Assembly: GCF_013375555.1 (NCBI RefSeq)
Contig: NZ_JABXWB010000005.1
Location: forward strand, 761,501-825,500
DNA: 64,000 nt
Direction: 5' to 3'
DNA from: Sphingobium sp. EM0848
GTDB taxonomy: Bacteria; Pseudomonadota; Alphaproteobacteria; Sphingomonadales; Sphingomonadaceae
Shown here one piece after another: positions 1 to 64,000 of this stretch; the first letter of the stretch is position 1; each line of letters starts with the position of its first letter. The position numbers and the translations under genes are program-made. The notes under the pieces were generated by a model. It saw nothing but the letters and a program-made list of their open reading frames with translations. It ran no database searches and was not told the DNA's origin.

Positions 1-37
1 CAGCGGTCGTTCCGGTTCCGGCCGCAACGCGCCCACT

Positions 38-1136
38 CTAGGCGACGATATGCAGTTCAGCTTCCTCGCCGCGCTGTCGGCGCAACCGTGCCGCCTCGAT
101 ACGCGCGCCGGGCAGGTCATGATACAATGCGACATAGTCCGCTGCCATCCGCTCCGCCGTGAAACGTGCGTCGAACGCGCCATGCACCCGGGCCCGGTCG
201 AGATGCGGCAATTGCGCGACGGCGGCGACGGCTTCATCCTCGCTCTCCACGATGAAGCCTGACAGACCATGGTCGATGACTTCAGGCACCGATCCGCAGC
301 GGAAGGCGATGACCGGCGTGGCACAGGCCATCGCCTCGATCATCACCAGGCCGAAGGGTTCGGGCCAGTCGATGGGGAAAAGCAGGGCGCTGGCCTGACC
401 CAGAAACCGGGCCTTTTGCTGTTCATTGATCTCGCCGATATAGTCGACATTGGGATAATGTTCGATCAGCGGGGCGATCTCCTGCTCCCAATAGGCACGG
501 TCGACCGCGTCGATCTTGGCCGCGATTTTCAATGGCATGCCCGACCGCGCGCCGATGCGGATGGCGCGGTCCGGCCGTTTTTTCGGGCGATATGCGGCCG
601 AGGAAGGCCAGATAGCCTCCGCCCCGTCCCTCCAGCCGGGGCGGCAGCAGGCCGGCGGGCAGGCCGTGATAGATGGTTCCGCCCCAGTTGACCGGTGGCA
701 TTGGCAGCCGTTGATGATCCGAAATCGACACCAGACAATGGTTGGCGAACGTGCGGTAAAAGGCGGGCAGGTCGGGCAGGTCGAGTCGGCCGTGCAGCGT
801 CGTGACGGTGCGGCCGATGAAATCCTGGATCATCGGCAGGTGCAGCATGTCGATATGGAAATGCAGTGCGTCGAATTCGTCGGCGCGGCGGCGCACCGCC
901 TCCAGCAGCATCATGTGCCAGGGGATGGGATCGACCACGCCGGGATTGAGGCGCAGCGCCATGTCGGTGATGGGCACCAGTTTCGCGCTGGTGCGCGAAT
1001 CGCCGCTGGCGAACAGGGTCACGTCATGCCCCTGACGCACCAACTCTTCGGTCAGATAGGAAACGATGCGTTCGGTGCCGCCATAGAGCCGTGGCGGTAC
1101 GCTTTCGGCCAGGGGAGCGATTTGTGCGATTTTCAT
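38..1136 (-). pseudogene. Family 4 glycosyltransferase, frameshifted
   Basis: A GT-B glycosyltransferase of about 366 residues, reading MKIAQIAPLAESVPP at the start with the usual YGGTERIVSYLTEEL sugar-nucleotide fold segment, would transfer a sugar from a nucleotide donor to an unknown acceptor. The reading frame breaks after GRISPEK: the N-terminal half (about 1136-580) continues as nonsense, while the C-terminal half (MPLKIAAKID, then PFGLVMIEAMACATPVIAF donor site) lies in another frame. Removing one base from the run of six T at 578-583 restores GRISPEKRPDRAIRIGARSG without a gap. A homopolymer indel can be a sequencing error or a real mutation; the intact remaining frame suggests error or a very recent loss. 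It is divergent from kup, with 290 bp between the starts in which I see no clear motif. Confidence 0.8.
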
Positions 1137-1426
1137 GCAGGCATCCTCTTTCAAGAAAGAAGCCCTCCGTGCCCCGACCTGCGGCAGGCTGTAGCGGTAT
1201 AAGCGCTGAACCCTGATTGTCGTTCCCACCGGGCGGAAAGCGTCATCGGCTGGTCCAGACAGGCCCCTGTCGTGGCCGCTCGCGAGCGGAAGACTGTTAT
1301 TTCCGTTGAAATCGCACAGGATTGGGGCAGATTCGATCCATCTTGCGCGGATCGGGCAAAGCGGCACTGGAAAAGCCATGCGACTTCGTGCGATGGGCGG
1401 AGCCGATAACAACGGGTAAGGCACGG

Positions 1427-3322
1427 ATGACGGACAAAGCGGGTGAGGGGGCGGGCCACGGCCATCCGCAGGGGAAGATGCCCCTTCTGGCGCTGGGAGC
1501 GCTGGGGGTGGTGTTCGGCGACATCGGCACTTCGCCGCTCTATGCGCTGAAGGAAAGCTTCGTCGGCCATCATCCGCTGACGGTCGATCCGGCCCATATC
1601 CTTGGTGTGCTGTCGCTGGTGTTCTGGACCATGACGCTGATCGTCACGGTCAAATATGTGTTCATCATCATGCGCGCCGACAATCATGGCGAAGGCGGCA
1701 GCATGGCGCTGCTCGCGCTGATTGCCCGCAAGCTGGGGGAAAGCCGGTGGACGCCCACGATCGCCATGCTGGGCGTGCTGGCGGCGGCGCTCTTCTATGG
1801 CGACGCGATTATCACGCCCGCCGTTTCCGTGCTGTCGGCGGTCGAGGGGCTGGAGACGGTGAATGATGGTTTCGCGCCCTTCGTCGTGCCAATCGCCATC
1901 GTCATCCTGATCGGCCTGTTCCTGATCCAGAAACATGGCACGGCACGGGTCGGCGCGCTGTTCGGGCCGGTCATGGCCGTCTATTTCCTGGTGCTCGCAG
2001 CGCTCGGCATCTTTAACATCGCGCGGCATCCGGCGATCATCTCCATCATCAATCCGATGTGGGCGGTGCATTTTTTCGCACTTGATCCAAATCTCGCTTT
2101 TCTGGCGCTTGGTTCTGTCGTGCTGTCGGTGACGGGGGCGGAGGCGCTGTACGCGGACATGGGGCATTTCGGGCGCAAGGCGATCAGCATTGCCTGGCTT
2201 TACGCCGCCTTTCCCTGCCTGCTGCTCAACTATATGGGGCAGGGTGCGTTGCTGATGCACCAGCCGGAAGCGGCGGAAAATCCCTTTTTCCTGCTCGCGC
2301 CGGACTGGGCGCGGCTGCCGCTGGTGATCCTGGCCACGGTGGCGACGGTCATCGCCAGCCAGGCGGTGATTTCCGGCGCCTTCTCCGTGACGCAGCAGGC
2401 CGTGCAACTGGGCTTCCTGCCCCGGCTCAAGATTTCCCATACCAGCGCTTCGGCGCAGGGGCAGATTTATGTGCCGCTGGTCAATTGGGCGTTGCTGTGT
2501 CTGGTCGTCCTGCTGGTGCTGGGCTTCCATTCGTCGAGCAATCTGGCGGCGGCCTATGGCATTGCCGTGACCGGCACCATGGTCATCACCACCTGCATGA
2601 TGGGGGTACTGACCTTCAGCGTGTGGCGCTGGCATCCGCTGATCGCCGGGGGGGTGACGGGGCTGTTCCTGTTGGTCGATGGCGCCTATTTCCTGTCCAA
2701 CGCGACCAAGATTCCCGATGGCGGCTGGTTCCCGCTGCTGGTGGCGGCGGTGGTCTTCGTGGTGTTGACCACCTGGTCGACGGGTCGGAAGATCATGAAC
2801 TTCTATCTGATGGAAGGGGCGATGGAGGTGGGCCTGTTCATCCAGTCCGTCTCTCATTCGCTGAAGCGCGTACCCGGGACGGCGATCTTCCTGAACTCCC
2901 GCATCGAGGGCGTGCCGCCCGCGCTGCTGCATAATGTGAAGCACAACAAGATTCTGCATGAGCGGGTGATCATCGTGACGGTGCGGACGGAAGGCGTGCC
3001 ACATCTCCCGCTGACCGGACGTTCGGAGGTGAGCGAGCTGGGCGCGGGATTCTATCGCGTGGTGTTGCGCCATGGCTTTATGGAGGAGGTCGACATCCCC
3101 GTCGCGATGAAGGCGGTGGACGGGTGCGGCGGGCCGATCAACATCAGCCAGACCAGCTATTTCCTCAGCCGCGAGACTTTGATCCCGTCCGACAAGCCGG
3201 GCATGGCGATCTGGCGGGAAAAGCTGTTCGCCTGGATGATGCGCAATGCCGTGACGCCGATGGACTTCTTCAAGCTGCCGACGAACAGGGTGGTGGAACT
3301 GGGATCCCAGGTGGAGATTTAA
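1427..3322 (+). CDS. kup: KUP-family potassium uptake permease
   Basis: This 631-residue inner-membrane protein is a K+/H+ symporter of the KUP/HAK/KT family. The family signature GDIGTSPLY sits at residues 31-39, at the first membrane helix, followed by about eleven further hydrophobic segments (for example FYGDAIITPAVSVLSAVEGLE) and a soluble C-terminal domain ending MDFFKLPTNRVVELG, as in typical bacterial Kup proteins of about 620-630 residues. I chose the ATG at 1427 because the preceding in-frame codons do not resemble the family and the 631-residue length then fits. It stands alone between a divergent glycosyltransferase and a downstream polyketide synthase, so it is probably monocistronic and housekeeping. 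Function as constitutive low-affinity K+ uptake is family knowledge. Confidence 0.95.
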   Translation: MTDKAGEGAGHGHPQGKMPLLALGALGVVFGDIGTSPLYALKESFVGHHPLTVDPAHILGVLSLVFWTMTLIVTVKYVFIIMRADNHGEGGSMALLALIARKLGESRWTPTIAMLGVLAAALFYGDAIITPAVSVLSAVEGLETVNDGFAPFVVPIAIVILIGLFLIQKHGTARVGALFGPVMAVYFLVLAALGIFNIARHPAIISIINPMWAVHFFALDPNLAFLALGSVVLSVTGAEALYADMGHFGRKAISIAWLYAAFPCLLLNYMGQGALLMHQPEAAENPFFLLAPDWARLPLVILATVATVIASQAVISGAFSVTQQAVQLGFLPRLKISHTSASAQGQIYVPLVNWALLCLVVLLVLGFHSSSNLAAAYGIAVTGTMVITTCMMGVLTFSVWRWHPLIAGGVTGLFLLVDGAYFLSNATKIPDGGWFPLLVAAVVFVVLTTWSTGRKIMNFYLMEGAMEVGLFIQSVSHSLKRVPGTAIFLNSRIEGVPPALLHNVKHNKILHERVIIVTVRTEGVPHLPLTGRSEVSELGAGFYRVVLRHGFMEEVDIPVAMKAVDGCGGPINISQTSYFLSRETLIPSDKPGMAIWREKLFAWMMRNAVTPMDFFKLPTNRVVELGSQVEI

Positions 3323-3446
3323 CGCTTTGAGCGCGGGCTCTCTCCATCATCTCCCTCTTGAACCTTTTGCGCTTGGCAAGGCACCGAAACCCTACAAGCT
3401 CCCGGACATGGGATGTTCCGCCAAAGACAGGAGATAAGCCGACCCG

Positions 3447-4511
3447 ATGACTGGAACGCGTGCCCGCATCAATGCCATCGGCTGTGCTGTCCCTGCGCAG
3501 GACATCCACGCTCCGTTCATCCAGTGGGCAGGCGGCCGGTTGGACAATCCGCGCGAAAGGCAGATTTTCCTGCGCATGGCGGAACGGTCGGGTATCGATC
3601 ATCGCTGGTGCGTCCTGCCGCGGACCGCCGAGGGCGGAACGCCGGTCGATCCGGGCGGCTTCTACAGCGGAGAAATGCCGCCGACCTCGATCAGGATGCA
3701 GCGCTATGCCGAGCATGCACCCGTGCTGGCGCTGGAGGCGATAGCGCGGTTGCGGGAGAAGGTGGCGATCGACCGGATCAGCCATCTGGTGGTGGCCAGC
3801 TGCACCGGCTTCGTCGCGCCCGGCATCGACCAGATCATTGCCGATCGGCTGGGGCTGGAAGGGGTCGAGCGGACGCTGGTGGGCTTCATGGGCTGTTATG
3901 CGGCGGTTGCGGCGCTGCGGACGGCGCGGCATATCGTGCGGTCGGAGCCGGAGGCGCGGGTGCTGGTGGTGACGGTCGAGCTCTGCTCGCTGCATTTCCA
4001 GCTTGAGCGGCAGATCGAGCGGTTGTTGATGATGCTCCAGTTCGCGGACGGGGCGGCGGCGGCTCTGGTGACGGCGGAGGGAAGCGGGATCGCCATCGAC
4101 CGGCCTTTCTCGATCAATCTGGCGGACTCGGCGGAGTTGATCCGGTGGGAGATCGGGGATCGCGGCTTTGTGATGCATCTGTCAGGGCAAGTGCCAGGGC
4201 GGATTCAGACGATGCTGGGCGATCCGGCGGTGCGGCGGCGGATGTGGGGCGACGACGACCCGGCGCTGATCGACGATTGGGCGGTGCATGCGGGCGGGCG
4301 GTCCATATTGGATGCGGTGCAATATGGGCTTGGGCTGGGCGAGGATGCGCTTGCGTTCTCGCGCAGCGTGCTGGCGCGGTTCGGCAATATGTCGTCCTCC
4401 ACGCTGATGTTCATCCTGCACGATATGGCGGAGCAGGCGCGGCAGGGGGTGGCGCTGGCCTTCGGGCCGGGGGTGGCGGCCGAAGGATTCCGGTTCGAAG
4501 GGATCGCATGA
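3447..4511 (+). CDS. Type III polyketide synthase
   Basis: A 354-residue chalcone/stilbene-synthase-type homodimeric ketosynthase. It would extend an acyl-CoA starter with malonyl-CoA units and cyclise the product to a resorcinol, pyrone or phloroglucinol. The catalytic triad is visible: Cys119 in VVASCTGF, His281 in WAVHAGGRSILDA and Asn314 in FGNMSSSTLMF. Length fits bacterial type III PKSs. It overlaps by 4 bp (ATGA) with a flavoprotein and lies near two methyltransferases, the same kinds of partner found in bacterial phenolic-lipid loci such as srsABC, where a methyltransferase and a flavin hydroxylase modify an alkylresorcinol. Starter and product cannot be read from sequence; long-chain acyl-CoA and an alkylresorcinol or alkylquinone are an inference. 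Confident in family, not in product. Confidence 0.93.
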   Translation: MTGTRARINAIGCAVPAQDIHAPFIQWAGGRLDNPRERQIFLRMAERSGIDHRWCVLPRTAEGGTPVDPGGFYSGEMPPTSIRMQRYAEHAPVLALEAIARLREKVAIDRISHLVVASCTGFVAPGIDQIIADRLGLEGVERTLVGFMGCYAAVAALRTARHIVRSEPEARVLVVTVELCSLHFQLERQIERLLMMLQFADGAAAALVTAEGSGIAIDRPFSINLADSAELIRWEIGDRGFVMHLSGQVPGRIQTMLGDPAVRRRMWGDDDPALIDDWAVHAGGRSILDAVQYGLGLGEDALAFSRSVLARFGNMSSSTLMFILHDMAEQARQGVALAFGPGVAAEGFRFEGIA

Positions 4512-5671
4512 CGCGCCCCTCAATGCCCGTGCCGCCCGTGCCCGCGCTGATCGTCGGCGGTGGGCCGGCCGGGGCGGCGGCGGCGATCACGCTCGCGCGG
4601 GCGGGGGTCAGTGCGCATCTGGTGGATCGCCATGATGGGCCGCATGATGGTGTCTGCGGTGGTTTTCTGGGCTGGGACGCACTGGCGATCCTGCGCGATC
4701 TGGGGCTGGACGTGGCTGTGCTGGGCGCGCGGCCCATTGGACGGTTGCGATTGCTGGTGGGGGAGCGCGCCATTGAGCTGGCCCTGCCGCATCAGGCAGC
4801 GGGATTGTCGCGGCGGGTGCTGGATGAAGCGTTGATCGCGCTGGCGGGCGATGCGGGGGCGGTGCTCCTGCGCGGGCGGGCGGTGCGGGCGGCGGACCCG
4901 GCCGGGCGATCCGTTCGCTTCGATGATGGGGAAGAGCTGGCGGGCGGGACCTTGTTCCTGGCGACCGGCAAGCATGAACTGCGGGGGCTGGCGCGCGATC
5001 TTGGCGGGCGGAAGGAGGTGCCCTCCGTCGGATTGCGGGCGGTGCTGCCCGCCCATGCCGCCCGGTCGCGCGATCTGACGGGCATGATCGAGCTGCACCT
5101 GTTCGACCGGGGCTATGCGGGCCTGCTGTTGCAGGAGGATGGGACGTCCAACCTCTGCCTCTCCGTCGCGCGTGAGCGGATGTCGGACGGCGTGCCCGCA
5201 CTCATGGCGGAGATCATGGCGGAGGCGCCGCGCCTGGCGGACCGTCTGGGGGGAGCGATCCCCGCGCAGTGGGAGGCGGTGGCGGGGGTGCCCTATGGCT
5301 GGCGGGCGGCGGAAACCGTACCGGGCATCTTCCGCATCGGGGATCAGGGCGCGGTGATTGCCTCGCTGGCCGGGGACGGCATCGCCATCGCGCTCAGCAG
5401 CGGGGTCAGCGCGGCGCAGGCCTGGCTTGGCGGCGGGGCGGAGGCGGCGGTGGACTGGCAAAGGCAGATGCACCAGCGCAACCGCCGTCCGATCGGCATG
5501 GCGGAGGCGCTGCGTCATGGTGCGGCAGGGGCGTTGGGGCGGGGAATGATGATGCAGTTGCTGCACTGGATGCCGGGGCTTGGCGCGCAGGCCGCATTGC
5601 TCACCCGAATATCCGCTCCACGCACAGGCGGAAGGAAAAGCGGCGCACGATCCGCACATGATCCAGGCTGA
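4508..5671 (+). CDS. FAD-dependent oxidoreductase of the PKS cluster
   Basis: A 387-residue flavoprotein with an N-terminal dinucleotide-binding motif VGGGPAGAAAAITLARAG (about residues 16-33), a second conserved patch GGFLGWDALAIL, and a C-terminal FAD-contact region FRIGDQGAVIASLAGDGIA typical of geranylgeranyl-reductase/aromatic-hydroxylase type proteins. It starts at 4508, sharing ATGA with the PKS stop, so the two are translationally coupled. The natural role is hydroxylation or oxidation of the PKS product, for example resorcinol to hydroxyquinone, but reduction of a prenyl or acyl chain is an alternative for this superfamily. Its last 71 bp overlap tail-to-tail with the opposite-strand methyltransferase. 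Confidence 0.85.
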   Translation: MTRPSMPVPPVPALIVGGGPAGAAAAITLARAGVSAHLVDRHDGPHDGVCGGFLGWDALAILRDLGLDVAVLGARPIGRLRLLVGERAIELALPHQAAGLSRRVLDEALIALAGDAGAVLLRGRAVRAADPAGRSVRFDDGEELAGGTLFLATGKHELRGLARDLGGRKEVPSVGLRAVLPAHAARSRDLTGMIELHLFDRGYAGLLLQEDGTSNLCLSVARERMSDGVPALMAEIMAEAPRLADRLGGAIPAQWEAVAGVPYGWRAAETVPGIFRIGDQGAVIASLAGDGIAIALSSGVSAAQAWLGGGAEAAVDWQRQMHQRNRRPIGMAEALRHGAAGALGRGMMMQLLHWMPGLGAQAALLTRISAPRTGGRKSGARSAHDPG

Positions 5672-6299
5672 TCCCGGCCGTGGGCAACAGGTCCGCCCAG
5701 TCGCCGGGGCGGAAGGCGCGGGCGATGGAAAGCTGCCCATCCTCCCGCACGATGCGATGAACGCGCAGCAGCCGGGCGAGCAGAGGGAAACCCCAATGGG
5801 CAAAGCCATGCCGATGCAGGTCGCAGATCAGCCAGCCCCTCTGCGCATTGGCCTCCATATGGCGCAGGAAGGTCATCAGCTGCGCGTCCGTCATGTGATG
5901 CGTCACCTGGCTGGAGATGATGAAATCGAACCGCTCCGGCTGGTCGAGATAATCCCCGGCGCGATAGTCGATGGCAAGATCGGGCGGGGTGGCGTGGCGC
6001 GCGGCCTGAAGGCTTTTTTCATTAAGGTCGACGCCGATCAGTTCGGCCTCGATGCCGCGCTTTCTGGCCCAGCGGGCGACGGCGCGAAGGACGTCGCCAT
6101 CGCCGAAGCCGACGTCCAGCAGGCGGAAATGCCCCGCCGAACCGATGGCGCGGTTGAGAAAGGCGATGGTCGGCCAGGCCGTGAAGGTCCAACGATTGAC
6201 CCGCGCCAGATCGTGCAGCACGCGCTCGTAAACCGCCGGGTCCAGGTCCGGCGCGTCCATCTGCTCTTCCTGCCGCGACCGGATCGAAAGGTCGGCCAT
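5601..6299 (-). CDS. Class I SAM-dependent methyltransferase
   Basis: A 232-residue methyltransferase with motif I at LLDVGFGDGDVLRAVARWA, an acidic ribose-binding strand ELIGVDLNEKS, and a post-I segment FDFIISSQVTHHMTD. The start at 6299 is supported by an AGAGAGG sequence just upstream; longer in-frame extensions lack family similarity. It is convergent with and overlaps the flavoprotein gene by 71 bp, and faces away from the DUF2147 gene. Its position beside the type III PKS makes O- or C-methylation of a phenolic or quinone product the most likely role. This is inferred from neighbourhood; the fold assignment itself is secure. Confidence 0.88.
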   Translation of the reverse strand: MADLSIRSRQEEQMDAPDLDPAVYERVLHDLARVNRWTFTAWPTIAFLNRAIGSAGHFRLLDVGFGDGDVLRAVARWARKRGIEAELIGVDLNEKSLQAARHATPPDLAIDYRAGDYLDQPERFDFIISSQVTHHMTDAQLMTFLRHMEANAQRGWLICDLHRHGFAHWGFPLLARLLRVHRIVREDGQLSIARAFRPGDWADLLPTAGISLDHVRIVRRFSFRLCVERIFG

Positions 6300-6359
6300 G
6301 ATGCCCTCTCTTCTTTTCCGGGGATCATAGCATATTCTGATGAATGAGGAGGTAATGCC

Positions 6360-6761
6360 ATGTCGGCCTTTTCCGTGCTGTTGCTGATCGCCGCTGGGGC
6401 CATGCCACACGGTGTGGAGGGCAGTTGGCTGACCGACGACCGGAAGGGCGTGGTGCAGATCGCGCCCTGCGGTCCGCAGATGTGCGGGCATATCGTCCGT
6501 GTGCTGGACAAGGGACCGAATGTGCCGGCGACCGACATCAACAATCCTGATCCGAAGCGGCGCGGCCAACCGATCATGGGGTTGCTCACCCTATCGGGCT
6601 TCCGCCGCGACGGCGCGATATGGAAGGGCGGACGGGCCTATGATCCCAAATCGGGGCGAAGCTATCGGGCGACATTGGGGCTGAATCCGGATGGATCGCT
6701 CAGGGTCACGGGATGCGTGCTGTTCCTGTGTGAGAGCCAGCGCTGGACGCGGGTGAATTAA
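6360..6761 (+). CDS. DUF2147 family exported protein
   Basis: A 133-residue protein with an N-terminal hydrophobic signal segment (SAFSVLLLIAAGAMPHG) followed by a DUF2147 domain: EGSWLTDDRKGVVQIAPC, an ICGHIVR-like CGHIVRVLDKG stretch, and the closing GCVLFLCESQRWTRV. A strong ribosome-binding site (GAGGAGG) lies seven bases before the ATG. DUF2147 proteins are periplasmic, small beta-rich proteins of uncertain role in many alphaproteobacteria. It is divergent from one methyltransferase and its stop overlaps, tail-to-tail, the stop of another, which may tie it to the PKS product, for example as a periplasmic binding protein; that is speculation. Confidence 0.85.
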   Translation: MSAFSVLLLIAAGAMPHGVEGSWLTDDRKGVVQIAPCGPQMCGHIVRVLDKGPNVPATDINNPDPKRRGQPIMGLLTLSGFRRDGAIWKGGRAYDPKSGRSYRATLGLNPDGSLRVTGCVLFLCESQRWTRVN

Positions 6762-7597
6762 TTCCTGCTCCAGACGAAAATGCCATAGCGCATCGCTCTG
6801 GTGCGTAGCGCCAGGATCAGGCGCGGCAGGCTGAAGATGAAGTCGCGATTCCGCGTCTGGGAACTGAGCGCCAGCCGACGCAGCGCGGGATCGGTGATCA
6901 TCCGTCCGGCGAACCGGCGCAGGCAGATCGTCCAGGTTCGGCGGACGCGGCTGCTGACATCCTCATAGTCGCGAAGAATGAAGCCGGCATCGACGGCGAG
7001 CGCCTCATAATCGGCGCGGCTGCCCATGCTGGGAAGCCGTCCTTCGCGGCAAATGGGTTCGAGCAGATGGCGGATTTGCCACTGGTGCGCGTCCTTTCCT
7101 TCCAGCCAGGCGCAGACGACCAGCCGCCCGCCGGGGCGCAGCACGCGGGCGGCTTCGCGGAAGAACCGGGCCTTGTCGACCATATGTTCGGAGCTTTCGA
7201 TGGCATAGGCGCGGTCGAAGCTGGCATCGGGCAGGTCATTGTGCAGCCAGTCGCGTTGCAGGCAGGTGAAGCGTGATGGGGGGCGGGCGTTGGCGACCTT
7301 CTCCTGCGCGGAGGAGAGGGTCAGGCCGATAATGCTGACATCATGCCGCGCGGCGATCCGGGCAGCGGTGGCACCATAGCCGCAGCCTATGTCGCACAGC
7401 GTCTGGCCCGGTTCCAGCGCCAGCCGCCTCTCCACCTCCTCCACGAGCGCGTCTGCTGCTTCGGCCGGGCTTTCGCGGCCGGTTCGCCAATAGCCATGAT
7501 GCACATGTTCGCCCCAGATCCGCCGGTAGGCAAGGTCCAGTTCATCATAGTGCATCGCGACGCCAGCCGCGGTCGAGGGACGCTTCGGCACGATCAT
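6758..7597 (-). CDS. SAM methyltransferase, cyclopropane-synthase/tocopherol-methyltransferase-like
   Basis: A 279-residue class I methyltransferase. The N-terminal MHYDELDLAYRRIWGEHVHHGYW motif is typical of the group holding gamma-tocopherol, sterol and cyclopropane-fatty-acid methyltransferases. Motif I is LCDIGCGYGATAARIAARH, followed by IGLTLSSAQ and a catalytic-core stretch AIESSEHMVDKARFFREAARVLRPGG. Two starts are possible: 7597 (used here) and the ATG at 7555, where the recognisable domain begins; neither has a clear ribosome site. It probably adds a methyl group to a lipid-like or quinone intermediate of the neighbouring type III PKS cluster. It shares four end bases with the DUF2147 gene on the other strand. 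Confidence 0.86.
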   Translation of the reverse strand: MIVPKRPSTAAGVAMHYDELDLAYRRIWGEHVHHGYWRTGRESPAEAADALVEEVERRLALEPGQTLCDIGCGYGATAARIAARHDVSIIGLTLSSAQEKVANARPPSRFTCLQRDWLHNDLPDASFDRAYAIESSEHMVDKARFFREAARVLRPGGRLVVCAWLEGKDAHQWQIRHLLEPICREGRLPSMGSRADYEALAVDAGFILRDYEDVSSRVRRTWTICLRRFAGRMITDPALRRLALSSQTRNRDFIFSLPRLILALRTRAMRYGIFVWSRN

Positions 7598-7643
7598 GCG
7601 GGCTTTATCTACCTGCCCGTGGCTACCGGCAAGCTATGCCGGA

Positions 7644-8933
7644 TCAGCCTGCCGCCGCCAGCAACTTGGCGCTCAGCGTCGGCCATTCCGCCATGTCCCA
7701 TCCCTCGGGCGTTTCGCGGGTGATGATCTGGTCTGCGCCGAAGCAGTTGGAAAGGTCGATATCCTCCGCCTTCACGAAGCTGCGGTCGTTCAGCGAATAG
7801 AAGGGGCGCACGACGGGTAGGGTCAGATCGTCCCGGTTCTGTTCGACCACGATGGCCAGCCGATGCGAGCGCAGCCGGACCAGCGACCCGATCGGATAGA
7901 TGCCGACGGCGCGCTGGAACGCCTGGAAAATCTCCGGATCGTAGAGCGTCTGCGCTTCGTCCAGCATCAGCAGGGCGCGGGACGGGTCCTCGCCATGGCG
8001 GTGGATACGGTTGGAGGTCATCGCATCATAGGTGTCGCAGATCGCCGCCATGCGCGCGAACTGGCCGATCTCCTCGCCCTTCAGCCCATGGGGATAGCCG
8101 CTGCCGTCCAGCCGCTCATGATGATGCAGGCACACGTCCAGGACGGCGTCGGGCATCTCCCCGCCCAGCGCCAGAAATTCATGCGCCAGCGTGGTGTGGC
8201 TCTTCACCACCTCCCATTCCTCCGGCGTCAGCGGGCTGTCCTTGTCCCAGGTTTCCTGCGGCACATGGCCCATGCCCACGTCCATCAGCAATCCGGCAAG
8301 CCCCGCCTGCTGCACTTCCTCGGGCGAGAGGCGAAGCTGCTGGGCAAGGCCGATCATCAGCGCGCAGACCGACAGCGCGTGGAGGTAGAGATATTCGCTG
8401 GTGTTCTTGAGCCGCGTCACCGCCATGAAGGCATGGGGATTGCGCTGGATGGAGCTGGAAATCTCCTCGATCATCGTTTCCAGCTTGTTGAGCTTGATCG
8501 CATTGCCCAGCCGGGAATCGTCGAAGATCTTCTGCATGGCGCGCACCGACTTGCGGGCGAGGCGATTGGCGTGGACCATTTCCGCCTTGGTCGACGTCCG
8601 CTCCTTGGACAGCGGGTCGAAGGGGCGACTGACAGGGGCGGGCGCGGCGCGCCGGGCGATGGTCGCGCCGGCGCGGCCGAAGGGGCGGTCGCGCTGGTCC
8701 GGGGCGGGCGTCGCCGCGCGCGCGGGCGGTGACACGTCCCTGGGCTTCAGATCGGCGCCGCGCGATGTGTCGATCTGGACCCAGGCGACCTTGCTGGCCT
8801 TCAGCGTCGCCAGCTGATCGGCATCGTCCAGCAACATCTTGCTCTTCCAGAAGGGATGGGAAAACCACGACCCTTCCAGCTTGTGGAGAAACATGCCCAG
8901 TTCGACATCCTGGGTACGGATTCTTTTCAACAT
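7644..8933 (-). CDS. DUF3391/HD-GYP signalling protein with altered HD motif
   Basis: A 429-residue cytoplasmic protein: DUF3391 domain at about residues 1-60 (MLKRIRTQDVELGMFL, KVAWVQIDTSRG), a variable linker, and an HD-GYP domain at about 150-380. HD-GYP proteins hydrolyse cyclic di-GMP at a di- or tri-iron site. The GYP loop is intact (HHERLDGSGYPHGLKGEE, residues 270-287), as are KSHTT and CDTYDAM, but the usual HDxGK motif reads MDVGM at 217-221, so the HD histidine is methionine. Activity may be altered or lost. Start at 8933 was chosen because the DUF3391 domain begins there; a longer reading has no similarity. Monocistronic in appearance. Confidence 0.88.
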   Translation of the reverse strand: MLKRIRTQDVELGMFLHKLEGSWFSHPFWKSKMLLDDADQLATLKASKVAWVQIDTSRGADLKPRDVSPPARAATPAPDQRDRPFGRAGATIARRAAPAPVSRPFDPLSKERTSTKAEMVHANRLARKSVRAMQKIFDDSRLGNAIKLNKLETMIEEISSSIQRNPHAFMAVTRLKNTSEYLYLHALSVCALMIGLAQQLRLSPEEVQQAGLAGLLMDVGMGHVPQETWDKDSPLTPEEWEVVKSHTTLAHEFLALGGEMPDAVLDVCLHHHERLDGSGYPHGLKGEEIGQFARMAAICDTYDAMTSNRIHRHGEDPSRALLMLDEAQTLYDPEIFQAFQRAVGIYPIGSLVRLRSHRLAIVVEQNRDDLTLPVVRPFYSLNDRSFVKAEDIDLSNCFGADQIITRETPEGWDMAEWPTLSAKLLAAAG

Positions 8934-8985
8934 AGGTACGCCCCGTTTTAAGCGGGCATTTCGCCGGAGAGCACTTGCCAAAAAG

Positions 8986-10437
8986 TTAACGCGGCGCTTC
9001 CCAACCGAGGCCGAGCGCCTTTTGCAGGGCGATATAGTCGGCGGTCATTGCCGCCGTGCCCTGGACAAGCGTCTGGGCTGCGGCGATGCTCTGCCGTTCC
9101 GCGTCCAGAAGCTGGATGCGCGTGGCGGTGCCGGCTTCGAAACGCTGGCGTATCAGCGCGGCGCTGCGGTCGGCCGACGCCTTGGACCGGGCGGCGCTGG
9201 CGACGGCCAGCCGCCGGGCGCCGAAGCGGGAAAGGGCGTCCTCGCTATCGCGCAGGGCATTGAGGACAGCCTGGCGATATTGAGCGGCGGCTTCGTCCTG
9301 CGCGCCCCTGCTCTGCTCCACGCGGGCAGCGTTGCGGCCGAAATCGAGGAAGCTCCAGCTAAGGCGCGGCATGGCGATGGCGGCGAGTTTGTTGAAATCG
9401 AAGACGTCGCCCGGATTGGTGCCGCCGATGCCGATCAGGCCCATGAAACTGAGGCTGGGGAAGCGCGCGGCCTGTGCCACGCCGATCTTCGCGGTGGCGG
9501 CGGCATATTGACGCTCCGCCGCGCGGATATCGGGGCGGCGCTGGAGCAGGGCGGCGGGATCGCCGATGGCGACGCTGGCGGGGGGCAGCGGAATGGCGGC
9601 CGGGGGCCCAAGCATGGCGTCGAGTGCGCCCGGCGCTTCGCCAGCCAATGTGGCCAATGCGTTGAGATAGGCGTCACGCTCCGCATTCAGGGGCAGGATC
9701 GCGGCTTCGGCCTGTTCGAGCTGATTGCGCTGCTGCTCCAGTTCCAGCGCGGAGGCGGTGCCCCGGTGCTGGCGCTGTTCGGTAAGGAGCAGCGTGTCGC
9801 GCTGTCGGGTGATATTGTCCTGCGCCAGAGCGATGCGCTGTTGCCGGTCACGCAGATTGACATAGGTCTGCGCGATTTCGGCGGTCAGGCTGACCTGCGC
9901 GTCGGCGACATTGGCCTCTGCCGCGCCGAGCTGGGCCTGCGCGGCCTCCACTCCGCGCCGCTTGCCGCCCCACAGATCGACCTCCCAACTGGCGTCGAAG
10001 CCCAGATTGTAAAGATTGAGGGACTGGCTGCCGCCGCTGCTCGACTGGCTTCCATCGGAGGCGTTGCTGCCGTTCGATCCGCTGAGGTCAAGGCCCGGAA
10101 TCTGGGCATGGACATACAGGGCCGAGGCGTTGGCGCTGGGCAGGGCATTGGCGCGTTCCGAACGCAGTGAGGCGCGGGCCTGCCGGACCCGCGCCTGCGC
10201 AACGGCCACGCCGGGATTGGCGGCGAGTGCGCGGGTTTCGAGCCCATCCAGCACCGGATCGCCCAGCGAGGACCACCATGTCGCGGTCGCAGGCGCCTGC
10301 GGACTGGCACCGTCCGCCGTCCGCACGAACTGCGCTTCGGGACGGGCGGCCCTGGCGGTTCCGGGTCCATGATAATCCGGCCCGGCGGTGCAGGCGGCCA
10401 GTGCGAACAGGGGAAGGGCGATCAGAAGGGAACGCAT
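8986..10437 (-). CDS. NodT/OprM-type outer-membrane efflux channel lipoprotein
   Basis: A 483-residue TolC-like outer-membrane factor. The N-terminus MRSLLIALPLFALAACTAGPDY is a lipoprotein signal with Cys16 as the lipidation site and the GPDY start usual in NodT proteins. Long alanine- and glutamine-rich alpha-helical stretches (about 60-210 and 280-470) are the two outer-membrane-efflux repeats. It is the last gene of a three-gene operon with the DHA2 pump (11 bp upstream) and the HlyD adaptor, giving a complete envelope-spanning pump. Substrate is unknown; such MarR-linked Emr-type pumps commonly export aromatic acids, uncouplers or antibiotics. Confidence 0.93.
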   Translation of the reverse strand: MRSLLIALPLFALAACTAGPDYHGPGTARAARPEAQFVRTADGASPQAPATATWWSSLGDPVLDGLETRALAANPGVAVAQARVRQARASLRSERANALPSANASALYVHAQIPGLDLSGSNGSNASDGSQSSSGGSQSLNLYNLGFDASWEVDLWGGKRRGVEAAQAQLGAAEANVADAQVSLTAEIAQTYVNLRDRQQRIALAQDNITRQRDTLLLTEQRQHRGTASALELEQQRNQLEQAEAAILPLNAERDAYLNALATLAGEAPGALDAMLGPPAAIPLPPASVAIGDPAALLQRRPDIRAAERQYAAATAKIGVAQAARFPSLSFMGLIGIGGTNPGDVFDFNKLAAIAMPRLSWSFLDFGRNAARVEQSRGAQDEAAAQYRQAVLNALRDSEDALSRFGARRLAVASAARSKASADRSAALIRQRFEAGTATRIQLLDAERQSIAAAQTLVQGTAAMTADYIALQKALGLGWEAPR

Positions 10438-10448
10438 TGACGGTGGCC

Positions 10449-12008
10449 TCAGTGCATCGCAACCGCTTGCCCCTTGGGCAAGGGGCGCAGGAACAGGACG
10501 AGCGGCAGGACAGCGATGATGCCGACCGCCAGCATCGTGAATATGTCGTTATAGGTCATGATCAGCGCTTCCCGTTGGATCGTCCCCGCCAGGGAACGCA
10601 GCGCCGCATCATGACCGCCCAGCGCATGGCCGAGGCCGTTGATATAATCCTGCACATGCACGCTGTTGGCGCTCAGGCTTTCTTCCATGCGGCGGCTGTG
10701 GAACCATGTCCGCTGGTCCTGAATGGTGGCTATGCCCGCCAGCGCCAGCGATCCGCCGAGATTGCGAACCGTGTTGAACAGCCCGGCCGCATCGCCCGCA
10801 TTTTCCCGAGGGACAGAGGCGATGGCGGCCTGATTGAGGAACAGGAAGCCAAAGACGCTGCCGACGCCGCGCAGCAATTGCGATTCGATGAAATCATGGC
10901 CGACCGCCTGATTGGTCAGCGTCGTATCGATCCAGCAACTTGTCGCCATGACGAGCAGGCCGATGCTGACCGCGATGCGGATGTCCAGATGCCGGATCAG
11001 CAGTGGCGTCAGCGGCATCAGCATCAGGCTGGGGATGCCGGACAGCAGCACGATGCGGCCCGACTGCAAGGCGTTATAGTCGGCAATCGCGGCCAGGAAC
11101 TGCGGAATGACGAAGGCCGTGCCATACAGCATCATGCCCATCACCACGCCCATCATCGCCACCGCGCCGAATTGCCGGTCGAGCAGCAGCTTCAGGCGGA
11201 TGACCGGCCTTTGGGCCAGAAACTGCCCTGCAAACAGCGAGATGAAGCCCACGCCCGAGACGATCGACAGGATGACGATTTCATGGCTTTGGAACCATTG
11301 TTCGCGCTGCCCCTCCTCCAGTACGATGGTGAGGCCGCCAAGGCCGAGCGCCATGCCGGCGATGCCCAGCCAGTCGGCTTGCCAGAATTCGCGCCAATGC
11401 GGTCTCTGATGCGGCATCGTCACCAGCAGCAGGGTCGCCAATATGATGCCGACCGGCAGGTTGAGGAAGAAGGCATAGTGCCAGCTGATATTTTCCGTCA
11501 GCCAGCCGCCGACCAGCGGTCCCAATACCGGTCCAAGGATTGCGGTGACGCCGAACATCGCATTGCCGATGGGCTGTTGGGACCGGGGCAGGCGGGTGGC
11601 GATGATCGTCATGGCGGTGGGGATCATCGCGCCGCCGGTAAAGCCCTGTCCGACGCGGCCAATGATCATGGTCGTCAGATTCTCAGCGACGCCGCACAGC
11701 ATCGAAAAGGCGGTGAACAGGAAGGCCGCGATCAGCAGCAGGGTGCGCAGGCCCAGCAATCGTTCCAGCCAGGCCGCCAGTGGAATGATGATGATTTCCG
11801 CGACCAGATAGGATGTCGCGATCCACGTGCCCTCCGTCCCGCTGGCGCCGATTTCGCCCTGGATAGTGGGTAGGGCGGAATTGACGATGGAAACGTCCAG
11901 CGTCGCCATCATCGCGCCCAGACTACCCGCCGCGACCGCCAGCCAGGCAGCAGCGTCGGCGCGTTCCGGCACCGCTGGGGTTGGTGAGGCGGCGAAGGTG
12001 GCGTTCAT
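10449..12008 (-). CDS. DHA2-family MFS multidrug efflux pump (EmrB-like)
   Basis: A 519-residue inner-membrane proton antiporter with about 14 membrane segments. Family motifs include LDVSIVNSALPTIQGEIG in helix 1, the antiporter motif C GPVLGPLVGGWL, and WHYAFFLNLPVG. It overlaps the adaptor gene by 4 bp (ATGA), showing translational coupling, and is followed by the outer-membrane channel. It would expel substrates through the adaptor and channel across both membranes. Expression is probably controlled by the divergent MarR protein at 13250. Confidence 0.94.
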   Translation of the reverse strand: MNATFAASPTPAVPERADAAAWLAVAAGSLGAMMATLDVSIVNSALPTIQGEIGASGTEGTWIATSYLVAEIIIIPLAAWLERLLGLRTLLLIAAFLFTAFSMLCGVAENLTTMIIGRVGQGFTGGAMIPTAMTIIATRLPRSQQPIGNAMFGVTAILGPVLGPLVGGWLTENISWHYAFFLNLPVGIILATLLLVTMPHQRPHWREFWQADWLGIAGMALGLGGLTIVLEEGQREQWFQSHEIVILSIVSGVGFISLFAGQFLAQRPVIRLKLLLDRQFGAVAMMGVVMGMMLYGTAFVIPQFLAAIADYNALQSGRIVLLSGIPSLMLMPLTPLLIRHLDIRIAVSIGLLVMATSCWIDTTLTNQAVGHDFIESQLLRGVGSVFGFLFLNQAAIASVPRENAGDAAGLFNTVRNLGGSLALAGIATIQDQRTWFHSRRMEESLSANSVHVQDYINGLGHALGGHDAALRSLAGTIQREALIMTYNDIFTMLAVGIIAVLPLVLFLRPLPKGQAVAMH

Positions 12009-13171
12009 CGATTGATCCGGGCGTTATGCTGCTCCTGTTCGCGGCGGATCTGCTCCGAAGCATTCTTGGCCGAGCGGGTGTCGACCGACACCTCGACCGA
12101 CATGCCGGGGATCAGCATCTTGCGGGTTTCGGGACCGGCGCTGATGGCGATGCGGACGGGGACCCGCTGGACGATCTTGGTGAAGTTGCCGGTGGCGTTC
12201 TGCGGCGGCAGGATGGAAAATTGCGCGCCGGTGCCGGGCGCGAAGCTGGCCACCTGCCCCAGCAGTTCGACGCCGGGCAGGGCGTCGACTGTCACCTTCA
12301 CCGGCTGGCCGACGCGCATCAGGCCAAGCTGGGTTTCCTTGAAATTGGCTTCGATATAGAGGCTGGCCTTGGGCACCAGCGTCATCAGGCGGGTGGCGGC
12401 CTGGACGAACTGGCCCTGACGCACGCTCTTGTCGCCGATGCGCCCATCCACAGCGGCGCGCAGGATGGTGGCCTCCACATCGGTATTGGCGGCGGAAAGC
12501 TGGGCGCGGGCGGCCTCGCCCTGCGCCTGCGCCTGCTTTACCTGCGCTTCGAGGGTGGCGATCCGCTTCTGCGCGCTGGCCAGCACCGCCTGCGCGGCGG
12601 CGGCCTTGGCCCGGGCCTGCGTGGCTTGATTCTGAAGTTCGGACAGCCGTTCGCGGGTTTCCGCGCCGCTTGCCGCCAGTGGGCGGTAACGTTCGACCTC
12701 GCTCGCAGCGAAGACCGCATTGGCATTGGCGGCATTGAGGTCAGCCTCCGCCTGGTCGATGGCGGCGTGCTGTTCGGCGATTTGCGCCGCGACGCCTGCG
12801 GCATTGGCCTTGGCCACGTCGATCTGGGCAACCGACTGCGCCGCCTGGGCGCGATAATCGCGGGGATCGATCTGGGCGAGCGGCTGGCCTGCCTTCACAT
12901 CCTGATTCTCGGCGACGAAGACGCGGTCGACATAGCCCGGCACCTTGGGCGCGATCGTGATCGAATCGGCCTGAATATAGGCGTCGTTGGTCGATTCCTG
13001 ATATTTGCCGAAGGTTTCGAAGCGGATGAACCAGAATATGGCGCTGATGATCAGCGCCAGCATTACCAGCAGCAGGATGAGCCGCGCGCGCGGACTTTTG
13101 AGACGGGAGGAGCCGTTCTGGCCCGAGTCGTCTGCCGGGAAGGATGGGGACGCCGCTGTGTGGGAAGGCAT
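12005..13171 (-). CDS. HlyD/EmrA-type membrane fusion protein
   Basis: A 388-residue periplasmic adaptor anchored by one N-terminal membrane helix (LILLLVMLALIISAIFWFI). Next comes the biotinyl-lipoyl half-motif TNDAYIQADSITIAPKVPGYV, a long coiled-coil hairpin (about 110-215) and the second half VDGRIGDKSVRQGQFVQA. It bridges the EmrB-like pump and the outer-membrane channel encoded downstream. The ATG at 13171 was preferred because the adaptor-family N-terminus begins there; an upstream in-frame extension runs into the regulatory region. First gene of the efflux operon. Confidence 0.93.
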   Translation of the reverse strand: MPSHTAASPSFPADDSGQNGSSRLKSPRARLILLLVMLALIISAIFWFIRFETFGKYQESTNDAYIQADSITIAPKVPGYVDRVFVAENQDVKAGQPLAQIDPRDYRAQAAQSVAQIDVAKANAAGVAAQIAEQHAAIDQAEADLNAANANAVFAASEVERYRPLAASGAETRERLSELQNQATQARAKAAAAQAVLASAQKRIATLEAQVKQAQAQGEAARAQLSAANTDVEATILRAAVDGRIGDKSVRQGQFVQAATRLMTLVPKASLYIEANFKETQLGLMRVGQPVKVTVDALPGVELLGQVASFAPGTGAQFSILPPQNATGNFTKIVQRVPVRIAISAGPETRKMLIPGMSVEVSVDTRSAKNASEQIRREQEQHNARINR

Positions 13172-13218
13172 GGGAAACTCATCAATCGCTGGGACGATCC
13201 CTATGCTCGCTCTTGCAG

Positions 13219-13240
13219 TATCGCGCAATACCATTTATTG
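13219..13240. promoter_or_regulatory. Putative MarR operator in divergent efflux/marR promoter
   Basis: Two overlapping inverted repeats lie in the 78-bp divergent region: TATCGCGCAATA (13219-13230, ten of twelve positions symmetric) and CAATACCATTTATTG (13226-13240, perfect five-base arms). TTGCAG-17-TATTGA (13213-13218 and 13236-13241) could be the marR promoter, overlapping the repeats; if so the marR message would be almost leaderless. The arrangement fits MarR-type repression of both directions. No binding data exist. Confidence 0.5.
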
Positions 13241-13249
13241 AGGGACCTC

Positions 13250-13681
13250 ATGAATACCTCCAAGGAAGAGTTGGTCGCCGATCTGTTTCGCGTCGTCACG
13301 CTGCTGCGCAAATCCTTCGACCGGGAAATGCTGGCCTGCGGTGCCTCGCTTGCCCAGACCAAGGTGCTGATGTGTATCAAGGGGATGCCCGGAACGGCGC
13401 GAGCGGCCGATATTGCCGAGGCGTTGGGGATTTCTCCGCGCACCGTGACCGAGGCGCTGGACGGGCTGGAGCGGGAAGGGCGGATCGTAAGGGCGGCCGA
13501 TCCGGACGATCGCCGGGTCAAACGGCTGACGATCACCAGCGCGGGTGAAGAGGCTCTTGGCCTGACGCAGCCCTTGCGTCGCAAGCTCAGCGAGCAGGTG
13601 GTGGAAGCGCTGGAACCGTCCGAACAGCGGCAATTTCATGCTGCATTGCGGAAAATACTGGAGCGGCTGCCGACAGGCTGA
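13250..13681 (+). CDS. MarR-family transcriptional regulator
   Basis: A 143-residue winged-helix DNA-binding protein. The helix-turn-helix is ARAADIAEALGISPRTVTEALDGLEREG and the wing is IVRAADPDDRRVKRLTITSAG. It is transcribed divergently from the three-gene efflux operon with only 78 bp between starts, the classical layout for a MarR repressor of a drug-efflux operon that is released when a phenolic or lipophilic ligand binds. The start ATG at 13250 gives the normal family length. Confidence 0.93.
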   Translation: MNTSKEELVADLFRVVTLLRKSFDREMLACGASLAQTKVLMCIKGMPGTARAADIAEALGISPRTVTEALDGLEREGRIVRAADPDDRRVKRLTITSAGEEALGLTQPLRRKLSEQVVEALEPSEQRQFHAALRKILERLPTG

Positions 13682-13685
13682 CCCT

Positions 13686-13714
13686 TTGCTTCCACCCATT
13701 TTCTCTGTTATCAT
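13686..13714 (+). promoter_or_regulatory. Candidate sigma-70 promoter for 37-residue ORF
   Basis: TTGCTT (13686-13691) and TATCAT (13709-13714) are separated by exactly 17 bases, within an AT-richer stretch just after the marR stop codon. A start about seven bases downstream would leave a leader of roughly 35 nt before the ATG at 13756. Eye-matched only. Confidence 0.4.
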
Positions 13715-13755
13715 CGCTTCATTGACCGGCATCAAAAGTCGGCGGTAATGGAGAG

Positions 13756-13869
13756 ATGCAAGTGGAGCGTATCCATTATAACATGTGCCAGTGCAGCGTG
13801 GGTCTGCTGGCCTTGTGCAGCGCGTCGGCTCTTACGCTGACCGGCACTCTGTATATTTTGCTGAGGTAA
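13756..13869 (+). CDS. Possible small membrane protein (37 aa)
   Basis: A 38-codon frame in the 258-bp gap between marR and ilvD. It reads MQVERIHYNMCQC at the start, then a hydrophobic run (SVGLLALCSASALTLTGTLY) long enough for one membrane span, and ends ILLR. Support is contextual: a promoter-like pair at 13686-13714 upstream and a terminator at 13898-13930 just 29 bp past the stop. The ribosome site is weak (GGAG close to the ATG); the internal ATG at codon 10 is an alternative start. Three cysteines sit at the membrane face. I recognise no family. It could also be a non-coding RNA or chance frame. Confidence 0.4.
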   Translation: MQVERIHYNMCQCSVGLLALCSASALTLTGTLYILLR

Positions 13870-13897
13870 GCTTCCCCTTCAGGGATAGGGGATTTGG

Positions 13898-13930
13898 AAC
13901 CTCCGCCGCCCTGCGCGACGGAGGTTTTTT
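13898..13930 (+). terminator. Rho-independent terminator
   Basis: AACCTCCG (13898-13905) pairs with CGGAGGTT (13919-13926) around a 13-base loop and is followed by a T tract to 13930. It faces the plus strand, so it ends the transcript from marR or from the 37-residue frame; the minus strand lacks a T tract. Confidence 0.75.
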
Positions 13931-13939
13931 GATGGTCGA

Positions 13940-15793
13940 TCAATCCTTCTCGATCTGGCTGACGTCGCGCACCGCACCACGCGCGGCATTGGTCGTCAGC
14001 GCGGCATAGGCGCGCAGCGCGGGCGAGACATTGCGCTTGCGGCCGAAGGGCTTCCACGCCTTGGCGCCGCGCGCTTCCATCTCCGCTTTGCGCTCTGCGA
14101 TCACCGCCTCGTCGATGTCGAGCTTGATGATGCGGTTGGGAATGTCGATGACGATCGGGTCGCCGGTGTTGACGAGGGCGATCAGCCCGCCTTCCGCCGC
14201 TTCGGGCGAAACATGGCCGATGGAGAGGCCCGACGTGCCGCCCGAGAAGCGACCGTCCGTGATGAGCGCGCAGGCCTTGCCCAGCCCCTTCGACTTCAGA
14301 TAGCTGGTCGGATAGAGCATTTCCTGCATGCCGGGGCCGCCCTTTGGCCCTTCATAGCGGATGACGACCACGTCGCCCGCCTGCACTTCATTGCCCAATA
14401 TGCCCGCGACCGCCGCGTCCTGGCTTTCATAGACCCGCGCCGTACCGTGGAAGGTCAGGATGGACTCGTCCACGCCCGCCGTCTTCACGATGCAGCCTTC
14501 CGGCGCGATATTGCCGAACAGCACCGCGAGGCCGCCATCCTTGGAGAAGGGGTGTTCGGCGCTGCGGATGACGCCCGCCTCGCGGTCGGTATCCAGTTCC
14601 TTCCAGCGGTTCGACTGGCTGAAGGCGACCGTGGTGCGCACGCCGCCGGGCGCAGCCTTGAAGAATTCCCGCACGCTCTCGCTCCCGGTGCGGCTGATGT
14701 CCCAGCGGTCGAGCGCTTCGCCCATGGTCCGGCTGTGGACGGTGGGGAGGCTGGCGTCGATCAGCCCGGCTTTGTCGAGCTGGCCCAGGATCGCCATGAT
14801 GCCGCCGGCGCGGTGGACGTCCTCCATATGGACGTCCTGCTTGGCGGGCGCGACCTTGCAGAGGCAGGGAACACGGCGTGACAGCCGGTCGATATCAGCC
14901 ATGGTGAAATCGACCCCGCCTTCATAGGCGGCGGCGAGCAAATGGAGTACCGTGTTGGTCGAACCGCCCATGGCGATGTCGAGGCTCATGGCATTTTCGA
15001 AGGCGGCGAAACTGGCGATGGAGCGCGGCAGGACGGAGGCGTCCTCCTGCTCATACCAGCGTTTCGCGAGGTCGACGATGCTGTGGCCTGCCTCACGGAA
15101 CAGCTTCTCGCGGTCGGCATGGGTGGCGAGGACCGAGCCGTTGCCGGGGAGCGAGAGGCCAAGCGCTTCGGTCAGGCAGTTCATCGAATTGGCGGTGAAC
15201 ATGCCCGAGCAGCTGCCGCAGGTCGGGCAAGCGGAGCGCTCGATGACCTTCACTTCTTCATCGGTGTAGCTCTCGTCGGCGGCGGCGACCATGGCGTCGA
15301 CCAGATCGAGCGCGATGGTCTGGCCGTGGATATCCGCCTTACCCGCCTCCATCGGTCCGCCCGATACGAAGATGGCGGGGATGTTGAGGCGCATCGCGGC
15401 CATCAGCATGCCCGGCGTGATCTTGTCGCAGTTGGAGATGCAGACGAGCGCATCGGCCGTATGGGCGTTGACCATATATTCGACGCTGTCGGCGATGAGG
15501 TCGCGGCTGGGCAGCGAATAGAGCATGCCGTCATGGCCCATGGCGATGCCGTCATCGACCGCGATGGTATTGAATTCCTTGGCGACGCCGCCTGCCGCCT
15601 CGATTTCCCGTGCGACCAGCTGGCCGAGATCCTTAAGGTGGACATGGCCCGGCACGAACTGGGTGAAGCTGTTGGCGATGGCGATGATCGGCTTGCCAAA
15701 ATCCTCGTCCTTCATGCCGGTGGCGCGCCAGAGGCCGCGGGCACCGGCCATGTTGCGGCCGTGGGTGCTGGTGCGGGAACGATAATGCGGCAT
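13940..15793 (-). CDS. ilvD: Dihydroxy-acid dehydratase
   Basis: A 617-residue iron-sulfur dehydratase that converts 2,3-dihydroxy-isovalerate and 2,3-dihydroxy-3-methylvalerate to the 2-keto acids in valine, isoleucine, leucine and pantothenate synthesis. Fe-S ligands are visible as Cys122 ([11 protein letters not shown]) and Cys195 ([15 protein letters not shown]). The N-terminus [20 protein letters not shown] and C-terminus [21 protein letters not shown] are typical of the proteobacterial IlvD. It is alone on its strand, divergent from a LysR gene 112 bp away. No leader attenuator is visible. Confidence 0.96.
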
Positions 15794-15848
15794 GTGTCTG
15801 ACTACCCTTGGCTTCTGTCGGAATTTTGCGAGGCAGTTTACGCCCTTG

Positions 15849-15880
15849 GGATCAGGTTGTGAAATATATTTCTCTGATCC
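15849..15880. promoter_or_regulatory. Inverted repeat between ilvD and lysR, possible operator
   Basis: GGATCAG (15849-15855) and CTGATCC (15874-15880) are perfect arms separated by 18 AT-rich bases, 26 bp before the LysR start and 56 bp before ilvD. It is a plausible autoregulatory LysR site, although LysR boxes more often show T-N11-A. Confidence 0.4.
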
Positions 15881-15905
15881 AATAAAGTCATGTTATGAAT
15901 GATAG

Positions 15906-16820
15906 ATGGATTTGCGTCAGCTCAATCATTTCATTGCGGTGGCGGAGGAATTGCATTTCGGACGCGCGGCGGAGCGGCTCGGCATGACCCAGCCGCCGCT
16001 CAGCCAGTCGATCATGGCGCTGGAGCGGGAATTGGGCGCGCCCCTTTTTGCCCGGACCAAGCGCAACGTCGCGCTGACCTCCTTTGGCCAGCAATGGCTG
16101 GAGCATGTACGCCCGGCGGTGGGCGCCGTCGCTGACCTGCAAGCCATGGCGGAAAGGCTGCGGGAGGGGACGGTCGGGCGGCTGGCCTTGTCCTTCGTCA
16201 GCTCTGCCGACTATAGCATCCTGCCCGCGCTGGTCCGGCGCTATTCCACGGCCGTACCCGATGTCGAGATGACATTGGCCGAAGCGACCAGCGACGTGCA
16301 GATCGAGGCGCTGGTGGAGGGGCGGATCGATGCGGGCATATTGATCCCGCCGGAATCGGGCCTGCCCGCAGCGATCGAATATCGACCGCTGCTGCGCGAG
16401 CCTCTGGTCGCGGCGGTGCCGGAAGGCTGGACGCAAGACGGGCGCCTTCAACTCGATCAGGACAGGCTGGCGGGGGAGGGCTGGATGGACCAGCCGCTGC
16501 TGCTCTTTCCCCGTCATGTCTCGCCCACCTTCCACGACCTTGTTCTCGACCATTACCGGGCCAAGGGGCATCATCCATCGATCCGCCAGCGCGCGATCCA
16601 GATGCAGACGATCATCAGCCTCGTCTCGGCGGAAATGGGTCTGGCGCTGGTGCCGGCATCGCTTCAGAATCTGGCGCGCACGGGGGTGCGCTATCTGCCG
16701 CTGGCGGACGGTGCGCCCGTGCTGGAAACCGGCCTGGCCTGGCGCCGGACGGATGAGGCGCCTACGCTACGCGCCCTGATCCGTATTGCGCTGCAACTGG
16801 CGGAGCCGTCCGGACCCTGA
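15906..16820 (+). CDS. LysR-family transcriptional regulator
   Basis: A 304-residue LysR regulator. The N-terminal helix-turn-helix reads MDLRQLNHFIAVAEELHFGRAAERLGMTQPPLSQ (the conserved AAxxLxxxQPxLSxxI pattern), followed by an inducer-binding domain from about residue 90. The N-terminal motif style matches the subgroup that controls aromatic-acid and dicarboxylate catabolism. It is divergent from ilvD and convergent with the CoA-transferase operon (30 bp between stops). Its target is not clear; ilvD or its own promoter is most likely from position. Confidence 0.9.
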   Translation: MDLRQLNHFIAVAEELHFGRAAERLGMTQPPLSQSIMALERELGAPLFARTKRNVALTSFGQQWLEHVRPAVGAVADLQAMAERLREGTVGRLALSFVSSADYSILPALVRRYSTAVPDVEMTLAEATSDVQIEALVEGRIDAGILIPPESGLPAAIEYRPLLREPLVAAVPEGWTQDGRLQLDQDRLAGEGWMDQPLLLFPRHVSPTFHDLVLDHYRAKGHHPSIRQRAIQMQTIISLVSAEMGLALVPASLQNLARTGVRYLPLADGAPVLETGLAWRRTDEAPTLRALIRIALQLAEPSGP

Positions 16821-16849
16821 TTGGTTCAGCTCTCCGCCATTGCGGGGTT

Positions 16850-17503
16850 TCAGTCGATGGTGAAATGCGCGGTCGTCTTAGCGGCGACTTCCTGCGCCGT
16901 CACGCCCGGAGCGAGTTGGACGAGCCGGAACGGGCTGTCATGGTCGGGCCGCTGGAAGACGCACAGGTCGGTGACGATCATGTCGACCACATTCTTGCCG
17001 GTCAGCGGCAGGGTGCAGGCGGGGATGAATTTGGGGCTGCCGTCCTTGGACGTGTGCTCCATGACGACGATGATCTTCTTGACGCCCGCGACCAGATCCA
17101 TCGCGCCGCCCATGCCCTTGATCATCTTGCCGGGGATCATCCAGTTGGCGATGTCGCCATTTTCCGCCACTTCCATCGCGCCCAGCACGGTCAGGTCGAT
17201 ATGCCCGCCGCGGATCATCGCGAAACTGTCGGCGCTGGAGAAATAGGCCGAATTGGGCAATTCGCTGATCGTCTGCTTGCCCGCATTGATCAGGTCGGCA
17301 TCCTCCTCGCCCTCATAGGGGAAGGGGCCGATGCCCAGCATCCCGTTCTCGGACTGGAGCGTCACCTCCACGCCTGCGGGAATATGGTTCGCCACCAGCG
17401 TCGGAATGCCGATGCCCAGGTTCACGTAGAAACCGTCTTGCAGTTCCTTCGCCGCGCGGGCGGCCATCTCATCGCGTGACCAGCCTTTGGATTCCTGGGC
17501 CAT
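16850..17503 (-). CDS. 3-oxoacid CoA-transferase, subunit B
   Basis: A 217-residue beta subunit of a family I CoA-transferase. The catalytic glutamate is Glu52 in the SENG motif ([19 protein letters not shown]), which forms the glutamyl-CoA thioester. [13 protein letters not shown] and [25 protein letters not shown] segments are characteristic. With subunit A it transfers CoA from succinyl-CoA to a 3-oxoacid such as acetoacetate or 3-oxoadipate. The gene starts one base inside the stop of subunit A. Whether the substrate is acetoacetate (Sco/Atu type) or 3-oxoadipate (PcaIJ) cannot be settled; no protocatechuate genes are nearby. Confidence 0.93.
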
Positions 17504-18213
17504 TATGCAGTCTCCCTCTGGCGAACGGTGCGGAATTCGATCTTCTTGTCATAGGGGCTGCCTATGATCATGCGCTTCACATAGATGCCGGGCAGATGGA
17601 TCGTGTCGGGATCGAGGCTGCCGACCGGCACCACTTCCTCGACCTCCGCGACGCAGATCTTGGCCGCCGTCGCCATCGGCGCATTGAAGTTGCGCGCCGT
17701 CTTGCGGAAGATCAGATTGCCGCTCTCATCGGCCTTCCAGCCCTTGACGATCGCCACGTCCGCGAAAATCCCGCGTTCCAGGATATAATCCTGCCCGTCG
17801 AAAGTCTTGACTTCCTTGCCCTCGGCCACGGCGGTGCCCACGCCCGTCCTGGTGTAGAAGCCCGGAATCCCCGCGCCGCCGGCGCGGCAGCGTTCCGCCA
17901 GCGTGCCCTGCGGGCAGAATTCGACCTCCAGCTCTCCCGCCAGATATTGCCGCTCGAATTCCTTATTCTCCCCGACATAGGAGGAGATCATCTTCTTCAC
18001 CTGCCGCGTGCGCAGCAGCTTGCCCAACCCCTCGCCATCGATCCCGGCATTGTTGGAGGCGATGGTCAGGTCCCTGACGCCCGAATCCCGGATCGCGTCG
18101 ATCAGCCGCTCCGGAATGCCGCACAGCCCAAAACCGCCCGCGCACAGATGCATCCCGTCGAAGAGAAGACCCTCCAACGCGGATGCAGCATTCGGATAAA
18201 TTTTGTTCGCCAT
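17503..18213 (-). CDS. 3-oxoacid CoA-transferase, subunit A
   Basis: The 236-residue alpha subunit. The glycine-rich CoA-binding region [26 protein letters not shown] lies near the N-terminus, followed by [16 protein letters not shown] and [20 protein letters not shown], all standard for this subunit. ATG at 18213 is preceded by GAGGAGAGG. It forms a two-gene operon with subunit B and is divergent from a LysR gene. An inverted repeat of LysR type sits in the 84-bp promoter gap, so inducer-dependent control is likely. Confidence 0.93.
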
Positions 18214-18250
18214 AGGCCAGCCTCTCCTCTCGGGCGGAAGGGTGTGCGAT

Positions 18251-18272
18251 ATCATTGATTATTTCCAATGAT
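18251..18272. promoter_or_regulatory. LysR-type box in CoA-transferase/lysR promoter
   Basis: ATCATTG (18251-18257) and CAATGAT (18266-18272) form perfect seven-base arms around eight AT-rich bases. This contains the T-N11-A signature of LysR binding sites and lies between the divergent CoA-transferase operon and lysR gene, the expected place for the recognition site. Confidence 0.6.
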
Positions 18273-18297
18273 TTGTTTTTTACGATAAGCATAAACA

Positions 18298-19185
18298 ATG
18301 GCTATCAATCGCATTGGACTTTACCATCTTGAGACGCTGCTCTGGATCGACCGGCTGGGCACGTTTGCCGCCGCCGCCGACCGGCTGAACACGACCCAGC
18401 CCGCCATTTCGGCGCGGGTGCGGGAACTGGAGGCGCATCTGGGCGCCAGCCTGTTCCGCCGCGAAGGCCGCACCATGTCGCTCACCCCGGCGGGGCGGCA
18501 GTTGGTGCGCGATTGCGGGCCGCTCTGGGGCGATCTTCAGGCCGTGCTCATGCGCTGCGGCGGCTTTGGCGAGGCGAGCGGCGTCATCCGCATCGGCACG
18601 GGTGAAATCGTCGCGGCAAGCTGCCTTCCCGCCTTCCTCTCCGATCTCAAAAAAGCCATGCCGTTCGTCAGCCTGGAAATCGAGATCGACCTGACCGCCA
18701 ATCTGATCCAGCAACTGCTCACCGGACGCACCGACATGGCCTTTGCCGCTGGACCCATTGCGCATCCGGCGCTGATCTCCCGCCCAATCGGTTCGGTGGA
18801 TCTGGTCTGGCTCGCCAGCCCGGATGTGGCGGATGCCTTTTGCGCGGGGAAATCGGATCGCATCGTCCCGGTCTGGTCGCTTGCCAGCCATTCTCCGATC
18901 CATGGGCGCATGCGCGAAGCCATTGCCGCTTCGCAGATTGCGTACGGCTTGCTCAACCTTTGCAACAATGCCCGGATCATGATCGACATTGCCAGGAAGG
19001 GGGGCGGGATCGGCATTTTTCCTGAATCCATGGCGCGGGAGGAAATGGCTAGCGGCGCCCTGGTCGAGCTGGAGGGGATGCCCGCGCTGGCCCCGGTCGA
19101 ATTTCATGTGGCGAGGCGGGCATCCGACCATGAGCCTGTGACCCATGCCATATTCGACCGCGCCAGCGCGTTAAGCCTGGCCTGA
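18298..19185 (+). CDS. LysR-family transcriptional regulator
   Basis: A 295-residue LysR protein with helix-turn-helix LGTFAAAADRLNTTQPAISARVRELEAHLG and hallmark FRREGRTMSLTPAGRQL. The effector domain spans about residues 95-290. Divergent from the 3-oxoacid CoA-transferase genes with a LysR-type box between them, so it is their probable regulator and autorepressor, responding to an intermediate of ketone-body or aromatic catabolism. Start ATG at 18298 gives the normal length. Confidence 0.91.
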   Translation: MAINRIGLYHLETLLWIDRLGTFAAAADRLNTTQPAISARVRELEAHLGASLFRREGRTMSLTPAGRQLVRDCGPLWGDLQAVLMRCGGFGEASGVIRIGTGEIVAASCLPAFLSDLKKAMPFVSLEIEIDLTANLIQQLLTGRTDMAFAAGPIAHPALISRPIGSVDLVWLASPDVADAFCAGKSDRIVPVWSLASHSPIHGRMREAIAASQIAYGLLNLCNNARIMIDIARKGGGIGIFPESMAREEMASGALVELEGMPALAPVEFHVARRASDHEPVTHAIFDRASALSLA

Positions 19186-19227
19186 CCGGCTTCGCGGCCG
19201 GACAAGTCTGTGCTAGCGCGAACATTG

Positions 19228-19812
19228 ATGACGAAGCCAGCCACATCTCCCGGTTCGAATGACGAGGGGTCGAGCCGCCGCCGCCAGATATTGGACATCG
19301 CGGCGCAACTCTTCGCCCGGAAAGGCTATCGCGGCACGTCGATGCGTGACATTGGCGAGCAGGCGGGCGTGCTGGGCGGTTCGCTTTACCATCATATCAA
19401 GTCAAAGGATGCGCTGTTCGTAGAACTGCATAATGCGGCGCTTGACGGCGCGGCGGACCGGATACGGGATGCCGTTGAACGGAAGGACGATCCCTGGGGC
19501 AGGCTGGAGGCGGCCTGCGCGGCCCTGCTGGACATTCAACTGGCGCCCGATTCCCTGACGACCCCCATGATGAACGACTTTCGCGAAGTGCCCGAGCAGG
19601 TTCGCGCGCAATTGATCGCACGGCGCGATCGGTTCGAGGAGCAGTTTCGTTCGCTGGTGGCGGAATTGCCGCTGCCTCAGCAGATCGACCGATCCGTCTA
19701 TCGCAACCTGCTGTTGTCCCAGCTGAATTCGGCGGCGGACTGGTATCGCGAAGGCGGCCTGCCGCCAGCGGGGATCGCCGCGCAGATCGTCGCCATCTTC
19801 CGGCACGAATAG
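19228..19812 (+). CDS. TetR-family transcriptional regulator
   Basis: A 194-residue TetR regulator. The DNA-binding domain reads RRRQILDIAAQLFARKGYRGTSMRDIGEQAGVLGGSLYHHIKSKDALF, with the ligand domain behind it. I used the ATG at 19228; an in-frame GTG at 19210 would add six residues. It follows lysR by 42 bp on the same strand and is convergent with the PhoD-type gene, so its target is not obvious from position. Related TetR proteins with GSLYHHI often regulate fatty-acid or aromatic catabolism. Confidence 0.9.
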   Translation: MTKPATSPGSNDEGSSRRRQILDIAAQLFARKGYRGTSMRDIGEQAGVLGGSLYHHIKSKDALFVELHNAALDGAADRIRDAVERKDDPWGRLEAACAALLDIQLAPDSLTTPMMNDFREVPEQVRAQLIARRDRFEEQFRSLVAELPLPQQIDRSVYRNLLLSQLNSAADWYREGGLPPAGIAAQIVAIFRHE

Positions 19813-19943
19813 CCTTTCGCCCAGCCATCCGATGCCGCTCATGGCAAGCCACGCGCGACTGGTCGCGAAGGAGCGGTTCCTGCATGCCGGGACCGGAGGC
19901 GCAGCAGCTTTCCGTTTATATCGGCTGGTTGCCGGCGGACTGT

Positions 19944-19962
19944 AGGCCGGGATGACCGGCCT
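19944..19962. terminator. Hairpin between convergent tetR and phosphatase genes
   Basis: AGGCCGG and CCGGCCT form a seven-base stem around GATGA, just past the stop of the minus-strand phosphatase. No T tract is present on either side, so it is at best a weak or bidirectional terminator. Confidence 0.4.
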
Positions 19963-19968
19963 TCGCGA

Positions 19969-21537
19969 TCAGGAGCGATGAAGTTTGGATCGATCCGGCG
20001 TGACGGCATAGCTCGCCAATGTCTTGAGGCTGCCGCCGGGGCTTTCGACCCGATCCATGACCTTGACGTCTGTCCTCCACAGTTTCGGCGTGATGTCGAA
20101 GAGCTGATATCCCCGCTGATCGGTATAGAGGTCGATCTGGGGATTGTTGCGCACGATATGCTCCAACCCGGCGACGCCGTCCCCATTGCCCCCCGACGTG
20201 ATGGAGGTAGCCAGGAATTCGACGGCGATTTTCTCGCCATCCAGATCGTCGTCGCGGGCCGGTACGGTGCCGGCCACATGCTTATGGTGGTCGCCGGACG
20301 CAATGACCACATTTGTCAGCCGATGCTTGCGGCTGGAGTCGATCAATCGGGCGCGGGCCGGACGATATCCATCCCACAGATCGGTGGCATAGAGCGGTTC
20401 CCGCGCGTCTGCGGAACGCAGGTCGATGGGCATGACCATGATCTGCTGCGCCAGCAGATTCCATGTAGCGCCATTGCCCAGCCCTTCGTCCAGCCAGTTT
20501 TCCTGCGCCTTGCCCAGCATGTCCGGCTGCATGCGGGCCGCAGGCGGACAGGGGTTCTTCACGGAATCGTCGCCGCAGGGCTGGTCCGACCGATAGGAAC
20601 GCGTGTCCAGCACATGCATCCGCATCAGCCGTCCATAGTCGAGGCGGCGATAGGCCGTCAGCCCGGCGGGCGTCGGGAACTGCGCCTTGCGGACGGGCAT
20701 ATGTTCATACCAGGCCTGAAGCGCGATGAAACGGCGCAAGGCGAAGATCGCCGGATCGGTGCCGTCCTGGTCGAAGTCGCTCGCCCAATTATTGTCGACC
20801 TCATGATCGTCGAACGAGGCGGCAAAAGCGCAGGCTGCGTGGGCCGCCTGCAAATTCGGATCGCTCCGATATTGGGCGTGGCGCCGACGATAATCATCGA
20901 TGCTGTAGATCTCATTGCCGACATGCTGGCGCACTGCGGTCCAGCCTTTGTCCCGTGGGCCGAGCGGCGTCGCGCCGCCTTCATAGATATAGTCGCCATA
21001 GTGGAAGATCAGATCGAGATCAGGTTCGGCGGCGAGATGACGCCAGGCATCGTAGAAGCCCATTTCATAATGTTGGCAGCCCGCGACCCCGATCCGCAGC
21101 CGATCGACCACTGCGTCCGCCGCCGGTGCGGTTCGTGCCATGCCCACCGGGCTGCTGTCCGAACCTGCGACGGCGAACCGATACCAATAGGGACGATGCG
21201 GTCGCAGCCCGTCGACTTCGACATGGACCGAATGCGCGAGCTCCGGCATGGCCACGGCCTCGCCCTTGCGAACCACGCGCGTAAAGCCCTGATCCTCAGC
21301 GACTTCCCACCGGACGGGCACATGAACGGCGGGCATGCCGCCATGCTCGTCCAGTGGACGAGGCGCCAGCCGGGTCCAGATGACGAAGCCGTCGGGCCAT
21401 GGGTCGCCCGCCGCGACACCCAGCGTAAAGGGGTTGGCGCCGAGCGGCGCGGCGAACAGGGGTGAATGCGAAACCCCGGTGATCAGGGCAAGGCCTGCGC
21501 CAGCCTGGATGAGTTGGCGACGATTTACGGTGAACAT
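19969..21537 (-). CDS. phoD: PhoD-type alkaline phosphatase/phosphodiesterase
   Basis: A 522-residue exported metallophosphoesterase. The N-terminus MFTVNRRQLIQAGAGLALITGVSHS is a twin-arginine signal, as expected for PhoD. Active-site segments include VAAGDPWPDGFVIWTRLAP (N-terminal PhoD domain), FHYGDYIYEGG and AASFDDHEVDNNWASD, then VIASGDHHKHVAG. PhoD enzymes use Fe and Ca to hydrolyse phosphomono- and diesters in the periplasm. It follows the glycerophosphodiester phosphodiesterase gene on the same strand with 84 bp between, so both probably release phosphate from lipid- or teichoic-like diesters taken up by the neighbouring TonB receptors. Confidence 0.93.
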   Translation of the reverse strand: MFTVNRRQLIQAGAGLALITGVSHSPLFAAPLGANPFTLGVAAGDPWPDGFVIWTRLAPRPLDEHGGMPAVHVPVRWEVAEDQGFTRVVRKGEAVAMPELAHSVHVEVDGLRPHRPYWYRFAVAGSDSSPVGMARTAPAADAVVDRLRIGVAGCQHYEMGFYDAWRHLAAEPDLDLIFHYGDYIYEGGATPLGPRDKGWTAVRQHVGNEIYSIDDYRRRHAQYRSDPNLQAAHAACAFAASFDDHEVDNNWASDFDQDGTDPAIFALRRFIALQAWYEHMPVRKAQFPTPAGLTAYRRLDYGRLMRMHVLDTRSYRSDQPCGDDSVKNPCPPAARMQPDMLGKAQENWLDEGLGNGATWNLLAQQIMVMPIDLRSADAREPLYATDLWDGYRPARARLIDSSRKHRLTNVVIASGDHHKHVAGTVPARDDDLDGEKIAVEFLATSITSGGNGDGVAGLEHIVRNNPQIDLYTDQRGYQLFDITPKLWRTDVKVMDRVESPGGSLKTLASYAVTPDRSKLHRS

Positions 21538-21621
21538 GTCGATCCCTTTCAGTCTGGCGAGACGGCTTGTCTAAAGGGTGCTTGTGACTCTTTTGCGCGC
21601 CATGCCGCTCGCGTGACGACT

Positions 21622-22512
21622 TCAGTGCGCGGTCTGTTCCTGCTTCAGGAACGCGATCAGTCCCAGCGGATCGTTGGTGAACAGCGCGTCGTCCCCACGG
21701 GCAAGATAGGCCCGCCAGCCCGCCGCTGTATCGTCGACATCGGAAAAGACCTTCACCCCTGCGGCGCGCAGCCGTCCGACCTCGGCCGCGTCGGCATCCT
21801 GTAATCTCAGCAGCATGCACATGGCATGATGTTGTCGGGCGAGTTCCAGATAATCCGTCTTTTCGCGCCATACGCCCAGCAGGCAGGTCTGGATGCGGGG
21901 ATTGATCGCGTGCATGGCGTCGATGGTGCGCCAGTCGAACGACTGAAGGATGAAACGGTCCTCCAGCCTATATTTGCGCACGGCCGTGTCGACCAGCCGG
22001 GCGAACGCCGTCGGGTCGACATCGCCATCCTGCGGTCCCGGCATCTTGGTTTCGCCGAAGAAGAGCGGCTTTGTATTTTTGTAGCGCGCCAGAAAGGCGT
22101 CCAGCGTCGGCATCTTCGTGCCCGGCACCGCTTTCTGGGTGGGATAGATGGCCCGATGCCGCGAGCCGCAATCGAATTTCAGTACATCGGCAAGCTTCAT
22201 TGCGCGGATCGGGCCGGGCGCAAGGCCGGAATCGGATGGCGCGCTGCAGAAGGTTGCGTTGACCGTCGGGTCATGCTGGATCACCAACTGGTCGTCAACG
22301 GTCATGACCATGTCGAATTCGAGCATGTCGACGTCCAGTCGGACCGCATTGTCGAAGGCCGGCAGGGTGTTTTCCGGCATCAGCAGCGCACCGCCGCGAT
22401 GAGCGACGACGAGCGGCCTGTGCTGCGCCGCTCCCGGTGCTGCGGTGGCGGCCACCATGGCGCAGGTGGCCAGCAGGATGCGGACAGATGAGGTCAGAGA
22501 AGGGATTTTCAT
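21622..22512 (-). CDS. Glycerophosphodiester phosphodiesterase
   Basis: A 296-residue GDPD-family enzyme with an N-terminal signal peptide (MKIPSLTSSVRILLATCAMVAATAAPGAA). The catalytic signature is complete: VVAHRGGALLMPENTLPAF with the general acid/base His, VDMLEFDMVMTVDDQLVIQHD with the metal-binding acidic residues. It hydrolyses glycerophosphodiesters to sn-glycerol-3-phosphate and an alcohol, in the periplasm. The ATG at 22512 follows GGAGGAG. It lies between a TonB receptor and the PhoD gene, which suggests a shared phosphorus-scavenging task. Confidence 0.93.
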   Translation of the reverse strand: MKIPSLTSSVRILLATCAMVAATAAPGAAQHRPLVVAHRGGALLMPENTLPAFDNAVRLDVDMLEFDMVMTVDDQLVIQHDPTVNATFCSAPSDSGLAPGPIRAMKLADVLKFDCGSRHRAIYPTQKAVPGTKMPTLDAFLARYKNTKPLFFGETKMPGPQDGDVDPTAFARLVDTAVRKYRLEDRFILQSFDWRTIDAMHAINPRIQTCLLGVWREKTDYLELARQHHAMCMLLRLQDADAAEVGRLRAAGVKVFSDVDDTAAGWRAYLARGDDALFTNDPLGLIAFLKQEQTAH

Positions 22513-22584
22513 GATGGAACTCCTCCTGCTGGCGCGCTTCGTTCCCGGTCGGGGAAGGAAGCGCACCTTCAAGCTTGGCTATTT

Positions 22585-25572
22585 TCAGAAATTCGCGTCG
22601 ATCTTGGCGAAGAAATAGCGCCCGATCGCATCATAATAGGCGCCACCGGCGTTGGTGCCCGCGCTCTGATGCGGGCTGATGGCGACATCCCGCAGGGTAA
22701 GCGGCGGGGCCGTATTGCTGATATTCTTCACGCCCAGGCTGAAGGCATATTGCTCGTTCAGGCGGAAGTTGACCGTCACGTCATTATAGACATAGGCCGG
22801 GATACGGGGGATTTCATAGGTTTCATCCGACTGGGCCGTGGCATTATATTTGGCGCTGCCGGTCAGGCGCGTGTTCACGCCCAGGGTCAGTCGGCCCAGC
22901 GTAAAGCTGGTCAGCAGCGTCGCCTTGAAGCGCGGATAGTTCCACTGGCCCGCATAGTCTATGCCGGGGGTGCCGACTTGCGAGATGGTCGTCTGTTCCA
23001 GCAGATAGGTGCCGTTGAAGTTGATCCGGACCTGACCCTTGCCCAGCGGAATACGGTAATTCGCCCCTATGTCGATGCCCCGCGCCCGTTGTCCGGCGAG
23101 GTTCGCATATTGCGCCTGAACATAGTCGACCTCGCCGGTGACGGGGTCGCGGTGAACGAACTGGCAATAGGCCATGTCCGGCCCGCCGGTGGCGTTCACG
23201 CAGTTGTTGAGGATCGTCGTATAGGCCAGCGATGTGATGACATTGTCGATCTTGATGTCCCAATAATCCATCGTCAGGTCGAACCCCTGCAGGAAGCGGG
23301 GCTGGAACACCGCGCCGACGGTGAGGGAGTTGGAGGTTTCCGGCGTCAGATTGGGATTGCCGCCGCTAAAGACCCGGGGCGCATTGAGGTTCGGATTGGG
23401 TAGCGGCCCGGTCCAGTTGGGCACGGTGGCTGCACAATTGGCCGCGCGGTCATTGTCCTGGGTGATGAGCTTGTCCTGACACGGATCGCTGATATGCCCC
23501 AGCGTCACCATGCCCACGGGGGAGAACAGCTCACCGAAATTGGGCACGCGGACGGAATGGGAATAGGTGCCGCGGAAGGTCAGGCCCTGTACCGGCTCCC
23601 AGCTGCCGCCAGCCTTCCATGTGGTGGTGTCGGGGTTGTCGCTATAGTGCGAATAGCGGACGGCGCCCTCGATTTCCAGCCGCCGGGCGAAGGGCAGGTC
23701 GCGAAGCAGCGGGATCACCGCTTCGCCGTAAAGCTCCGTCGTGTCGCGGCGGTGAGAAAGCGCGGGATGCAGCGCAAGGTCCATGCCCGGCGACCAGATG
23801 ATGTCGGCAAGCTTGGCGGTGTCCGGATCGTCGCGGGTGTGCAGGGTCTCGCGCCGCCATTCGAAACCGGCGGCAATCGACAGGTCGCCATAGGGAAGGG
23901 GCAGCAGGCTGCCGTCGATATTGGCGCCGGCGTTCAGCATGCTGTTCTTGGTCCACTCATACCGTTCCTTTTCGGCATAGTCGATCCAGGCCTGGTTCGG
24001 CGCATCGGTGGTGTAATAGTTGAAGGGCACGCAGCCCGCCGCCCGCGCGGCGGCGTTGGCGCAGACGATCTGGCCGCTTGCCGGATCGACGATCGCATTG
24101 CGCGACTGGAGCCATTCGTCCCGGCCGACCGTATTGGTGGTGGTGATATTGTCGATGATCTGGCCGTAGCGGACGAAGGTCTGCCAGTTGAGCTTGCCTG
24201 CCAGCTTGCCGCCAAGGTCCGTGCCCAGCGTGAAGGCGTCGCGCTCGTGGATTTCCCAGGAGGTCGGAATATTGGTATATTGCCGGTCGAGCGAGATCTG
24301 CTTCAGATTATTGGCGATCATGAAGCTGCGCAGCGAATCGGGCAGATAGGGATCGGTCAACCGCGCGATTTCGCCTGTGGTGCCGACGCCATTGGTGCCC
24401 CACCAGTTGGTCGGCCGGGCATCGTCACGATATTGCGGCCATTCGGGATTCATGCGGTTGTAGCTGTGCGCATAACCGAAGACGGCGTTCCAGGTGAGGG
24501 CAGGCGTCAATTCATAGGAAGCGTGCGCATAGGTCGAGGCCTTGGCCGACTTGGCGCGCAGCAAGGTCAGATCGTAAATGCCAAAGGCGCTGTCCGGTCC
24601 GCCATTCTGGATGCCGGTATCGCCGCTCGTCACCACCGTGTAGCTGTCCTTGGGGATCGCCACGACAGAGTTGTCGATCAGCTGATACCAATTGCCGTTA
24701 TTGGTGCCGCACATGCCCGCCGTGCCGTAAATGCAGAATGTCGGATAGTGCGAGCGGTAGAATTGGTGATAGTCGATCAGAATATTGTCGGCTATGCCGT
24801 CATTGGGGCCGGTATTCTTCGGATTGGGCTGATAGGTGTAGCGCTTGTTCCAGCGGTCCAGCTCGGCCAGAGGTGCGGTATCGCTATAGTTGCCGCCGAT
24901 CACGAAATGGCCGCGCCCGCCGCCGAAATCGAAACCTGTGGCCACCGAAATGTCCGACTGGCGTGCATCGCCCTGTTCGGAAATACCGTTGGTCGCGGTC
25001 AGATGCAGGCCGGTGACATTCTTCTTCATGACGATATTGACCGCGCCCGTCACCGCGTCCGCGCCGTAGATTGCCGCGGCGCCGCCGGTCACCACCTCGA
25101 CACGGTCGATCAGCGCTGTGGGGATGGTGTTGAGGTCGACCGCCGAAGTCCGTGCGCCGCCCGATACCCAGCGATGGCCGTCGACTACCACCAGCGAGCG
25201 GTTCGCGCCCATCTGGCGCAGATTGATATTGGCGACGCCCTGGTCATATTCCTGGCCGCCTGAGTTCATTTCGCCAAGGCCCGGCCCGACGGCGGGGTTG
25301 AGCATCAGCGCGTCATAGATCGTGTTGCGGCCGAAATTCTTCGCATCCTCCATGCTGGTGACGCGGATCGGCATGGCGGATTCCAGCTCGGGCCGGGCGA
25401 TATGCGTGCCGGTGACGATGATCTCGCCGCTGGCCTGTCCGCCATCATCGGACGGAGTGGAAAAGGGCGGCGAGGCATTTTGGGCATAGGCGGCTGTGCA
25501 CCCTGCAAGAGTACCGAGCGCCAGTGCGAAAGTTGCTACGCCCGCGTGAAGCGGACGACGGATTGTGAGCAT
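22585..25572 (-). CDS. TonB-dependent receptor (no signalling domain)
   Basis: A 995-residue outer-membrane receptor. A signal peptide (MLTIRRPLHAGVATFALALGTLAGCTAAYA) leads to a plug domain beginning GEIIVTGTHIARPELESAMPI, with RVEVVTGGAAAIYGADAVTGAVNIVMKK, and a beta-barrel ending in a terminal FAKIDANF. It closely resembles the next receptor upstream at 25713 over its whole length but lacks that protein's STN domain, indicating tandem duplication. It would import a bulky substrate with TonB energy; the neighbouring phosphodiesterases point to a phosphorylated compound, unproven. Confidence 0.92.
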   Translation of the reverse strand: MLTIRRPLHAGVATFALALGTLAGCTAAYAQNASPPFSTPSDDGGQASGEIIVTGTHIARPELESAMPIRVTSMEDAKNFGRNTIYDALMLNPAVGPGLGEMNSGGQEYDQGVANINLRQMGANRSLVVVDGHRWVSGGARTSAVDLNTIPTALIDRVEVVTGGAAAIYGADAVTGAVNIVMKKNVTGLHLTATNGISEQGDARQSDISVATGFDFGGGRGHFVIGGNYSDTAPLAELDRWNKRYTYQPNPKNTGPNDGIADNILIDYHQFYRSHYPTFCIYGTAGMCGTNNGNWYQLIDNSVVAIPKDSYTVVTSGDTGIQNGGPDSAFGIYDLTLLRAKSAKASTYAHASYELTPALTWNAVFGYAHSYNRMNPEWPQYRDDARPTNWWGTNGVGTTGEIARLTDPYLPDSLRSFMIANNLKQISLDRQYTNIPTSWEIHERDAFTLGTDLGGKLAGKLNWQTFVRYGQIIDNITTTNTVGRDEWLQSRNAIVDPASGQIVCANAAARAAGCVPFNYYTTDAPNQAWIDYAEKERYEWTKNSMLNAGANIDGSLLPLPYGDLSIAAGFEWRRETLHTRDDPDTAKLADIIWSPGMDLALHPALSHRRDTTELYGEAVIPLLRDLPFARRLEIEGAVRYSHYSDNPDTTTWKAGGSWEPVQGLTFRGTYSHSVRVPNFGELFSPVGMVTLGHISDPCQDKLITQDNDRAANCAATVPNWTGPLPNPNLNAPRVFSGGNPNLTPETSNSLTVGAVFQPRFLQGFDLTMDYWDIKIDNVITSLAYTTILNNCVNATGGPDMAYCQFVHRDPVTGEVDYVQAQYANLAGQRARGIDIGANYRIPLGKGQVRINFNGTYLLEQTTISQVGTPGIDYAGQWNYPRFKATLLTSFTLGRLTLGVNTRLTGSAKYNATAQSDETYEIPRIPAYVYNDVTVNFRLNEQYAFSLGVKNISNTAPPLTLRDVAISPHQSAGTNAGGAYYDAIGRYFFAKIDANF

Positions 25573-25712
25573 TGATAATCCCCCTTGCGGATGAGCAAAA
25601 ACAGTTTGGGGGAAAGCCGTCGCCGGTGACGAAATCTTACAAAGTTTTTTGTTTCACTTTTATTGCGATAAATGAGTCTGGGATTTACCTGGATGGAATT
25701 GATTTCATCCGG

Positions 25713-28700
25713 TCAGAAATTGACTTCGACCTTGCCGAAGAAATAGCGGCCGACAGCATCATAATAGGCCGCGCCGGTCGGGACGCCGCCCGATCCGTGA
25801 GGCCCGGGGGCCGTATCCCTGAGCGGCGCGAAGATGCCGACATTGCTGATATTCTTCACACCGATGCTCAGGCTGAATTGGTCAGCCGGGCGGGTTTGCA
25901 GCATCAGGTCGGTGCAAAGATAGGCCGGCACATGGTTGGGGTCCCGTGTTTCGGGCGACGCGTCCAGGACGCTATAGACGCTGCGGCTGATGAAACGGCT
26001 GTTCAGCCCGAAACTGACCGTGCCGATGGAATAGCTGGCCATCAGCGTGGCCTTGAAGCGCGGATAGTTCCACTGGCCCGCATAGTCGATGGGGGCGTTG
26101 CCGATCTGGGCGATGCTCGTCTGTTCCAGCAAATAGGTGCCGTTGAAGCCAAGCCGCAGCAACCCGCCGTGCAAAGGCACCCGATAAGTGGCGCCGAAGT
26201 CGATGCCGCGCGCATGTTGCCCGGCGAGATTGGCATATTGCGCCTGGACGGAGTTGACCGTTCCGTCGGCGTTGCGCTGGATCAATTGGCAATAGATCTG
26301 ATTGGGACCATTATTGCCATCAACGCAGTTGTTCAGGATCGTGATATAGGAGAGGGACGTGATGATGTTGTCGATCTGGATGTCCCAATAATCCACCGTC
26401 AGGTCGAAACCGCGCAGGAATTTCGGTTGAACCACAGCGCCCAGCGTGAAGCTGTTGGATGTTTCCGGCATCAGCTCCGGATTGCCGCCGCTATAGATGA
26501 TGGGCGCGTTGAGATTGGGATTGGCCAGCGGCAAGGGCAGGCCCGGTAAGAGGGCCGCGCAATTCGTTATCCTGTTTGCGTTCTGGAGAATGGTCCCAGC
26601 CTGGCAGGGGTCGTCGATATGCCCATAGACCGCATGGCCGACAGGGGAGAAAAGCTCACCGAAATTGGGCACGCGAACGGAGCGCGAGAACACACCGCGC
26701 AGCGCAATGCCGGGAAAGGGTTCCCATGTCGCACCGGCTTTCCAGGCATGGGTGTCGGGATTGTCGCTGTAGCGCGAGAAACGATAGGCGCCTTCGATGT
26801 CCAGCCGCCGGGCGAAGGGCAGGTCCTTCAGCAGCGGCACCTCAAATTCGCCAAAAAGTTCGGCGGCGTCGCGGGCGGCGTCGAGCGCGGGATGAAAGGC
26901 ATAGTCGGAGCCGGGGGAAATGATGATGTCGCTGAGCTTGGCGGTGTCGGGATCGTCACGCGTATGCAACGTCTCACGCCGCCACTCGAACCCCGCCGCG
27001 AAGGACACATCGCCATAGGGCAGGGCAAGGACGCTGCCCTGAAGCGTGAGGCCGGAATTCAGCAGCGAATTTTTGGTCCGCTCATGGCGGCTTTTTTCGA
27101 TATAGGCGAGGAGCGCCGGGCTATAGCCATCGGTGCTGAAAAAATTGAGCGGCACGCAGCCATCCGCGCGCGCGGCGGCATCGGCGCATTCCACCTGTCC
27201 CGTCATCGGATCGACAATCGAGTCACGGGCCTGGAGCCATTCGGCCTTGCCGATCATGTTGGTCGTGACGATCCGGTCCGTCACCTGCCCATAGCGCAGG
27301 AAGGCCGACCAGTTCAGCCCGTTCCCCAGCTTGCCGCCGATATCGGTGCCCAGCGTGACATTGTTGCGATCGTGGATTTCGAAGGCCTGGGGCAGGTTGA
27401 AATAACTGCGGTCGAGCGGGAGCGCGGTCAGGTTCCGGGCGACCATGAACTGCCGGATCGCATCGGGCAGATAGGGATTGGTCAGCGTCGCGATTTCGCC
27501 CGTGGTGCCGCCCCACCAGTTGGTCGGCCGGGCATCGGTGCGGACTTCGGGCCATTCCGGCACTGCGCGGGTATGGCTGTGCGCGGCATTGAAGGTGGCG
27601 TTCCAGATGAGCGCCGGCGCCAGTTCATAGGAAAGATGTGCATAGAGCGAAGCCGTCCGCGAGGCATTGCGCAGGAGATGGTTTTCAAAGCCGGTGGTGA
27701 CGGGGCCACCGTCGCCCGTTCCCGTTTCGCCGGCCGTGACCAGATGGGTATAGGCGACGGGTGTGACGGCCCCCTCCCGATATTGATACCATTGGCCATT
27801 GACGTAAAAACTCGGGACGGCGGACCGATAGAAAGACCCGAAATTATAAGCCAGGATATTGTCGGCTATGCCGTCATTTGGGCCTGTATTGGCGGGATTG
27901 GCATAATAGCTCTGGCGACGGTCATAGCGATCGGACCATGCCAGCGGTGCGGTATCGGTATAATCGCCGCCGATCACGAAATGGCCCCGTCCGCCGTCGA
28001 ACTGGAAGCCGGTGGTGCCCGAGATGTTCAACTGATTGGCGTCTCCCTGCTGCGAAATGCCGTTGGTCACGGACAGATGCAGGCCGGTGACAGTCTTCTT
28101 CATGATGATGTTGACCGCGCCCGTCACGGCATCGGCGCCATAGATCGCCGCGGCGCCGCCGGTCACGACCTCCAGCCGGTCGATCATCGCGCTGGGAATG
28201 GTCTTGAGATCGACCGCCGATATCCGCGCGCCGCCCGACACCCAGCGCTGCCCATCCACCAGCACCAGCGAGCGGTTATTGCCCATGTTGCGCAGGTTGA
28301 TATTGGCGACGCCGGTATCATATTCCTGCCCCTGGGAATTGGAGTCGCCCAGGCCCGGCCCGATCGCGGGATGGAGCAGCAAGGCATCATAGACCGTGTC
28401 GCGGGCATAGGTCCGGGCATCGGCCATCTGGATAATGCTGATCGGCATGGTCGATTCCAGTTCGGGCCGGGCGATATGTGTCCCCGTCACGATAATGGCG
28501 GCGGGCGGTGCCCCATTGCCTCCTTCACTGCCGGGGCGTTCGGCCTCCTGTCGGGGGCGCGCAATCGGACGGGCATAGGGGCGTCCGCCTGTCCGGCTGG
28601 CACCGTCGCGTGGGCGCGGATGGCTCCCCTGAACGATCAGGAAGGTTCCGCCCCGCTTTTCATAAGTCAGTCCCGACCTCTGCAGCAGTTGGATCAACGC

Positions 28701-28922
28701 GGCTTCGGCCGAGGACGCGCTTCCCACCGCGGGCGCCCTTTTCCCACGCAACAGGGCCGGGTCCGCCAATATCTCGATACCGGCGCCCCGTGACAGGGCA
28801 TTGAGCGAATCGGCCAGAGCGGCACGCGGCAAGGCGAGGCTGGCGGGAGTCCGGGCGGCAGCAGGCGGCGAGAAGGCCAATGCAATGGCCGCAACGCTCG
28901 CATGAAGCGGGCCACGGAACAT
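25713..28922 (-). CDS. TonB-dependent transducer with STN domain
   Basis: A receptor of 1069 residues. After the signal peptide, an STN (secretin/TonB short N-terminal) domain covers about residues 25-100 (LALPRAALADSLNALSRGAGIEI, LLQRSGLTYEKRGGTFLIV). A linker and a plug starting AAIIVTGTHIARPELES follow, then a barrel ending FGKVEVNF. STN domains contact a FecR-like anti-sigma factor, and one is encoded 118 bp upstream, so this receptor should both import its ligand and report it to the sigma factor. I prefer the ATG at 28922 (AGGG six bases upstream) over the GTG at 28928. Confidence 0.93.
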   Translation of the reverse strand: MFRGPLHASVAAIALAFSPPAAARTPASLALPRAALADSLNALSRGAGIEILADPALLRGKRAPAVGSASSAEAALIQLLQRSGLTYEKRGGTFLIVQGSHPRPRDGASRTGGRPYARPIARPRQEAERPGSEGGNGAPPAAIIVTGTHIARPELESTMPISIIQMADARTYARDTVYDALLLHPAIGPGLGDSNSQGQEYDTGVANINLRNMGNNRSLVLVDGQRWVSGGARISAVDLKTIPSAMIDRLEVVTGGAAAIYGADAVTGAVNIIMKKTVTGLHLSVTNGISQQGDANQLNISGTTGFQFDGGRGHFVIGGDYTDTAPLAWSDRYDRRQSYYANPANTGPNDGIADNILAYNFGSFYRSAVPSFYVNGQWYQYREGAVTPVAYTHLVTAGETGTGDGGPVTTGFENHLLRNASRTASLYAHLSYELAPALIWNATFNAAHSHTRAVPEWPEVRTDARPTNWWGGTTGEIATLTNPYLPDAIRQFMVARNLTALPLDRSYFNLPQAFEIHDRNNVTLGTDIGGKLGNGLNWSAFLRYGQVTDRIVTTNMIGKAEWLQARDSIVDPMTGQVECADAAARADGCVPLNFFSTDGYSPALLAYIEKSRHERTKNSLLNSGLTLQGSVLALPYGDVSFAAGFEWRRETLHTRDDPDTAKLSDIIISPGSDYAFHPALDAARDAAELFGEFEVPLLKDLPFARRLDIEGAYRFSRYSDNPDTHAWKAGATWEPFPGIALRGVFSRSVRVPNFGELFSPVGHAVYGHIDDPCQAGTILQNANRITNCAALLPGLPLPLANPNLNAPIIYSGGNPELMPETSNSFTLGAVVQPKFLRGFDLTVDYWDIQIDNIITSLSYITILNNCVDGNNGPNQIYCQLIQRNADGTVNSVQAQYANLAGQHARGIDFGATYRVPLHGGLLRLGFNGTYLLEQTSIAQIGNAPIDYAGQWNYPRFKATLMASYSIGTVSFGLNSRFISRSVYSVLDASPETRDPNHVPAYLCTDLMLQTRPADQFSLSIGVKNISNVGIFAPLRDTAPGPHGSGGVPTGAAYYDAVGRYFFGKVEVNF

Positions 28923-29040
28923 GGACACCCTGATTTCCCCTCTGCGGACCGGAACGCCCGGTTCCCGAGCCGTTGCAGGCTGTTTGTTTCATTTGTATTG
29001 CATCGCCGCAGAAGCCGACCGCTTCATCTGCGCATCCGGC

Positions 29041-29979
29041 CTATTGGTGAGACAGGATGACGGCGTCCTCGCCCCGCTGAACGGTGAAATGGTGGATGAA
29101 GGACAGGTTGTCGACCTGTCTGAGCGGGTCGGTCAGACGAATGCGTCCGCTGACCCTCAGATTGGCGAGGGTCCGGTCGGCAATGCGGATCGGCAGCGGC
29201 GACACGCTCTCCAGATCCCCGACCACCTGCGACAGGGGTGCGTCGCGATATTCCACCCACTCGTTTCGCCAGCGCGCGATGCTGTCCCGGCTGACGTCGG
29301 TCGTCCTGCGCGGCTCGGCCCCGGCCATGATGCCGGCCTGATCGGCGAAGAGATCTATCCGTTTCCCGAACCAGCTTTTCGCGCCGAGCCGAACGGCCCC
29401 GGATTCGACTGTCACCCGGACGGACGAGGCTTTACTGGAAACCTCGAACCGCGTGCCGAGGTCGGTGATGCGGGCGTCGCCGGTATCAATGCGAAACGGC
29501 CGATTTTCGTCATGTACGACATCGGCGAAAATCGTGCCGCCGGTCAGTTCCACCAACCGATCGCGCCGCGTGTAGCGAACCCGGACGACAGCGCCGCCAG
29601 CCAGAGTCAGGCGCGTCCCGTCCTCCAGTGAGATCTGGCGGATGGTGCCGCCGGCAGCCGCATAATCCTGCGGTTGCGCCATGAACAGTTCAACCGACGG
29701 CCAGGCCCCATATCCCCCGGCCAGCGCCAGCAGCCCGACTGCACCGGCCGCCAGCCTGTTGCGCCTGGAGCGCGCCTGCGTTCCATAGCTGTTCAGGGCC
29801 TGATCCATGGCCGGTCCCATGATGCGATGCCACATGGTGTCGAACAGGGGCTTATGTTGGGAATCAGCGGCCAGCCATGCGTTGAAACCTTCCATGTCGA
29901 AAGGTTCGTTGCCCATCTGGCGGGCAACCCACTGGGCCGCTTCCCATTCCGCCGAACTATCCTCTGACAATTCCGCCAC
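29041..29979 (-). CDS. FecR-like anti-sigma factor/transmembrane sensor
   Basis: A 312-residue inner-membrane sensor. An N-terminal cytoplasmic DUF4880-like part (EWEAAQWVARQMG, FNAWLAADSQHKPLFDTMW) is followed by one membrane helix (LAAGAVGLLALAGGYGAW, about 78-95), the FecR domain (ISLEDGTRLTLAGGAVVRVRYTRRDRLVELTGGTIFADV) and a C-terminal domain with a secretin/STN-like fold. It starts with GTG, 23 bp inside the sigma factor gene. The cytoplasmic part holds or activates the sigma factor; the periplasmic part receives the signal from the STN receptor. Confidence 0.93.
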   Translation of the reverse strand: MAELSEDSSAEWEAAQWVARQMGNEPFDMEGFNAWLAADSQHKPLFDTMWHRIMGPAMDQALNSYGTQARSRRNRLAAGAVGLLALAGGYGAWPSVELFMAQPQDYAAAGGTIRQISLEDGTRLTLAGGAVVRVRYTRRDRLVELTGGTIFADVVHDENRPFRIDTGDARITDLGTRFEVSSKASSVRVTVESGAVRLGAKSWFGKRIDLFADQAGIMAGAEPRRTTDVSRDSIARWRNEWVEYRDAPLSQVVGDLESVSPLPIRIADRTLANLRVSGRIRLTDPLRQVDNLSFIHHFTVQRGEDAVILSHQ

Positions 29980-30472
29980 GCTTTTCGATCTTTTCCATCG
30001 CCAGATGCAGGTCCAGTACCGCTCTGGCTATATGCGCGTCGACCGCGCCGGGGGAAATCCCCAATGCTTGGGAGACTTCCTTCGCCGACTGTCCTTCCAC
30101 ACGACGGCGGAAGAACACTTCCCGGCGAAGGCGCGGCATGGCCTTCACTACCCCGGCCACAATCGCAACAAGCTGCCGCTGCTCGAGCCGTTCCTGTATG
30201 CACGGCTGCGGGCAGAGGAGTTCATCCGACAGAGCGACGCTGCGGTTTCGACCGGCACGACGAAAATGATCGCGGGTCAGGTCAAGCGAGATGCGGCGGA
30301 GCAAGGCAGCGATATTCGCCACGGTAATGCCGGGCTTGGCCTGATAGACCAGCAGTCGGGTGATGGCTTCCTGAACGATGTCATCGCGGAGCGCGACATC
30401 GTCCACCCGCCGCCCCACATAGCGCAGCAGATCGAAGCGGTGAACGCGCCACTCTGAATCATCGGATCGCAT
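29957..30472 (-). CDS. FecI-type ECF sigma factor
   Basis: A 171-residue extracytoplasmic-function sigma factor. Region 2 is seen as RRVDDVALRDDIVQEAITRLL and the sigma-4 helix-turn-helix as EVSQALGISPGAVDAHIARAVLDL. It overlaps the FecR-like gene and heads the minus-strand block of receptors and phosphatases, the standard FecI-FecR-FecA order. It would direct RNA polymerase to the promoters of the downstream receptors when ligand is bound. No promoter sequence for this sigma could be identified by eye in the two intergenic gaps before the receptors. Confidence 0.92.
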   Translation of the reverse strand: MRSDDSEWRVHRFDLLRYVGRRVDDVALRDDIVQEAITRLLVYQAKPGITVANIAALLRRISLDLTRDHFRRAGRNRSVALSDELLCPQPCIQERLEQRQLVAIVAGVVKAMPRLRREVFFRRRVEGQSAKEVSQALGISPGAVDAHIARAVLDLHLAMEKIEKRGGIVRG

Positions 30473-30592
30473 CGCGCTCGACGCCTAGGGGCATGATGTG
30501 ACAATCAGATTGCGATCGCCAGAAACTCCGCATTGCGGGCGAGACCGGCAACGATGTGCCGGTCCCGGATTTTGCCGGACAGGGTCCGGGGA

Positions 30593-31093
30593 TCAGGCCG
30601 TCTGAGCCTCCATTTCCTTCTCCACCGCTGCCCAGTTGCGGCTGACCAGCTTTTCCTGGATCGCGGTGCGCGTTTCCAGCAGGCCGTTGCGGATCCAGTG
30701 CCAGGTGCGGCAGCGCGTCCGGCCGTCGTCCGCAAGCTGGATCATCTCGTAGAGATAGAGGCTGGGGTCGCCCTGACGCTGCCAGTAGAGCATGACGGTG
30801 CGGTTATATTCGTCCAGCCCGACCTCGGCGGCCCAGCCCTGGATCAGTTCATTGTCCCACCAGATGCGCTGGTCGCGATAGGCGGCGGGGAAATCGCGGA
30901 CTTCGGTGCGGCCATCGTCCCACAGATAGTGGTTGGTCTGATGATAGGGGAACTCGCCGTCTTCAGGGAAGCGGCAGAACAGGCGCGACTTGTGCTCGTC
31001 AATCTTCTCGCCTGCCGCATTATAATAGGTGTAGACCCCGTCCCACACGCCTTCATGGCGCGCGAGCAGTGGCATGTCTTCGCGAATTCCCAT
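30593..31093 (-). CDS. Unrecognised 166-aa protein of catabolic locus
   Basis: No signal peptide or membrane helix. The sequence is rich in aromatic residues and alternating beta-strand patterns (ARHEGVWDGVYTYYNAAGE, FPYHQTNHYLWDDGRTEV, TVMLYWQRQGDPSLYLYEMIQLADDG), which looks like a small beta-barrel of lipocalin or calycin type able to bind a ligand. It starts with a good ribosome site (AAGGGAG) and lies 13 bp behind the double hydrolase gene, so both are probably in one transcript under the operator at 32668. I do not recognise the family; a role in substrate binding, isomerisation or a non-redox step is only a guess. Confidence 0.75.
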   Translation of the reverse strand: MGIREDMPLLARHEGVWDGVYTYYNAAGEKIDEHKSRLFCRFPEDGEFPYHQTNHYLWDDGRTEVRDFPAAYRDQRIWWDNELIQGWAAEVGLDEYNRTVMLYWQRQGDPSLYLYEMIQLADDGRTRCRTWHWIRNGLLETRTAIQEKLVSRNWAAVEKEMEAQTA

Positions 31094-31106
31094 TTTATAC
31101 TCCCTT

Positions 31107-32660
31107 TCAAAACCCTCGTGGCAACCAGATGTCGGTGCGTGCCTGCGCCCAGTCGGCGCGTTCCCATCTGAGCGGCGCGGGCGCGGCGGCGATCAGAGCG
31201 TCGCGATCCACCGATGCCAGCACGGTCAGCAGCGCGCGGCCCGCGCGGGCGCGAATCAGGCTGCGATGCTCAATGGCGAGCGTTTCCGACGCGATGTCCG
31301 CTGTGGTGAAGGGAATGGCGTTGGCGGCCTTCGCTTCGAACCAGGGCCAGAAGAAATGGCCGGCCCGCACGGCGTTCCATGCGGCGTTGAGATAGGCGCC
31401 GTGGCGGTCGGGGGTCTGGTCCGGAATGGCTCTGTCGGCCCATATCAACGAATTTTCGGGTAGCGGGAGATGCGCGTCGACCGCGCCCCAGCCACGGGCT
31501 CCGACCTGCGCTGCCACCTTTGCGGCGAGCAGCGCGGAAAAGCCTTCGCCGATGATCACCGATGTTTTTGCCTTGCTGATCCCGCTGATGGTGGCCGCCA
31601 CGATTGCCGCCCAGCTTTCCATGTCGGGTGCGAAGCCCGGCTGCCAGTCGTCCGACAGACCATGGCCGGGTAGATCGATCGCCAGCGCGTCGCCAATGTC
31701 GAACAGTTCGGCGGCGCGGCCGGGTGCATGGATCAGCATCGTATCGGCCTGCGGATTGCCCTGCCAGTGGATCAGTCCGCTGAAACCGGCGCTTTCGACA
31801 GGGATGAAGCCGCCGTCCCGGCTTTCCACGATGACGGGGCATGGCAGGACCGGCGTGGCGCGCAGATGCGCCAGACAGGCGTCTTCCAGATCGGCGGGGG
31901 TCGCCACCGCTTCGGCCCGCCAGCTTGGCGGCATGGCGCCAAGGCGGGCGATATGGGCCTGCAAGGGATCACCATTATAGGCAGCGATCAGCACCGGGAT
32001 CGTCTCCGCATCGGTCGCGGGGATGTCGCGCGGCGCGCGCAGCACCGCGCCATAGCCGGCGCGATAGGCATCGCCGCTGTCGAGCATGTCGCGGATCACC
32101 GCGTCGGTCTTGACCGGATCGTCATGGGCGACGCTGATGCGCGCGCCGTCGCGCACGTCGAACCAGGGGAAGAACCAGGTCTGTTCGATGATGCGGTTCC
32201 ACAGCCAGGTCAGATGTTCGCCATAGCCGCTGGGCTGGAAGGGCGGCAGATAATCCCTGTCGAAGATCGCCATCTCTTCCGGCGTCCAGACGGCGTAGCC
32301 GCCGGTCGCCAGCGCGGTGAACCGTTCCGGATGACGCTTGACCGCGCTGACCAGGATGATGCCGCCTGAATGGAAGCCATAGGCCGCCGTCTTGCTGATG
32401 CCCAGCGCGTCCAGCAGTTCGACCAGCGCGGCGGAAAAGGCCTCTATATCGGGATTGTCGGGCAGCGGGTCAGACTGGCCGAAGCCGGGCGTGTCGGGCG
32501 CGATGCAGGTGAAATGCTGCGCCCATTTGCGCATCAGCGGCTCATATTCGGCCGAGCTGCGCGGGCTTTGGTGGACCATCAGCAGGGTCGGTCCCGAGCC
32601 TGCCTTGCGATAGTGGACGCGGCGGTTGCCGACGCGGATGAAGTGGCGGGTGATCGTCAT
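31107..32660 (-). CDS. Tandem alpha/beta-hydrolase fold protein
   Basis: A 517-residue protein made of two alpha/beta-hydrolase-like halves. The first half (1-270) has the nucleophile elbow AYGFHSGG with Ser98, oxyanion segment MVHQSPRSSAEY and APDTPGFGQSD. The second half (about 290-500) shows AIDLPGHGLSDDW but its elbow reads IGEGFSA, glycine in place of the nucleophile. Both halves carry a similar cap segment (TWFFPWFDVRDGA at 161-173 and HFFWPWFEAKAAN at 435-447), indicating internal duplication with decay of the second site. It would hydrolyse an ester, lactone, amide or C-C bond. The start lies 7 bp after a perfect 18-bp palindrome; divergent from the aldehyde dehydrogenase unit. Confidence 0.85.
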   Translation of the reverse strand: MTITRHFIRVGNRRVHYRKAGSGPTLLMVHQSPRSSAEYEPLMRKWAQHFTCIAPDTPGFGQSDPLPDNPDIEAFSAALVELLDALGISKTAAYGFHSGGIILVSAVKRHPERFTALATGGYAVWTPEEMAIFDRDYLPPFQPSGYGEHLTWLWNRIIEQTWFFPWFDVRDGARISVAHDDPVKTDAVIRDMLDSGDAYRAGYGAVLRAPRDIPATDAETIPVLIAAYNGDPLQAHIARLGAMPPSWRAEAVATPADLEDACLAHLRATPVLPCPVIVESRDGGFIPVESAGFSGLIHWQGNPQADTMLIHAPGRAAELFDIGDALAIDLPGHGLSDDWQPGFAPDMESWAAIVAATISGISKAKTSVIIGEGFSALLAAKVAAQVGARGWGAVDAHLPLPENSLIWADRAIPDQTPDRHGAYLNAAWNAVRAGHFFWPWFEAKAANAIPFTTADIASETLAIEHRSLIRARAGRALLTVLASVDRDALIAAAPAPLRWERADWAQARTDIWLPRGF

Positions 32661-32667
32661 GTCGCCT

Positions 32668-32685
32668 AATTTGTCCGGACAAATT
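32668..32685. promoter_or_regulatory. Operator palindrome, copy A
   Basis: A perfect 18-bp palindrome AATTTGTCCGGACAAATT in the divergent promoter between the hydrolase operon and the 44-residue ORF/aldehyde dehydrogenase operon. It is identical to copy B at 43188 and shares the TTGTCCGGACAA core with copies C and D. The GT-N4-AC half-site spacing fits GntR proteins of the HutC type, and a GntR/UTRA protein is encoded at 48833. Confidence 0.8.
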
Positions 32686-32745
32686 CCACTCGACAAGTCT
32701 TTTTTGCAAACTACTGTACGAATCACGATTTTGCAGGAGTTTGAG

Positions 32746-32880
32746 ATGGTGCTGATCGGTGCGGACATGGTCTGTGACGGGTGGACTGCGCGACAGATTT
32801 TCGCGGAAATGATGGCGAGTCCCGAAGTCCGGTTCATGCCCGGTAAGGACAAAGCGAACAGCCGGGAGGGGCGGCCATGA
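32746..32880 (+). CDS. Small 44-aa ORF leading the aldehyde dehydrogenase operon
   Basis: A 45-codon frame starting MVLIGADMVCDGWTARQIFAEM and ending KDKANSREGRP. It has a very good ribosome site (AGGAG, six bases before the ATG) and its stop overlaps the start of the aldehyde dehydrogenase gene by 4 bp (ATGA), so it is either a real small protein or a leader that couples translation of the dehydrogenase. No membrane segment. I recognise no family; the central FAEMMASPEVRFMPG might be the remnant of a longer protein. Confidence 0.6.
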   Translation: MVLIGADMVCDGWTARQIFAEMMASPEVRFMPGKDKANSREGRP

Positions 32881-34310
32881 GCCTGACCGTTATCGATCCG
32901 CGCACGGGGCAGGTGGATTATAGCATCACCCCGCTCGATGAAGCTCAAATCGCGCAGCAGACCGCCGCATTGCGGCGGGCGCAGGTTGGATGGGCGGAGC
33001 AGCCGGCGGAGCAGCGGGCGACTGCGCTGCGCGCCTTTGCCGAAGCCATGGGACATCATCGCGCGGCGCTGATCGAGGCGCTGACCAACGATACCGGGCG
33101 AGCGGCGATCTCCGCGATAGAAGTCGATGCCATGACCCGGGCGCTGATCCGCTGGGCCGACAGCGCGCCCGCGATCATCAGGGCGGCGCAGGTGCAGGAC
33201 CGGCCGACCGGCATTCCCGCCATCACGACCACGACCCGGCTGGTGCCCTATGCGCTGGTGGGCGTGATCAGCCCGTGGAACTTCCCGCTGACGCTGGCGC
33301 TGATCGACGCGATCCCTGCGCTGGCGGCTGGATCGGCGGTGATCATCAAGCCTTCCGAGGTGACGCCGCGCTTCATCCGTCCCCTGATGGCGGCCATTGC
33401 CGAGGTTCCGGACATCGCGGGCGTCCTGACCCTGATCGAAGGGGACGGCGCGACCGGCGCCGCGCTGGTCGATCATGTCGACTTCATCGCCTTCACCGGA
33501 TCGGTCGCGACCGGGCGCAAGGTGGGCGAGGCGGCGGCGCGGGCCTTCATCCCCGCGAGCCTGGAACTGGGCGGCAAGGACCCGATGCTGATCCTTGCCA
33601 GTGCCGATCCGGAAAAGGCGGCGGACATCGCCCTGCGCGCGTCGGTACTCAACACCGGGCAGGCCTGTCAGTCGATCGAGCGGGTCTATGTCGCCCGCGC
33701 CATAGCCGAGCCGTTTCTGGTGGCGCTGGCGCGCAAGGCGCAGGCGGCGCGGCTCAACTATCCCGATGTCCATGCGGGGGATATCGGACCGTTCATCTTC
33801 GGCAAACAGGCCGTCATCGTGCAGGCGCAGATCGACGATGCTGTGGCGAAGGGCGCGCGGATACTGGCCGGTGGACAGGTCGAGACGCTGGGCGGCGGCC
33901 AATATTTGCGCCCGACGGTTCTGGTCGACGTGACGCCCGGCATGGCGATCATGGAGGAGGAGACCTTCGGCCCGGTCATCCCGGTGTCGCTGTTCGATAC
34001 CGAGGATGAGGCTGTGGCGCATGCCAATAGCGGCATTTTCGGGCTGTCCGCTGCCGTGATCGCCGGAAGCACGCAGGAAGCCGAAGCGGTTGCTGTGCGG
34101 CTCAACGTCGGCGGGGTGTCGATCAACGATGGGTCGCTGACTGGACTGGTCTGGGAGGCCGAGAAATCGAGCTTCGGCAAAAGCGGCCTTGGGCCGTCGC
34201 GCATGGGGGAAAGCGGTTTGCTGCGTTTCTTCCGCAGGCAGGCGCTGATCCGTCAGTCGGGCAACGCGTTGCCGCTTGCCGCCTATTCGGAGGAAGCGCT
34301 GGGCGGCTGA
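32877..34310 (+). CDS. NAD(P)-dependent aldehyde dehydrogenase
   Basis: A 477-residue ALDH-superfamily enzyme oxidising an aldehyde to the acid. Catalytic residues are present: Glu230 in SLELGGKDPML and Cys264 in NTGQACQSIERV, with the cofactor segments ISPWNFPLTL, IIKPSEVTPRF and FTGSVATGRKVGEAA. It is translationally coupled to the 44-residue ORF and is under the same operator as the divergent hydrolase. The natural substrate is probably an aldehyde produced in the catabolic route of this locus; the acid formed could be activated by the ligase or CoA-transferases further along. Confidence 0.94.
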   Translation: MSLTVIDPRTGQVDYSITPLDEAQIAQQTAALRRAQVGWAEQPAEQRATALRAFAEAMGHHRAALIEALTNDTGRAAISAIEVDAMTRALIRWADSAPAIIRAAQVQDRPTGIPAITTTTRLVPYALVGVISPWNFPLTLALIDAIPALAAGSAVIIKPSEVTPRFIRPLMAAIAEVPDIAGVLTLIEGDGATGAALVDHVDFIAFTGSVATGRKVGEAAARAFIPASLELGGKDPMLILASADPEKAADIALRASVLNTGQACQSIERVYVARAIAEPFLVALARKAQAARLNYPDVHAGDIGPFIFGKQAVIVQAQIDDAVAKGARILAGGQVETLGGGQYLRPTVLVDVTPGMAIMEEETFGPVIPVSLFDTEDEAVAHANSGIFGLSAAVIAGSTQEAEAVAVRLNVGGVSINDGSLTGLVWEAEKSSFGKSGLGPSRMGESGLLRFFRRQALIRQSGNALPLAAYSEEALGG

Positions 34311-34320
34311 TCCAGCATGA

Positions 34321-34349
34321 AGCCGGGGGCGGGTGCGGCGCCCCCGGCT
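34321..34349. terminator. GC-rich hairpin between convergent operons
   Basis: AGCCGGGGGCG (34321-34331) and CGCCCCCGGCT (34339-34349) form a perfect eleven-base stem around a seven-base loop, between the ALDH stop and the stop of the opposite-strand 243-residue gene. No immediate T tract; a short GCTTTTTAGC follows at 34368, so it may act in the plus direction. Confidence 0.55.
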
Positions 34350-34372
34350 TGGAACGCTAAGAGCGATGCTTT

Positions 34373-35104
34373 TTAGCGCTCCAGTTCGAGAAGTTCGTAC
34401 CAGGTCTGCATATAGCCGCCGACGCCGCCCTGTACGAAGATGGCATCCGCGTCGGCCGTGACCCACACATCATAATGGGGATGCGGCACGCCGCCCATGC
34501 CGGGGCCTTCATCATCGACGAAGCGGAAATGGTGGCAGTCGAACGTGCCCGCCGCCACGGTGACGGTTTCGTCGCGGACATATTCCAGGCCGATTTCGAC
34601 CTCCGTGATCAGGGGTGGGGTGGCGCCGCGATGATCGGGGGAGGGCATAAAAACCCGGATCTTGCGGCGATGGGGTCCCTTGGTCACATCCATGCAGCGC
34701 GTCGTATAGCCGTCGCCCGCAATCGGATGTGTGCCGAAGCCGTCAATGAGGCCTGCATAGGGCATTTTCTGCGAGATGCGCCCGATGGATGGCCCGTAGC
34801 TTTCGCATTCGATGAGGCCACCCTCATCGCCGGGCGTGTGATGCAGCCAGCCCGATCCCATATAGGCGTCGCCCACGGTCAGATGGACGTGCAGATCCTG
34901 CGGCCGCCCTTGGCTGTCGAGCACATAGACGATGTCGCGCAGTACCGTGGGTGCGGGTTCCTCAATCTCGCAGCGGGCACGGAAAATGGTGCTGCCATCG
35001 CCATGATGGGTGAAGCTGAACCATTCGCGCCCGCGCTCCTGATCCAGCATGTCCGGCTTTTTCGACGTGTAGCCGATGCGGCCGATGACGGTGCGGTGCT
35101 GCAT
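34373..35104 (-). CDS. Unrecognised 243-aa protein of catabolic locus
   Basis: A soluble beta-rich protein without signal peptide. Notable stretches are ERGREWFSFTHHGDGSTIFRA near the N-terminus, LHVHLTVGDAYMGSGWLHH and the C-terminal VAAGTFDCHHFRFVDDEGPG followed by HPHYDVWVTADADAIFV. Many histidines could bind a metal. The AGTFxxxxFRF pattern recalls lipocalin-like or DUF3108-like beta-barrels, but I cannot assign it. Its start overlaps the stop of the 121-residue gene by one base; it is the last gene of the operon that starts with the TonB receptor at 43128. Confidence 0.75.
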   Translation of the reverse strand: MQHRTVIGRIGYTSKKPDMLDQERGREWFSFTHHGDGSTIFRARCEIEEPAPTVLRDIVYVLDSQGRPQDLHVHLTVGDAYMGSGWLHHTPGDEGGLIECESYGPSIGRISQKMPYAGLIDGFGTHPIAGDGYTTRCMDVTKGPHRRKIRVFMPSPDHRGATPPLITEVEIGLEYVRDETVTVAAGTFDCHHFRFVDDEGPGMGGVPHPHYDVWVTADADAIFVQGGVGGYMQTWYELLELER

Positions 35105-35469
35105 CAGCTGTTCTTCAGCTCGATGCTGATTTCGGCCGTGGGGCGTTCGGGCGCTGCCTGCATCGCTTCCATTTCCTGCTGCACGCCGCGCATGATCCGG
35201 GCGACATATTCCTTGGTGGAAAGGGCGCGTTCATAAGCGGCCTCGCCCGTCGCCTGATAGGCTTCGATATCGGCGCGGCTGATCGTGCCCTTGGCGTCCA
35301 GCAGACGTTCGACCGTGTCGAGCCGTTCCTTCAGTACGGCCACTTCGCCCGCGACCGCCATCAGGATGGACAGCGTCCGTTCGGCATTGAAATCATGCAG
35401 GGTGTCGGGGCGCTTGCCCTTGGCCCGCGTGCCCGCGCGGGCGATATAATCTACGCTCTTGTCACTCAT
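35104..35469 (-). CDS. Unrecognised 121-aa helical protein
   Basis: A short, charged, mostly alpha-helical protein (MSDKSVDYIARAGTRAKGKRPD, then LSILMAVAGEVAVLKERLDTVERLLDAKG, a heptad-like stretch). It ends in a second helical segment with VARIMRGVQQEMEAMQAAPE. It looks like a coiled-coil subunit or small partner protein. Start and stop both overlap neighbours (4 bp with the methyltransferase, 1 bp with the 243-residue gene), so it is co-translated with them and may form a complex with one. No family recognised. Confidence 0.75.
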   Translation of the reverse strand: MSDKSVDYIARAGTRAKGKRPDTLHDFNAERTLSILMAVAGEVAVLKERLDTVERLLDAKGTISRADIEAYQATGEAAYERALSTKEYVARIMRGVQQEMEAMQAAPERPTAEISIELKNS

Positions 35470-36665
35470 GCTTCGGGTTTCCACGCTCCATAGGCATTCC
35501 AGGCGGCGGCACGGCCATGATCTTCCTCCGCGCCCTCCGCGGCGGCCGGGAAGATGGTGCGGTCGACGACGGCCAGCACGCGCGCCGTGAACTGGCAGTC
35601 GCGCGGCAGGCCTGCTTCCTCCATCACCTGTTTCAGGTCCAGTGCATGCATGGCCGACCAATAGGGCTCATTATTGTTGAAAGCGTCCCAGTCGCGGATG
35701 AACTGCTCATAAAGCGGCATGTCGTCGCTATATTGCGGCTGTTCCAGATGGAACATCAGGCCGCCCGGCGCCAGCACGCGTTCGCTTTCGCGGATGATCC
35801 GGGGCAGGGCCTTGCCCGACAGTTCGTGCAGATACATGGTGGTCTGCACCCAGTCGAAATGGCCGTCGGGGAAACGGCTCATATCCTCGGCATTCATCTG
35901 GATGAAGCGGATGTTCGTCGCGCCCAGCGACTGGGCGCGGGCATGGGCATAGCGCAGTACGGCCGCGCCCGTGTCGATGGCGATAACCTCCGCATCGGGG
36001 AAGGCGAGCGCCAGCGGCACGATATTATGGCCGACGGTGCAGCCCAGATCGAGGATGCGGCGGGGTTTCCAGTCGGGGCGTTCCTTGCGGACCCATTCGA
36101 CCAGCGCCTGCCCGCCACCGTCCGACAGCGCGCCAAGCCCGCCTGCGGTGGTGGCGAACAGGCCGCTGTCATAATTGGCGCCTGCCGACATGTCGCCGGG
36201 GCGTTCCTCCCCCTGATAATTGCCGGGCATGCAATGGATGTCGACTGCATCCATATAATGCGGGATCGGGAGGGACGGATCGAGCTGCAGCGTCCCCCGG
36301 CCCTCATTATACTGGCGCACCATAGCGCTCAGCTCAGCCAGTTGGCGCAGCGTGATCGAACGGCCGTTCTGCTGGCGCATTTCCATCGAATTGCGCTTCA
36401 GCGCCGACCAATAGCGATGCCAGGGGTCCTGGTTCATCGCGTCGCGGATCTCGAAACGGTCCTGCGGGTCGCGGCCATGTTCCGCCTGGAAAGCGGGCAG
36501 GACGCGCGTGTCATAGGCGATCCTGTTGCCTGCTCCGATCGATCCGGACAGATATTTGTTGAACGCCGTCAGAAAATTATAACGCGCCGCTTCATCATGA
36601 GTGGGCTTGGGGAACACCGCATGCTGGGCGACGGCGGTATAGGGCGGGGGTACATCCTGTTTCAT
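35466..36665 (-). CDS. SAM-dependent methyltransferase, large form
   Basis: A 399-residue protein with an N-terminal extension of about 200 residues and a class I methyltransferase domain in the C-terminal half: RRILDLGCTVGHNIVPLALAF, EVIAIDTGAAVLRYAHA, FDWVQTTMYLHELSG and ERVLAPGGLMFHLEQPQY. The N-terminal part (YNFLTAFNKYLSGSIGAG, HCMPGNYQGEERPGD) resembles no domain I know. Coupled by 4-bp overlaps to the nitrilase-fold gene before it and the 121-residue gene after it. In a catabolic locus it may methylate or, with the partner proteins, transfer a methyl group from the substrate. Confidence 0.85.
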   Translation of the reverse strand: MKQDVPPPYTAVAQHAVFPKPTHDEAARYNFLTAFNKYLSGSIGAGNRIAYDTRVLPAFQAEHGRDPQDRFEIRDAMNQDPWHRYWSALKRNSMEMRQQNGRSITLRQLAELSAMVRQYNEGRGTLQLDPSLPIPHYMDAVDIHCMPGNYQGEERPGDMSAGANYDSGLFATTAGGLGALSDGGGQALVEWVRKERPDWKPRRILDLGCTVGHNIVPLALAFPDAEVIAIDTGAAVLRYAHARAQSLGATNIRFIQMNAEDMSRFPDGHFDWVQTTMYLHELSGKALPRIIRESERVLAPGGLMFHLEQPQYSDDMPLYEQFIRDWDAFNNNEPYWSAMHALDLKQVMEEAGLPRDCQFTARVLAVVDRTIFPAAAEGAEEDHGRAAAWNAYGAWKPEA

Positions 36666-37717
36666 ATCAGTCCATCCTTCGAAAGACGGTCGATCACCTG
36701 TTCCTGCACCTTCAGGAAATGGTCACGGTCGGGTACCTTTACCAACCCGTCGGCGATCAGGCTGTTGGCGGGCTGGGGCGCCTGGCCGCCATAGATGGGG
36801 GCGAAAAGCTCCAGCCGCTGGCGGGCGAGGAAATTGCTCATGCCGGGCTTCCGCCGCTGGGCGCGCAGGGCGTTGATGTCGAGATCGGCAAAGGCGGTGA
36901 AGGTTTCGCCGGGGCTCGATTCCGCGAGCGGATTGCCCTTATAGTCGATGACGATCGAATTGCCGTCGGCGGACGCCAGCGGCATCGCTGATCCTTCGAT
37001 CCCGGCCGTGTTGGCGGAGATGACATAGGCGATATTCTCGAACGCGCGGGCGCGCTTGGCGATCTGCTTGGGCGTGGCGAGCGGCGATCCGACCTCCGAA
37101 GAGGAATGGACGAAAATCTCCGCGCCGCGCAGGGCATGGGCACGCGCGATTTCGGGGTAGAGGATTTCTTCGGACGCAATGGCGGCCAGATTGCCGATCT
37201 CCGTCCGGGCGACGGGGAACACGCCGTTCAGCCCGTAAATGTCGAGATATTTCGACCAGACGTCATGCGGTGTCGGCGTGAACATCGAATTGAGGCGGCG
37301 ATAGCGCAGCACGACCTTGCCCGATGGGGCGACGACGAAGCTCGTCTGGAAATAGAGGCCGGGGAAATGCGGATCGCGTTCATAGGCGTTGCCCGCAAGG
37401 AACAGGTTCTGCGCAGTGGCGATCCTGCCCAGCGCCTCATATTCAGGGCCGTCCATGTCCAGCGCCGCCTTTTCCGCGAAGGCGGGAATGGAGATGCGGC
37501 CGGGGTAGCTGGTCAGGAAATATTCGGGCAGCACCGCAAGGTGCACGGGGCTGCCGCCATATTGCTGGATGAAGACGGAGGAGGCGCGCAGCTTGACGCC
37601 GATCTCCTCGATCATCGCCAGCATCTGGACGCTTGCGGCGGCGCGGTCAGGCAGCCGCTCGACCGAACGGGCGGCTATCTGAAGGGCGAGGGCGGCATAG
37701 GGCTTGATCATGCTCAT
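36662..37717 (-). CDS. Nitrilase-superfamily (C-N hydrolase) protein lacking catalytic Cys
   Basis: A 351-residue protein with the carbon-nitrogen hydrolase fold. The catalytic Glu is retained (Glu65 in AVLPEYF). The usual Lys of YRKxH is replaced (YRRLN, Arg141), and the nucleophile position of CYExxxPE aligns with Ser182 in ASEEILYPEIARA. It thus lacks both Cys and Lys of the Glu-Lys-Cys triad and should not work by the normal thiol mechanism. The rest of the fold is well kept (GLYFQTSFVVAPSGKVVLRYRR, FENIAYVISANTAG). It is 4 bp downstream of the FAD oxidase and overlaps the methyltransferase. Possibly a non-hydrolytic or serine-type variant. Confidence 0.82.
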   Translation of the reverse strand: MSMIKPYAALALQIAARSVERLPDRAAASVQMLAMIEEIGVKLRASSVFIQQYGGSPVHLAVLPEYFLTSYPGRISIPAFAEKAALDMDGPEYEALGRIATAQNLFLAGNAYERDPHFPGLYFQTSFVVAPSGKVVLRYRRLNSMFTPTPHDVWSKYLDIYGLNGVFPVARTEIGNLAAIASEEILYPEIARAHALRGAEIFVHSSSEVGSPLATPKQIAKRARAFENIAYVISANTAGIEGSAMPLASADGNSIVIDYKGNPLAESSPGETFTAFADLDINALRAQRRKPGMSNFLARQRLELFAPIYGGQAPQPANSLIADGLVKVPDRDHFLKVQEQVIDRLSKDGLI

Positions 37718-37721
37718 CCTG

Positions 37722-39281
37722 TCACAACCCCAGGCTGCCGGGGTTCATCAGCCCCCTGGGATCGACGGTCTGCTTGATCGCCTTCAGCATGGTCCAGGCG
37801 CGCGGATCGCTGGCTTCTTCCAGCGGGTAGGTGCGGGCGACCTGAAGATGGGTTGCGCCCAGATCCCGGAAAATGCGGACGATTTCCCCGCGCAGCCGGT
37901 CGACCACGGCGCGCGACGTCGCATTGGCGGGGAAGCGGTTGAGCTTGGCGAGATGGGATGCTTCCAGCGAGCGGCAATGCAGTTCCTCCAGCGCGTCGGG
38001 CCAGAAGAAGACCGGCTCGATCAGGCAGGTCGACCGGCTGACCGCAGCGAGCATGGCGCCGGCGGCGACGCCCTGCGCTTCCATTTCGGCCTTGTTCGCT
38101 TCGAACAAGGCCTGGATGCGGCCCCATGCCTCGATCAGCCGGCTGTGGGGCAGGAAGCCGTGGACGGGAACCCAGCGCTCGCCCTCTGGCCCGACCATCG
38201 AATTGACGGGCGGGAAGGGATTGGCGCGCATGATCTTGGGAATGGTGTTTTCGATGGCCTTGCCGCCATGTTTCACCGCAATCGCCTCGATCGCCTTCAT
38301 GTCGGCGTCGACCGCGCTTTGATAGCGGCCCTCGCAGATCAGATGCAGCGAGAAGGGCACGTCGTCGAGGAAGGATCGGCCGGCCGCGACGACCTTCGCG
38401 CCTTCCTTCAGCGCCTTCAGTACGGAGCCTTGCGCCTTCATCATGTTGACGAGCGACTTGGCGTCCTTGGCCAGGCTGTCGCGCTTCATGCGCTGGGCCT
38501 GAAGATAAGGGTCGAAGCCGAAGCTTTCCGAGGCCAGCCCTTCGCGGGCGATGGCGCTCATCGCGCTGAAGAAGGCATTGGCGTCGGGGAAGGAGAAGGA
38601 GCCATAGGAGAAGGCGGTGCCTTCGCGCACCAGCTTCAGGGTGATAGTGGCCTTGACGCCCAGCGCGCCGCAATCGGCAGCGAACAGCCCGGTGATGTCG
38701 GGGCCGAAGGGGCGGAAGAAATTGCTGCCCGTGGACAGGATCGATCCGTCGGCCAGTACCACCTCAAAGCTGAGCGCCGCGTCGACCACCGTGCCGCCCA
38801 ACGCGCCCCAGAATACGCCATTCTGGCTCATGCCGCCGCCGACCGTGGCGTTGATGCCCGACAGCGTGCCCCAGGCGAGTGCGCGCAGCCCCCTGGGCTT
38901 GAGCATCCGCTGAAGCTTGTCCCAGGTGCAGCCGGCTTCGACGGTAACGGTCATGTCCTCTTCATTAATGTTGAGGATGCGGCTCATCGATGCGGTGTCG
39001 ATCAGCAGCGCCCCGGCTTCCGGCGCGAGATAGCCGCTGGTATAGCTCATGCCGCCGCCGCGCGGGATGATCGCCACGCCCGCCGCAGTTGCCGCCGCAA
39101 TGCCGCGTGCCAGCATCTCCTTGTCGGTGGGGCGGAAGACGGCGAGGACGGTCGGGCCGGTGCTGAACACGTCCTGCGAATAATAGGCGCGTTCCGCCGC
39201 GTTGGTGATCAGGGCTTCCGCGCCGACCGCTGCGGTGATCGCTGCAAGGGCGATATCGTCTTGGGGAACAAGGGTTTCCAC
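37722..39281 (-). CDS. FAD-linked oxidase (GlcD/VAO superfamily)
   Basis: A 519-residue oxidase with an N-terminal FAD-binding type 4 (PCMH) domain: RGGGMSYTSGYLAPEAGALLIDT, VEAGCTWDKLQRMLKPRGL, GTLSGINATVGGGMSQNG and CGALGVKATITLKLV. A C-terminal FAD-oxidase domain ends VDPRGLMNPGSLG. Such enzymes oxidise 2-hydroxy acids, alkylphenols or similar substrates. No covalent-FAD histidine is evident. The GTG at 39281 follows AGGAAA by seven bases and lies one base after the MFS stop, so both are co-translated. The substrate imported by the MFS gene is the likely substrate here, an inference. Confidence 0.88.
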   Translation of the reverse strand: METLVPQDDIALAAITAAVGAEALITNAAERAYYSQDVFSTGPTVLAVFRPTDKEMLARGIAAATAAGVAIIPRGGGMSYTSGYLAPEAGALLIDTASMSRILNINEEDMTVTVEAGCTWDKLQRMLKPRGLRALAWGTLSGINATVGGGMSQNGVFWGALGGTVVDAALSFEVVLADGSILSTGSNFFRPFGPDITGLFAADCGALGVKATITLKLVREGTAFSYGSFSFPDANAFFSAMSAIAREGLASESFGFDPYLQAQRMKRDSLAKDAKSLVNMMKAQGSVLKALKEGAKVVAAGRSFLDDVPFSLHLICEGRYQSAVDADMKAIEAIAVKHGGKAIENTIPKIMRANPFPPVNSMVGPEGERWVPVHGFLPHSRLIEAWGRIQALFEANKAEMEAQGVAAGAMLAAVSRSTCLIEPVFFWPDALEELHCRSLEASHLAKLNRFPANATSRAVVDRLRGEIVRIFRDLGATHLQVARTYPLEEASDPRAWTMLKAIKQTVDPRGLMNPGSLGL

Positions 39282-39282
39282 G

Positions 39283-40572
39283 TCAATTTCCTGAATGGCT
39301 TGTCTTGAGGTCGGGATAGCGGCCCAGTGCCAGTAGCAGCACGCCGCCGATGGCGAACATGGCCATCGCCACGCCAAGGATGAGGTCGTAGCTGCCGGTG
39401 CGGTCGCGCACCATGCCATAGACGATCGGGGAGATGGCGGAGCCGATGGCGAAGGGCATGTAGAGCACACCATAGATGCGCCCATAATGCGCCATGCCGA
39501 AATATTTCGAGGCGAGATAGGCGATGATGTCGGATTCCGTGCCGGCGGCAAAGCCAAGCAGGAAGCCGCCGACGATGACATGGCTCAGCGTTGCGTCCGT
39601 GCCCATCAGCAGCCAGCAGGCGGCTGCGGGCAGCAGCAGCGCGGGGAAGGCGACGCCCGGTGCCCAGAAACGGTCGAACATATAACCGACAAGCAGTCGC
39701 CCGACGAGGATGCCGATGGCGACCACGCCCAGCACACTGGCGGCGACCTCCGCAGAAAAGCCGTGCAGGCCGACGATCTGGGCGATGTGGATATGTGCGC
39801 CGCCATAGGCGAAGGCAGTCAGCAGGATCGATGTGAACAGGATCCAGAAACGATGGCCGCCCATGGCTTGTTTCAGCGGGATGCCGAATATCGTGCCGCT
39901 CGGGTCGGCGACGCCTTCGGGGCGTTCGTCGGGACGGGGTTCGCGAAACCAGAGGAAGGCAATGGGAATGGCGACGAGCAGGGGCAGCAGGGCCACGATC
40001 GGGAACGCCATGCGCCACCCGCCCATAGCGATAGCCTTTTGCGCGATCTGCGGCACGACCATGGCGGCGAGGCTGGTGCCCAGCAGCATGATGCCCAGCG
40101 CAAGCCCGCGATGGCGGTTGAACCACATGCTGATCGCGCGGCTCCAGGTGACCGGGGTCGAACCGATGCCGATCGCGCCCAGTACCGCCCAGAAGAGCAG
40201 ATAGCCGATCTTCGACGCGGGCAGGAAATAGAAGGAACCGAAGACGATGCCGAACAGGAACAGCGACCAGAGCACCACCGGGCGAACGCCGAAGCGGTCC
40301 GACAAGGCGCCGTAAAGGGGAGCGAGCAGCGCGGCGATGATGCCGAAGACAGTGACGCCCGCACTGGTGGCGGCGAAATCCCATCCGAATTCGGTACTGA
40401 CTGGCCCCATGACCAGCGGCAGGACGTTGAAGGGCAGAGGGGATGCACCGCAGGCCACCCCGATCAACGCTGCCGCAAGCGGCTTCGCGCCCAGCCTGAA
40501 TTCCGAGCGCGCGCCGGAGGCGATTGTCATGCCTGGACCATTCCCTTGTATTGCAGTGTCAAAACGCGACAT
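39283..40572 (-). CDS. MFS transporter
   Basis: A 429-residue inner-membrane carrier with about 12 membrane helices and the MFS loop GALSDRFGVRPVVLW (about 78-92). The architecture resembles the oxalate/formate and monocarboxylate carrier group that imports organic acids. Two starts are possible, at 40572 and at 40530 (MTIASGAR); the shorter one keeps the transmembrane core. It follows the TonB receptor by 66 bp that contain a strong hairpin, and precedes the FAD oxidase by one base. The expected role is movement of the locus substrate across the inner membrane after outer-membrane import. Confidence 0.9.
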   Translation of the reverse strand: MSRFDTAIQGNGPGMTIASGARSEFRLGAKPLAAALIGVACGASPLPFNVLPLVMGPVSTEFGWDFAATSAGVTVFGIIAALLAPLYGALSDRFGVRPVVLWSLFLFGIVFGSFYFLPASKIGYLLFWAVLGAIGIGSTPVTWSRAISMWFNRHRGLALGIMLLGTSLAAMVVPQIAQKAIAMGGWRMAFPIVALLPLLVAIPIAFLWFREPRPDERPEGVADPSGTIFGIPLKQAMGGHRFWILFTSILLTAFAYGGAHIHIAQIVGLHGFSAEVAASVLGVVAIGILVGRLLVGYMFDRFWAPGVAFPALLLPAAACWLLMGTDATLSHVIVGGFLLGFAAGTESDIIAYLASKYFGMAHYGRIYGVLYMPFAIGSAISPIVYGMVRDRTGSYDLILGVAMAMFAIGGVLLLALGRYPDLKTSHSGN

Positions 40573-40592
40573 CTCAGAGCCATTCCAAGCTG

Positions 40593-40631
40593 CCGCCCGG
40601 CGGGGATGCGGATCGCATCCCCGCCGGGCGG
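40593..40631. terminator. Strong 17-bp hairpin after TonB receptor
   Basis: CCGCCCGGCGGGGATGC (40593-40609) and its exact complement (40615-40631) flank the loop GGATC. It lies between the receptor stop and the MFS start on the minus strand. There is no T tract, so it may attenuate rather than end transcription or protect the receptor mRNA. Confidence 0.6.
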
Positions 40632-40638
40632 GAAGTTA

Positions 40639-43128
40639 CTAGAAGTTGTAGCGAGCGCGCGCCACCCACATCATCGGCGGGTCGATATAGCGCGTGTTCG
40701 CCAGCGATGTGTTGGCCGCCGTCTTGTTCAGGCAGTTGGTGCAGGACACCGAAAGCTGCCACTTCTTGTCCGCTCCGTTCAACGCCAGGCTCGCATTGAC
40801 GAACCAGGCCGCTGGGGAGAAGGAACCGTTCAATATCTCTTCGCCACCATAGGGATTGGCCGGATAGGTGCCGTTGGTGCCGGTGATCGACCCCGAATAG
40901 ATGGTGTAGTTGGCGGCGTTGGTTTCCTGGCTGGTGCGATAGCTGCCGTTGATCGACGGGACCAGCGATAGGCCGCTGCTGCCCAGGGGCACGGTATAAT
41001 TGCCGCCCACGGCGATCGTCCATTTGGGCGTGCGCGTCGGATCGGCGATCCTGCCGTCGGGCGTGACGATGCCGACGCCGCAGGCGGCGGTGGTGCCGGT
41101 GCCGCCCGGAATATTGCCCGCAGCGATCAGGGCCTGACACGCCTTTTGCTGCGCATTGACCGACTGGATGCCATATTCGTCATAATCGGGCGCGTTGCGA
41201 TTGATCTTGAACTTGGCGTCCTGATAACCGGCGTTGACGTAGAGGTTCAGCCCTTCGACCGGCACGACGGTGAATTCGGCCTCAATGCCCTTGTTCGTCA
41301 TGTCCGCGAAGTTGCGGGTGATGAAGGTGGCAGACCCATTGGGGTTGACCAGCGCGGAAGGCGTCTGGAGATCGTTCACGTCCATGTAGAAGAAGGTGAG
41401 GTTCGCACGAAGACGGCGATTGAACCATTCGGATTTGATACCGGTTTCATAGCTCCAGACCTTTTCAGGGCCGAAGGGCAGGAAGGACGTTACAGATGTC
41501 GCGCGGGCATTCCAGCCGCCGGACTTGAATCCACGTGTCGCCGAGGCGAAGAGCAGGATATCGTTATTGACCTTGTAATTGATCGCGAAGCGCGGCGTCC
41601 ACTGCTTGGTCTTCAGCTTGTCGGGGATCTTCAGTCCGGAAGGCCCGACAAGATTGAAGGTGTCGAGGCAGGTCGCTTCGATTGTACCGTCATTACAGCT
41701 TGCGCGATTGTCCTGGACCTGCAGAGTCTTGGTTTCGTCGGTGTAGCGGATGCCGCCGGTCAGCTTGATCTGGTCGGTGAGGTTGACGTCGATCTGGGCG
41801 TAGCCGGCCAGCGCCTCCGTCTTGTTGCGCAGGATGCGGTCCGCCAGGATCAGCGTGCTGGTCGGCGAGAGCGTGAAGGTGTCGGCGAAATCGGTGCGGT
41901 TGCGCTCCACGAGATAGAAGGCACCGGCAACATAGTCGATCAGGCCGTCGGCGACGCTGCCGTTGATCTTGGCTTCCTGGCTGAACTGCTGATGCGTGCC
42001 GTCGTTCAGGATCGCGAAGCCGCCCCGCGCATAGCCCATGACGACCGGATTCGGATTGGCCAGCGAAGGACCGCTACGACCGTCATAGAAGTCGAGCGCA
42101 TATTGCTGGTCCTGGCTGACAAAGCCCGTGATCAGGTTCAGCGTCATCTTTTCGGCCAGATCGACTTCGAAGTTCGACGTGATCAGATTGGTTGTCGTAT
42201 AATTCCCCATCAGGAAATATTTCTTCCGGCCGCTGATTGGCAGAGAAGCGAAGGGAGAATTGGACGAACTCTTGCCCACTGGAATACCGGTGGTAGCAAA
42301 ACGTCCATTGCAGTCCGAAGGATTTGCCGGGTTGCACTGGAAATTCAGGATATTCTCGCCATTGGCGACGATATGCGCATAAGAACCGTTCCAGCGGACT
42401 GACGGGCTCAATTCGCCGTGGATGCCGATGCGGGCGCCCCAGCCGTCATCGTCGTTGAGGCGCTGGCCGGTGGTGACGTCCTTCACATAGCCATCGTCAT
42501 TCTGCCAATAGCCGCTGAGCTTGACAGACAGGGTGTCGGCAAGAGGCACGTCGACCGAAGCGCGCGCGATTTTCTTGTTGTAACGACCATAGCCGACTTC
42601 CGCGAAGCCGCCAAATTCCTTGCCCGGCTCCTTCAGGATCACGTTGACGGCGCCGCCGGTGGTGTTGCGGCCGAACAGCGTGCCCTGCGGACCGCGCAGA
42701 ACTTCGACCCGCTCCACATCGAACAGATTGATATTATTGGCATTCTGACGGCTGAGATAGATTTCGTCGACATAGGTGCCAACCGGCGGGTCGAAGGTCG
42801 GAATCGTTTCCGTATTGCCAAGGCCGCGCAGGTAGAAGGCATTGGCCGAACCCACGCCGGTATTGTTCATCGACACCAGATTGGGAACGAAGCGGCCCAG
42901 TTCGAGCGTGTTGGAAACGCCCTGACTGCGGAGCTGATCGGCCGAGAAAGCGGAAACGGCGATCGGCACATTCTGCAGGCTTTCCGAACGGCGCTGGGCC
43001 GTCACGACGATTTCCTGAACACCACCGCTCGACTGGTCTTCGGCCTTGGCCGTCGTCTGGGCGTGCAAGGGCGCGACCGCGATGCCTGCGCTGAGCGCGG
43101 TCGTCGCGACGAGCAGAAGACGCTTCAT
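40639..43128 (-). CDS. TonB-dependent receptor of catabolic locus
   Basis: An 829-residue outer-membrane receptor: signal peptide MKRLLLVATTALSAGIAVAPLHA, TonB box VQEIVVTAQRRSESLQNVPIAVSAFS, plug with YLRGLGNTETIPTFDPPVGTYVDEIYL and VEVLRGPQGTLFGRNTTGGAVNV, and a barrel ending YIDPPMMWVARARYNF. Sphingomonads use this subgroup to import plant, lignin or xenobiotic compounds. The operator at 43188 and a TTGACA -35 at 43229-43224 are just upstream, so this receptor is under the same control as the pathway genes. It heads the leftward operon with the MFS and oxidase genes. Confidence 0.94.
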   Translation of the reverse strand: MKRLLLVATTALSAGIAVAPLHAQTTAKAEDQSSGGVQEIVVTAQRRSESLQNVPIAVSAFSADQLRSQGVSNTLELGRFVPNLVSMNNTGVGSANAFYLRGLGNTETIPTFDPPVGTYVDEIYLSRQNANNINLFDVERVEVLRGPQGTLFGRNTTGGAVNVILKEPGKEFGGFAEVGYGRYNKKIARASVDVPLADTLSVKLSGYWQNDDGYVKDVTTGQRLNDDDGWGARIGIHGELSPSVRWNGSYAHIVANGENILNFQCNPANPSDCNGRFATTGIPVGKSSSNSPFASLPISGRKKYFLMGNYTTTNLITSNFEVDLAEKMTLNLITGFVSQDQQYALDFYDGRSGPSLANPNPVVMGYARGGFAILNDGTHQQFSQEAKINGSVADGLIDYVAGAFYLVERNRTDFADTFTLSPTSTLILADRILRNKTEALAGYAQIDVNLTDQIKLTGGIRYTDETKTLQVQDNRASCNDGTIEATCLDTFNLVGPSGLKIPDKLKTKQWTPRFAINYKVNNDILLFASATRGFKSGGWNARATSVTSFLPFGPEKVWSYETGIKSEWFNRRLRANLTFFYMDVNDLQTPSALVNPNGSATFITRNFADMTNKGIEAEFTVVPVEGLNLYVNAGYQDAKFKINRNAPDYDEYGIQSVNAQQKACQALIAAGNIPGGTGTTAACGVGIVTPDGRIADPTRTPKWTIAVGGNYTVPLGSSGLSLVPSINGSYRTSQETNAANYTIYSGSITGTNGTYPANPYGGEEILNGSFSPAAWFVNASLALNGADKKWQLSVSCTNCLNKTAANTSLANTRYIDPPMMWVARARYNF

Positions 43129-43187
43129 ATTATTCTCCCTATTTTCTGATTCCGGAAATGGCAGTTCTGCCTGCGGACGTTTTTTCT

Positions 43188-43205
43188 AATTTGTCCGGAC
43201 AAATT
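43188..43205. promoter_or_regulatory. Operator palindrome, copy B
   Basis: AATTTGTCCGGACAAATT, identical to copy A, in the 132-bp divergent region between the TonB receptor and the membrane protein at 43261. A minus-strand TTGACA lies at 43229-43224 with the palindrome beginning 18 bases further on, where the -10 element should be, so a bound protein would block the receptor promoter. Confidence 0.8.
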
Positions 43206-43260
43206 TTCATGTAAGCAGGAGGCTGTCAAGCGGCCCTGAGCCACGGAGGAGAAAAATTAG

Positions 43261-43941
43261 ATGGCACTCGCTGATCTGGCTTACCCAAGCCTTGTCTATT
43301 TTCACTTGATTCTCTTTGTTTTGTGGCTCGGCGGCGACGTCGGGGTCTTTCTGGCAGGGCAGCATTTCCGCAAGCGTCATCTCTACACGCTGGACCAGCG
43401 AATCGCGTTGCTGAAGCTGCTCGTCCTTATCGACATGACGCCGCGCACGGCATGGGCGCTGATGGTGCCGGTGTCGCTTTCGGTGGTGACGCTGGGCGGT
43501 TACTGGGCGGTTCCGTCCCTGGTGCTGGCGGGGGCCTGGCTGGCGGGGCTGTTCTGGCTCTGGCTCGTCTGGGACGCGCATTTCCATGACATGACCCCGC
43601 GTGCGGCGCGCAACCGGAAGATCGAATTCTGGCTCAAAAATGTGATCACCGTCGGCTATCTGGGCCTTGGCATCGTGTCGCTGGCGACGGGTGCGCCGCT
43701 GGCCGAGAAATGGCTTGCGTCCAAGGCGCTGCTGTTCGGGCTGATTTTCGTCGCCGCGATCATGATCGACGTCGCGTTCAAGCCGGTGGGGCCGCAACTT
43801 GGCCGCCTGCTGAAGGAAGGTTCCAGCGATGAGACGGAGGTGCCGCTGCGCCGCACCATGGACCGGACCCGTGTGTGGGTGTTCATCGTTTATGGACTGC
43901 TGATTGTCACCTCCTACCTTGGGACGGTGAAGCCATTCTGA
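43261..43941 (+). CDS. Unrecognised integral membrane protein (226 aa)
   Basis: A protein with about six hydrophobic segments (VYFHLILFVLWLGGDVGVF, WALMVPVSLSVVTLGGYWAV, LVLAGAWLAGLFWLWLVWDAHF, NVITVGYLGLGIVSLATGAPL, ALLFGLIFVAAIMIDVAF, VWVFIVYGLLIVTSYLG). Several His and Asp residues near membrane ends (FHLIL, WDAHFHDM) might bind heme or a metal, as in CopD- or cytochrome-b-like proteins, but this is not established. It is divergent from the TonB receptor and shares operator B; a second operator lies 41 bp past its stop before the CitE-like gene. Confidence 0.8.
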   Translation: MALADLAYPSLVYFHLILFVLWLGGDVGVFLAGQHFRKRHLYTLDQRIALLKLLVLIDMTPRTAWALMVPVSLSVVTLGGYWAVPSLVLAGAWLAGLFWLWLVWDAHFHDMTPRAARNRKIEFWLKNVITVGYLGLGIVSLATGAPLAEKWLASKALLFGLIFVAAIMIDVAFKPVGPQLGRLLKEGSSDETEVPLRRTMDRTRVWVFIVYGLLIVTSYLGTVKPF

Positions 43942-43970
43942 CGGAAAAATGGGGGTTGGCGCTTTTGTGC

Positions 43971-43999
43971 TTGACTTATAAGTTGTCCGGACAAATTTA
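43971..43999 (+). promoter_or_regulatory. Promoter of the CitE-led operon
   Basis: TTGACT (43971-43976), 17 bases, AATTTA (43994-43999). The -10 is weak but the spacing is ideal, and operator copy C lies exactly between the two elements. RNA polymerase binding and repressor binding would exclude each other. Confidence 0.5.
43980..43997. promoter_or_regulatory. Operator palindrome, copy C
   Basis: AAGTTGTCCGGACAAATT, one base different from copies A and B. The TTGTCCGGACAA core is at 43983-43994, between the -35 and -10 elements of the promoter of the CitE-MaoC operon, 31 bp before its start codon. Confidence 0.78.
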
Positions 44000-44027
44000 A
44001 GTGGACGTCAACAGGAGGGGTTCCTTG

Positions 44028-44858
44028 GTGAACGCACCCATCAGCCTTTCAACATTGCTGTTCGTGCCCGGGTCCAAGCCGGAACGCTATGGCAAGGCGC
44101 TGGCCAGCAATGCCGACGCCGTCTGCATTGACCTGGAGGATTCGGTTCCTGAGCCGGCCAAGGGTCAGGCGCGCGGGGTGGCTGTAGCGGCGATCGACGG
44201 GGGCGATCCACGGCTTGTCCTGCGGATCAACGGCATGACGACGCGGGCGGGTCTGGAAGATCTGCTCGCGCTCGCCGATGCGTCGGTGCTTCCCGCGCTG
44301 CTCTTCGTGCCCATGGTGGAAAGCGCGGTGGAGATCAGGATCATCGCGTCGGTTCTGGGTAAACGCACGCCCGGAATCGTGCCGTTGATCGAGACCGTGA
44401 AGGGATTGCGGGTGGCGCCGGAAATCGCCGCCGCACCGGGCGTGGTGGCGATGATGTTCGGCGGCGGCGACTTTGCCGCCGAACTGGGCGTCGCGCTGGC
44501 ATGGGAGCCGTTGCGTTCGGCGCGTGGCGCCTTCGTGATGGCCTGTGCCGGGGCGGGGGTTCCGGCGATCGACGTGCCCTTCATCGCGCTCGATGACGAG
44601 CAGGGGCTACGCGACGAGGCAGAGGCCGCAAAGGCGCTCGGCTTTACCGGCAAGGCGGCGATCCATCCCGCTCAGGTCGACATCATCAACGCGACATTCC
44701 GTCCGACGGTCGAAGAGATTGCCGAGGCGGAAGAGGCGCAAAGGGTTTTTGACGCAGCCGGTGGTGCTGCAATTCGTTTCAACGGCCGCATGCTCGAAGC
44801 ACCGATCATGCGGCGATATCAAAGGATATTGGCAATGCGGAGCAAGCAAGATGCGTGA
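44028..44858 (+). CDS. CitE-like CoA-ester lyase
   Basis: A 276-residue HpcH/HpaI/CitE-family lyase. It shows STLLFVPGSKPERYGKALAS, the Mg2+-binding AVCIDLEDSVPE (Glu and Asp ligands), MVESAVEI, GIVPLIETVKGL and MMFGGGDFAAELG. The family cleaves malyl-, citramalyl- or related 3-hydroxyacyl-CoA esters to acetyl-CoA and an oxo acid. GTG at 44028 is used because AGGAGGGG lies nine bases upstream; a more distal GTG at 44001 overlaps the operator. It overlaps the MaoC-like gene by 8 bp, the same pair as in itaconate degradation (hydratase plus citramalyl-CoA lyase). Confidence 0.92.
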   Translation: MNAPISLSTLLFVPGSKPERYGKALASNADAVCIDLEDSVPEPAKGQARGVAVAAIDGGDPRLVLRINGMTTRAGLEDLLALADASVLPALLFVPMVESAVEIRIIASVLGKRTPGIVPLIETVKGLRVAPEIAAAPGVVAMMFGGGDFAAELGVALAWEPLRSARGAFVMACAGAGVPAIDVPFIALDDEQGLRDEAEAAKALGFTGKAAIHPAQVDIINATFRPTVEEIAEAEEAQRVFDAAGGAAIRFNGRMLEAPIMRRYQRILAMRSKQDA

Positions 44859-45360
44859 AGGCGTTGTAGAAGTCAGCCCCGGGCGCTTCCGTGAAACTTT
44901 CGGACGCTATTATGAAGACTTCGTGGTCGGCCATATCTATGAGCATCGCCCCGGACGCACCATTACCGATGCCGACAATGTGCAGTTCACGCTGCTGACG
45001 ATGAACACGCATCCGGCGCATTTCGACTATGAATTCGCCAAGAAGACCGAATTCAAGAAGCCGCTGGTCTGTTCGCCGCTGACCGTGGCGCTGATGGTCG
45101 GCATGAGCGTTTCGGACGTCAGCCAGAAGGCTGTGGCGAATCTGGGCTGGGACAATATCCGCCTGACCCATCCGATGTTCCCCGGCGACACAATCTACGC
45201 CGAAAGCGAAGTCATTGAGAAGCGTGAGTCCAGTTCTCGACCGGAACAGGGCATCGTCACCGTCAAGACGATAGGCAAGAACCAGCATGGCGATATCGTC
45301 TGCACTTTTAACCGGACCATGCTGATCTGGAAGCGTGGTTTCGGTCCCGTCGACGATTGA
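44851..45360 (+). CDS. MaoC-like hydratase
   Basis: A 169-residue hot-dog fold protein. FGRYYEDFVVGHIYEHRPGRTITDADN is the MaoC N-terminal signature, and the active-site motif appears as LTMNTHPAHFDYEFA (Asn52, His54, His57) instead of the canonical GDxNPxH. FKKPLVCSPLTVALMVGMSV and FPGDTIYAESEVIEKRES complete the fold. It resembles itaconyl-CoA/mesaconyl-CoA hydratases, which make citramalyl-CoA for the CitE-like lyase encoded just before it. Start at 44851 is supported by GGAG eight bases upstream. Confidence 0.88.
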   Translation: MREGVVEVSPGRFRETFGRYYEDFVVGHIYEHRPGRTITDADNVQFTLLTMNTHPAHFDYEFAKKTEFKKPLVCSPLTVALMVGMSVSDVSQKAVANLGWDNIRLTHPMFPGDTIYAESEVIEKRESSSRPEQGIVTVKTIGKNQHGDIVCTFNRTMLIWKRGFGPVDD

Positions 45361-45372
45361 GGTAAGAGTATA

Positions 45373-46542
45373 ATGTCTGAACATATTCAGCGGCATATCG
45401 ATCCCGACGATGAAGCTGCTCTGCTGGAAACCATTGACCGCTGGATCGAACGGGATGTTCGTCCGGTGGTCATGTATCATGATCATAACGACATCTGGCC
45501 CGCCGAACTGGTGGAGCAGATGAAAGATATGGGGCTTTTCGGCGCCACCATTGGGCAGGAATATGGCGGTCTCGGCCTGCCGGCGACGACCTATTCCAGG
45601 ATCATCATGCGCATTTCATCCTATTGGATGGCGATTACCGGCATCGTCAATTCGCATCTGATGATGGCGGCGGCAGTCGAGCGTTTCGGTACCGAAGCGC
45701 AAAAGCAGAAATGGCTACCGAAATTCGCCACCGGGGAAATCCGTGGCGGGCTGGGGCTGACCGAACCCGATGCGGGCACCGATCTTCAGGCGATCCGGAC
45801 CCATGCGGTGCGCGATGGCGACGATTATGTCATCAACGGCACCAAGACATGGATCACCAACGGCATTCAGGGCAGTTGCATCGCGCTTCTGGTGAAGACC
45901 AATCCCCAGGCCGAGCCGCGCTATAAGGGCATGAGCCTGTTCATCGCGCCGAAGGGCGAAGGTTTCACCGTCGGCAAGAAGTTCGACAAGCTGGGTTACA
46001 AGTCGATCGATACCGCGGAACTGGTCTTCGACAATTATCGCATTCCGGCCGAGAACCTGATCGGTGGCGTTGAAGGGCAGGGCTTTTTCCAGGCTACCGG
46101 CGGGCTCGAACTGGGTCGGATCAATGTTGCATCGCGTGGTGTCGGACTGGCGGAAGGGGCGCTGCGGCTGGCCACCGAATATGCACAGCTTCGCAAGACG
46201 ATGGGCAAGCCGATCGCGCAGCATCAGGCGATCCAGCTCAAACTGGGTGAGATGGTGACGCGTGCCGAGGCGGCGCGGCTGCTGGTCAGCCAGGCGGCCC
46301 GGGCCTATGATCGCGGCGAACGCTGTGACATGGAGGCGGGGATGGCGAAATATTTCGCGTCCGAGGCGGCCGTCCGCAATTCGGAAGAAGCCATGCGCAT
46401 CTTCGGGGGCTACAGCTATTCGAAGGAATATGAGATCGAGCGCTATTATCGTGACTCTCTGCTGATGTGCATCGGCGAGGGCACCAATGAAATGCAGCGG
46501 ATGATCATCGCCAAGCAATGGCTGAAAAGGAACCCGGCGTGA
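45373..46542 (+). CDS. Acyl-CoA dehydrogenase
   Basis: A 389-residue FAD-dependent dehydrogenase. Signature segments are GLGLTEPDAGTDLQAIRTHAV, VINGTKTWITNG, LGRINVASRGVGLAEGAL and EEAMRIFGGYSYSKEYEIERYYRD. The catalytic Glu369 is in IGEGTNEMQR. It would introduce an alpha,beta double bond in a CoA ester, giving the enoyl-CoA for the MaoC-like hydratase, for example methylsuccinyl- or succinyl-branched CoA to itaconyl/mesaconyl type. Twelve bases follow the MaoC gene, so they are co-transcribed. Confidence 0.95.
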   Translation: MSEHIQRHIDPDDEAALLETIDRWIERDVRPVVMYHDHNDIWPAELVEQMKDMGLFGATIGQEYGGLGLPATTYSRIIMRISSYWMAITGIVNSHLMMAAAVERFGTEAQKQKWLPKFATGEIRGGLGLTEPDAGTDLQAIRTHAVRDGDDYVINGTKTWITNGIQGSCIALLVKTNPQAEPRYKGMSLFIAPKGEGFTVGKKFDKLGYKSIDTAELVFDNYRIPAENLIGGVEGQGFFQATGGLELGRINVASRGVGLAEGALRLATEYAQLRKTMGKPIAQHQAIQLKLGEMVTRAEAARLLVSQAARAYDRGERCDMEAGMAKYFASEAAVRNSEEAMRIFGGYSYSKEYEIERYYRDSLLMCIGEGTNEMQRMIIAKQWLKRNPA

Positions 46543-47732
46543 CGCGAAGACTTCCCCTGGAAGGATATCGGATACTGTCCGCCGAACAATATGGTGCCGG
46601 CCCGTACGGCACCATGTTTCTCGCGCAGATGGGGGCGGAGGTCATCAAGATCGAACCGCCCAAGGCCGGAGACACGGCCCGCGCCGTGGGCCCGCATTAT
46701 CTGCGCAAGGGTGAAAGCCTCTATTTCCAGAGCTTCAACCTCAACAAGCGTTCGCTGACGCTTGATCTCAATTCGGTCGAGGGCAAGCAGATCCTGCATC
46801 GGCTGGCCGCGTCCAGTCACGCCGTCGTCAATAATCTGCGAGGCGACCTGCCCGAGAAGATCGGGCTGACCTATGCGCAGTTGAAGGACGTCAATCCCGC
46901 GCTCGTCTGCGCTCATCTTTCCGCCTATGGGCGCGATAATGAGCGGGCGCGCTGGCCGGGCTATGACTATCTGATGCAGGCGGAGGCAGGCTGGCTGTCG
47001 CTGACGGGCGAACCGGATGGCCCGCCGACGCGTGCGGGCCTGTCGCTGGTCGATTTCATGACCGGCACGATCATGACCATTGGTCTGCTGGGCGCGCTTG
47101 TCGATGCGCAACGTTCAGGCGTTGGCCGGGACGTCGATGTCGACCTGCTGTCCACCGCCATCCATCAAACCAGCTATCCGGCGGTCTGGTATCTGAACGA
47201 AGGCGACGTCACCGAGCGTGTCGAGCGTTCGGCGCACCCGTCCGTCACGCCGAGCCAGATGTTCCGCGCGGCAGATGGCTGGGTGTTCGTAATGGCGCAG
47301 CTTCCCAAATTCTGGGACGTGCTGGTCGATCGCATCGGTCACAGCGAACTCGCCGCCGATCCCCGATTCGGGACGCCGGCCGATCGGCTGGCCAACCGCG
47401 ACGCGCTGACCGCCCTATTGGATGGCATTTTCAGCGAGCAGCCGGTGGCGCACTGGGTCGAACGGCTTGCCGGTTACATGCCGGTGTCGCCGGTCTATGG
47501 CCTCGATCAGGCGCTCGACAACCCCTATCTCCGCGAAACCGGCATGATCGATACGGTGTCGCATCCTGACAGGGATGCGCTGCGCGTACTCGCCAACCCG
47601 ATCCGCATGGATGGGGAGCGTTTGCCCAACCGTGCGGCCCCGTTGCTGGGCGCCGACAGCGAAGCGGTGCTGGCGGAGGCCGGCTTTAGCGCAGAGGAAA
47701 TCGCCTCCTTCAAGGCAAAGGGAGTGGTCTGA
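46539..47732 (+). CDS. Family III (CaiB/BaiF) CoA-transferase, first copy
   Basis: A 397-residue CoA-transferase. Family markers: EGYRILSAEQYGAGPYGTMFLAQMGAEVIKIEPP, LNLNKRSLTLDL-type FNLNKRSLTLDLNS and the catalytic Asp172 in LSLVDFMTG. It transfers CoA between carboxylates, normally with succinyl-CoA or an acetyl/acyl-CoA donor. I use the GTG at 46539 (AAGGA upstream, 4-bp overlap GTGA with the dehydrogenase); an ATG at 46518 is possible. The second CoA-transferase follows by 4 bp; they could act as a heteromer or on two substrates. Confidence 0.92.
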   Translation: MTRRLPLEGYRILSAEQYGAGPYGTMFLAQMGAEVIKIEPPKAGDTARAVGPHYLRKGESLYFQSFNLNKRSLTLDLNSVEGKQILHRLAASSHAVVNNLRGDLPEKIGLTYAQLKDVNPALVCAHLSAYGRDNERARWPGYDYLMQAEAGWLSLTGEPDGPPTRAGLSLVDFMTGTIMTIGLLGALVDAQRSGVGRDVDVDLLSTAIHQTSYPAVWYLNEGDVTERVERSAHPSVTPSQMFRAADGWVFVMAQLPKFWDVLVDRIGHSELAADPRFGTPADRLANRDALTALLDGIFSEQPVAHWVERLAGYMPVSPVYGLDQALDNPYLRETGMIDTVSHPDRDALRVLANPIRMDGERLPNRAAPLLGADSEAVLAEAGFSAEEIASFKAKGVV

Positions 47733-47736
47733 TCCC

Positions 47737-48825
47737 ATGGGCAAGCTTTCGGGGCTAAAGGTCGTCGACCTGTCGCAGTTCCTGCCGGGGCCGATGCTGT
47801 CGGTGATGATGGCGGATCAGGGGGCCGAGGTGGTGAAGGTCGAGCCGCTCAGCGGCGAGCCGTCCCGCGAACAGGCCCCTTTCGAGGCGGGACAGTCGAT
47901 CTGGTTTCGCAACCTCAATCGGGGCAAGAAGAGTGTCGCGCTCGACCTCAAGAGCGATGCGGGGCGCGATGCGCTCTGGGCGCTGATCGATGAGGCGGAC
48001 GTGTTCATCGAAGGTTTCCGGCCGGGCGTCGTCGCGCGGCTGGGCTTTGGCTATGATGCGGTGTCGTCGCGCAATCCGCGCATCGTCTATTGCTCGATCT
48101 CGGCCTTTGGGCAGGCTGGGGCGCTGGCGCATCATCCCGCGCACGACATGGCGGTTCAGGCCATGGCGGGCTTCCTTTCGGTCAATGACGGTCCCGATGG
48201 CATGCCGGTCGTGCCGGGCGCACCTTCGGCCGACATGGCGGCGGGGCTGACCGGGCTGTCGGCCGTGCTGATGGCGCTGATCGGCCGGGAGAAGAGCGGC
48301 CGGGGCGACTATGTGGATGTCGCCATGTTCGATTCCATGCTGCCCTGGTGCGCGCACATCGCAGGCGCGGCGATCGCCGGTGGCGAGCCGCCGCGATCGG
48401 CCAGCCAGCGGTCGCTGGGCGGCGCGGCCTTCTATAATGTCTATGCGACGGCGGATGGAAAGCATGTCGTGCTAGGCGGGCGTGAACTGAAGTTCGTCGC
48501 CAACCTGCTGAACGCGCTGGATCGGCCCGATCTCATTGCGCTCGGCGCGGCGGCGCCCGGTGAGGAGCAGGCCTTGCTGGTCGGGTTTCTGCGGGAGATA
48601 TTCCGCACGCGGACGCGCGACGAATGGGTTGCCTGGTTTGCGGACAAGGATGTCGCCTTCTCCCCCGTGCTTGATTTTCAGGAGGCTTTTTCGGAGCCTC
48701 ATATCGCGGAACGCGGGCTTATCGTCGAAGCCGATGGGGCGCATCATATCGCGCCGCCCATTCGTTTCGCGGGGGAAAATCCCTGGGTCCCGACATCGGC
48801 GCCGGAGCTTGGCGCCGATGGCTGA
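47737..48825 (+). CDS. Family III (CaiB/BaiF) CoA-transferase, second copy
   Basis: A 362-residue family III CoA-transferase: LSGLKVVDLSQFLPGPMLSVMMADQGAEVVKVEP, RNLNRGKKSVALDLKS and the catalytic Asp166 in GAPSADMAAGLTG. It is similar in kind to, but clearly distinct from, the preceding copy. Last gene of the CitE-led operon; the GntR gene is convergent and ends 7 bp away. With a dicarboxylate such as itaconate or citramalate, the CoA acceptor would be this locus's own intermediate. Confidence 0.92.
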   Translation: MGKLSGLKVVDLSQFLPGPMLSVMMADQGAEVVKVEPLSGEPSREQAPFEAGQSIWFRNLNRGKKSVALDLKSDAGRDALWALIDEADVFIEGFRPGVVARLGFGYDAVSSRNPRIVYCSISAFGQAGALAHHPAHDMAVQAMAGFLSVNDGPDGMPVVPGAPSADMAAGLTGLSAVLMALIGREKSGRGDYVDVAMFDSMLPWCAHIAGAAIAGGEPPRSASQRSLGGAAFYNVYATADGKHVVLGGRELKFVANLLNALDRPDLIALGAAAPGEEQALLVGFLREIFRTRTRDEWVAWFADKDVAFSPVLDFQEAFSEPHIAERGLIVEADGAHHIAPPIRFAGENPWVPTSAPELGADG

Positions 48826-48832
48826 ACCCTTG

Positions 48833-49591
48833 TTACTCGACGTCGATATGCATGGTGTAGGCGAAGCGGTCACCGGGATGGTGGCTCGCGGAAATCTCCA
48901 TGATGCGGCCTTCGGCGTCGAGATAGCAGCGCAGGATGCGAAGGCAGGGGCTGCGACGGGGCACGCCCAGTTCTGCCGCGACCGTGCCGCTGGCGGCTAC
49001 CGCCTGGATATCCTGTGTCACGGTCGCGATCTTGACGCCCGACAGGCGCTCAAGCTGGCGGAAAAGTGTGTCTTCGTTCGTCCGTATCTCTCGTGCGGCA
49101 GCTTCAAGGTCCGGATGGATATAGGCGTCGGTCAGGGCGATCGGTCCGGCCTGTCCCTGCCGGGTGCGCAAGCCGCGAAAATGATACCAGCGCCCGCTTA
49201 CCGGCTCCGCAATATGGGCGGCGAACTTCCTGGGCAGCGATGCCGGCCCCATGGTGGTGAAATGAATCTGGCTGTCGCGAGCATATTGCAGAATTTCGCC
49301 GACGTTGGACAGCGGCTGGTGCAGCGCGCCGCCGCGCGCCGAGGCGGGCTTGATCACGGTGCCCGATCCGCGCTTGCGCTGGATCAGGCCTTCGGTCTGC
49401 AGCGAGCGCAGGGCTTCGCGCACAGTGAAGCGGCTGACCCCGTAGCGTGCGCACAATACGCTTTCGGTGGGAAAATGCGCCGGATCGGGATAGTCGCCAC
49501 GCAAAATTCCCGCGCGCAAATCCTCGGCAAGTTCCTGATAGCGTGGCTTCTTGCCACCATTTCGCGTAATCTTTTGAACTTCCGCCGACAA
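48833..49591 (-). CDS. GntR-family regulator, HutC/UTRA type
   Basis: A 252-residue regulator with the GntR winged-helix (YQELAEDLRAGILRGDYP, FPTESVLCARYGVSRFTVREALRSLQTEGLIQRKRGSGTVI) and a C-terminal UTRA ligand domain (YHFRGLRTRQGQAGPIALTDAYIHPDL, RILRCYLDAEGRIMEISASHHPGDRFAYTMHIDVE). The TTG at 49591 has AGGGGAG seven bases upstream and is preferred over GTG at 49597. It is the only regulator in the 31-64 kb locus and stands between its two rightward operons. I infer that it represses the TTGTCCGGACAA promoters and is relieved by a pathway intermediate. Confidence 0.9.
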   Translation of the reverse strand: MSAEVQKITRNGGKKPRYQELAEDLRAGILRGDYPDPAHFPTESVLCARYGVSRFTVREALRSLQTEGLIQRKRGSGTVIKPASARGGALHQPLSNVGEILQYARDSQIHFTTMGPASLPRKFAAHIAEPVSGRWYHFRGLRTRQGQAGPIALTDAYIHPDLEAAAREIRTNEDTLFRQLERLSGVKIATVTQDIQAVAASGTVAAELGVPRRSPCLRILRCYLDAEGRIMEISASHHPGDRFAYTMHIDVE

Positions 49592-49635
49592 ATTCACACT
49601 CCCCTGCCAATTCGTTACATGTCGGAGTATCTCCG

Positions 49636-50880
49636 ATGACTGCGATAGACCATAGCCTAGTTGAACGCATTGCACAGCATCTCCATCGTCCGATAGAAAA
49701 AATTGTCCGGACAAAGGCGAGGCTGCATCTACTGGATTGGCTGGCTTGTGTTGCAGGAGCAAGACAATCCGAAGTCGCTCGATTGCAGGCGGGGGACAGG
49801 GGAGCTGCTGCCGCCGACAAGGCGGCGTGGCTGGGCAATGTGCTGGAGATGGATGATGTCCACCGCACGGCGATCCTGCATCCCGGCCCGGCCGTCTGGC
49901 CCACGGTACTCGGCATGGGCGGGGATGCGCTGGACGACGCACTCGATGCGGGTGTGCGGGGTTATGAGGCCATGATCGGGATCGGCGCGATGCTGGATGG
50001 GCGGCATTATGCCTATTGGCACAATACGGCGACGGCGGGCAGCTTTGGCGCTGCTGCCGCTGCAGTATTCCGCCTCGACGCAAGCGAGGCGCAGCTTGTA
50101 TCGGCGCTGGGGCTGGCGGGATCGGTCACGGGCGGCCTCTGGCAGATGCGGCATGAGCCGGTCATGGCCAAGCAGTGGCATCTGGCCCATGCGATGATGA
50201 CGGGCACGGCAGCGGCCCGGCACGCGGTTATGGGTATCACCGGGCCGCGCTTCATCTTGGAAGGGCCGCAGGGGTTGTTCGCCGCGACCTGCGACGCGCC
50301 AAAGCCGCCGGTGCTGGGCGAGGGCTGGCGGATCGATCAGGTGAGCTTCAAGCCCTGGGGTGCCTGCCGCCATGCGCATCCCGCCATCGACGCGGCGCTG
50401 GAACTCAAGGCGATGGGGGCGCTGGAGGGGGCAGTGACGGTCGTCACCTATCGCGATGCGCTCATCTTTTGCGACCGGCCCGATCCGAAAAGCGTGATCG
50501 ACGCGAAATTCTCGCTGCAACATGCGGTCGCCATCGTCATGGAACGGGGCGTGCCGCAGCTTGCTGACTTCGAACCCGATGCGATTGCCGCGCTGGCCGA
50601 TGCGCGCAGACAGGTGACGGTGGTGGAGAGCGAGGCGCTGACCCGCGCCTATCCCGCGCATTTCGGGGCCACCCTGTCGAGCGGGAAAGGCAGGATCACG
50701 CTGGCCGACGCGCGCGGGGACCCGGAGCGGCCCTTGTCCGAGGCCGGGGTGGTTGAAAAGGCCCGCGCGCTGATGGCATGGGGAGGCGTCGAGATCGATG
50801 AGGCCAGCGAAATGATCGTGGCCACGCTTGAGGGCGATCGGGTGTCGGACATCATGCGCATATTGGAGGGCTGGCTTTGA
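49636..50880 (+). CDS. MmgE/PrpD-family protein, first copy
   Basis: A 414-residue member of the 2-methylcitrate dehydratase/cis-aconitate decarboxylase superfamily: N-terminal helix KARLHLLDWLACVAGARQ, YEAMIGIGAMLDGRHYAYWHNTATAGSFGAAAAA, KQWHLAHAMMTGTAAARHA and ISFKPWGACRHAHPAID-type VSFKPWGACRHAHPAIDAAL. It could dehydrate, isomerise or decarboxylate a tricarboxylate-like intermediate. A GGAG ribosome site eight bases before the ATG supports the start. Operator copy D lies inside its codons 22-28, an unusual place. It is followed by a second paralogue. Confidence 0.92.
   Translation: MTAIDHSLVERIAQHLHRPIEKIVRTKARLHLLDWLACVAGARQSEVARLQAGDRGAAAADKAAWLGNVLEMDDVHRTAILHPGPAVWPTVLGMGGDALDDALDAGVRGYEAMIGIGAMLDGRHYAYWHNTATAGSFGAAAAAVFRLDASEAQLVSALGLAGSVTGGLWQMRHEPVMAKQWHLAHAMMTGTAAARHAVMGITGPRFILEGPQGLFAATCDAPKPPVLGEGWRIDQVSFKPWGACRHAHPAIDAALELKAMGALEGAVTVVTYRDALIFCDRPDPKSVIDAKFSLQHAVAIVMERGVPQLADFEPDAIAALADARRQVTVVESEALTRAYPAHFGATLSSGKGRITLADARGDPERPLSEAGVVEKARALMAWGGVEIDEASEMIVATLEGDRVSDIMRILEGWL
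49700..49717. promoter_or_regulatory. Operator palindrome, copy D, inside coding start
   Basis: AAATTGTCCGGACAAAGG, with the intact TTGTCCGGACAA core at 49703-49714. It is 68 bp inside the PrpD-like gene and 112 bp upstream of the GntR start, so it can act as autoregulatory site for gntR and as a roadblock or downstream operator for the PrpD-led operon. Confidence 0.65.
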
Positions 50881-52184
50881 GCGCGACGCATCGCATTCTT
50901 GATTTTGTTCGCGCCGGGCACCGGCTTCCCCCGGTGGTGCGGGAGGCTGCGCTTCACCTGCTGGGCGATACGCTGGCGACAGGGGCGGCGGGTTCGACCG
51001 CGCCGGGCGCCGACAATGTGCTGGTTGCGGCGCGGAGCTGGGGGCAGGGGAGCGACGCCCGCCTGATTGCGCGGGGCATGCGCCTGCCCGCCGCGGGCGC
51101 GGCCTTTGTCAACGCCTTCCAGATCCATTGTCTTGAATGGGATGCGGTGCATGAGCCCGCCGTGGTCCATGCGCTGTCCACCGTGACCGCTTCCGTCATG
51201 GCGGCGATCGACCGGCGCGGCGGATGCGATCCGGACGAAGCGCTGACGGCGCTGGCTATCGGCGTGGACATTGCGAGCGGCCTTGGCCTGTCGGCGGACA
51301 CGCCGCTGCGCTTTTTCCGGCCCGCAACCGCAGGCTGCATCGGCTCCGCGCTGGCGGTGGCCCGGATCGACGGCGTCGACCGGCTGGAAGATGTGCTGGG
51401 TCTTGCCTATTCGCAGTGCGCGGGCACGATGCAGGCGCATGTCGAAGGATCTATTGCCCTGCCGCTCCAGATCGCAGGGGCGGCGCGGGCGGCCATCGCG
51501 GCGGTCGATCTGGTCAAGGCGGGGCTGACCGGCCCGCATGACGCGCTCGAGGGCCCCTTCGGCTATTTCCGGCTGTTCGATGAGGGCGATCTGACGCCCT
51601 ATGCCGATGCGCTGGGTCGGGTCTGGCGGATCGCGGAAGTCAGCATCAAGCCGTTCCCGTCGGGGCGGGCGAGCCATGCGGTGCTCGCGACGCTCGACAC
51701 GCTGCTGCGCGAGGGGGATGTCGATGCCGGCTCCGTCGTGAAGATCGAGGCGTTCGTGCCGCCCCTTATCCAGCGGCTGGTCGGGCGCCCGTTCCAGGCA
51801 GACATGACGCCCGCTTATGCCCGTCTCTGCCTGCCCCTGCTGGTGGCGTTGATGTTGACGGATGGGCGGATCGATCCGCGCCGCTTCACGCCCGTGACCT
51901 TTGCCGATCCGGCGATCGCCGCGCTGGCGGGCAGGCTGGTCATCACGCTGGACGGCAACGACGATCCTAACGCCCTGTCGCCGCAGCGGCTGGTGGTGAC
52001 GCGTCGTGACGGCTCGGTGCTGGAACGCGTCATTCCCGCGACGCTGGGCCATCCCGACGCGGCGATGAGCCCCGCGCAGACGCAGGCCAAGCGCAGCCTT
52101 GCCCACGAACTGGCCGCCAGCGAGCCCGATCCGCTCCTGTTTTCCGATCCGCTTTCCTATTTCACACGTCCGGAGCAATTATGA
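50877..52184 (+). CDS. MmgE/PrpD-family protein, second copy
   Basis: A 435-residue paralogue of the preceding gene, beginning with TTG that overlaps the stop of the first (TTGA) and GGAGGG six bases upstream. Characteristic stretches: EAALHLLGDTLATGAAGSTAPGA, NAFQIHCLEWDAVHEPAVVHALS, QCAGTMQAHVEGSIALPLQIAGAARAAIAAVDL and ISIKPFPSGRASHAVL-like VSIKPFPSGRASHAVLATL. Two PrpD copies in one operon suggests a heteromeric enzyme or two successive steps. It overlaps the ligase gene by 4 bp. Confidence 0.92.
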   Translation: MSATHRILDFVRAGHRLPPVVREAALHLLGDTLATGAAGSTAPGADNVLVAARSWGQGSDARLIARGMRLPAAGAAFVNAFQIHCLEWDAVHEPAVVHALSTVTASVMAAIDRRGGCDPDEALTALAIGVDIASGLGLSADTPLRFFRPATAGCIGSALAVARIDGVDRLEDVLGLAYSQCAGTMQAHVEGSIALPLQIAGAARAAIAAVDLVKAGLTGPHDALEGPFGYFRLFDEGDLTPYADALGRVWRIAEVSIKPFPSGRASHAVLATLDTLLREGDVDAGSVVKIEAFVPPLIQRLVGRPFQADMTPAYARLCLPLLVALMLTDGRIDPRRFTPVTFADPAIAALAGRLVITLDGNDDPNALSPQRLVVTRRDGSVLERVIPATLGHPDAAMSPAQTQAKRSLAHELAASEPDPLLFSDPLSYFTRPEQL

Positions 52185-53551
52185 CTTTCCCGACCTATTT
52201 CGAAGCTTTCGACGCCAAGCAGATGCTTCAGGACTATCCGGTGGGTGATGCCTTTGTCGCGCGCTACACGGGCATGAGCCGCGATGAACTGCACGCGCTC
52301 CAGAATGAACGCTTCCTCAAGCTGATGAAGCGCGGCTGGGAAATTCCCTTCTACCAGCGTCTCTGGGGTGCCAAGGGCATAGAGGCGGGCGATATTCGCG
52401 GCCTTGAGGACATTGCGAAGCTGCCGGTCTATGACAAGACCGACCTGATGGCCTCAATCGCCGACCATCCGCCCTATGGCGATTTCGCTGGCCTGGGCGG
52501 CACGGATCGTCCGCCGACGATCTTCCACACCACGTCGGGCACCACCGGGCGGCCGCAGGCGCTGTTGTTCGGTCCCAAGGGGCGCGAGATCACCAACCTG
52601 CTCGTCGGGCGCATGTATCGCTGGCAGGGAGTAAGCCCCGGCGACGTCGTGCAGTCGGTCTATGGCCACGGCATGATCAATGGCGGCCACTATATCCGCG
52701 AGGCGGTGACGCATTTCACCAACTCCATCTTCCTGTCGGCGGGCACCGGCATCGAGACGCGCTCGATCAACCAGGTCGGGTTGATGGCGGATTTCAACGT
52801 GTCGGTGTTGATGGGCTTCATCGACTATATCCGCAAGCTGGCGGAGGTGGCTGAGGCTGAAGGCCTGCTCGACAGGATCAACATCAAGATGATCTGTGGC
52901 CATCTGGGGACGGAAGACCGTTCCAGCGTCGAAAAGGCATGGGGCGGGGCCAGGGCCTATGACTGGTATGGCGTGGGCGACACCGGATCGATCGCGGGCG
53001 AAGGTCCGGAGCGCGACGGCCTCTATGTCTGGGAGGACGCGCAATATCTGGAACTGCTGGATGTCGACACGGGTACGGCCGTGGATGCGGGCGAAACCGG
53101 CGACATGGTCGTGACCTGCCTGTTCAAGGACGACATCGCGCCCTGCATTCGCTTCAACACGCATGACATCACCCATGAGCTGACCAGCGCCAACCAGACC
53201 GGCATCGCCTTCAAGCGGATAGCGGGTTTCAAGGGGCGCAGCGACAATATGGTGAAGCTGCGCGGCATCAACGTCTTCCCCCATGCCATCGGCGCGCTGA
53301 TCGAGAATCGTGCCGACATGACGGGCGAGTTCGTCTGTCATGTCTCGCGCGACGGGGCGGGCCGCGACGACATGCGGGTCACACTCGAAAGCCGTGGCGG
53401 TACGGATGAAGGCCAGCTTGCAGGGCTGCTGCGTCAGGGGCTGGGCGTCGAGGTTTCGGTGAAACTGGTCGGACCCGGCGACACGGCGGCCCTGACGCAG
53501 ATCGACGTCAGGCAAAAGCCAATCCGCCTGATCGACGAGCGCAAGTCGTGA
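52181..53551 (+). CDS. Phenylacetate-CoA ligase-like adenylating enzyme
   Basis: A 456-residue ANL-superfamily ligase of PaaK type. The ATP loop is HTTSGTTGRPQALLFGPKG, followed by YGHGMINGGHYIREAVTHF, YDWYGVGDTGSIAGEGPERDGLYVWED and the C-terminal FKGRSDNMVKLRGINVFPHAIGALIEN. It activates an (aryl)acetic or similar carboxylate as acyl-AMP and then acyl-CoA. The presence of a PaaK-type enzyme means one substrate of the route is an aromatic, arylaliphatic or other monocarboxylic acid. 4-bp overlaps on both sides show tight coupling. Confidence 0.92.
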   Translation: MTFPTYFEAFDAKQMLQDYPVGDAFVARYTGMSRDELHALQNERFLKLMKRGWEIPFYQRLWGAKGIEAGDIRGLEDIAKLPVYDKTDLMASIADHPPYGDFAGLGGTDRPPTIFHTTSGTTGRPQALLFGPKGREITNLLVGRMYRWQGVSPGDVVQSVYGHGMINGGHYIREAVTHFTNSIFLSAGTGIETRSINQVGLMADFNVSVLMGFIDYIRKLAEVAEAEGLLDRINIKMICGHLGTEDRSSVEKAWGGARAYDWYGVGDTGSIAGEGPERDGLYVWEDAQYLELLDVDTGTAVDAGETGDMVVTCLFKDDIAPCIRFNTHDITHELTSANQTGIAFKRIAGFKGRSDNMVKLRGINVFPHAIGALIENRADMTGEFVCHVSRDGAGRDDMRVTLESRGGTDEGQLAGLLRQGLGVEVSVKLVGPGDTAALTQIDVRQKPIRLIDERKS

Positions 53552-54864
53552 CGCCATTGCATCGGCTCGACATAGCTGGACTGCATGCGGCCTATGCGGC
53601 GGGCGAAACCACGCCCGCCAAGGTCGTCGACCATTATCTCGCCCGCGTAGCCGCTCATGATGGCGCGATCCGATCCTATGTCGAGGTCGACCGCGCGGGC
53701 GCCGCGGCGGCGGCCGAAGAAAGCGGCCAGCGGATTGCGGAGGGCCGTGTCCGCGCGCTGGAAGGCGTGCCGGTTGGGGTGAAGTCCAACATCGCGGTCA
53801 AGGGCCTGGAGTGGAATGCCGGGATGGCGGCGCGGCGCGGCATCATCGCTTCGGAAGATGCGGAGGCTGTGGCGCGGCTGCGGGCGGCAGGGGCGATCAT
53901 CCTTGGCACGCTCAACATGCATGAAGCGGCGCTGGGCGCGACGACCGACAATCCCTGGTTCGGCCAGACGATCAATCCCCACCGAGAAGGCTATACGCCC
54001 GGCGGTTCCTCGGGCGGCAGCGGCGCTGCGGTGTCGGCGGGCCTGTGCGTCGCGTCGCTTGGTACCGACACACTGGGTTCGGTGCGCATTCCGGCGGCCT
54101 ATAGTGGCGTCTATGGCATCAAGCCGACGCCGGGCGCCATTTCCGACAAGGGTCTTGTACCGCTCAGCGAATGGCTGGACAGCATCGGTCCGATCGCCCG
54201 GTCGATCGACGATCTGGAAACGGTGCTGGCGGTGCTGAACGGCGCTGGGGATGCCGGGACCGTGCCGGAGCGGCTGGTGCTGCTCGACAATTTCGATGAC
54301 CTTGGTTGTGAGGCGGGGGTTGTCGCCGCTTATGAGCGGGCGGTGGCGCTGGTTGACGACCTGCCCTCGCGGTCGCTCCAACTGGCGGATAGCGCTGCGG
54401 ATGTGCGCTTTGCGGGTTTCGTCGTCGCGGCGCGAGAACTCATCACGCATCTTGGCGCAACCCGGACGAAAGCTGCCGACCGGCTGTCGGATGAGTTGCG
54501 CTTCATGCTCGACTATGCCGAAGGCCGGTCCGAGGAGGATGTAGCGCGCGCCCAGCAGATATTGGCGCGTACGCGGATGACGGTGCGCGATGCCGTTGGC
54601 GAGGATGGCATATTGCTGATGCCGACGGCCCCGCAGGCGGCCTTCCGCCACAGCGCCCGTCCGCCCGCAAACCAGTCGGCCTTCACCGGCCTTGCCAATA
54701 TTTCCGGCCTGCCCGCGATCAGCATTCCCGCCGGGCTGGATGCCGAGGGCATGCCCGTGGCGGTGCAGCTGGTCGGTCCCCCCCATAGCGAGGCGGCGCT
54801 GATCGCGCTGGCCCGCAGGTTCGATGCCGGTCTTGCCGGTTTCGTGTCGTCCCCCCTGATCTGA
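53548..54864 (+). CDS. Amidase signature-family hydrolase
   Basis: A 438-residue amidase with the Ser-cisSer-Lys triad region: PVGVKSNIAVKG (Lys), PGGSSGGSGAAVSAG (cis-Ser) and GTDTLGSVRIPAAYSGVYGIKPT (nucleophile Ser; the usual DTGGSIR reads DTLGSVR). It hydrolyses an amide to acid and ammonia or amine, in the cytoplasm. A GTG start overlaps the ligase stop by 4 bp, so the acid set free by the amidase could be passed to the ligase. This fits an amide-containing growth substrate, but its identity is not shown. Confidence 0.93.
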   Translation: MTPLHRLDIAGLHAAYAAGETTPAKVVDHYLARVAAHDGAIRSYVEVDRAGAAAAAEESGQRIAEGRVRALEGVPVGVKSNIAVKGLEWNAGMAARRGIIASEDAEAVARLRAAGAIILGTLNMHEAALGATTDNPWFGQTINPHREGYTPGGSSGGSGAAVSAGLCVASLGTDTLGSVRIPAAYSGVYGIKPTPGAISDKGLVPLSEWLDSIGPIARSIDDLETVLAVLNGAGDAGTVPERLVLLDNFDDLGCEAGVVAAYERAVALVDDLPSRSLQLADSAADVRFAGFVVAARELITHLGATRTKAADRLSDELRFMLDYAEGRSEEDVARAQQILARTRMTVRDAVGEDGILLMPTAPQAAFRHSARPPANQSAFTGLANISGLPAISIPAGLDAEGMPVAVQLVGPPHSEAALIALARRFDAGLAGFVSSPLI

Positions 54865-54884
54865 TGAACAAGAAGGAGAGCCCT

Positions 54885-55190
54885 ATGCGCATCATCGTGC
54901 TGTTCAACCTGAAGCAGGACGCCGATCCCGCCGCCTATGAAAACTGGGCACGGACGGTCGACATTCCAGGCGTCAATGCGCTTTCCTCCGTCAAGGATTT
55001 CCAGGTGCACCGGGTAACCGGCGTGCTGGGCAGCGACGCGCCATCGCCCTATGCCTATTTCGAGGTGATCGACATCACCGACATGGCGGCCTTCGGCGTC
55101 GATGCGTCGAGCGAGGCGGTGCAGAAGGTCGCCGCCCAGTTCCAGCAGTTCGCTGACAATCCGCAGTTCATCCTGACCGAGACGCTGTGA
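54885..55190 (+). CDS. HapK/RedY-like small protein
   Basis: A 101-residue protein of ferredoxin-like dimeric alpha/beta-barrel type. MRIIVLFNLKQDADPAAYENWARTVDIPGVNALSSVKDF and VLGSDAPSPYAYFEVIDITDMAAF are typical of REDY/HapK-like proteins, named from pigment-biosynthesis clusters but of unknown reaction. The ATG at 54885 has AAGGAG six bases upstream. It is 20 bp after the amidase and its stop overlaps the SDR start. Likely acts as a small isomerase, cyclase or monooxygenase-like helper. Confidence 0.75.
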   Translation: MRIIVLFNLKQDADPAAYENWARTVDIPGVNALSSVKDFQVHRVTGVLGSDAPSPYAYFEVIDITDMAAFGVDASSEAVQKVAAQFQQFADNPQFILTETL

Positions 55191-56023
55191 TGCGCCGCTT
55201 CGAAGGGAAAACCATAGTCGTCACCGGCTCGGGCCGTGACAAAGGGCTGGGGCAGGCGATCCTGCAACGCTTCGCGGACGAGGGCGCGAACTGCGTCGTC
55301 TCCGACCTTGGCAAGCCGGCCGAGCATATGGGCGCCAGCGACATCGGCACCACCGACGAGATGGAGGCCGTGGCCGAGGAACTGCGCCAGCGCGGCACGA
55401 AGGTCGCGGTTATCCCGTGCGACGTGCGGTCGGAGGAAAGCTGCGCGGCGCTGGCGGCGAAGACCGTCGAGGCGTTCGGATCGCTCGACATCTGGGTCAA
55501 TAATGCAGGCATCGGCTATATCATGAAGCCGCTGCTGGAAACGACGTCCAGCGAGTGGGAAGCGGTGATCAGCGTGAACCTGTCGGGCGCCTTCTACGGC
55601 ACCAAGGCGGCGGCAAAGGCCATGATCGCGGGCGGCAAGGGTGGCCGGATCATCAACATCGCCAGCCAGGCGGCCAAGTCAGGCTTCCCGCACATGGCGC
55701 CTTATACCAGTTCGAAACATGGCATGGTCGGGTTGACCCGCTCCAACGCCATCGAGCTTGGCCAATATGGCATCACCGTGAATGCGGTGTGCCCCAATCA
55801 TGTCACGACGGGCCTTGGTGCGCGGCAGAATGAGTATTTCTCGAAGCTGCTCGGCTTCGACAGCGTCGAGGCCTATATCGAGAACATGCACCGCAAGAAC
55901 CCGATGGGTCGCCCCGGCAAGGGCAGCGACACCGCGGGCGCCTGCGCATGGCTGGCTTCCGACGACGCGGTTTATGTGACCGGCGAGGCACTGAACGTCT
56001 CGGGCGGTGAGGAGATGCATTGA
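55190..56023 (+). CDS. Short-chain dehydrogenase/reductase
   Basis: A 277-residue classical SDR. The cofactor motif is VVTGSGRDKGLGQAI, with NNAGIG and the active site YTSSKHGMVGLTRSNAIELG (Tyr and Lys). Ser of the triad lies in IINIASQAAKSG. It interconverts a hydroxyl and a keto group on a CoA ester or free substrate with NAD(P). It starts at ATG 55190, one base over the stop of the HapK-like gene (a GTG at 55187 is possible), and overlaps the deacetylase-like gene by one base. Confidence 0.92.
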   Translation: MRRFEGKTIVVTGSGRDKGLGQAILQRFADEGANCVVSDLGKPAEHMGASDIGTTDEMEAVAEELRQRGTKVAVIPCDVRSEESCAALAAKTVEAFGSLDIWVNNAGIGYIMKPLLETTSSEWEAVISVNLSGAFYGTKAAAKAMIAGGKGGRIINIASQAAKSGFPHMAPYTSSKHGMVGLTRSNAIELGQYGITVNAVCPNHVTTGLGARQNEYFSKLLGFDSVEAYIENMHRKNPMGRPGKGSDTAGACAWLASDDAVYVTGEALNVSGGEEMH

Positions 56024-56889
56024 TGATTGAAGAACGTATCGACTGGCCGAATGATGCGAAGCTGGCGCTGTCGGTGGTCGTGAATGTCGAGGAAGGGTCG
56101 GAAATGACCGTGGCGCGTGGCGACCGCGGCATGGAGCCTGTCGATGAACTGGGCATCCACATCAAGTCGGCCATCCGCAACTATGGCAATGAATCCAACT
56201 ATCGCTACGGCATCAAGGCGGGCGCCCCGCGCATCGTGAAGCTGCTGCGCGACTATGACATCAAGGCGAGCTGGACGGTAGCGGCGCTGAGCCTCGAAAA
56301 TCATCCGGAAATCGCCCAGGCCATCGCAGAACTCGGGCATGAGCCGGTCAGCCATGGCTGGCGCTGGGTGCACCAGTTCAAGATGAATGAGGAGCAGGAG
56401 CGCGAATTCATCCGCAAGGCGGTCGCCTCCATCGAGAAGACCGTCGGCGTGCGCCCCTATGGCTGGCTCAGCCGCTATTTCCACACCGACAATACGCGGC
56501 GCCTGCTGATCGAGGAGGGCTTCGCCTATCATATGGACGATTATTCGGGCGACGTGCCCTTCTGGGATCGGGATACCGTGCCCGGCAAGCCGATTGCCAT
56601 CGTCCCCTATCAGCTCGATTCCAACGATATGAAGATGTGGACCGACCCAGCGATGACGCCGACGCAGTGGCTGGAATATGCGAAGAACTGCTTCGACCAG
56701 CTCTATCGCGAAGGGGAAGCGGGCCATCCCAAGATGATGTCGCTGGGCCTGCACCTGCGCATCATCGGCCGTCCGGGGCGCATCTGGGCGCTGGAGGAGT
56801 TCTTCCGCCATGTGACCGCGAAGAGGGATGTGTGGATCACCACCCGCCACGCCATCGCCCAGCATCTGGCAAAGGTCGATCCGGCATGA
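56023..56889 (+). CDS. Polysaccharide-deacetylase-fold protein, PuuE-like
   Basis: A 288-residue NodB-homology protein. It resembles the allantoinase PuuE more than chitin deacetylases: VVVNVEEGSEMTVARGDRGMEP near the N-terminus (Glu where deacetylases have the first Asp), HEPVSHGWRWVHQFKMNEEQEREFIRKA with the metal His residues, and WLSRYFHTDNTRRLLIEEGFAYHMDDYSGDVPFW. PuuE-type enzymes open the amide bond of a ring (allantoin). Here it may hydrolyse a cyclic or linear amide of the locus substrate. It overlaps the SDR and ECH genes. Confidence 0.87.
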   Translation: MIEERIDWPNDAKLALSVVVNVEEGSEMTVARGDRGMEPVDELGIHIKSAIRNYGNESNYRYGIKAGAPRIVKLLRDYDIKASWTVAALSLENHPEIAQAIAELGHEPVSHGWRWVHQFKMNEEQEREFIRKAVASIEKTVGVRPYGWLSRYFHTDNTRRLLIEEGFAYHMDDYSGDVPFWDRDTVPGKPIAIVPYQLDSNDMKMWTDPAMTPTQWLEYAKNCFDQLYREGEAGHPKMMSLGLHLRIIGRPGRIWALEEFFRHVTAKRDVWITTRHAIAQHLAKVDPA

Positions 56890-57650
56890 GCGTTCGGATC
56901 GAGAAACAGGGTGCGATCGCGCATCTACTGATCGACCGGGCGGAAAAGCGCAACGCCTTCACCCAGGCGATGTGGGAAGAATTTCCCATATTGCTGGGGG
57001 AGGCGATGGCGGATGAGACGATCAAGGTCGTGCTCCTCCGTTCGGCGGCTTCAGGCATCTTCTGCGCGGGCGCGGATATTGGGGAATTTGGCGCGGGTGC
57101 GCTGGATCCCGAATGGCGCGCGAAGAACCAGGACGCGATCAGCCGCGCCCAATATGAGCTGGCGCGGGCAGAAAAGCCGGTCATCGCCGTGATCGACGGC
57201 GATTGCGTCGGCGGTGGCTGTGGCCTTGCCATCGCCTGTGATCTGCGCGTTGCGTCGCCCCGGGCGCGTTTCGGCATCACGCCTGCCAAGCTTGGTCTGG
57301 TCTATTCGTTGCACGATACCAAGCTGCTGGTGGATCTGGTCGGGCCTGCACAGGCCAAGCGCATCCTTTTCACCGCCCAACTGCTCGCGGCCGAGGATGC
57401 GCAGCGCATTGGCTTGATCGAGATGCTTGATGAGAACCCGGTTGCTGCGGCATCAGCGCTGGCGGGCACTATCGCCACTGTCTCGTCGCACAGCGTCCGC
57501 AACAGCAAGAAGATCATCCGCAGCATCCTTGACGGCCAGTCGGAGGATGATGCCGGGACGCAGGCGCTGTTCGCTTCGGCCTTTACTGGCGCGGACTTCA
57601 AGGAGGGGGTTTCGGCCTTCCTCGAAAAGCGCAAGGCTGTGTTCCGGTGA
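56886..57650 (+). CDS. Enoyl-CoA hydratase/isomerase-like protein
   Basis: A 254-residue crotonase-fold protein. Oxyanion-hole segments are GIFCAGADIGEF and VIDGDCVGGGCGLAIACDLRVASPRARFGITPAKLGLVYSLHD. The glutamate at the normal PExxLG catalytic position is replaced (TPAKLGL), so it may be an isomerase, hydrolase or decarboxylase rather than a standard hydratase. ATG overlaps the deacetylase-like stop by 4 bp. Substrate is a CoA ester from the route. Confidence 0.9.
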   Translation: MSVRIEKQGAIAHLLIDRAEKRNAFTQAMWEEFPILLGEAMADETIKVVLLRSAASGIFCAGADIGEFGAGALDPEWRAKNQDAISRAQYELARAEKPVIAVIDGDCVGGGCGLAIACDLRVASPRARFGITPAKLGLVYSLHDTKLLVDLVGPAQAKRILFTAQLLAAEDAQRIGLIEMLDENPVAAASALAGTIATVSSHSVRNSKKIIRSILDGQSEDDAGTQALFASAFTGADFKEGVSAFLEKRKAVFR

Positions 57651-58561
57651 GCGGCGCCCTGCAACATGGTCGGATACTGGGCGGGGTCGTTTCGACGCCC
57701 CACCTCGATGCGGCGCTGGCGGACTATCATGGCTGTCTGGGGCTGATGGTGGTTGAGCAGGGCTTGCTGGATGCCGATCTCGCGGCGAGCTGGGGATGCC
57801 CGAAAAGCGCTGGTGCGCGCTTTGCGACGCTTCAGCCTGCAAGCGGCGCGCCCTGCTTCATCCGGTTGGTGGAGGCCGTGCTGCCGCCGGATTTCACGCC
57901 CACGCGGACCTATGGCTGGGCTGCCTATGAGCTGACGGTACAGGATGTGTTCGGTTGGCCCGACCGGCTACAGGGCAGCGGTTTCGACATTGTGGGGCCG
58001 CCCAAGGCTCTGGAAGGCCTGCCCTATTTCGTTCCCATGCAGGTGACGGGGCGCGGGCGCGAGATGATCTATCTCAACGAGGTGGCGGACAATACGCCGA
58101 CCTCCGACCTGCCCAGGGCGCAATCGCTGGTGGATCATATCTTCATCGTGATCCTTGCGACACCGGATCGCGAGGCGAGCCTTGGTTGGTTCGAAAAGGC
58201 GCTGAAGCTGGATATTTCGTCCAGCTATATGCTGGCCTATTCGATGATCAACAACGCCTTCGGGCTGGGCAGCGATTACCGCACGACGATCACCATGGTG
58301 CAGAAGGGGCGGTTGCCCATTGTCGAGGTGGATGATTATCCGCCGCAGGCGACCGGGCGACCGGGCGATCCGGACATGCTGCCGCCCGGCAATGCGATGA
58401 TCTCGCTGGCAGTGGATGATCTGGATGATCTGGATGATCTGGGTGCGGACTTCATCGTGCCGCCGGTCAGACGGGAAGGGGCTTTATATGGCGGGCGGCG
58501 TGCCGCCACGGTGCGCGGTCTGGCCGGTGAACTGATCGAGCTGATCGAAATCGGACGCTGA
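57647..58561 (+). CDS. VOC-family (glyoxalase/dioxygenase-like) protein
   Basis: A 304-residue two-domain vicinal-oxygen-chelate protein. HGRILGGVVSTPHLDAALADYHGCLGLMVVEQG begins the first beta-alpha-beta-beta-beta module; a second starts near SLVDHIFIVILATPDREASLGWFEKALKL. VOC proteins are metal-dependent dioxygenases, isomerases or epimerases. A VOC gene also occurs in the Pseudomonas itaconate cluster. A short tandem repeat (GATGATCTG three times near 58414) encodes DDLDDLDDL before the C-terminal strand. GTG start overlaps the ECH stop. Last gene of the operon before a terminator. Confidence 0.88.
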   Translation: MSGALQHGRILGGVVSTPHLDAALADYHGCLGLMVVEQGLLDADLAASWGCPKSAGARFATLQPASGAPCFIRLVEAVLPPDFTPTRTYGWAAYELTVQDVFGWPDRLQGSGFDIVGPPKALEGLPYFVPMQVTGRGREMIYLNEVADNTPTSDLPRAQSLVDHIFIVILATPDREASLGWFEKALKLDISSSYMLAYSMINNAFGLGSDYRTTITMVQKGRLPIVEVDDYPPQATGRPGDPDMLPPGNAMISLAVDDLDDLDDLGADFIVPPVRREGALYGGRRAATVRGLAGELIELIEIGR

Positions 58562-58574
58562 ACGGATAGACGAT

Positions 58575-58611
58575 GGGCCGGGCACCTTGGAGCAGGCACC
58601 TGGCCCTTTTT
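58575..58611 (+). terminator. Rho-independent terminator of the rightward operon
   Basis: GGGCCGGG (58575 on) pairs with the CCTGGCCC side ending at 58606, with a small internal loop, followed by TTTTT (58607-58611). It ends the 9-kb PrpD-to-VOC operon, just before the convergent reductase gene. Confidence 0.65.
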
Positions 58612-58617
58612 GTGCGT

Positions 58618-59592
58618 TCAGGGAAGCAGGAGCGTCGAACCTGTCGTCTTGCGCCCTTCCAGATCGATATGGGCCTGGGCGACGTCTTCCAGCCGGTAGC
58701 GCTGGCCGATGGTGATCTTCACCTTGCCTGCGCGCAGCATGTCCCACAGACGGGCCACGCCCGCCGCCCGCTCTGCCGGATCGACATAATAATGGTAGAG
58801 CATGGGCCGCGAATTATAGAGCGAGCCCTTCATCGCCAGCACGCCCAGATTGACCCCGCCCACCGGCGCGTCGGCACTGCCATAGTTCACGATGAGGCCG
58901 CGAATGCCGCAGCTGTCGAGCGAGGATTCCCAGGTCGACATGCCGACGCCGTCGAAAACGACGCGCACGCCCTTGCCGCCGGTCAGTTCGCGGACGCGGC
59001 TGGCGGTGTCCTCGCTCTGGTAGAAGATGATATGGTCGGCCCCGGCGGCGCTGGCTTGCACGGCCTTTTTCTCGGTGCTGACGGTGCCGATCACGGTCGC
59101 GCCGATCGCCTTCAGCCACTGGACCAGGATCAGCCCGACGCCGCCGGCCGCCGCATGGACGAGGACGGGCCAGCCTGCCTCTACCCTGGCGCAGCGTTCG
59201 ACCAGAAATTCGGCGGTGCAGCCCTTCAGCAACGCCGCTGCCGCGCTGTCATCGTCGATATCGTCGGGAATGGGGAACAGCGAGGTAGCGGCAATATTGC
59301 GATGGGTGGCGTAGGCGCCGCGTTCCGGCCCGAAATAGCCGACACGTTGGCCGGGCTGGAAATCGGTGACGTCTTCGCCAGTCGCTTCGACCACGCCGAC
59401 GCCCTCGACGCCCAGTTCGGCCGGCAGTGTCACCGGATAGATGCCCCGCCGATGATAGGTGTCGATGAAATTGAGGCCCAGCACTATATGCCGGACGCGT
59501 ACTTCGCCTGCACTGGGGGCGGGAAGGTCGACATCGTGGAAGGTGATGACTTCCGGCCCGCCATTGGCCTCTATCCTTGCGACGCGCGCCAT
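58618..59592 (-). CDS. Zinc-free NADPH:quinone oxidoreductase-like MDR protein
   Basis: A 324-residue medium-chain reductase. ARIEANGGPEVITFHDVDLPAPSAGEVRVRH begins the GroES-like part; VLVHAAAGGVGLILVQWLKAIGATVIGTVSTEKK is the NADPH-binding part, and KVKITIGQRYRLEDVAQAHIDLEGRKTTGSTLLL is the C-terminus. Members are QorA-type quinone reductases and enoyl reductases. It is 14 bp behind the YCII-like gene, so they form a leftward operon with the DUF1330 gene. Confidence 0.92.
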   Translation of the reverse strand: MARVARIEANGGPEVITFHDVDLPAPSAGEVRVRHIVLGLNFIDTYHRRGIYPVTLPAELGVEGVGVVEATGEDVTDFQPGQRVGYFGPERGAYATHRNIAATSLFPIPDDIDDDSAAAALLKGCTAEFLVERCARVEAGWPVLVHAAAGGVGLILVQWLKAIGATVIGTVSTEKKAVQASAAGADHIIFYQSEDTASRVRELTGGKGVRVVFDGVGMSTWESSLDSCGIRGLIVNYGSADAPVGGVNLGVLAMKGSLYNSRPMLYHYYVDPAERAAGVARLWDMLRAGKVKITIGQRYRLEDVAQAHIDLEGRKTTGSTLLLP

Positions 59593-59606
59593 ATTCTGTT
59601 CCCCCT

Positions 59607-59912
59607 TTACCAGGTCTTACCGCCGACCCAGTCGCCCGCTGCCGCACCGAAGGCGCGGATTTCGATGTCGGACCAGATGTCCGCCTTGTAATAGGGATCG
59701 GATTCCAGCAGCGCGCGTGCCTCGGCCTCGCTTTCGGCCTTCACCACCAGCAGCGAGCCAGTGAAATTGTCCTGCTCGTCGCGCAGCGGCCCGGCGACGG
59801 CCAGCCGGTCCAGGCCTGCCTCCACATGGGCGAGATGGTCCTTCAGCTTTTCCATTCGCGTGGCGGTGGCGCCTGGCTTGTCGCGGGTAATGATGGCGTA
59901 GAATTTGGACAT
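59607..59912 (-). CDS. YCII-family protein
   Basis: A 101-residue ferredoxin-like-fold protein: MSKFYAIITRDKPGATATRMEKLKDHLAHVE, RDEQDNFTGSLLVVKAESEAEARALLESDPYYKADIWSDIEI. This pattern is the YCII domain, related to muconolactone isomerase and dehydrochlorinases. I chose the ATG at 59912 for family length. Probably a lactone or ring isomerase-like helper in the catabolic route; the reaction is unknown. Confidence 0.88.
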   Translation of the reverse strand: MSKFYAIITRDKPGATATRMEKLKDHLAHVEAGLDRLAVAGPLRDEQDNFTGSLLVVKAESEAEARALLESDPYYKADIWSDIEIRAFGAAAGDWVGGKTW

Positions 59913-59938
59913 GATCGTTCCCTCTATCAATAATCGGA

Positions 59939-60244
59939 TTAGCCGGCGATTGCCGGTGCTTCAATCAGCAGAACCTGGCATTCGGCCACGCCCTGACGCA
60001 GCGTCCGGGCCGCGCCATATTCGGGCGATTTCCAGAATGCGAGCGCCGCTTCCCGGCTGGGCCATTCGGAAATGACGACCGATCCGCCATCGCCGAAATG
60101 GCCTTCCAGCAACTGGACGCCTGGCGCGCGCATCAGATATTTCCCGCCAAAGGCCTCGACCAGCGACGCGACCTTGGCGCCATAGCCGGCCAGAAAGGTC
60201 TCGCGGTCGGAAATGGTGGCCGTGACGATCATATAGGATGGCAT
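59939..60244 (-). CDS. DUF1330-family protein
   Basis: A 101-residue protein with the DUF1330 pattern: MPSYMIVTATISDRETFLAGYGAKVASLVEAFGGKYLMRAPGVQLLEGHFGDGGSVVISEWPSREAALAFWKSPEY. The dimeric alpha/beta-barrel fold often binds small aromatic ligands. Function unknown; it lies 26 bp ahead of the YCII gene and behind the TonB receptor terminator. Three small proteins of this fold in one locus is notable. Confidence 0.88.
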   Translation of the reverse strand: MPSYMIVTATISDRETFLAGYGAKVASLVEAFGGKYLMRAPGVQLLEGHFGDGGSVVISEWPSREAALAFWKSPEYGAARTLRQGVAECQVLLIEAPAIAG

Positions 60245-60269
60245 TGGAAAAGCTCCGGGCTGGAAAATG

Positions 60270-60306
60270 AAAAGGGGACAGGCCGGCTTTGCGCCGTGCC
60301 TGCCCC
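60270..60306 (-). terminator. Terminator after the second TonB receptor
   Basis: On the minus strand GGGGCAGGC pairs with GCCTGTCCCC (bulged T) around a 14-base loop and runs into TTTT at 60273-60270. It is placed between the TonB receptor stop and the DUF1330 gene, so it ends or attenuates the receptor transcript. Confidence 0.6.
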
Positions 60307-60333
60307 GGATTCTTTCAGTTCATGGTCATGCTT

Positions 60334-62730
60334 TTAGAAGGACTTGCTGACCGTCAGGCCATATTCCGGCTTGCGGGCCGGGGTGATGGCGAAGGCGCGG
60401 GCATAGTCGCCGGTCGGCGTGCGCGCTGCGGCAAAGTCCAGATAGCGTAGGATGCCCACAGGCGATTCATCGCCCAGCACATTCTTGCCATAGACGCTGA
60501 TCCGCAGGCCATGGCTGTCATGCAGGCCGAACTGTACGTTGAGCTGCGTGGAATCGCCGCTCTCCGCATGGTTGAGCACCTGGTCGAAATAGCTGCTGCG
60601 ATAGATGACGTCCGCGCCAGAGAAGACCGTCCAGTTGTCGTCGACGGGATGCTGGAAGCGCAGCCCGACCGTGCCGCTATGCTTGGAAACGAGTGGCGGG
60701 CGGTTGCCGGCGATCGAGGCCGCGTCGCGGCAACCGGGCAGGTCGAGGTTCACAGTCGAGCCGGTCTTGCACGAACGGCCGAGCAGTTCGAGTGCCTTTT
60801 CCGCCTCCACGCCCTTGCGGATTTCGGCGTCGAGGAAGGTGTAGTTGAACTGCAGTTTCAGGATATCGCCGACCAGCGGCAGCTGACCTTCCAGTTCCAC
60901 GCCGCGAATACGGGTGCGGCCGATATTGGCACTGTAGGAATCGACCACGTTGTTGGCGATATAGGTGTTGGTCAGAACCTGATTCTTGTAATCCTGCCAG
61001 AAGGCGGAGATGTTCAGATAATCGAAACCGAACTTCGACGTCTTCATGCCGATTTCATAGTTGGTCAGCTTCTCTTCCTTGAAGACCGGATCTGGCGCAC
61101 TGATCTTGTTGAAACCGCCCGGTGAGTTGCCCTGCGAGAACTGGGCATAGAAGGACAGGTTGCGCTCAGGCTTCCAGTTGATGGTGACGCGCGGCAATGT
61201 GGCCTTGAACGTCGCCTTGCGGGTCGCTGCCGTGCCGACGACCTGATTGGGGTTGGGCAGCACGACCGTTGCCAGATAGGCGGCGCTGAACACGTCCCCC
61301 ACGCGATAGGTCGGGGTTTCGTTGCGCACCTTGTCGATCTGGTGGCGCAGTTCCGCGCCGACCGTCACCGTCGGGGTGACATCAAAGTCGACGCCCCCGA
61401 AGAAGGCAAGGTTGCGCACGCGCTTCGTATCGTTGAGCAGTTCGGGGCCAACCTCGTTCAGCTCCAGATATTCCGGCATGTCGCTTTGCTTGTCGATGCT
61501 GTGGAACGCGCCCACGCGCCAGCGGAAACGATCGGTTGCCGGCGATGACAGGCGGAATTCATAGGTCTGCGTCTTGCGGCGCGTTCCTGTTGTGGTTTCG
61601 AAGCTCGATTTGCTGCAATCCTGATTGGGCAGCGCATAGAAGGAGCGGCCGCAGAGCGACTGGGGCAGGAAGTAGAAGCCGCGCGCATCATAGGTCTGAT
61701 CGAGGCCGGTCACTTCCGTCAGGTCGCTGTAGCCGGCCTGGAACGATGCTTCATAGCCCGAACCGGCGATGTCCCAGGAAATGTCGCCGATGAAGCGGTC
61801 GGCATTGCGATACAGGCCGGGACGAAGCAGGCGGTTGGTGTTCGCGGCGAAATGCGTCATCGTCGGTACGACGCCGCAATAATAGGGGCGTGTGGACAGG
61901 AAACAGTTGTTCGCGCTTGCCGGCTGGAGGCCGATTGCGAAATGGCCGTCATCGTCGGTCTGGTGCAGCCAGCGCACAGAGGCCTTGATATCGTCCGTCG
62001 GGTCGAAGAACAAGCCGGCGGTATACTGCCTGCTGCTTTGGTCGCCCAGTCGTTCGCCGGGAACGGCTTCGTTGCGCCACTGGCCATCGGTGTCGAACAG
62101 CTTGAAGCCGGCTTGGAAGCCGATGCCGTCCATGATCGGGCCGGACAGCGAGGCGCTGAGTTCGCGGCGGTCGAAATTGCCGAGCGTGCCGACGACGCGG
62201 CCTTCGAAATCCTTGCCCGGCCGCTTGAGAACTACGTTGATCGCGCCGCTGAGCGTTCCTCGACCGAAGACGGCCGATTGCGGGCCCTTGATGACTTCGA
62301 CCCGTTCGATATTTGCGAGATCAAGCGATGAGAAGTCACCGAAATAGGGCGCGCCATCCAGAAAGATACCGACCTTGCCGTCGCTGAACAGGATGTTGGA
62401 GGCGCCGCGCATGACCGGACGATCGCCGCCACGGCCGAAGGATTGCTGAATCTGGAAACCGGGCGTGAAGGCGGCGAGATCCGTGATATTCTGTGCCATT
62501 TTGTCCTGGATCAGGGCGCTGTTGAATGCATTGACCGCGATCGGTACTTCAAGCAGCGTTTCCGCCCGCTTGCGCGCGGTGACGACGATGGCGTCCTGCG
62601 AATCCGCGCTGGCGCTGGCCCCGGGATCATTGGCCGCATCTTGTGCGGAGGCCGGCATCGCGGCCGAAGCGAGTATGGCGGTAGAGATGATGAGCGCGAT
62701 CCTGCGCGCCGAAAATGCTGATTTTTTCAT
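60334..62730 (-). CDS. TonB-dependent receptor, second of the locus
   Basis: A 798-residue receptor with signal peptide (ALIISTAILASAAMPASA), TonB box DAIVVTARKRAETLLEVPIAVNAFN, plug motifs VIKGPQSAVFGRGTLSGAINVVLKRPG, and a barrel ending RKPEYGLTVSKSF. It belongs to the same general class as the receptor at 40639 but is not a close copy. An imperfect operator and a half-site lie in the 323-bp upstream region. Together the two receptors imply import of a large or poorly soluble substrate. Confidence 0.93.
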   Translation of the reverse strand: MKKSAFSARRIALIISTAILASAAMPASAQDAANDPGASASADSQDAIVVTARKRAETLLEVPIAVNAFNSALIQDKMAQNITDLAAFTPGFQIQQSFGRGGDRPVMRGASNILFSDGKVGIFLDGAPYFGDFSSLDLANIERVEVIKGPQSAVFGRGTLSGAINVVLKRPGKDFEGRVVGTLGNFDRRELSASLSGPIMDGIGFQAGFKLFDTDGQWRNEAVPGERLGDQSSRQYTAGLFFDPTDDIKASVRWLHQTDDDGHFAIGLQPASANNCFLSTRPYYCGVVPTMTHFAANTNRLLRPGLYRNADRFIGDISWDIAGSGYEASFQAGYSDLTEVTGLDQTYDARGFYFLPQSLCGRSFYALPNQDCSKSSFETTTGTRRKTQTYEFRLSSPATDRFRWRVGAFHSIDKQSDMPEYLELNEVGPELLNDTKRVRNLAFFGGVDFDVTPTVTVGAELRHQIDKVRNETPTYRVGDVFSAAYLATVVLPNPNQVVGTAATRKATFKATLPRVTINWKPERNLSFYAQFSQGNSPGGFNKISAPDPVFKEEKLTNYEIGMKTSKFGFDYLNISAFWQDYKNQVLTNTYIANNVVDSYSANIGRTRIRGVELEGQLPLVGDILKLQFNYTFLDAEIRKGVEAEKALELLGRSCKTGSTVNLDLPGCRDAASIAGNRPPLVSKHSGTVGLRFQHPVDDNWTVFSGADVIYRSSYFDQVLNHAESGDSTQLNVQFGLHDSHGLRISVYGKNVLGDESPVGILRYLDFAAARTPTGDYARAFAITPARKPEYGLTVSKSF

Positions 62731-63053
62731 TTCCGAAAATACTCCCCCTCAGTAGAGCGGCGCTTTGCCGACATCTGTAATGCAGCATTGCCGTCACGCG
62801 TAAAGTTGTCCAGACAAATTTTAAAAATTTGTCCGCATGTTTTGCGGCGTCCATACGGATTTTTACGGCGAGTTGCGGAAAAGCGCTATGATTCCATATT
62901 TTGATTTGGCGCCAATAATGGCTGCGACGCTGCCCTTTTAGCCGGGCGCGCCCGAAGGAGCCTGAGAGGATTTGCGGAGGTCGCTATTCTCTGATTTGGC
63001 TACAAACGCTGTCGAACCATAGGCGCCACGTCCTATCCGATTCGGGTGTGCCC
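62731..63053. other. 323-bp gap with operator sites
   Basis: Non-coding region between the receptor start and the DUF1838 gene end. It contains operator E and a half-site at 62826-62834, and is AT-rich between 62800 and 62920. No credible gene; short reading frames in the gap lack ribosome sites. Confidence 0.7.
62803..62820. promoter_or_regulatory. Operator palindrome, copy E (imperfect) plus half-site
   Basis: AAGTTGTCCAGACAAATT differs from copy C by one base (A for G at the axis). A separate half-site AATTTGTCC lies at 62826-62834. It is 73 bp upstream of the TonB receptor start, so this receptor probably joins the same regulon with lower affinity or through two sites. Confidence 0.65.
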
Positions 63054-63971
63054 TCAATGTCCCGGATGGGCCGTCTGCGGCTGGTTCTGGCGGCGTTCGT
63101 CCACCCATTTCTTGAAGGCGGTCCAAGTGGTTTCATTGGGTCGCGCGTCGTCCGTGGGCGGCGCCTGCACATAGGTCGGATAGTTGGCGGTGATTTCGTC
63201 CTTCAACTGTTTTGGCAGCGCATCGAAACTGTCCAGCTTCGTTCCGACGGCGTTGAAGACCAGTTGTCCTTGTCGGCCCCGCATCTTCATCCACGGCATC
63301 CAGTCGGAAATGCGCACCCAGGATATCGAAGGATGTACGGTCGGATTCTTCGTGTCGAGAATTTCGTTCGCAGGGGCGATGAAGTCGAAAATCTCCATCG
63401 CATGATATTTGCCGCCGACATAATCCTGATAATCGCCCGCAAGGACATTATGATAGAAGAGCGGCACTTCCAGAGGCATGGCCAGCCACGGACCCATGCG
63501 TGTATAGCCCGGGCGAAAGGGCTTGCCGTCGGCGGAATAGGGAAAGGCGGTGGGCACGTTCACCGGATCATTAGCGACCTGCATCACCTCCACCGTCTCT
63601 CCGGTCCATGGATTGGTCCAGTTGCGGATCACTTCGCCTGATTTGGGGTCGGTGAACAGCATGATTTCACGGCTGACCTGGCGATATCCCTTGCCCCGTT
63701 TCGGGTCGATGACGGTCACGCACTGGCGGATATTCATGCCCTCGCCGGTGAAGAGCAGCCGATCCGGCTCGCCCTCGACCCGCGAGAAGATCTTGCCCGA
63801 CCATTGATAGACCGCCGGCGTGCCGTCCTTCGCGCCGCATTGCGCGCGCTTCATGATTTCGACGGCGTCTTCGGGCTTGCCCGGATCAAGCGCCCTTGCG
63901 AAGGCAGGTGTCGCCGCGAGAATGGCGAAAGTGCTGAAACCAAGCAAAAGGCTTTTGATCATCCTATTCAT
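63054..63971 (-). CDS. DUF1838-family exported protein
   Basis: A 305-residue protein with signal peptide (MNRMIKSLLLGFSTFAILAATPAFA). It then reads QCGAKDGTPAVYQWSGKIFSRVEGEPDRLLFTGEGMNIRQCV, FTDPKSGEVIRNWTNPWTGETVEVMQVANDPVN and VHPSISWVRISDWMPWMKMRGRQGQLVFNAVGTKL, the layout of DUF1838 proteins, which are exported and of unknown role but common beside TonB receptors and catabolic genes. It starts at 63971 (or ATG 63962). A degenerate operator-like GATCCGGACAA is at about 63979, just upstream, and the window ends 29 bp after the start. Confidence 0.85.
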   Translation of the reverse strand: MNRMIKSLLLGFSTFAILAATPAFARALDPGKPEDAVEIMKRAQCGAKDGTPAVYQWSGKIFSRVEGEPDRLLFTGEGMNIRQCVTVIDPKRGKGYRQVSREIMLFTDPKSGEVIRNWTNPWTGETVEVMQVANDPVNVPTAFPYSADGKPFRPGYTRMGPWLAMPLEVPLFYHNVLAGDYQDYVGGKYHAMEIFDFIAPANEILDTKNPTVHPSISWVRISDWMPWMKMRGRQGQLVFNAVGTKLDSFDALPKQLKDEITANYPTYVQAPPTDDARPNETTWTAFKKWVDERRQNQPQTAHPGH

Positions 63972-64000
63972 CCCTTTTGATCCGGACAATGCTGTCGTGA

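Follow-up and report, generated by a model that had tools for sequence, protein, structure and literature searches.

In Sphingobium sp. EM0848, the palindrome TTGTCCGGACAA (extended form: AATTTGTCCGGACAAATT) is very probably the operator of a HutC-type GntR repressor encoded within the same gene block, which would hold uptake and catabolic operons in check until released by a ligand. With its predicted binding by GntR, the regulon is new but its type is familiar, and no description of the TTGTCCGGACAA operator or of the gene cluster was found in the literature searched, where subscription papers were mostly out of reach. The evidence from computation consists of the specificity of the motif within the genome, its co-occurrence with the regulator, its recurrence before the same genes, its fixed spacing from TTGAC elements and the HutC-type domains of the protein.

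The window (the whole stretch of 64,000 nucleotides analysed) contains every copy named in an earlier sequence-only reading. AATTTGTCCGGACAAATT is exact both at 32668..32685 (operator 1), between an alpha/beta hydrolase gene (minus strand, ATG 7 bp away) and an aldehyde dehydrogenase gene (plus strand), and at 43188..43205 (operator 2), between the gene of TonB-dependent receptor 1 (minus strand) and a membrane-protein gene (plus strand), while the 18-mer at 43980..43997 (operator 3), before the citE operon, has a single mismatch. Operator 4 (49700..49717), upstream of gntR, has three mismatches as an 18-mer but an intact 12-mer core (49703-49714). Operator 5 (62803..62820, two mismatches) has the core variant TTGTCCAGACAA at 62806-62817 and an adjacent half-site, AATTTGTCC, at 62826, of which the TTGTCC starts at 62829, i.e., 23 bp further on. 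As predicted, the exact 12-mer is rare by chance: four copies were observed in the window vs. none in 100 dinucleotide shuffles. Other parts of that reading have to be amended. The first 31 kb are free of copies at no more than one mismatch, but two 2-mismatch copies do lie there (16048 and 23471; one further such copy is at 63978); at two mismatches, the shuffles average 1.5 copies. The copies are at inferred promoters, except that the one at 49703 falls inside the 5' end of an MmgE/PrpD gene. Finally, they do cluster in the 31-64 kb block, but the regulon continues past the window end, where operator 6 (G000:C5:825638, again TTGTCCAGACAA) is found 138 bp further on, before the gene of a DUF1838 protein (63054..63989, minus strand).

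A scan of all 5,638,963 bases of the genome (five contigs) for scattered copies did not refute the sequence-only reading. All four exact copies of TTGTCCGGACAA fall in the block, as do two of the three one-mismatch copies (62806 and C5:825638, the third being at C1:209342). Since a reversed control pattern occurs at 10 places at no more than one mismatch, the number of one-mismatch copies is unremarkable, and it is their location that matters. The location of the four exact copies, together with the shuffles, rules out a chance origin. A palindrome without regulatory role, whether as a repeat element or as a word of the restriction or uptake type, is extremely improbable; one genome of the family (G243) does have 36 exact copies scattered over its length, but the four copies here, all in the block, have differing flanks, which rules out such a word for this genome, and the positions of the palindrome before the same genes are conserved.

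The comparison with related genomes covered 397 genomes of the family, of which 50 were scored as GntR-positive (at least 43% identity) and 347 as without. At least two exact motifs are present in 48 of the 50 positives (27 genus codes) vs. 2 of the 347 others, although the P values of such co-occurrences ignore the relatedness of the genomes. Weaker GntR matches exist in 16 further genomes and, because six candidates were scored per genome in the protein search, some orthologues were possibly missed. Among 198 relatives, at least three exact motifs were found in all nine genomes with a GntR of at least 53% identity vs. 3 of 189. Exceptions occur on both sides: 28 of the 347 GntR-less genomes carry at least one motif, while G302 and G394 have GntR and a single motif each, which lies far from gntR in G302. 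In the distant genome G121 (GntR at 35%), six of the seven sites, each on a separate contig, are at orthologues of the block gene set, even though the in-frame TAG of its gntR in the assembly raises the possibility of a broken or misread gene. In G131 (33%), two of the four sites neighbour weak TonB homologues and the other two are at contig ends. GntR reaches 61% identity in Steroidobacter agaridevorans and Peristeroidobacter agariperforans. This co-occurrence supports the proposal that one regulator controls the two TonB receptors, an MFS carrier and the pathway enzymes, with binding as a prediction.

Co-occurrence by itself does not distinguish the regulator from its cluster neighbours, and gntR might be a passenger while another protein binds the palindrome, either unlinked or of the LysR type, for which a gene was identified by eye in the extended block past the window end. 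This lysR is present in G024, G045, G044 and G073, and G371 has four exact motifs without a GntR orthologue, albeit at sites not adjoining block genes. We nonetheless regard this explanation as highly improbable. LysR sites generally follow the pattern T-N11-A, and the stretches fetched from three genomes with both motifs and gntR (G097, G105 and G113) yielded no lysR. In contrast, gntR is the regulator gene seen in the block in every relative compared. Furthermore, Sphingomonas cavernae (L084) has a second GntR copy away from the block genes, with sites near two TonB receptors and before gntR itself, so that gntR and motif stand together there and weak TonB homologues are all that accompanies them from the block. 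Finally, GT-N4-AC is a HutC pattern in the available part of PMC4494728.

The GntR gene that the sequence-only reading had placed at 48833 indeed encodes a HutC-type regulator of about 254 aa (48833..49597, minus strand), the ORF 48833-50083 being over-long and the candidate starts being GTG 49597 or TTG 49591. It combines an N-terminal GntR winged-helix domain (PF00392, 7.1e-18) with a C-terminal UTRA domain (PF07702, 1.7e-17), both above cut-off, while its score for the HutC histidine-utilization repressor family TIGR02018 (92.2 bits) is below the cut-off of 220. That the geometry of the palindrome suits such a protein agrees with the accessible portion of PMC4494728, in which GT-N4-AC is the pattern of most described HutC-subfamily operators; it is found in the core TTGTCCGGACAA and recurs across the 66 sites (at most one mismatch, 16 groups of loci) of our logo, where binding is predicted.

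The best solved relative of the regulator is NagR/YvoA of Bacillus subtilis (1.1e-15), a GntR/HutC protein in which, according to the part of PMC4333415 consulted, Arg38 reads G-5 and Arg48 reads G-4 of the dre-sites. An orthologue would have both base-reading arginines, but here Ser46 replaces Arg38 and Arg56 is kept, while the operator has T-5 and G-4. The kept arginine would thus go with G(-4) and the serine in place of the other with T(-5), a match that fits; since the first arginine is also absent from distant homologues without motif clusters, its loss does not discriminate. From the same excerpts, both systems share a palindromic operator, with a half-site G-4 read by the second arginine in NagR, and the control of uptake and catabolism genes. 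They differ in the ligand, i.e., amino-sugar phosphates for NagR vs. a predicted pathway compound here, and in the operators, the natural dre-sites being imperfect palindromes whereas two operators here are fully symmetric along all 18 bp. AraR of B. subtilis also has the second arginine only (Arg41), which contacts the G-4-equivalent guanine (PMC4218819 and PMC4333415, as far as available), but it is placed in a GntR subfamily of its own, whose effector domain is different (PMC4494728, in part), whereas our GntR has UTRA. Likewise, the HutC regulons delineated by comparative genomics in the sections seen of PMC4494728 resemble ours in GT-N4-AC, in extra half-sites often near the main site and in their catabolic operons, but their consensus is NyGTMTAKACNy, in contrast to the CCGG middle of the present operator; neither “Sphingo” nor “TTGT” appears in that text.

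The placement of the sites was compared in 15 citE-type, 15 tonB1 and 8 hyd loci. Same-genome copies (L079, L082, L083, L085), near copies (L081, L091, L093) and a short contig (L089) were left out of this comparison and of the logo, L084 entering just the logo and the comparison of the gntR site, and L081 just the latter. The sites at the citE operon and tonB1 recur across the fetched loci, with the counterpart of operator 2 in the same interval, while the core of operator 1 is exact and at the same place before hyd in seven further compared genomes and the variant core of operator 5 is kept at the tonB2 promoter in G024, G045 and G044. A TTGAC is found at -12 to -14 in 14 of the 15 citE-type loci (at operator 3, it starts 12 bp ahead of the core) and at -27 or -26 in 13 of the 15 tonB1 loci, and TTG[AT]C is at -14 in all eight hyd loci; a simple promoter scan found no promoter within 43050-44100. 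Because the sites are thus between or just after inferred TTGAC-type promoter elements, they suggest repression. Dual roles are known within the GntR family, and some tonB2-type promoters have two sites 19-31 bp apart that could serve beyond simple occlusion; GntR might therefore be an activator, or both activator and repressor. We consider this improbable, given that the cores of the citE, hyd and tonB1 sites are downstream of TTGAC, either within the presumed -35/-10 interval or just past the -10, a position typical of repressors. As a plain repressor, a GntR dimer would bind the palindrome over the core promoter and shut down the uptake genes (both TonB receptors and the MFS carrier) and the catabolic operons, until a pathway compound bound the UTRA domain and released it; binding, repression, induction by a ligand and the identity of that ligand are what we infer.

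The copy at 49703 deserves separate treatment. It begins 67 bp past the A of the MmgE/PrpD ATG (49636), and 105 or 111 bp upstream of gntR, depending on the start. Its location within mmgE1, and the lack of any copy at no more than one mismatch at the equivalent place in 10 loci (L085-L094), leave it possible, if doubtful, that this copy alone is a by-product of coding sequence (Ile-Val-Arg-Thr-Lys) and not an operator. Against this, the equivalent place has an exact copy in G024, G045 and G044 and TTGTCCGTACAA in L080, L081 and L084, one-mismatch sites precede gntR in G105 and G121, and in L084 the similarity to mmgE1 stops just past the site, yet the site remains before gntR. The copy is probably within the gntR promoter, and gntR would probably be autoregulated in this lineage.

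Behind operator 1, the first gene is hyd (31107..32660, minus strand, 517 aa, Pfam Abhydrolase_1 1.2e-14), whose predicted transcript would be almost leaderless. On the plus strand, a 27-residue remnant of an isochorismatase-type hydrolase (32743..32823) precedes the aldehyde dehydrogenase gene (32877..34310, Pfam Aldedh 2.3e-104); in L059, the isochorismatase-type gene is whole and followed by two PuuE-like genes, both missing here, and two operons of this strain have lost genes; the cluster is complete in, for example, Sphingobium chungbukense DJ77. TonB-dependent receptor 1 (tonB1, 40639..43128) heads the minus-strand operon that follows operator 2, and the same strand carries genes for an MFS carrier (39283-40572), an FAD-linked oxidase (37722-39323), a carbon-nitrogen hydrolase (36662-37717), a methyltransferase (35466-36665), an unclassified ORF overlapping its neighbour (35104-35661) and a weakly DUF3108-like protein, below the Pfam cut-off (34373-35104). 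The 226-aa membrane protein (43261..43941, plus strand) has no Pfam match. The citE operon (44001..48825, plus strand) starts with a citE-like lyase (44001-44858), along with a MaoC hydratase (44848-45360), an acyl-CoA dehydrogenase (45373-46542) and two family III CoA-transferases (46518-47732 and 47725-48825). Also on the plus strand are two MmgE/PrpD proteins (49636-50880, mmgE1, and 50877-52184), a PaaK-like ligase (52181-53551), an amidase (53548-54864) and, as candidate regulon members, an SDR dehydrogenase, a PuuE-like hydrolase (56020-56889), an enoyl-CoA hydratase and a VOC protein (55187..58561). The minus strand then carries a quinone oxidoreductase-like gene (58618..59592), for which no operator of its own was found, and TonB-dependent receptor 2 (tonB2, 60334..62730).

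The regulon thus combines uptake functions (two TonB receptors, an MFS carrier) with amide hydrolases and a CoA module for branched dicarboxylates. An imported compound with an amide or imide group is probably broken down by this pathway to a branched dicarboxylate, which would be cleaved as its CoA ester. Substrate specificity is not readable from the amidase family and the MaoC/CitE/CaiB module, the PuuE-like hydrolase scores 248.9 bits for TIGR03212 (cut-off 424.6), and searches of solved structures for the substrate returned family resemblances only. Cyclic imides are our guess. A more specific scenario, distinctly unlikely in its full form, is a dedicated pathway for an alkyl-substituted cyclic imide (e.g., tetrapyrrole-derived maleimides), absent from the literature searched. 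Ring opening and release of the half-amide would fall to PuuE-like imidases and amidases, and cleavage of the branched dicarboxylate to CaiB, acyl-CoA dehydrogenase, MaoC, CitE and, in relatives, a LeuCD-like hydratase. All of these genes, including non-adjacent ones, would be switched by a single HutC-type repressor that would have passed between sphingomonads and Steroidobacter-type bacteria. The bile-salt clusters of Sphingobium sp. Chol11 and Caenibius tardaugens, as described in the accessible text of PMC8399759 and PMC12882949, likewise have TonB receptors, an amidase and CoA enzymes. This function was rejected because their named regulators (TetR, AraC, Lrp/AsnC) differ from our GntR, a name absent from both texts.

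Altogether, a conserved catabolic system without a name, whose GntR occurs in 50 of the 397 family genomes surveyed, now has a regulator, an operator and a gene list that are testable. The system provides a natural GntR/HutC case in which one base-reading arginine and the matching operator guanine are both absent, which is useful for recognition rules. Moreover, the predicted operator allows genes outside the block to be added to the regulon, as the separate contigs of G121 suggest.

The 12-bp palindromic core TTGTCCGGACAA occurs exactly at 32671, 43191, 43983 and 49703 and with one mismatch at 62806, the very copies listed by the sequence-only reading; each of the 18-mers that start at 32668 and 43188 forms a perfect palindrome. 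As that reading had maintained, the motif is not a product of chance, since 100 shuffles gave no exact copy. In the decisive control which it had called for, the genome as a whole (5,638,963 bases) has four exact copies, each one of the window's four. One-mismatch copies number three genome-wide (62806, 138 bp past the window end and one elsewhere); because the reversed pattern, used as a control, has 10 places with at most one mismatch, a lone copy of this kind is little proof by itself. Altogether, the palindrome is very probably the conserved operator of a HutC-type regulator and marks its regulon, with binding predicted from the sequence comparisons below; our literature searches did not find a HutC-type regulon with this operator.

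Gene families in the block (about 31–64 kb) were assigned with Pfam and NCBIfam. An alpha/beta hydrolase gene (hyd, 31107–32660, minus strand) and an aldehyde dehydrogenase gene (32877–34310, plus strand) flank the 32668 site (operator 1). From 43128 down to 34373, the minus strand encodes TonB receptor 1 (tonB1), an MFS carrier, an FAD-linked oxidase, a carbon-nitrogen hydrolase, a methyltransferase and a weakly DUF3108-like protein, while a membrane protein gene (plus strand) stands between tonB1 and the set citE, maoC, acyl-CoA dehydrogenase and two CoA-transferases (44001–48825, plus strand). The regulator gene gntR (48833–49597, minus strand) is followed by genes for two MmgE/PrpD proteins, a PaaK-like ligase, an amidase, an SDR, a PuuE-like hydrolase, an enoyl-CoA hydratase and a VOC protein (49636–58561, plus strand), the 49703 site starting 67 bp past the start codon (ATG) of the first MmgE/PrpD gene, at a distance of 105 or 111 bp upstream of gntR. 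After 58561, a quinone oxidoreductase, TonB receptor 2 (tonB2) and a DUF1838 protein are encoded on the minus strand to the window end. Past it, a second FAD-binding oxidase, a membrane protein, a weakly DUF3108-like protein and a nitrilase-family protein (minus strand; L008:1902-6517, in the adjoining stretch) resemble the 34373–43941 set in the manner of a duplicated module, and a LysR-type gene, named by eye, comes after them.

That one GntR regulator acts through the palindrome on both TonB receptors, the MFS carrier and the pathway enzymes had been proposed from the sequence, and in related genomes motif and regulator do go together. Among 198 relatives, all nine with GntR at 53% identity or more carry three or more exact motifs, compared with 3 of the 189 others: G121 (homologue at 36%), G131 (33%) and G173, in which the reversed control also counts three. 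Across 397 genomes of the family, the 50 GntR-positive ones (43% identity or more; 27 genus codes) all carry at least one exact motif, versus 28/347 GntR-negative genomes, and 48/50 versus 2/347 (G371 and G547) carry at least two (Fisher's P = 6e-57, relatedness being ignored); G302 and G394 are the positives with a single motif. Genus codes such as g2 and g22 mix genomes having regulator and motifs with genomes having neither. In G371, with four motifs, no GntR orthologue was found among all 15 candidates scored, and no block gene adjoins the motifs.

A separate observation concerns G243 (same family, g103), where TTGTCCGGACAA has 36 exact copies and 109 with at most one mismatch across two contigs, the reversed control and the same-genus G310 having none. 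The 20 exact sites in the fetched stretches (L122–L136, L140–L155; mostly picked around sites) lie within open frames of 576–2691 nt. Alignment with G310 at two of these places suggests that the word arose by substitution and not by a clean insertion; it resembles a highly iterated palindrome.

A scan of named genomes gave 21 loci, 16 of them at 61% GntR identity or more (L079–L094), in Sphingobium estronivorans AXB, S. chungbukense DJ77, S. jiangsuense, Sphingomonas sp. LaA6.9, Sphingomonas cavernae (two copies), Steroidobacter agaridevorans, Peristeroidobacter agariperforans and several MAGs. All but two of these 16 (L084, which is the second S. cavernae copy, and L089, which is short) have the same gene order around gntR. 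One site generally lies ahead of citE (of maoC in G105) and another between tonB1 and the membrane protein gene, both sites occupying the latter interval in the two Steroidobacter-type loci; in L084, which is devoid of the enzyme genes, sites are found close to two TonB receptor genes and ahead of its own gntR. At tonB2 promoters, TTGTCCAGACAA is shared by the window, G024, G045 and G044, and similar TonB genes elsewhere often show two sites, or an operator and a half-site, 19–31 bp apart (window 62803–62837; L073, L074, L076, L084, L028, where the TTGTCCAGACAA variant recurs). Such pairs may provide cooperative or graded control.

The most telling case is G121, from another family of the same order, whose GntR is only 35–36% identical and whose sites are distributed among seven contigs, the assembly being fragmented. 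Six of these sites are located at orthologues from the gene set (isochorismatase-puuE2-puuE3-aldh; a DUF3108-like gene; hmgl and caiB3; tonB1 and the membrane protein; leuC; gntR), while no block orthologue is found at the seventh; the genes are on separate contigs, which does not prove them unlinked. Its gntR may be broken or misread, because of an in-frame TAG. Of the four sites in G131, two are close to weak TonB homologues, the others being at contig ends.

The sites also keep their place within promoters. TTGAC starts 12 to 14 bp ahead of the core in 14/15 citE-type promoters and 27 bp ahead in 12/15 tonB1 promoters (26 bp in 1/15), and TTG[AT]C starts 14 bp ahead in 8/8 hyd promoters; in 11 citE promoters aligned without gaps, 11/11 sequences agree at each of the twelve core columns, agreement in the flanking columns averaging 6.2 and 5.4. 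With -10 elements placed at the usual distance from -35, the core would fall between the two elements at citE and hyd and just past -10 at tonB1, so that dimer binding would obstruct RNA polymerase. A simple promoter scan of 43050–44100 reported no promoter. Since only 7 bp separate the hyd ATG from the 18-mer (the ATG begins 8 bp from it), the hyd transcript may be nearly leaderless.

The gntR product has GntR and UTRA domains; HutC is its top NCBIfam match, far under the cut-off (92.2 vs 220 bits), and NagR/YvoA its best solved relative. In the portions consulted of the structural reports, NagR reads G-5 through Arg38 and G-4 through Arg48 (PMC4333415), and AraR retains the second arginine alone (PMC4333415, PMC4218819). 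By alignment, our protein differs from NagR in having Ser46 for Arg38, with T at operator position -5, but keeps Arg56 for Arg48, with G at -4. Aligned motif-bearing orthologues have Ser, Ala, Thr or Asn at the first position and retain the second arginine. Loss of the first arginine fits the operator but is not discriminating, because it is also absent from most distant homologues encoded in genomes that have no motif clusters; of these, L118 (a partial hit in G371) has the first arginine and lacks the second.

From a functional perspective, the block holds three C-N bond hydrolases (PuuE-like, carbon-nitrogen hydrolase, amidase), to which relatives add an isochorismatase-type and two further PuuE-like enzymes. 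It also holds a branched-dicarboxylate set including the CoA-transferases, a MaoC closest to beta-methylmalyl-CoA dehydratase, a CitE closest to RipC (under its cut-off) and an MmgE1 that resembles IRG1/cis-aconitate decarboxylase and IDS-epimerase, extended in relatives by LeuC-like, LeuD-like and HMG-CoA-lyase-like proteins. The PuuE-like protein is similar to PuuE (2.6e-64) and to HpPgdA (1.6e-16); PuuE is described, in the part of PMC9304392 consulted, as related to the cyclic imide hydrolases. Our guess, which agrees with these enzyme families, is that the substrate might be a cyclic imide.

Compared with L059, a relative with a fuller gene set, the plus-strand operon at operator 1 lacks most of the isochorismatase-type gene (remnant 32743–32823) and two PuuE-like genes, and the hyd operon lacks its leuC-leuD-hmgl-caiB3 tail. 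A short remnant of the start of the leuC frame, whole in L059, survives at about 30493–30735, contains a TGA and partly overlaps the preceding gene; a LeuC at 65% identity is encoded elsewhere in the genome. Where relatives carry the tail, 25713–30472, at the border of the block, holds, as read by eye, a TonB receptor gene, a FecR-like gene and a possible sigma-factor gene. With gntR and the operators still intact, control of these operons may persist in this strain after the pathway has ceased to be complete.
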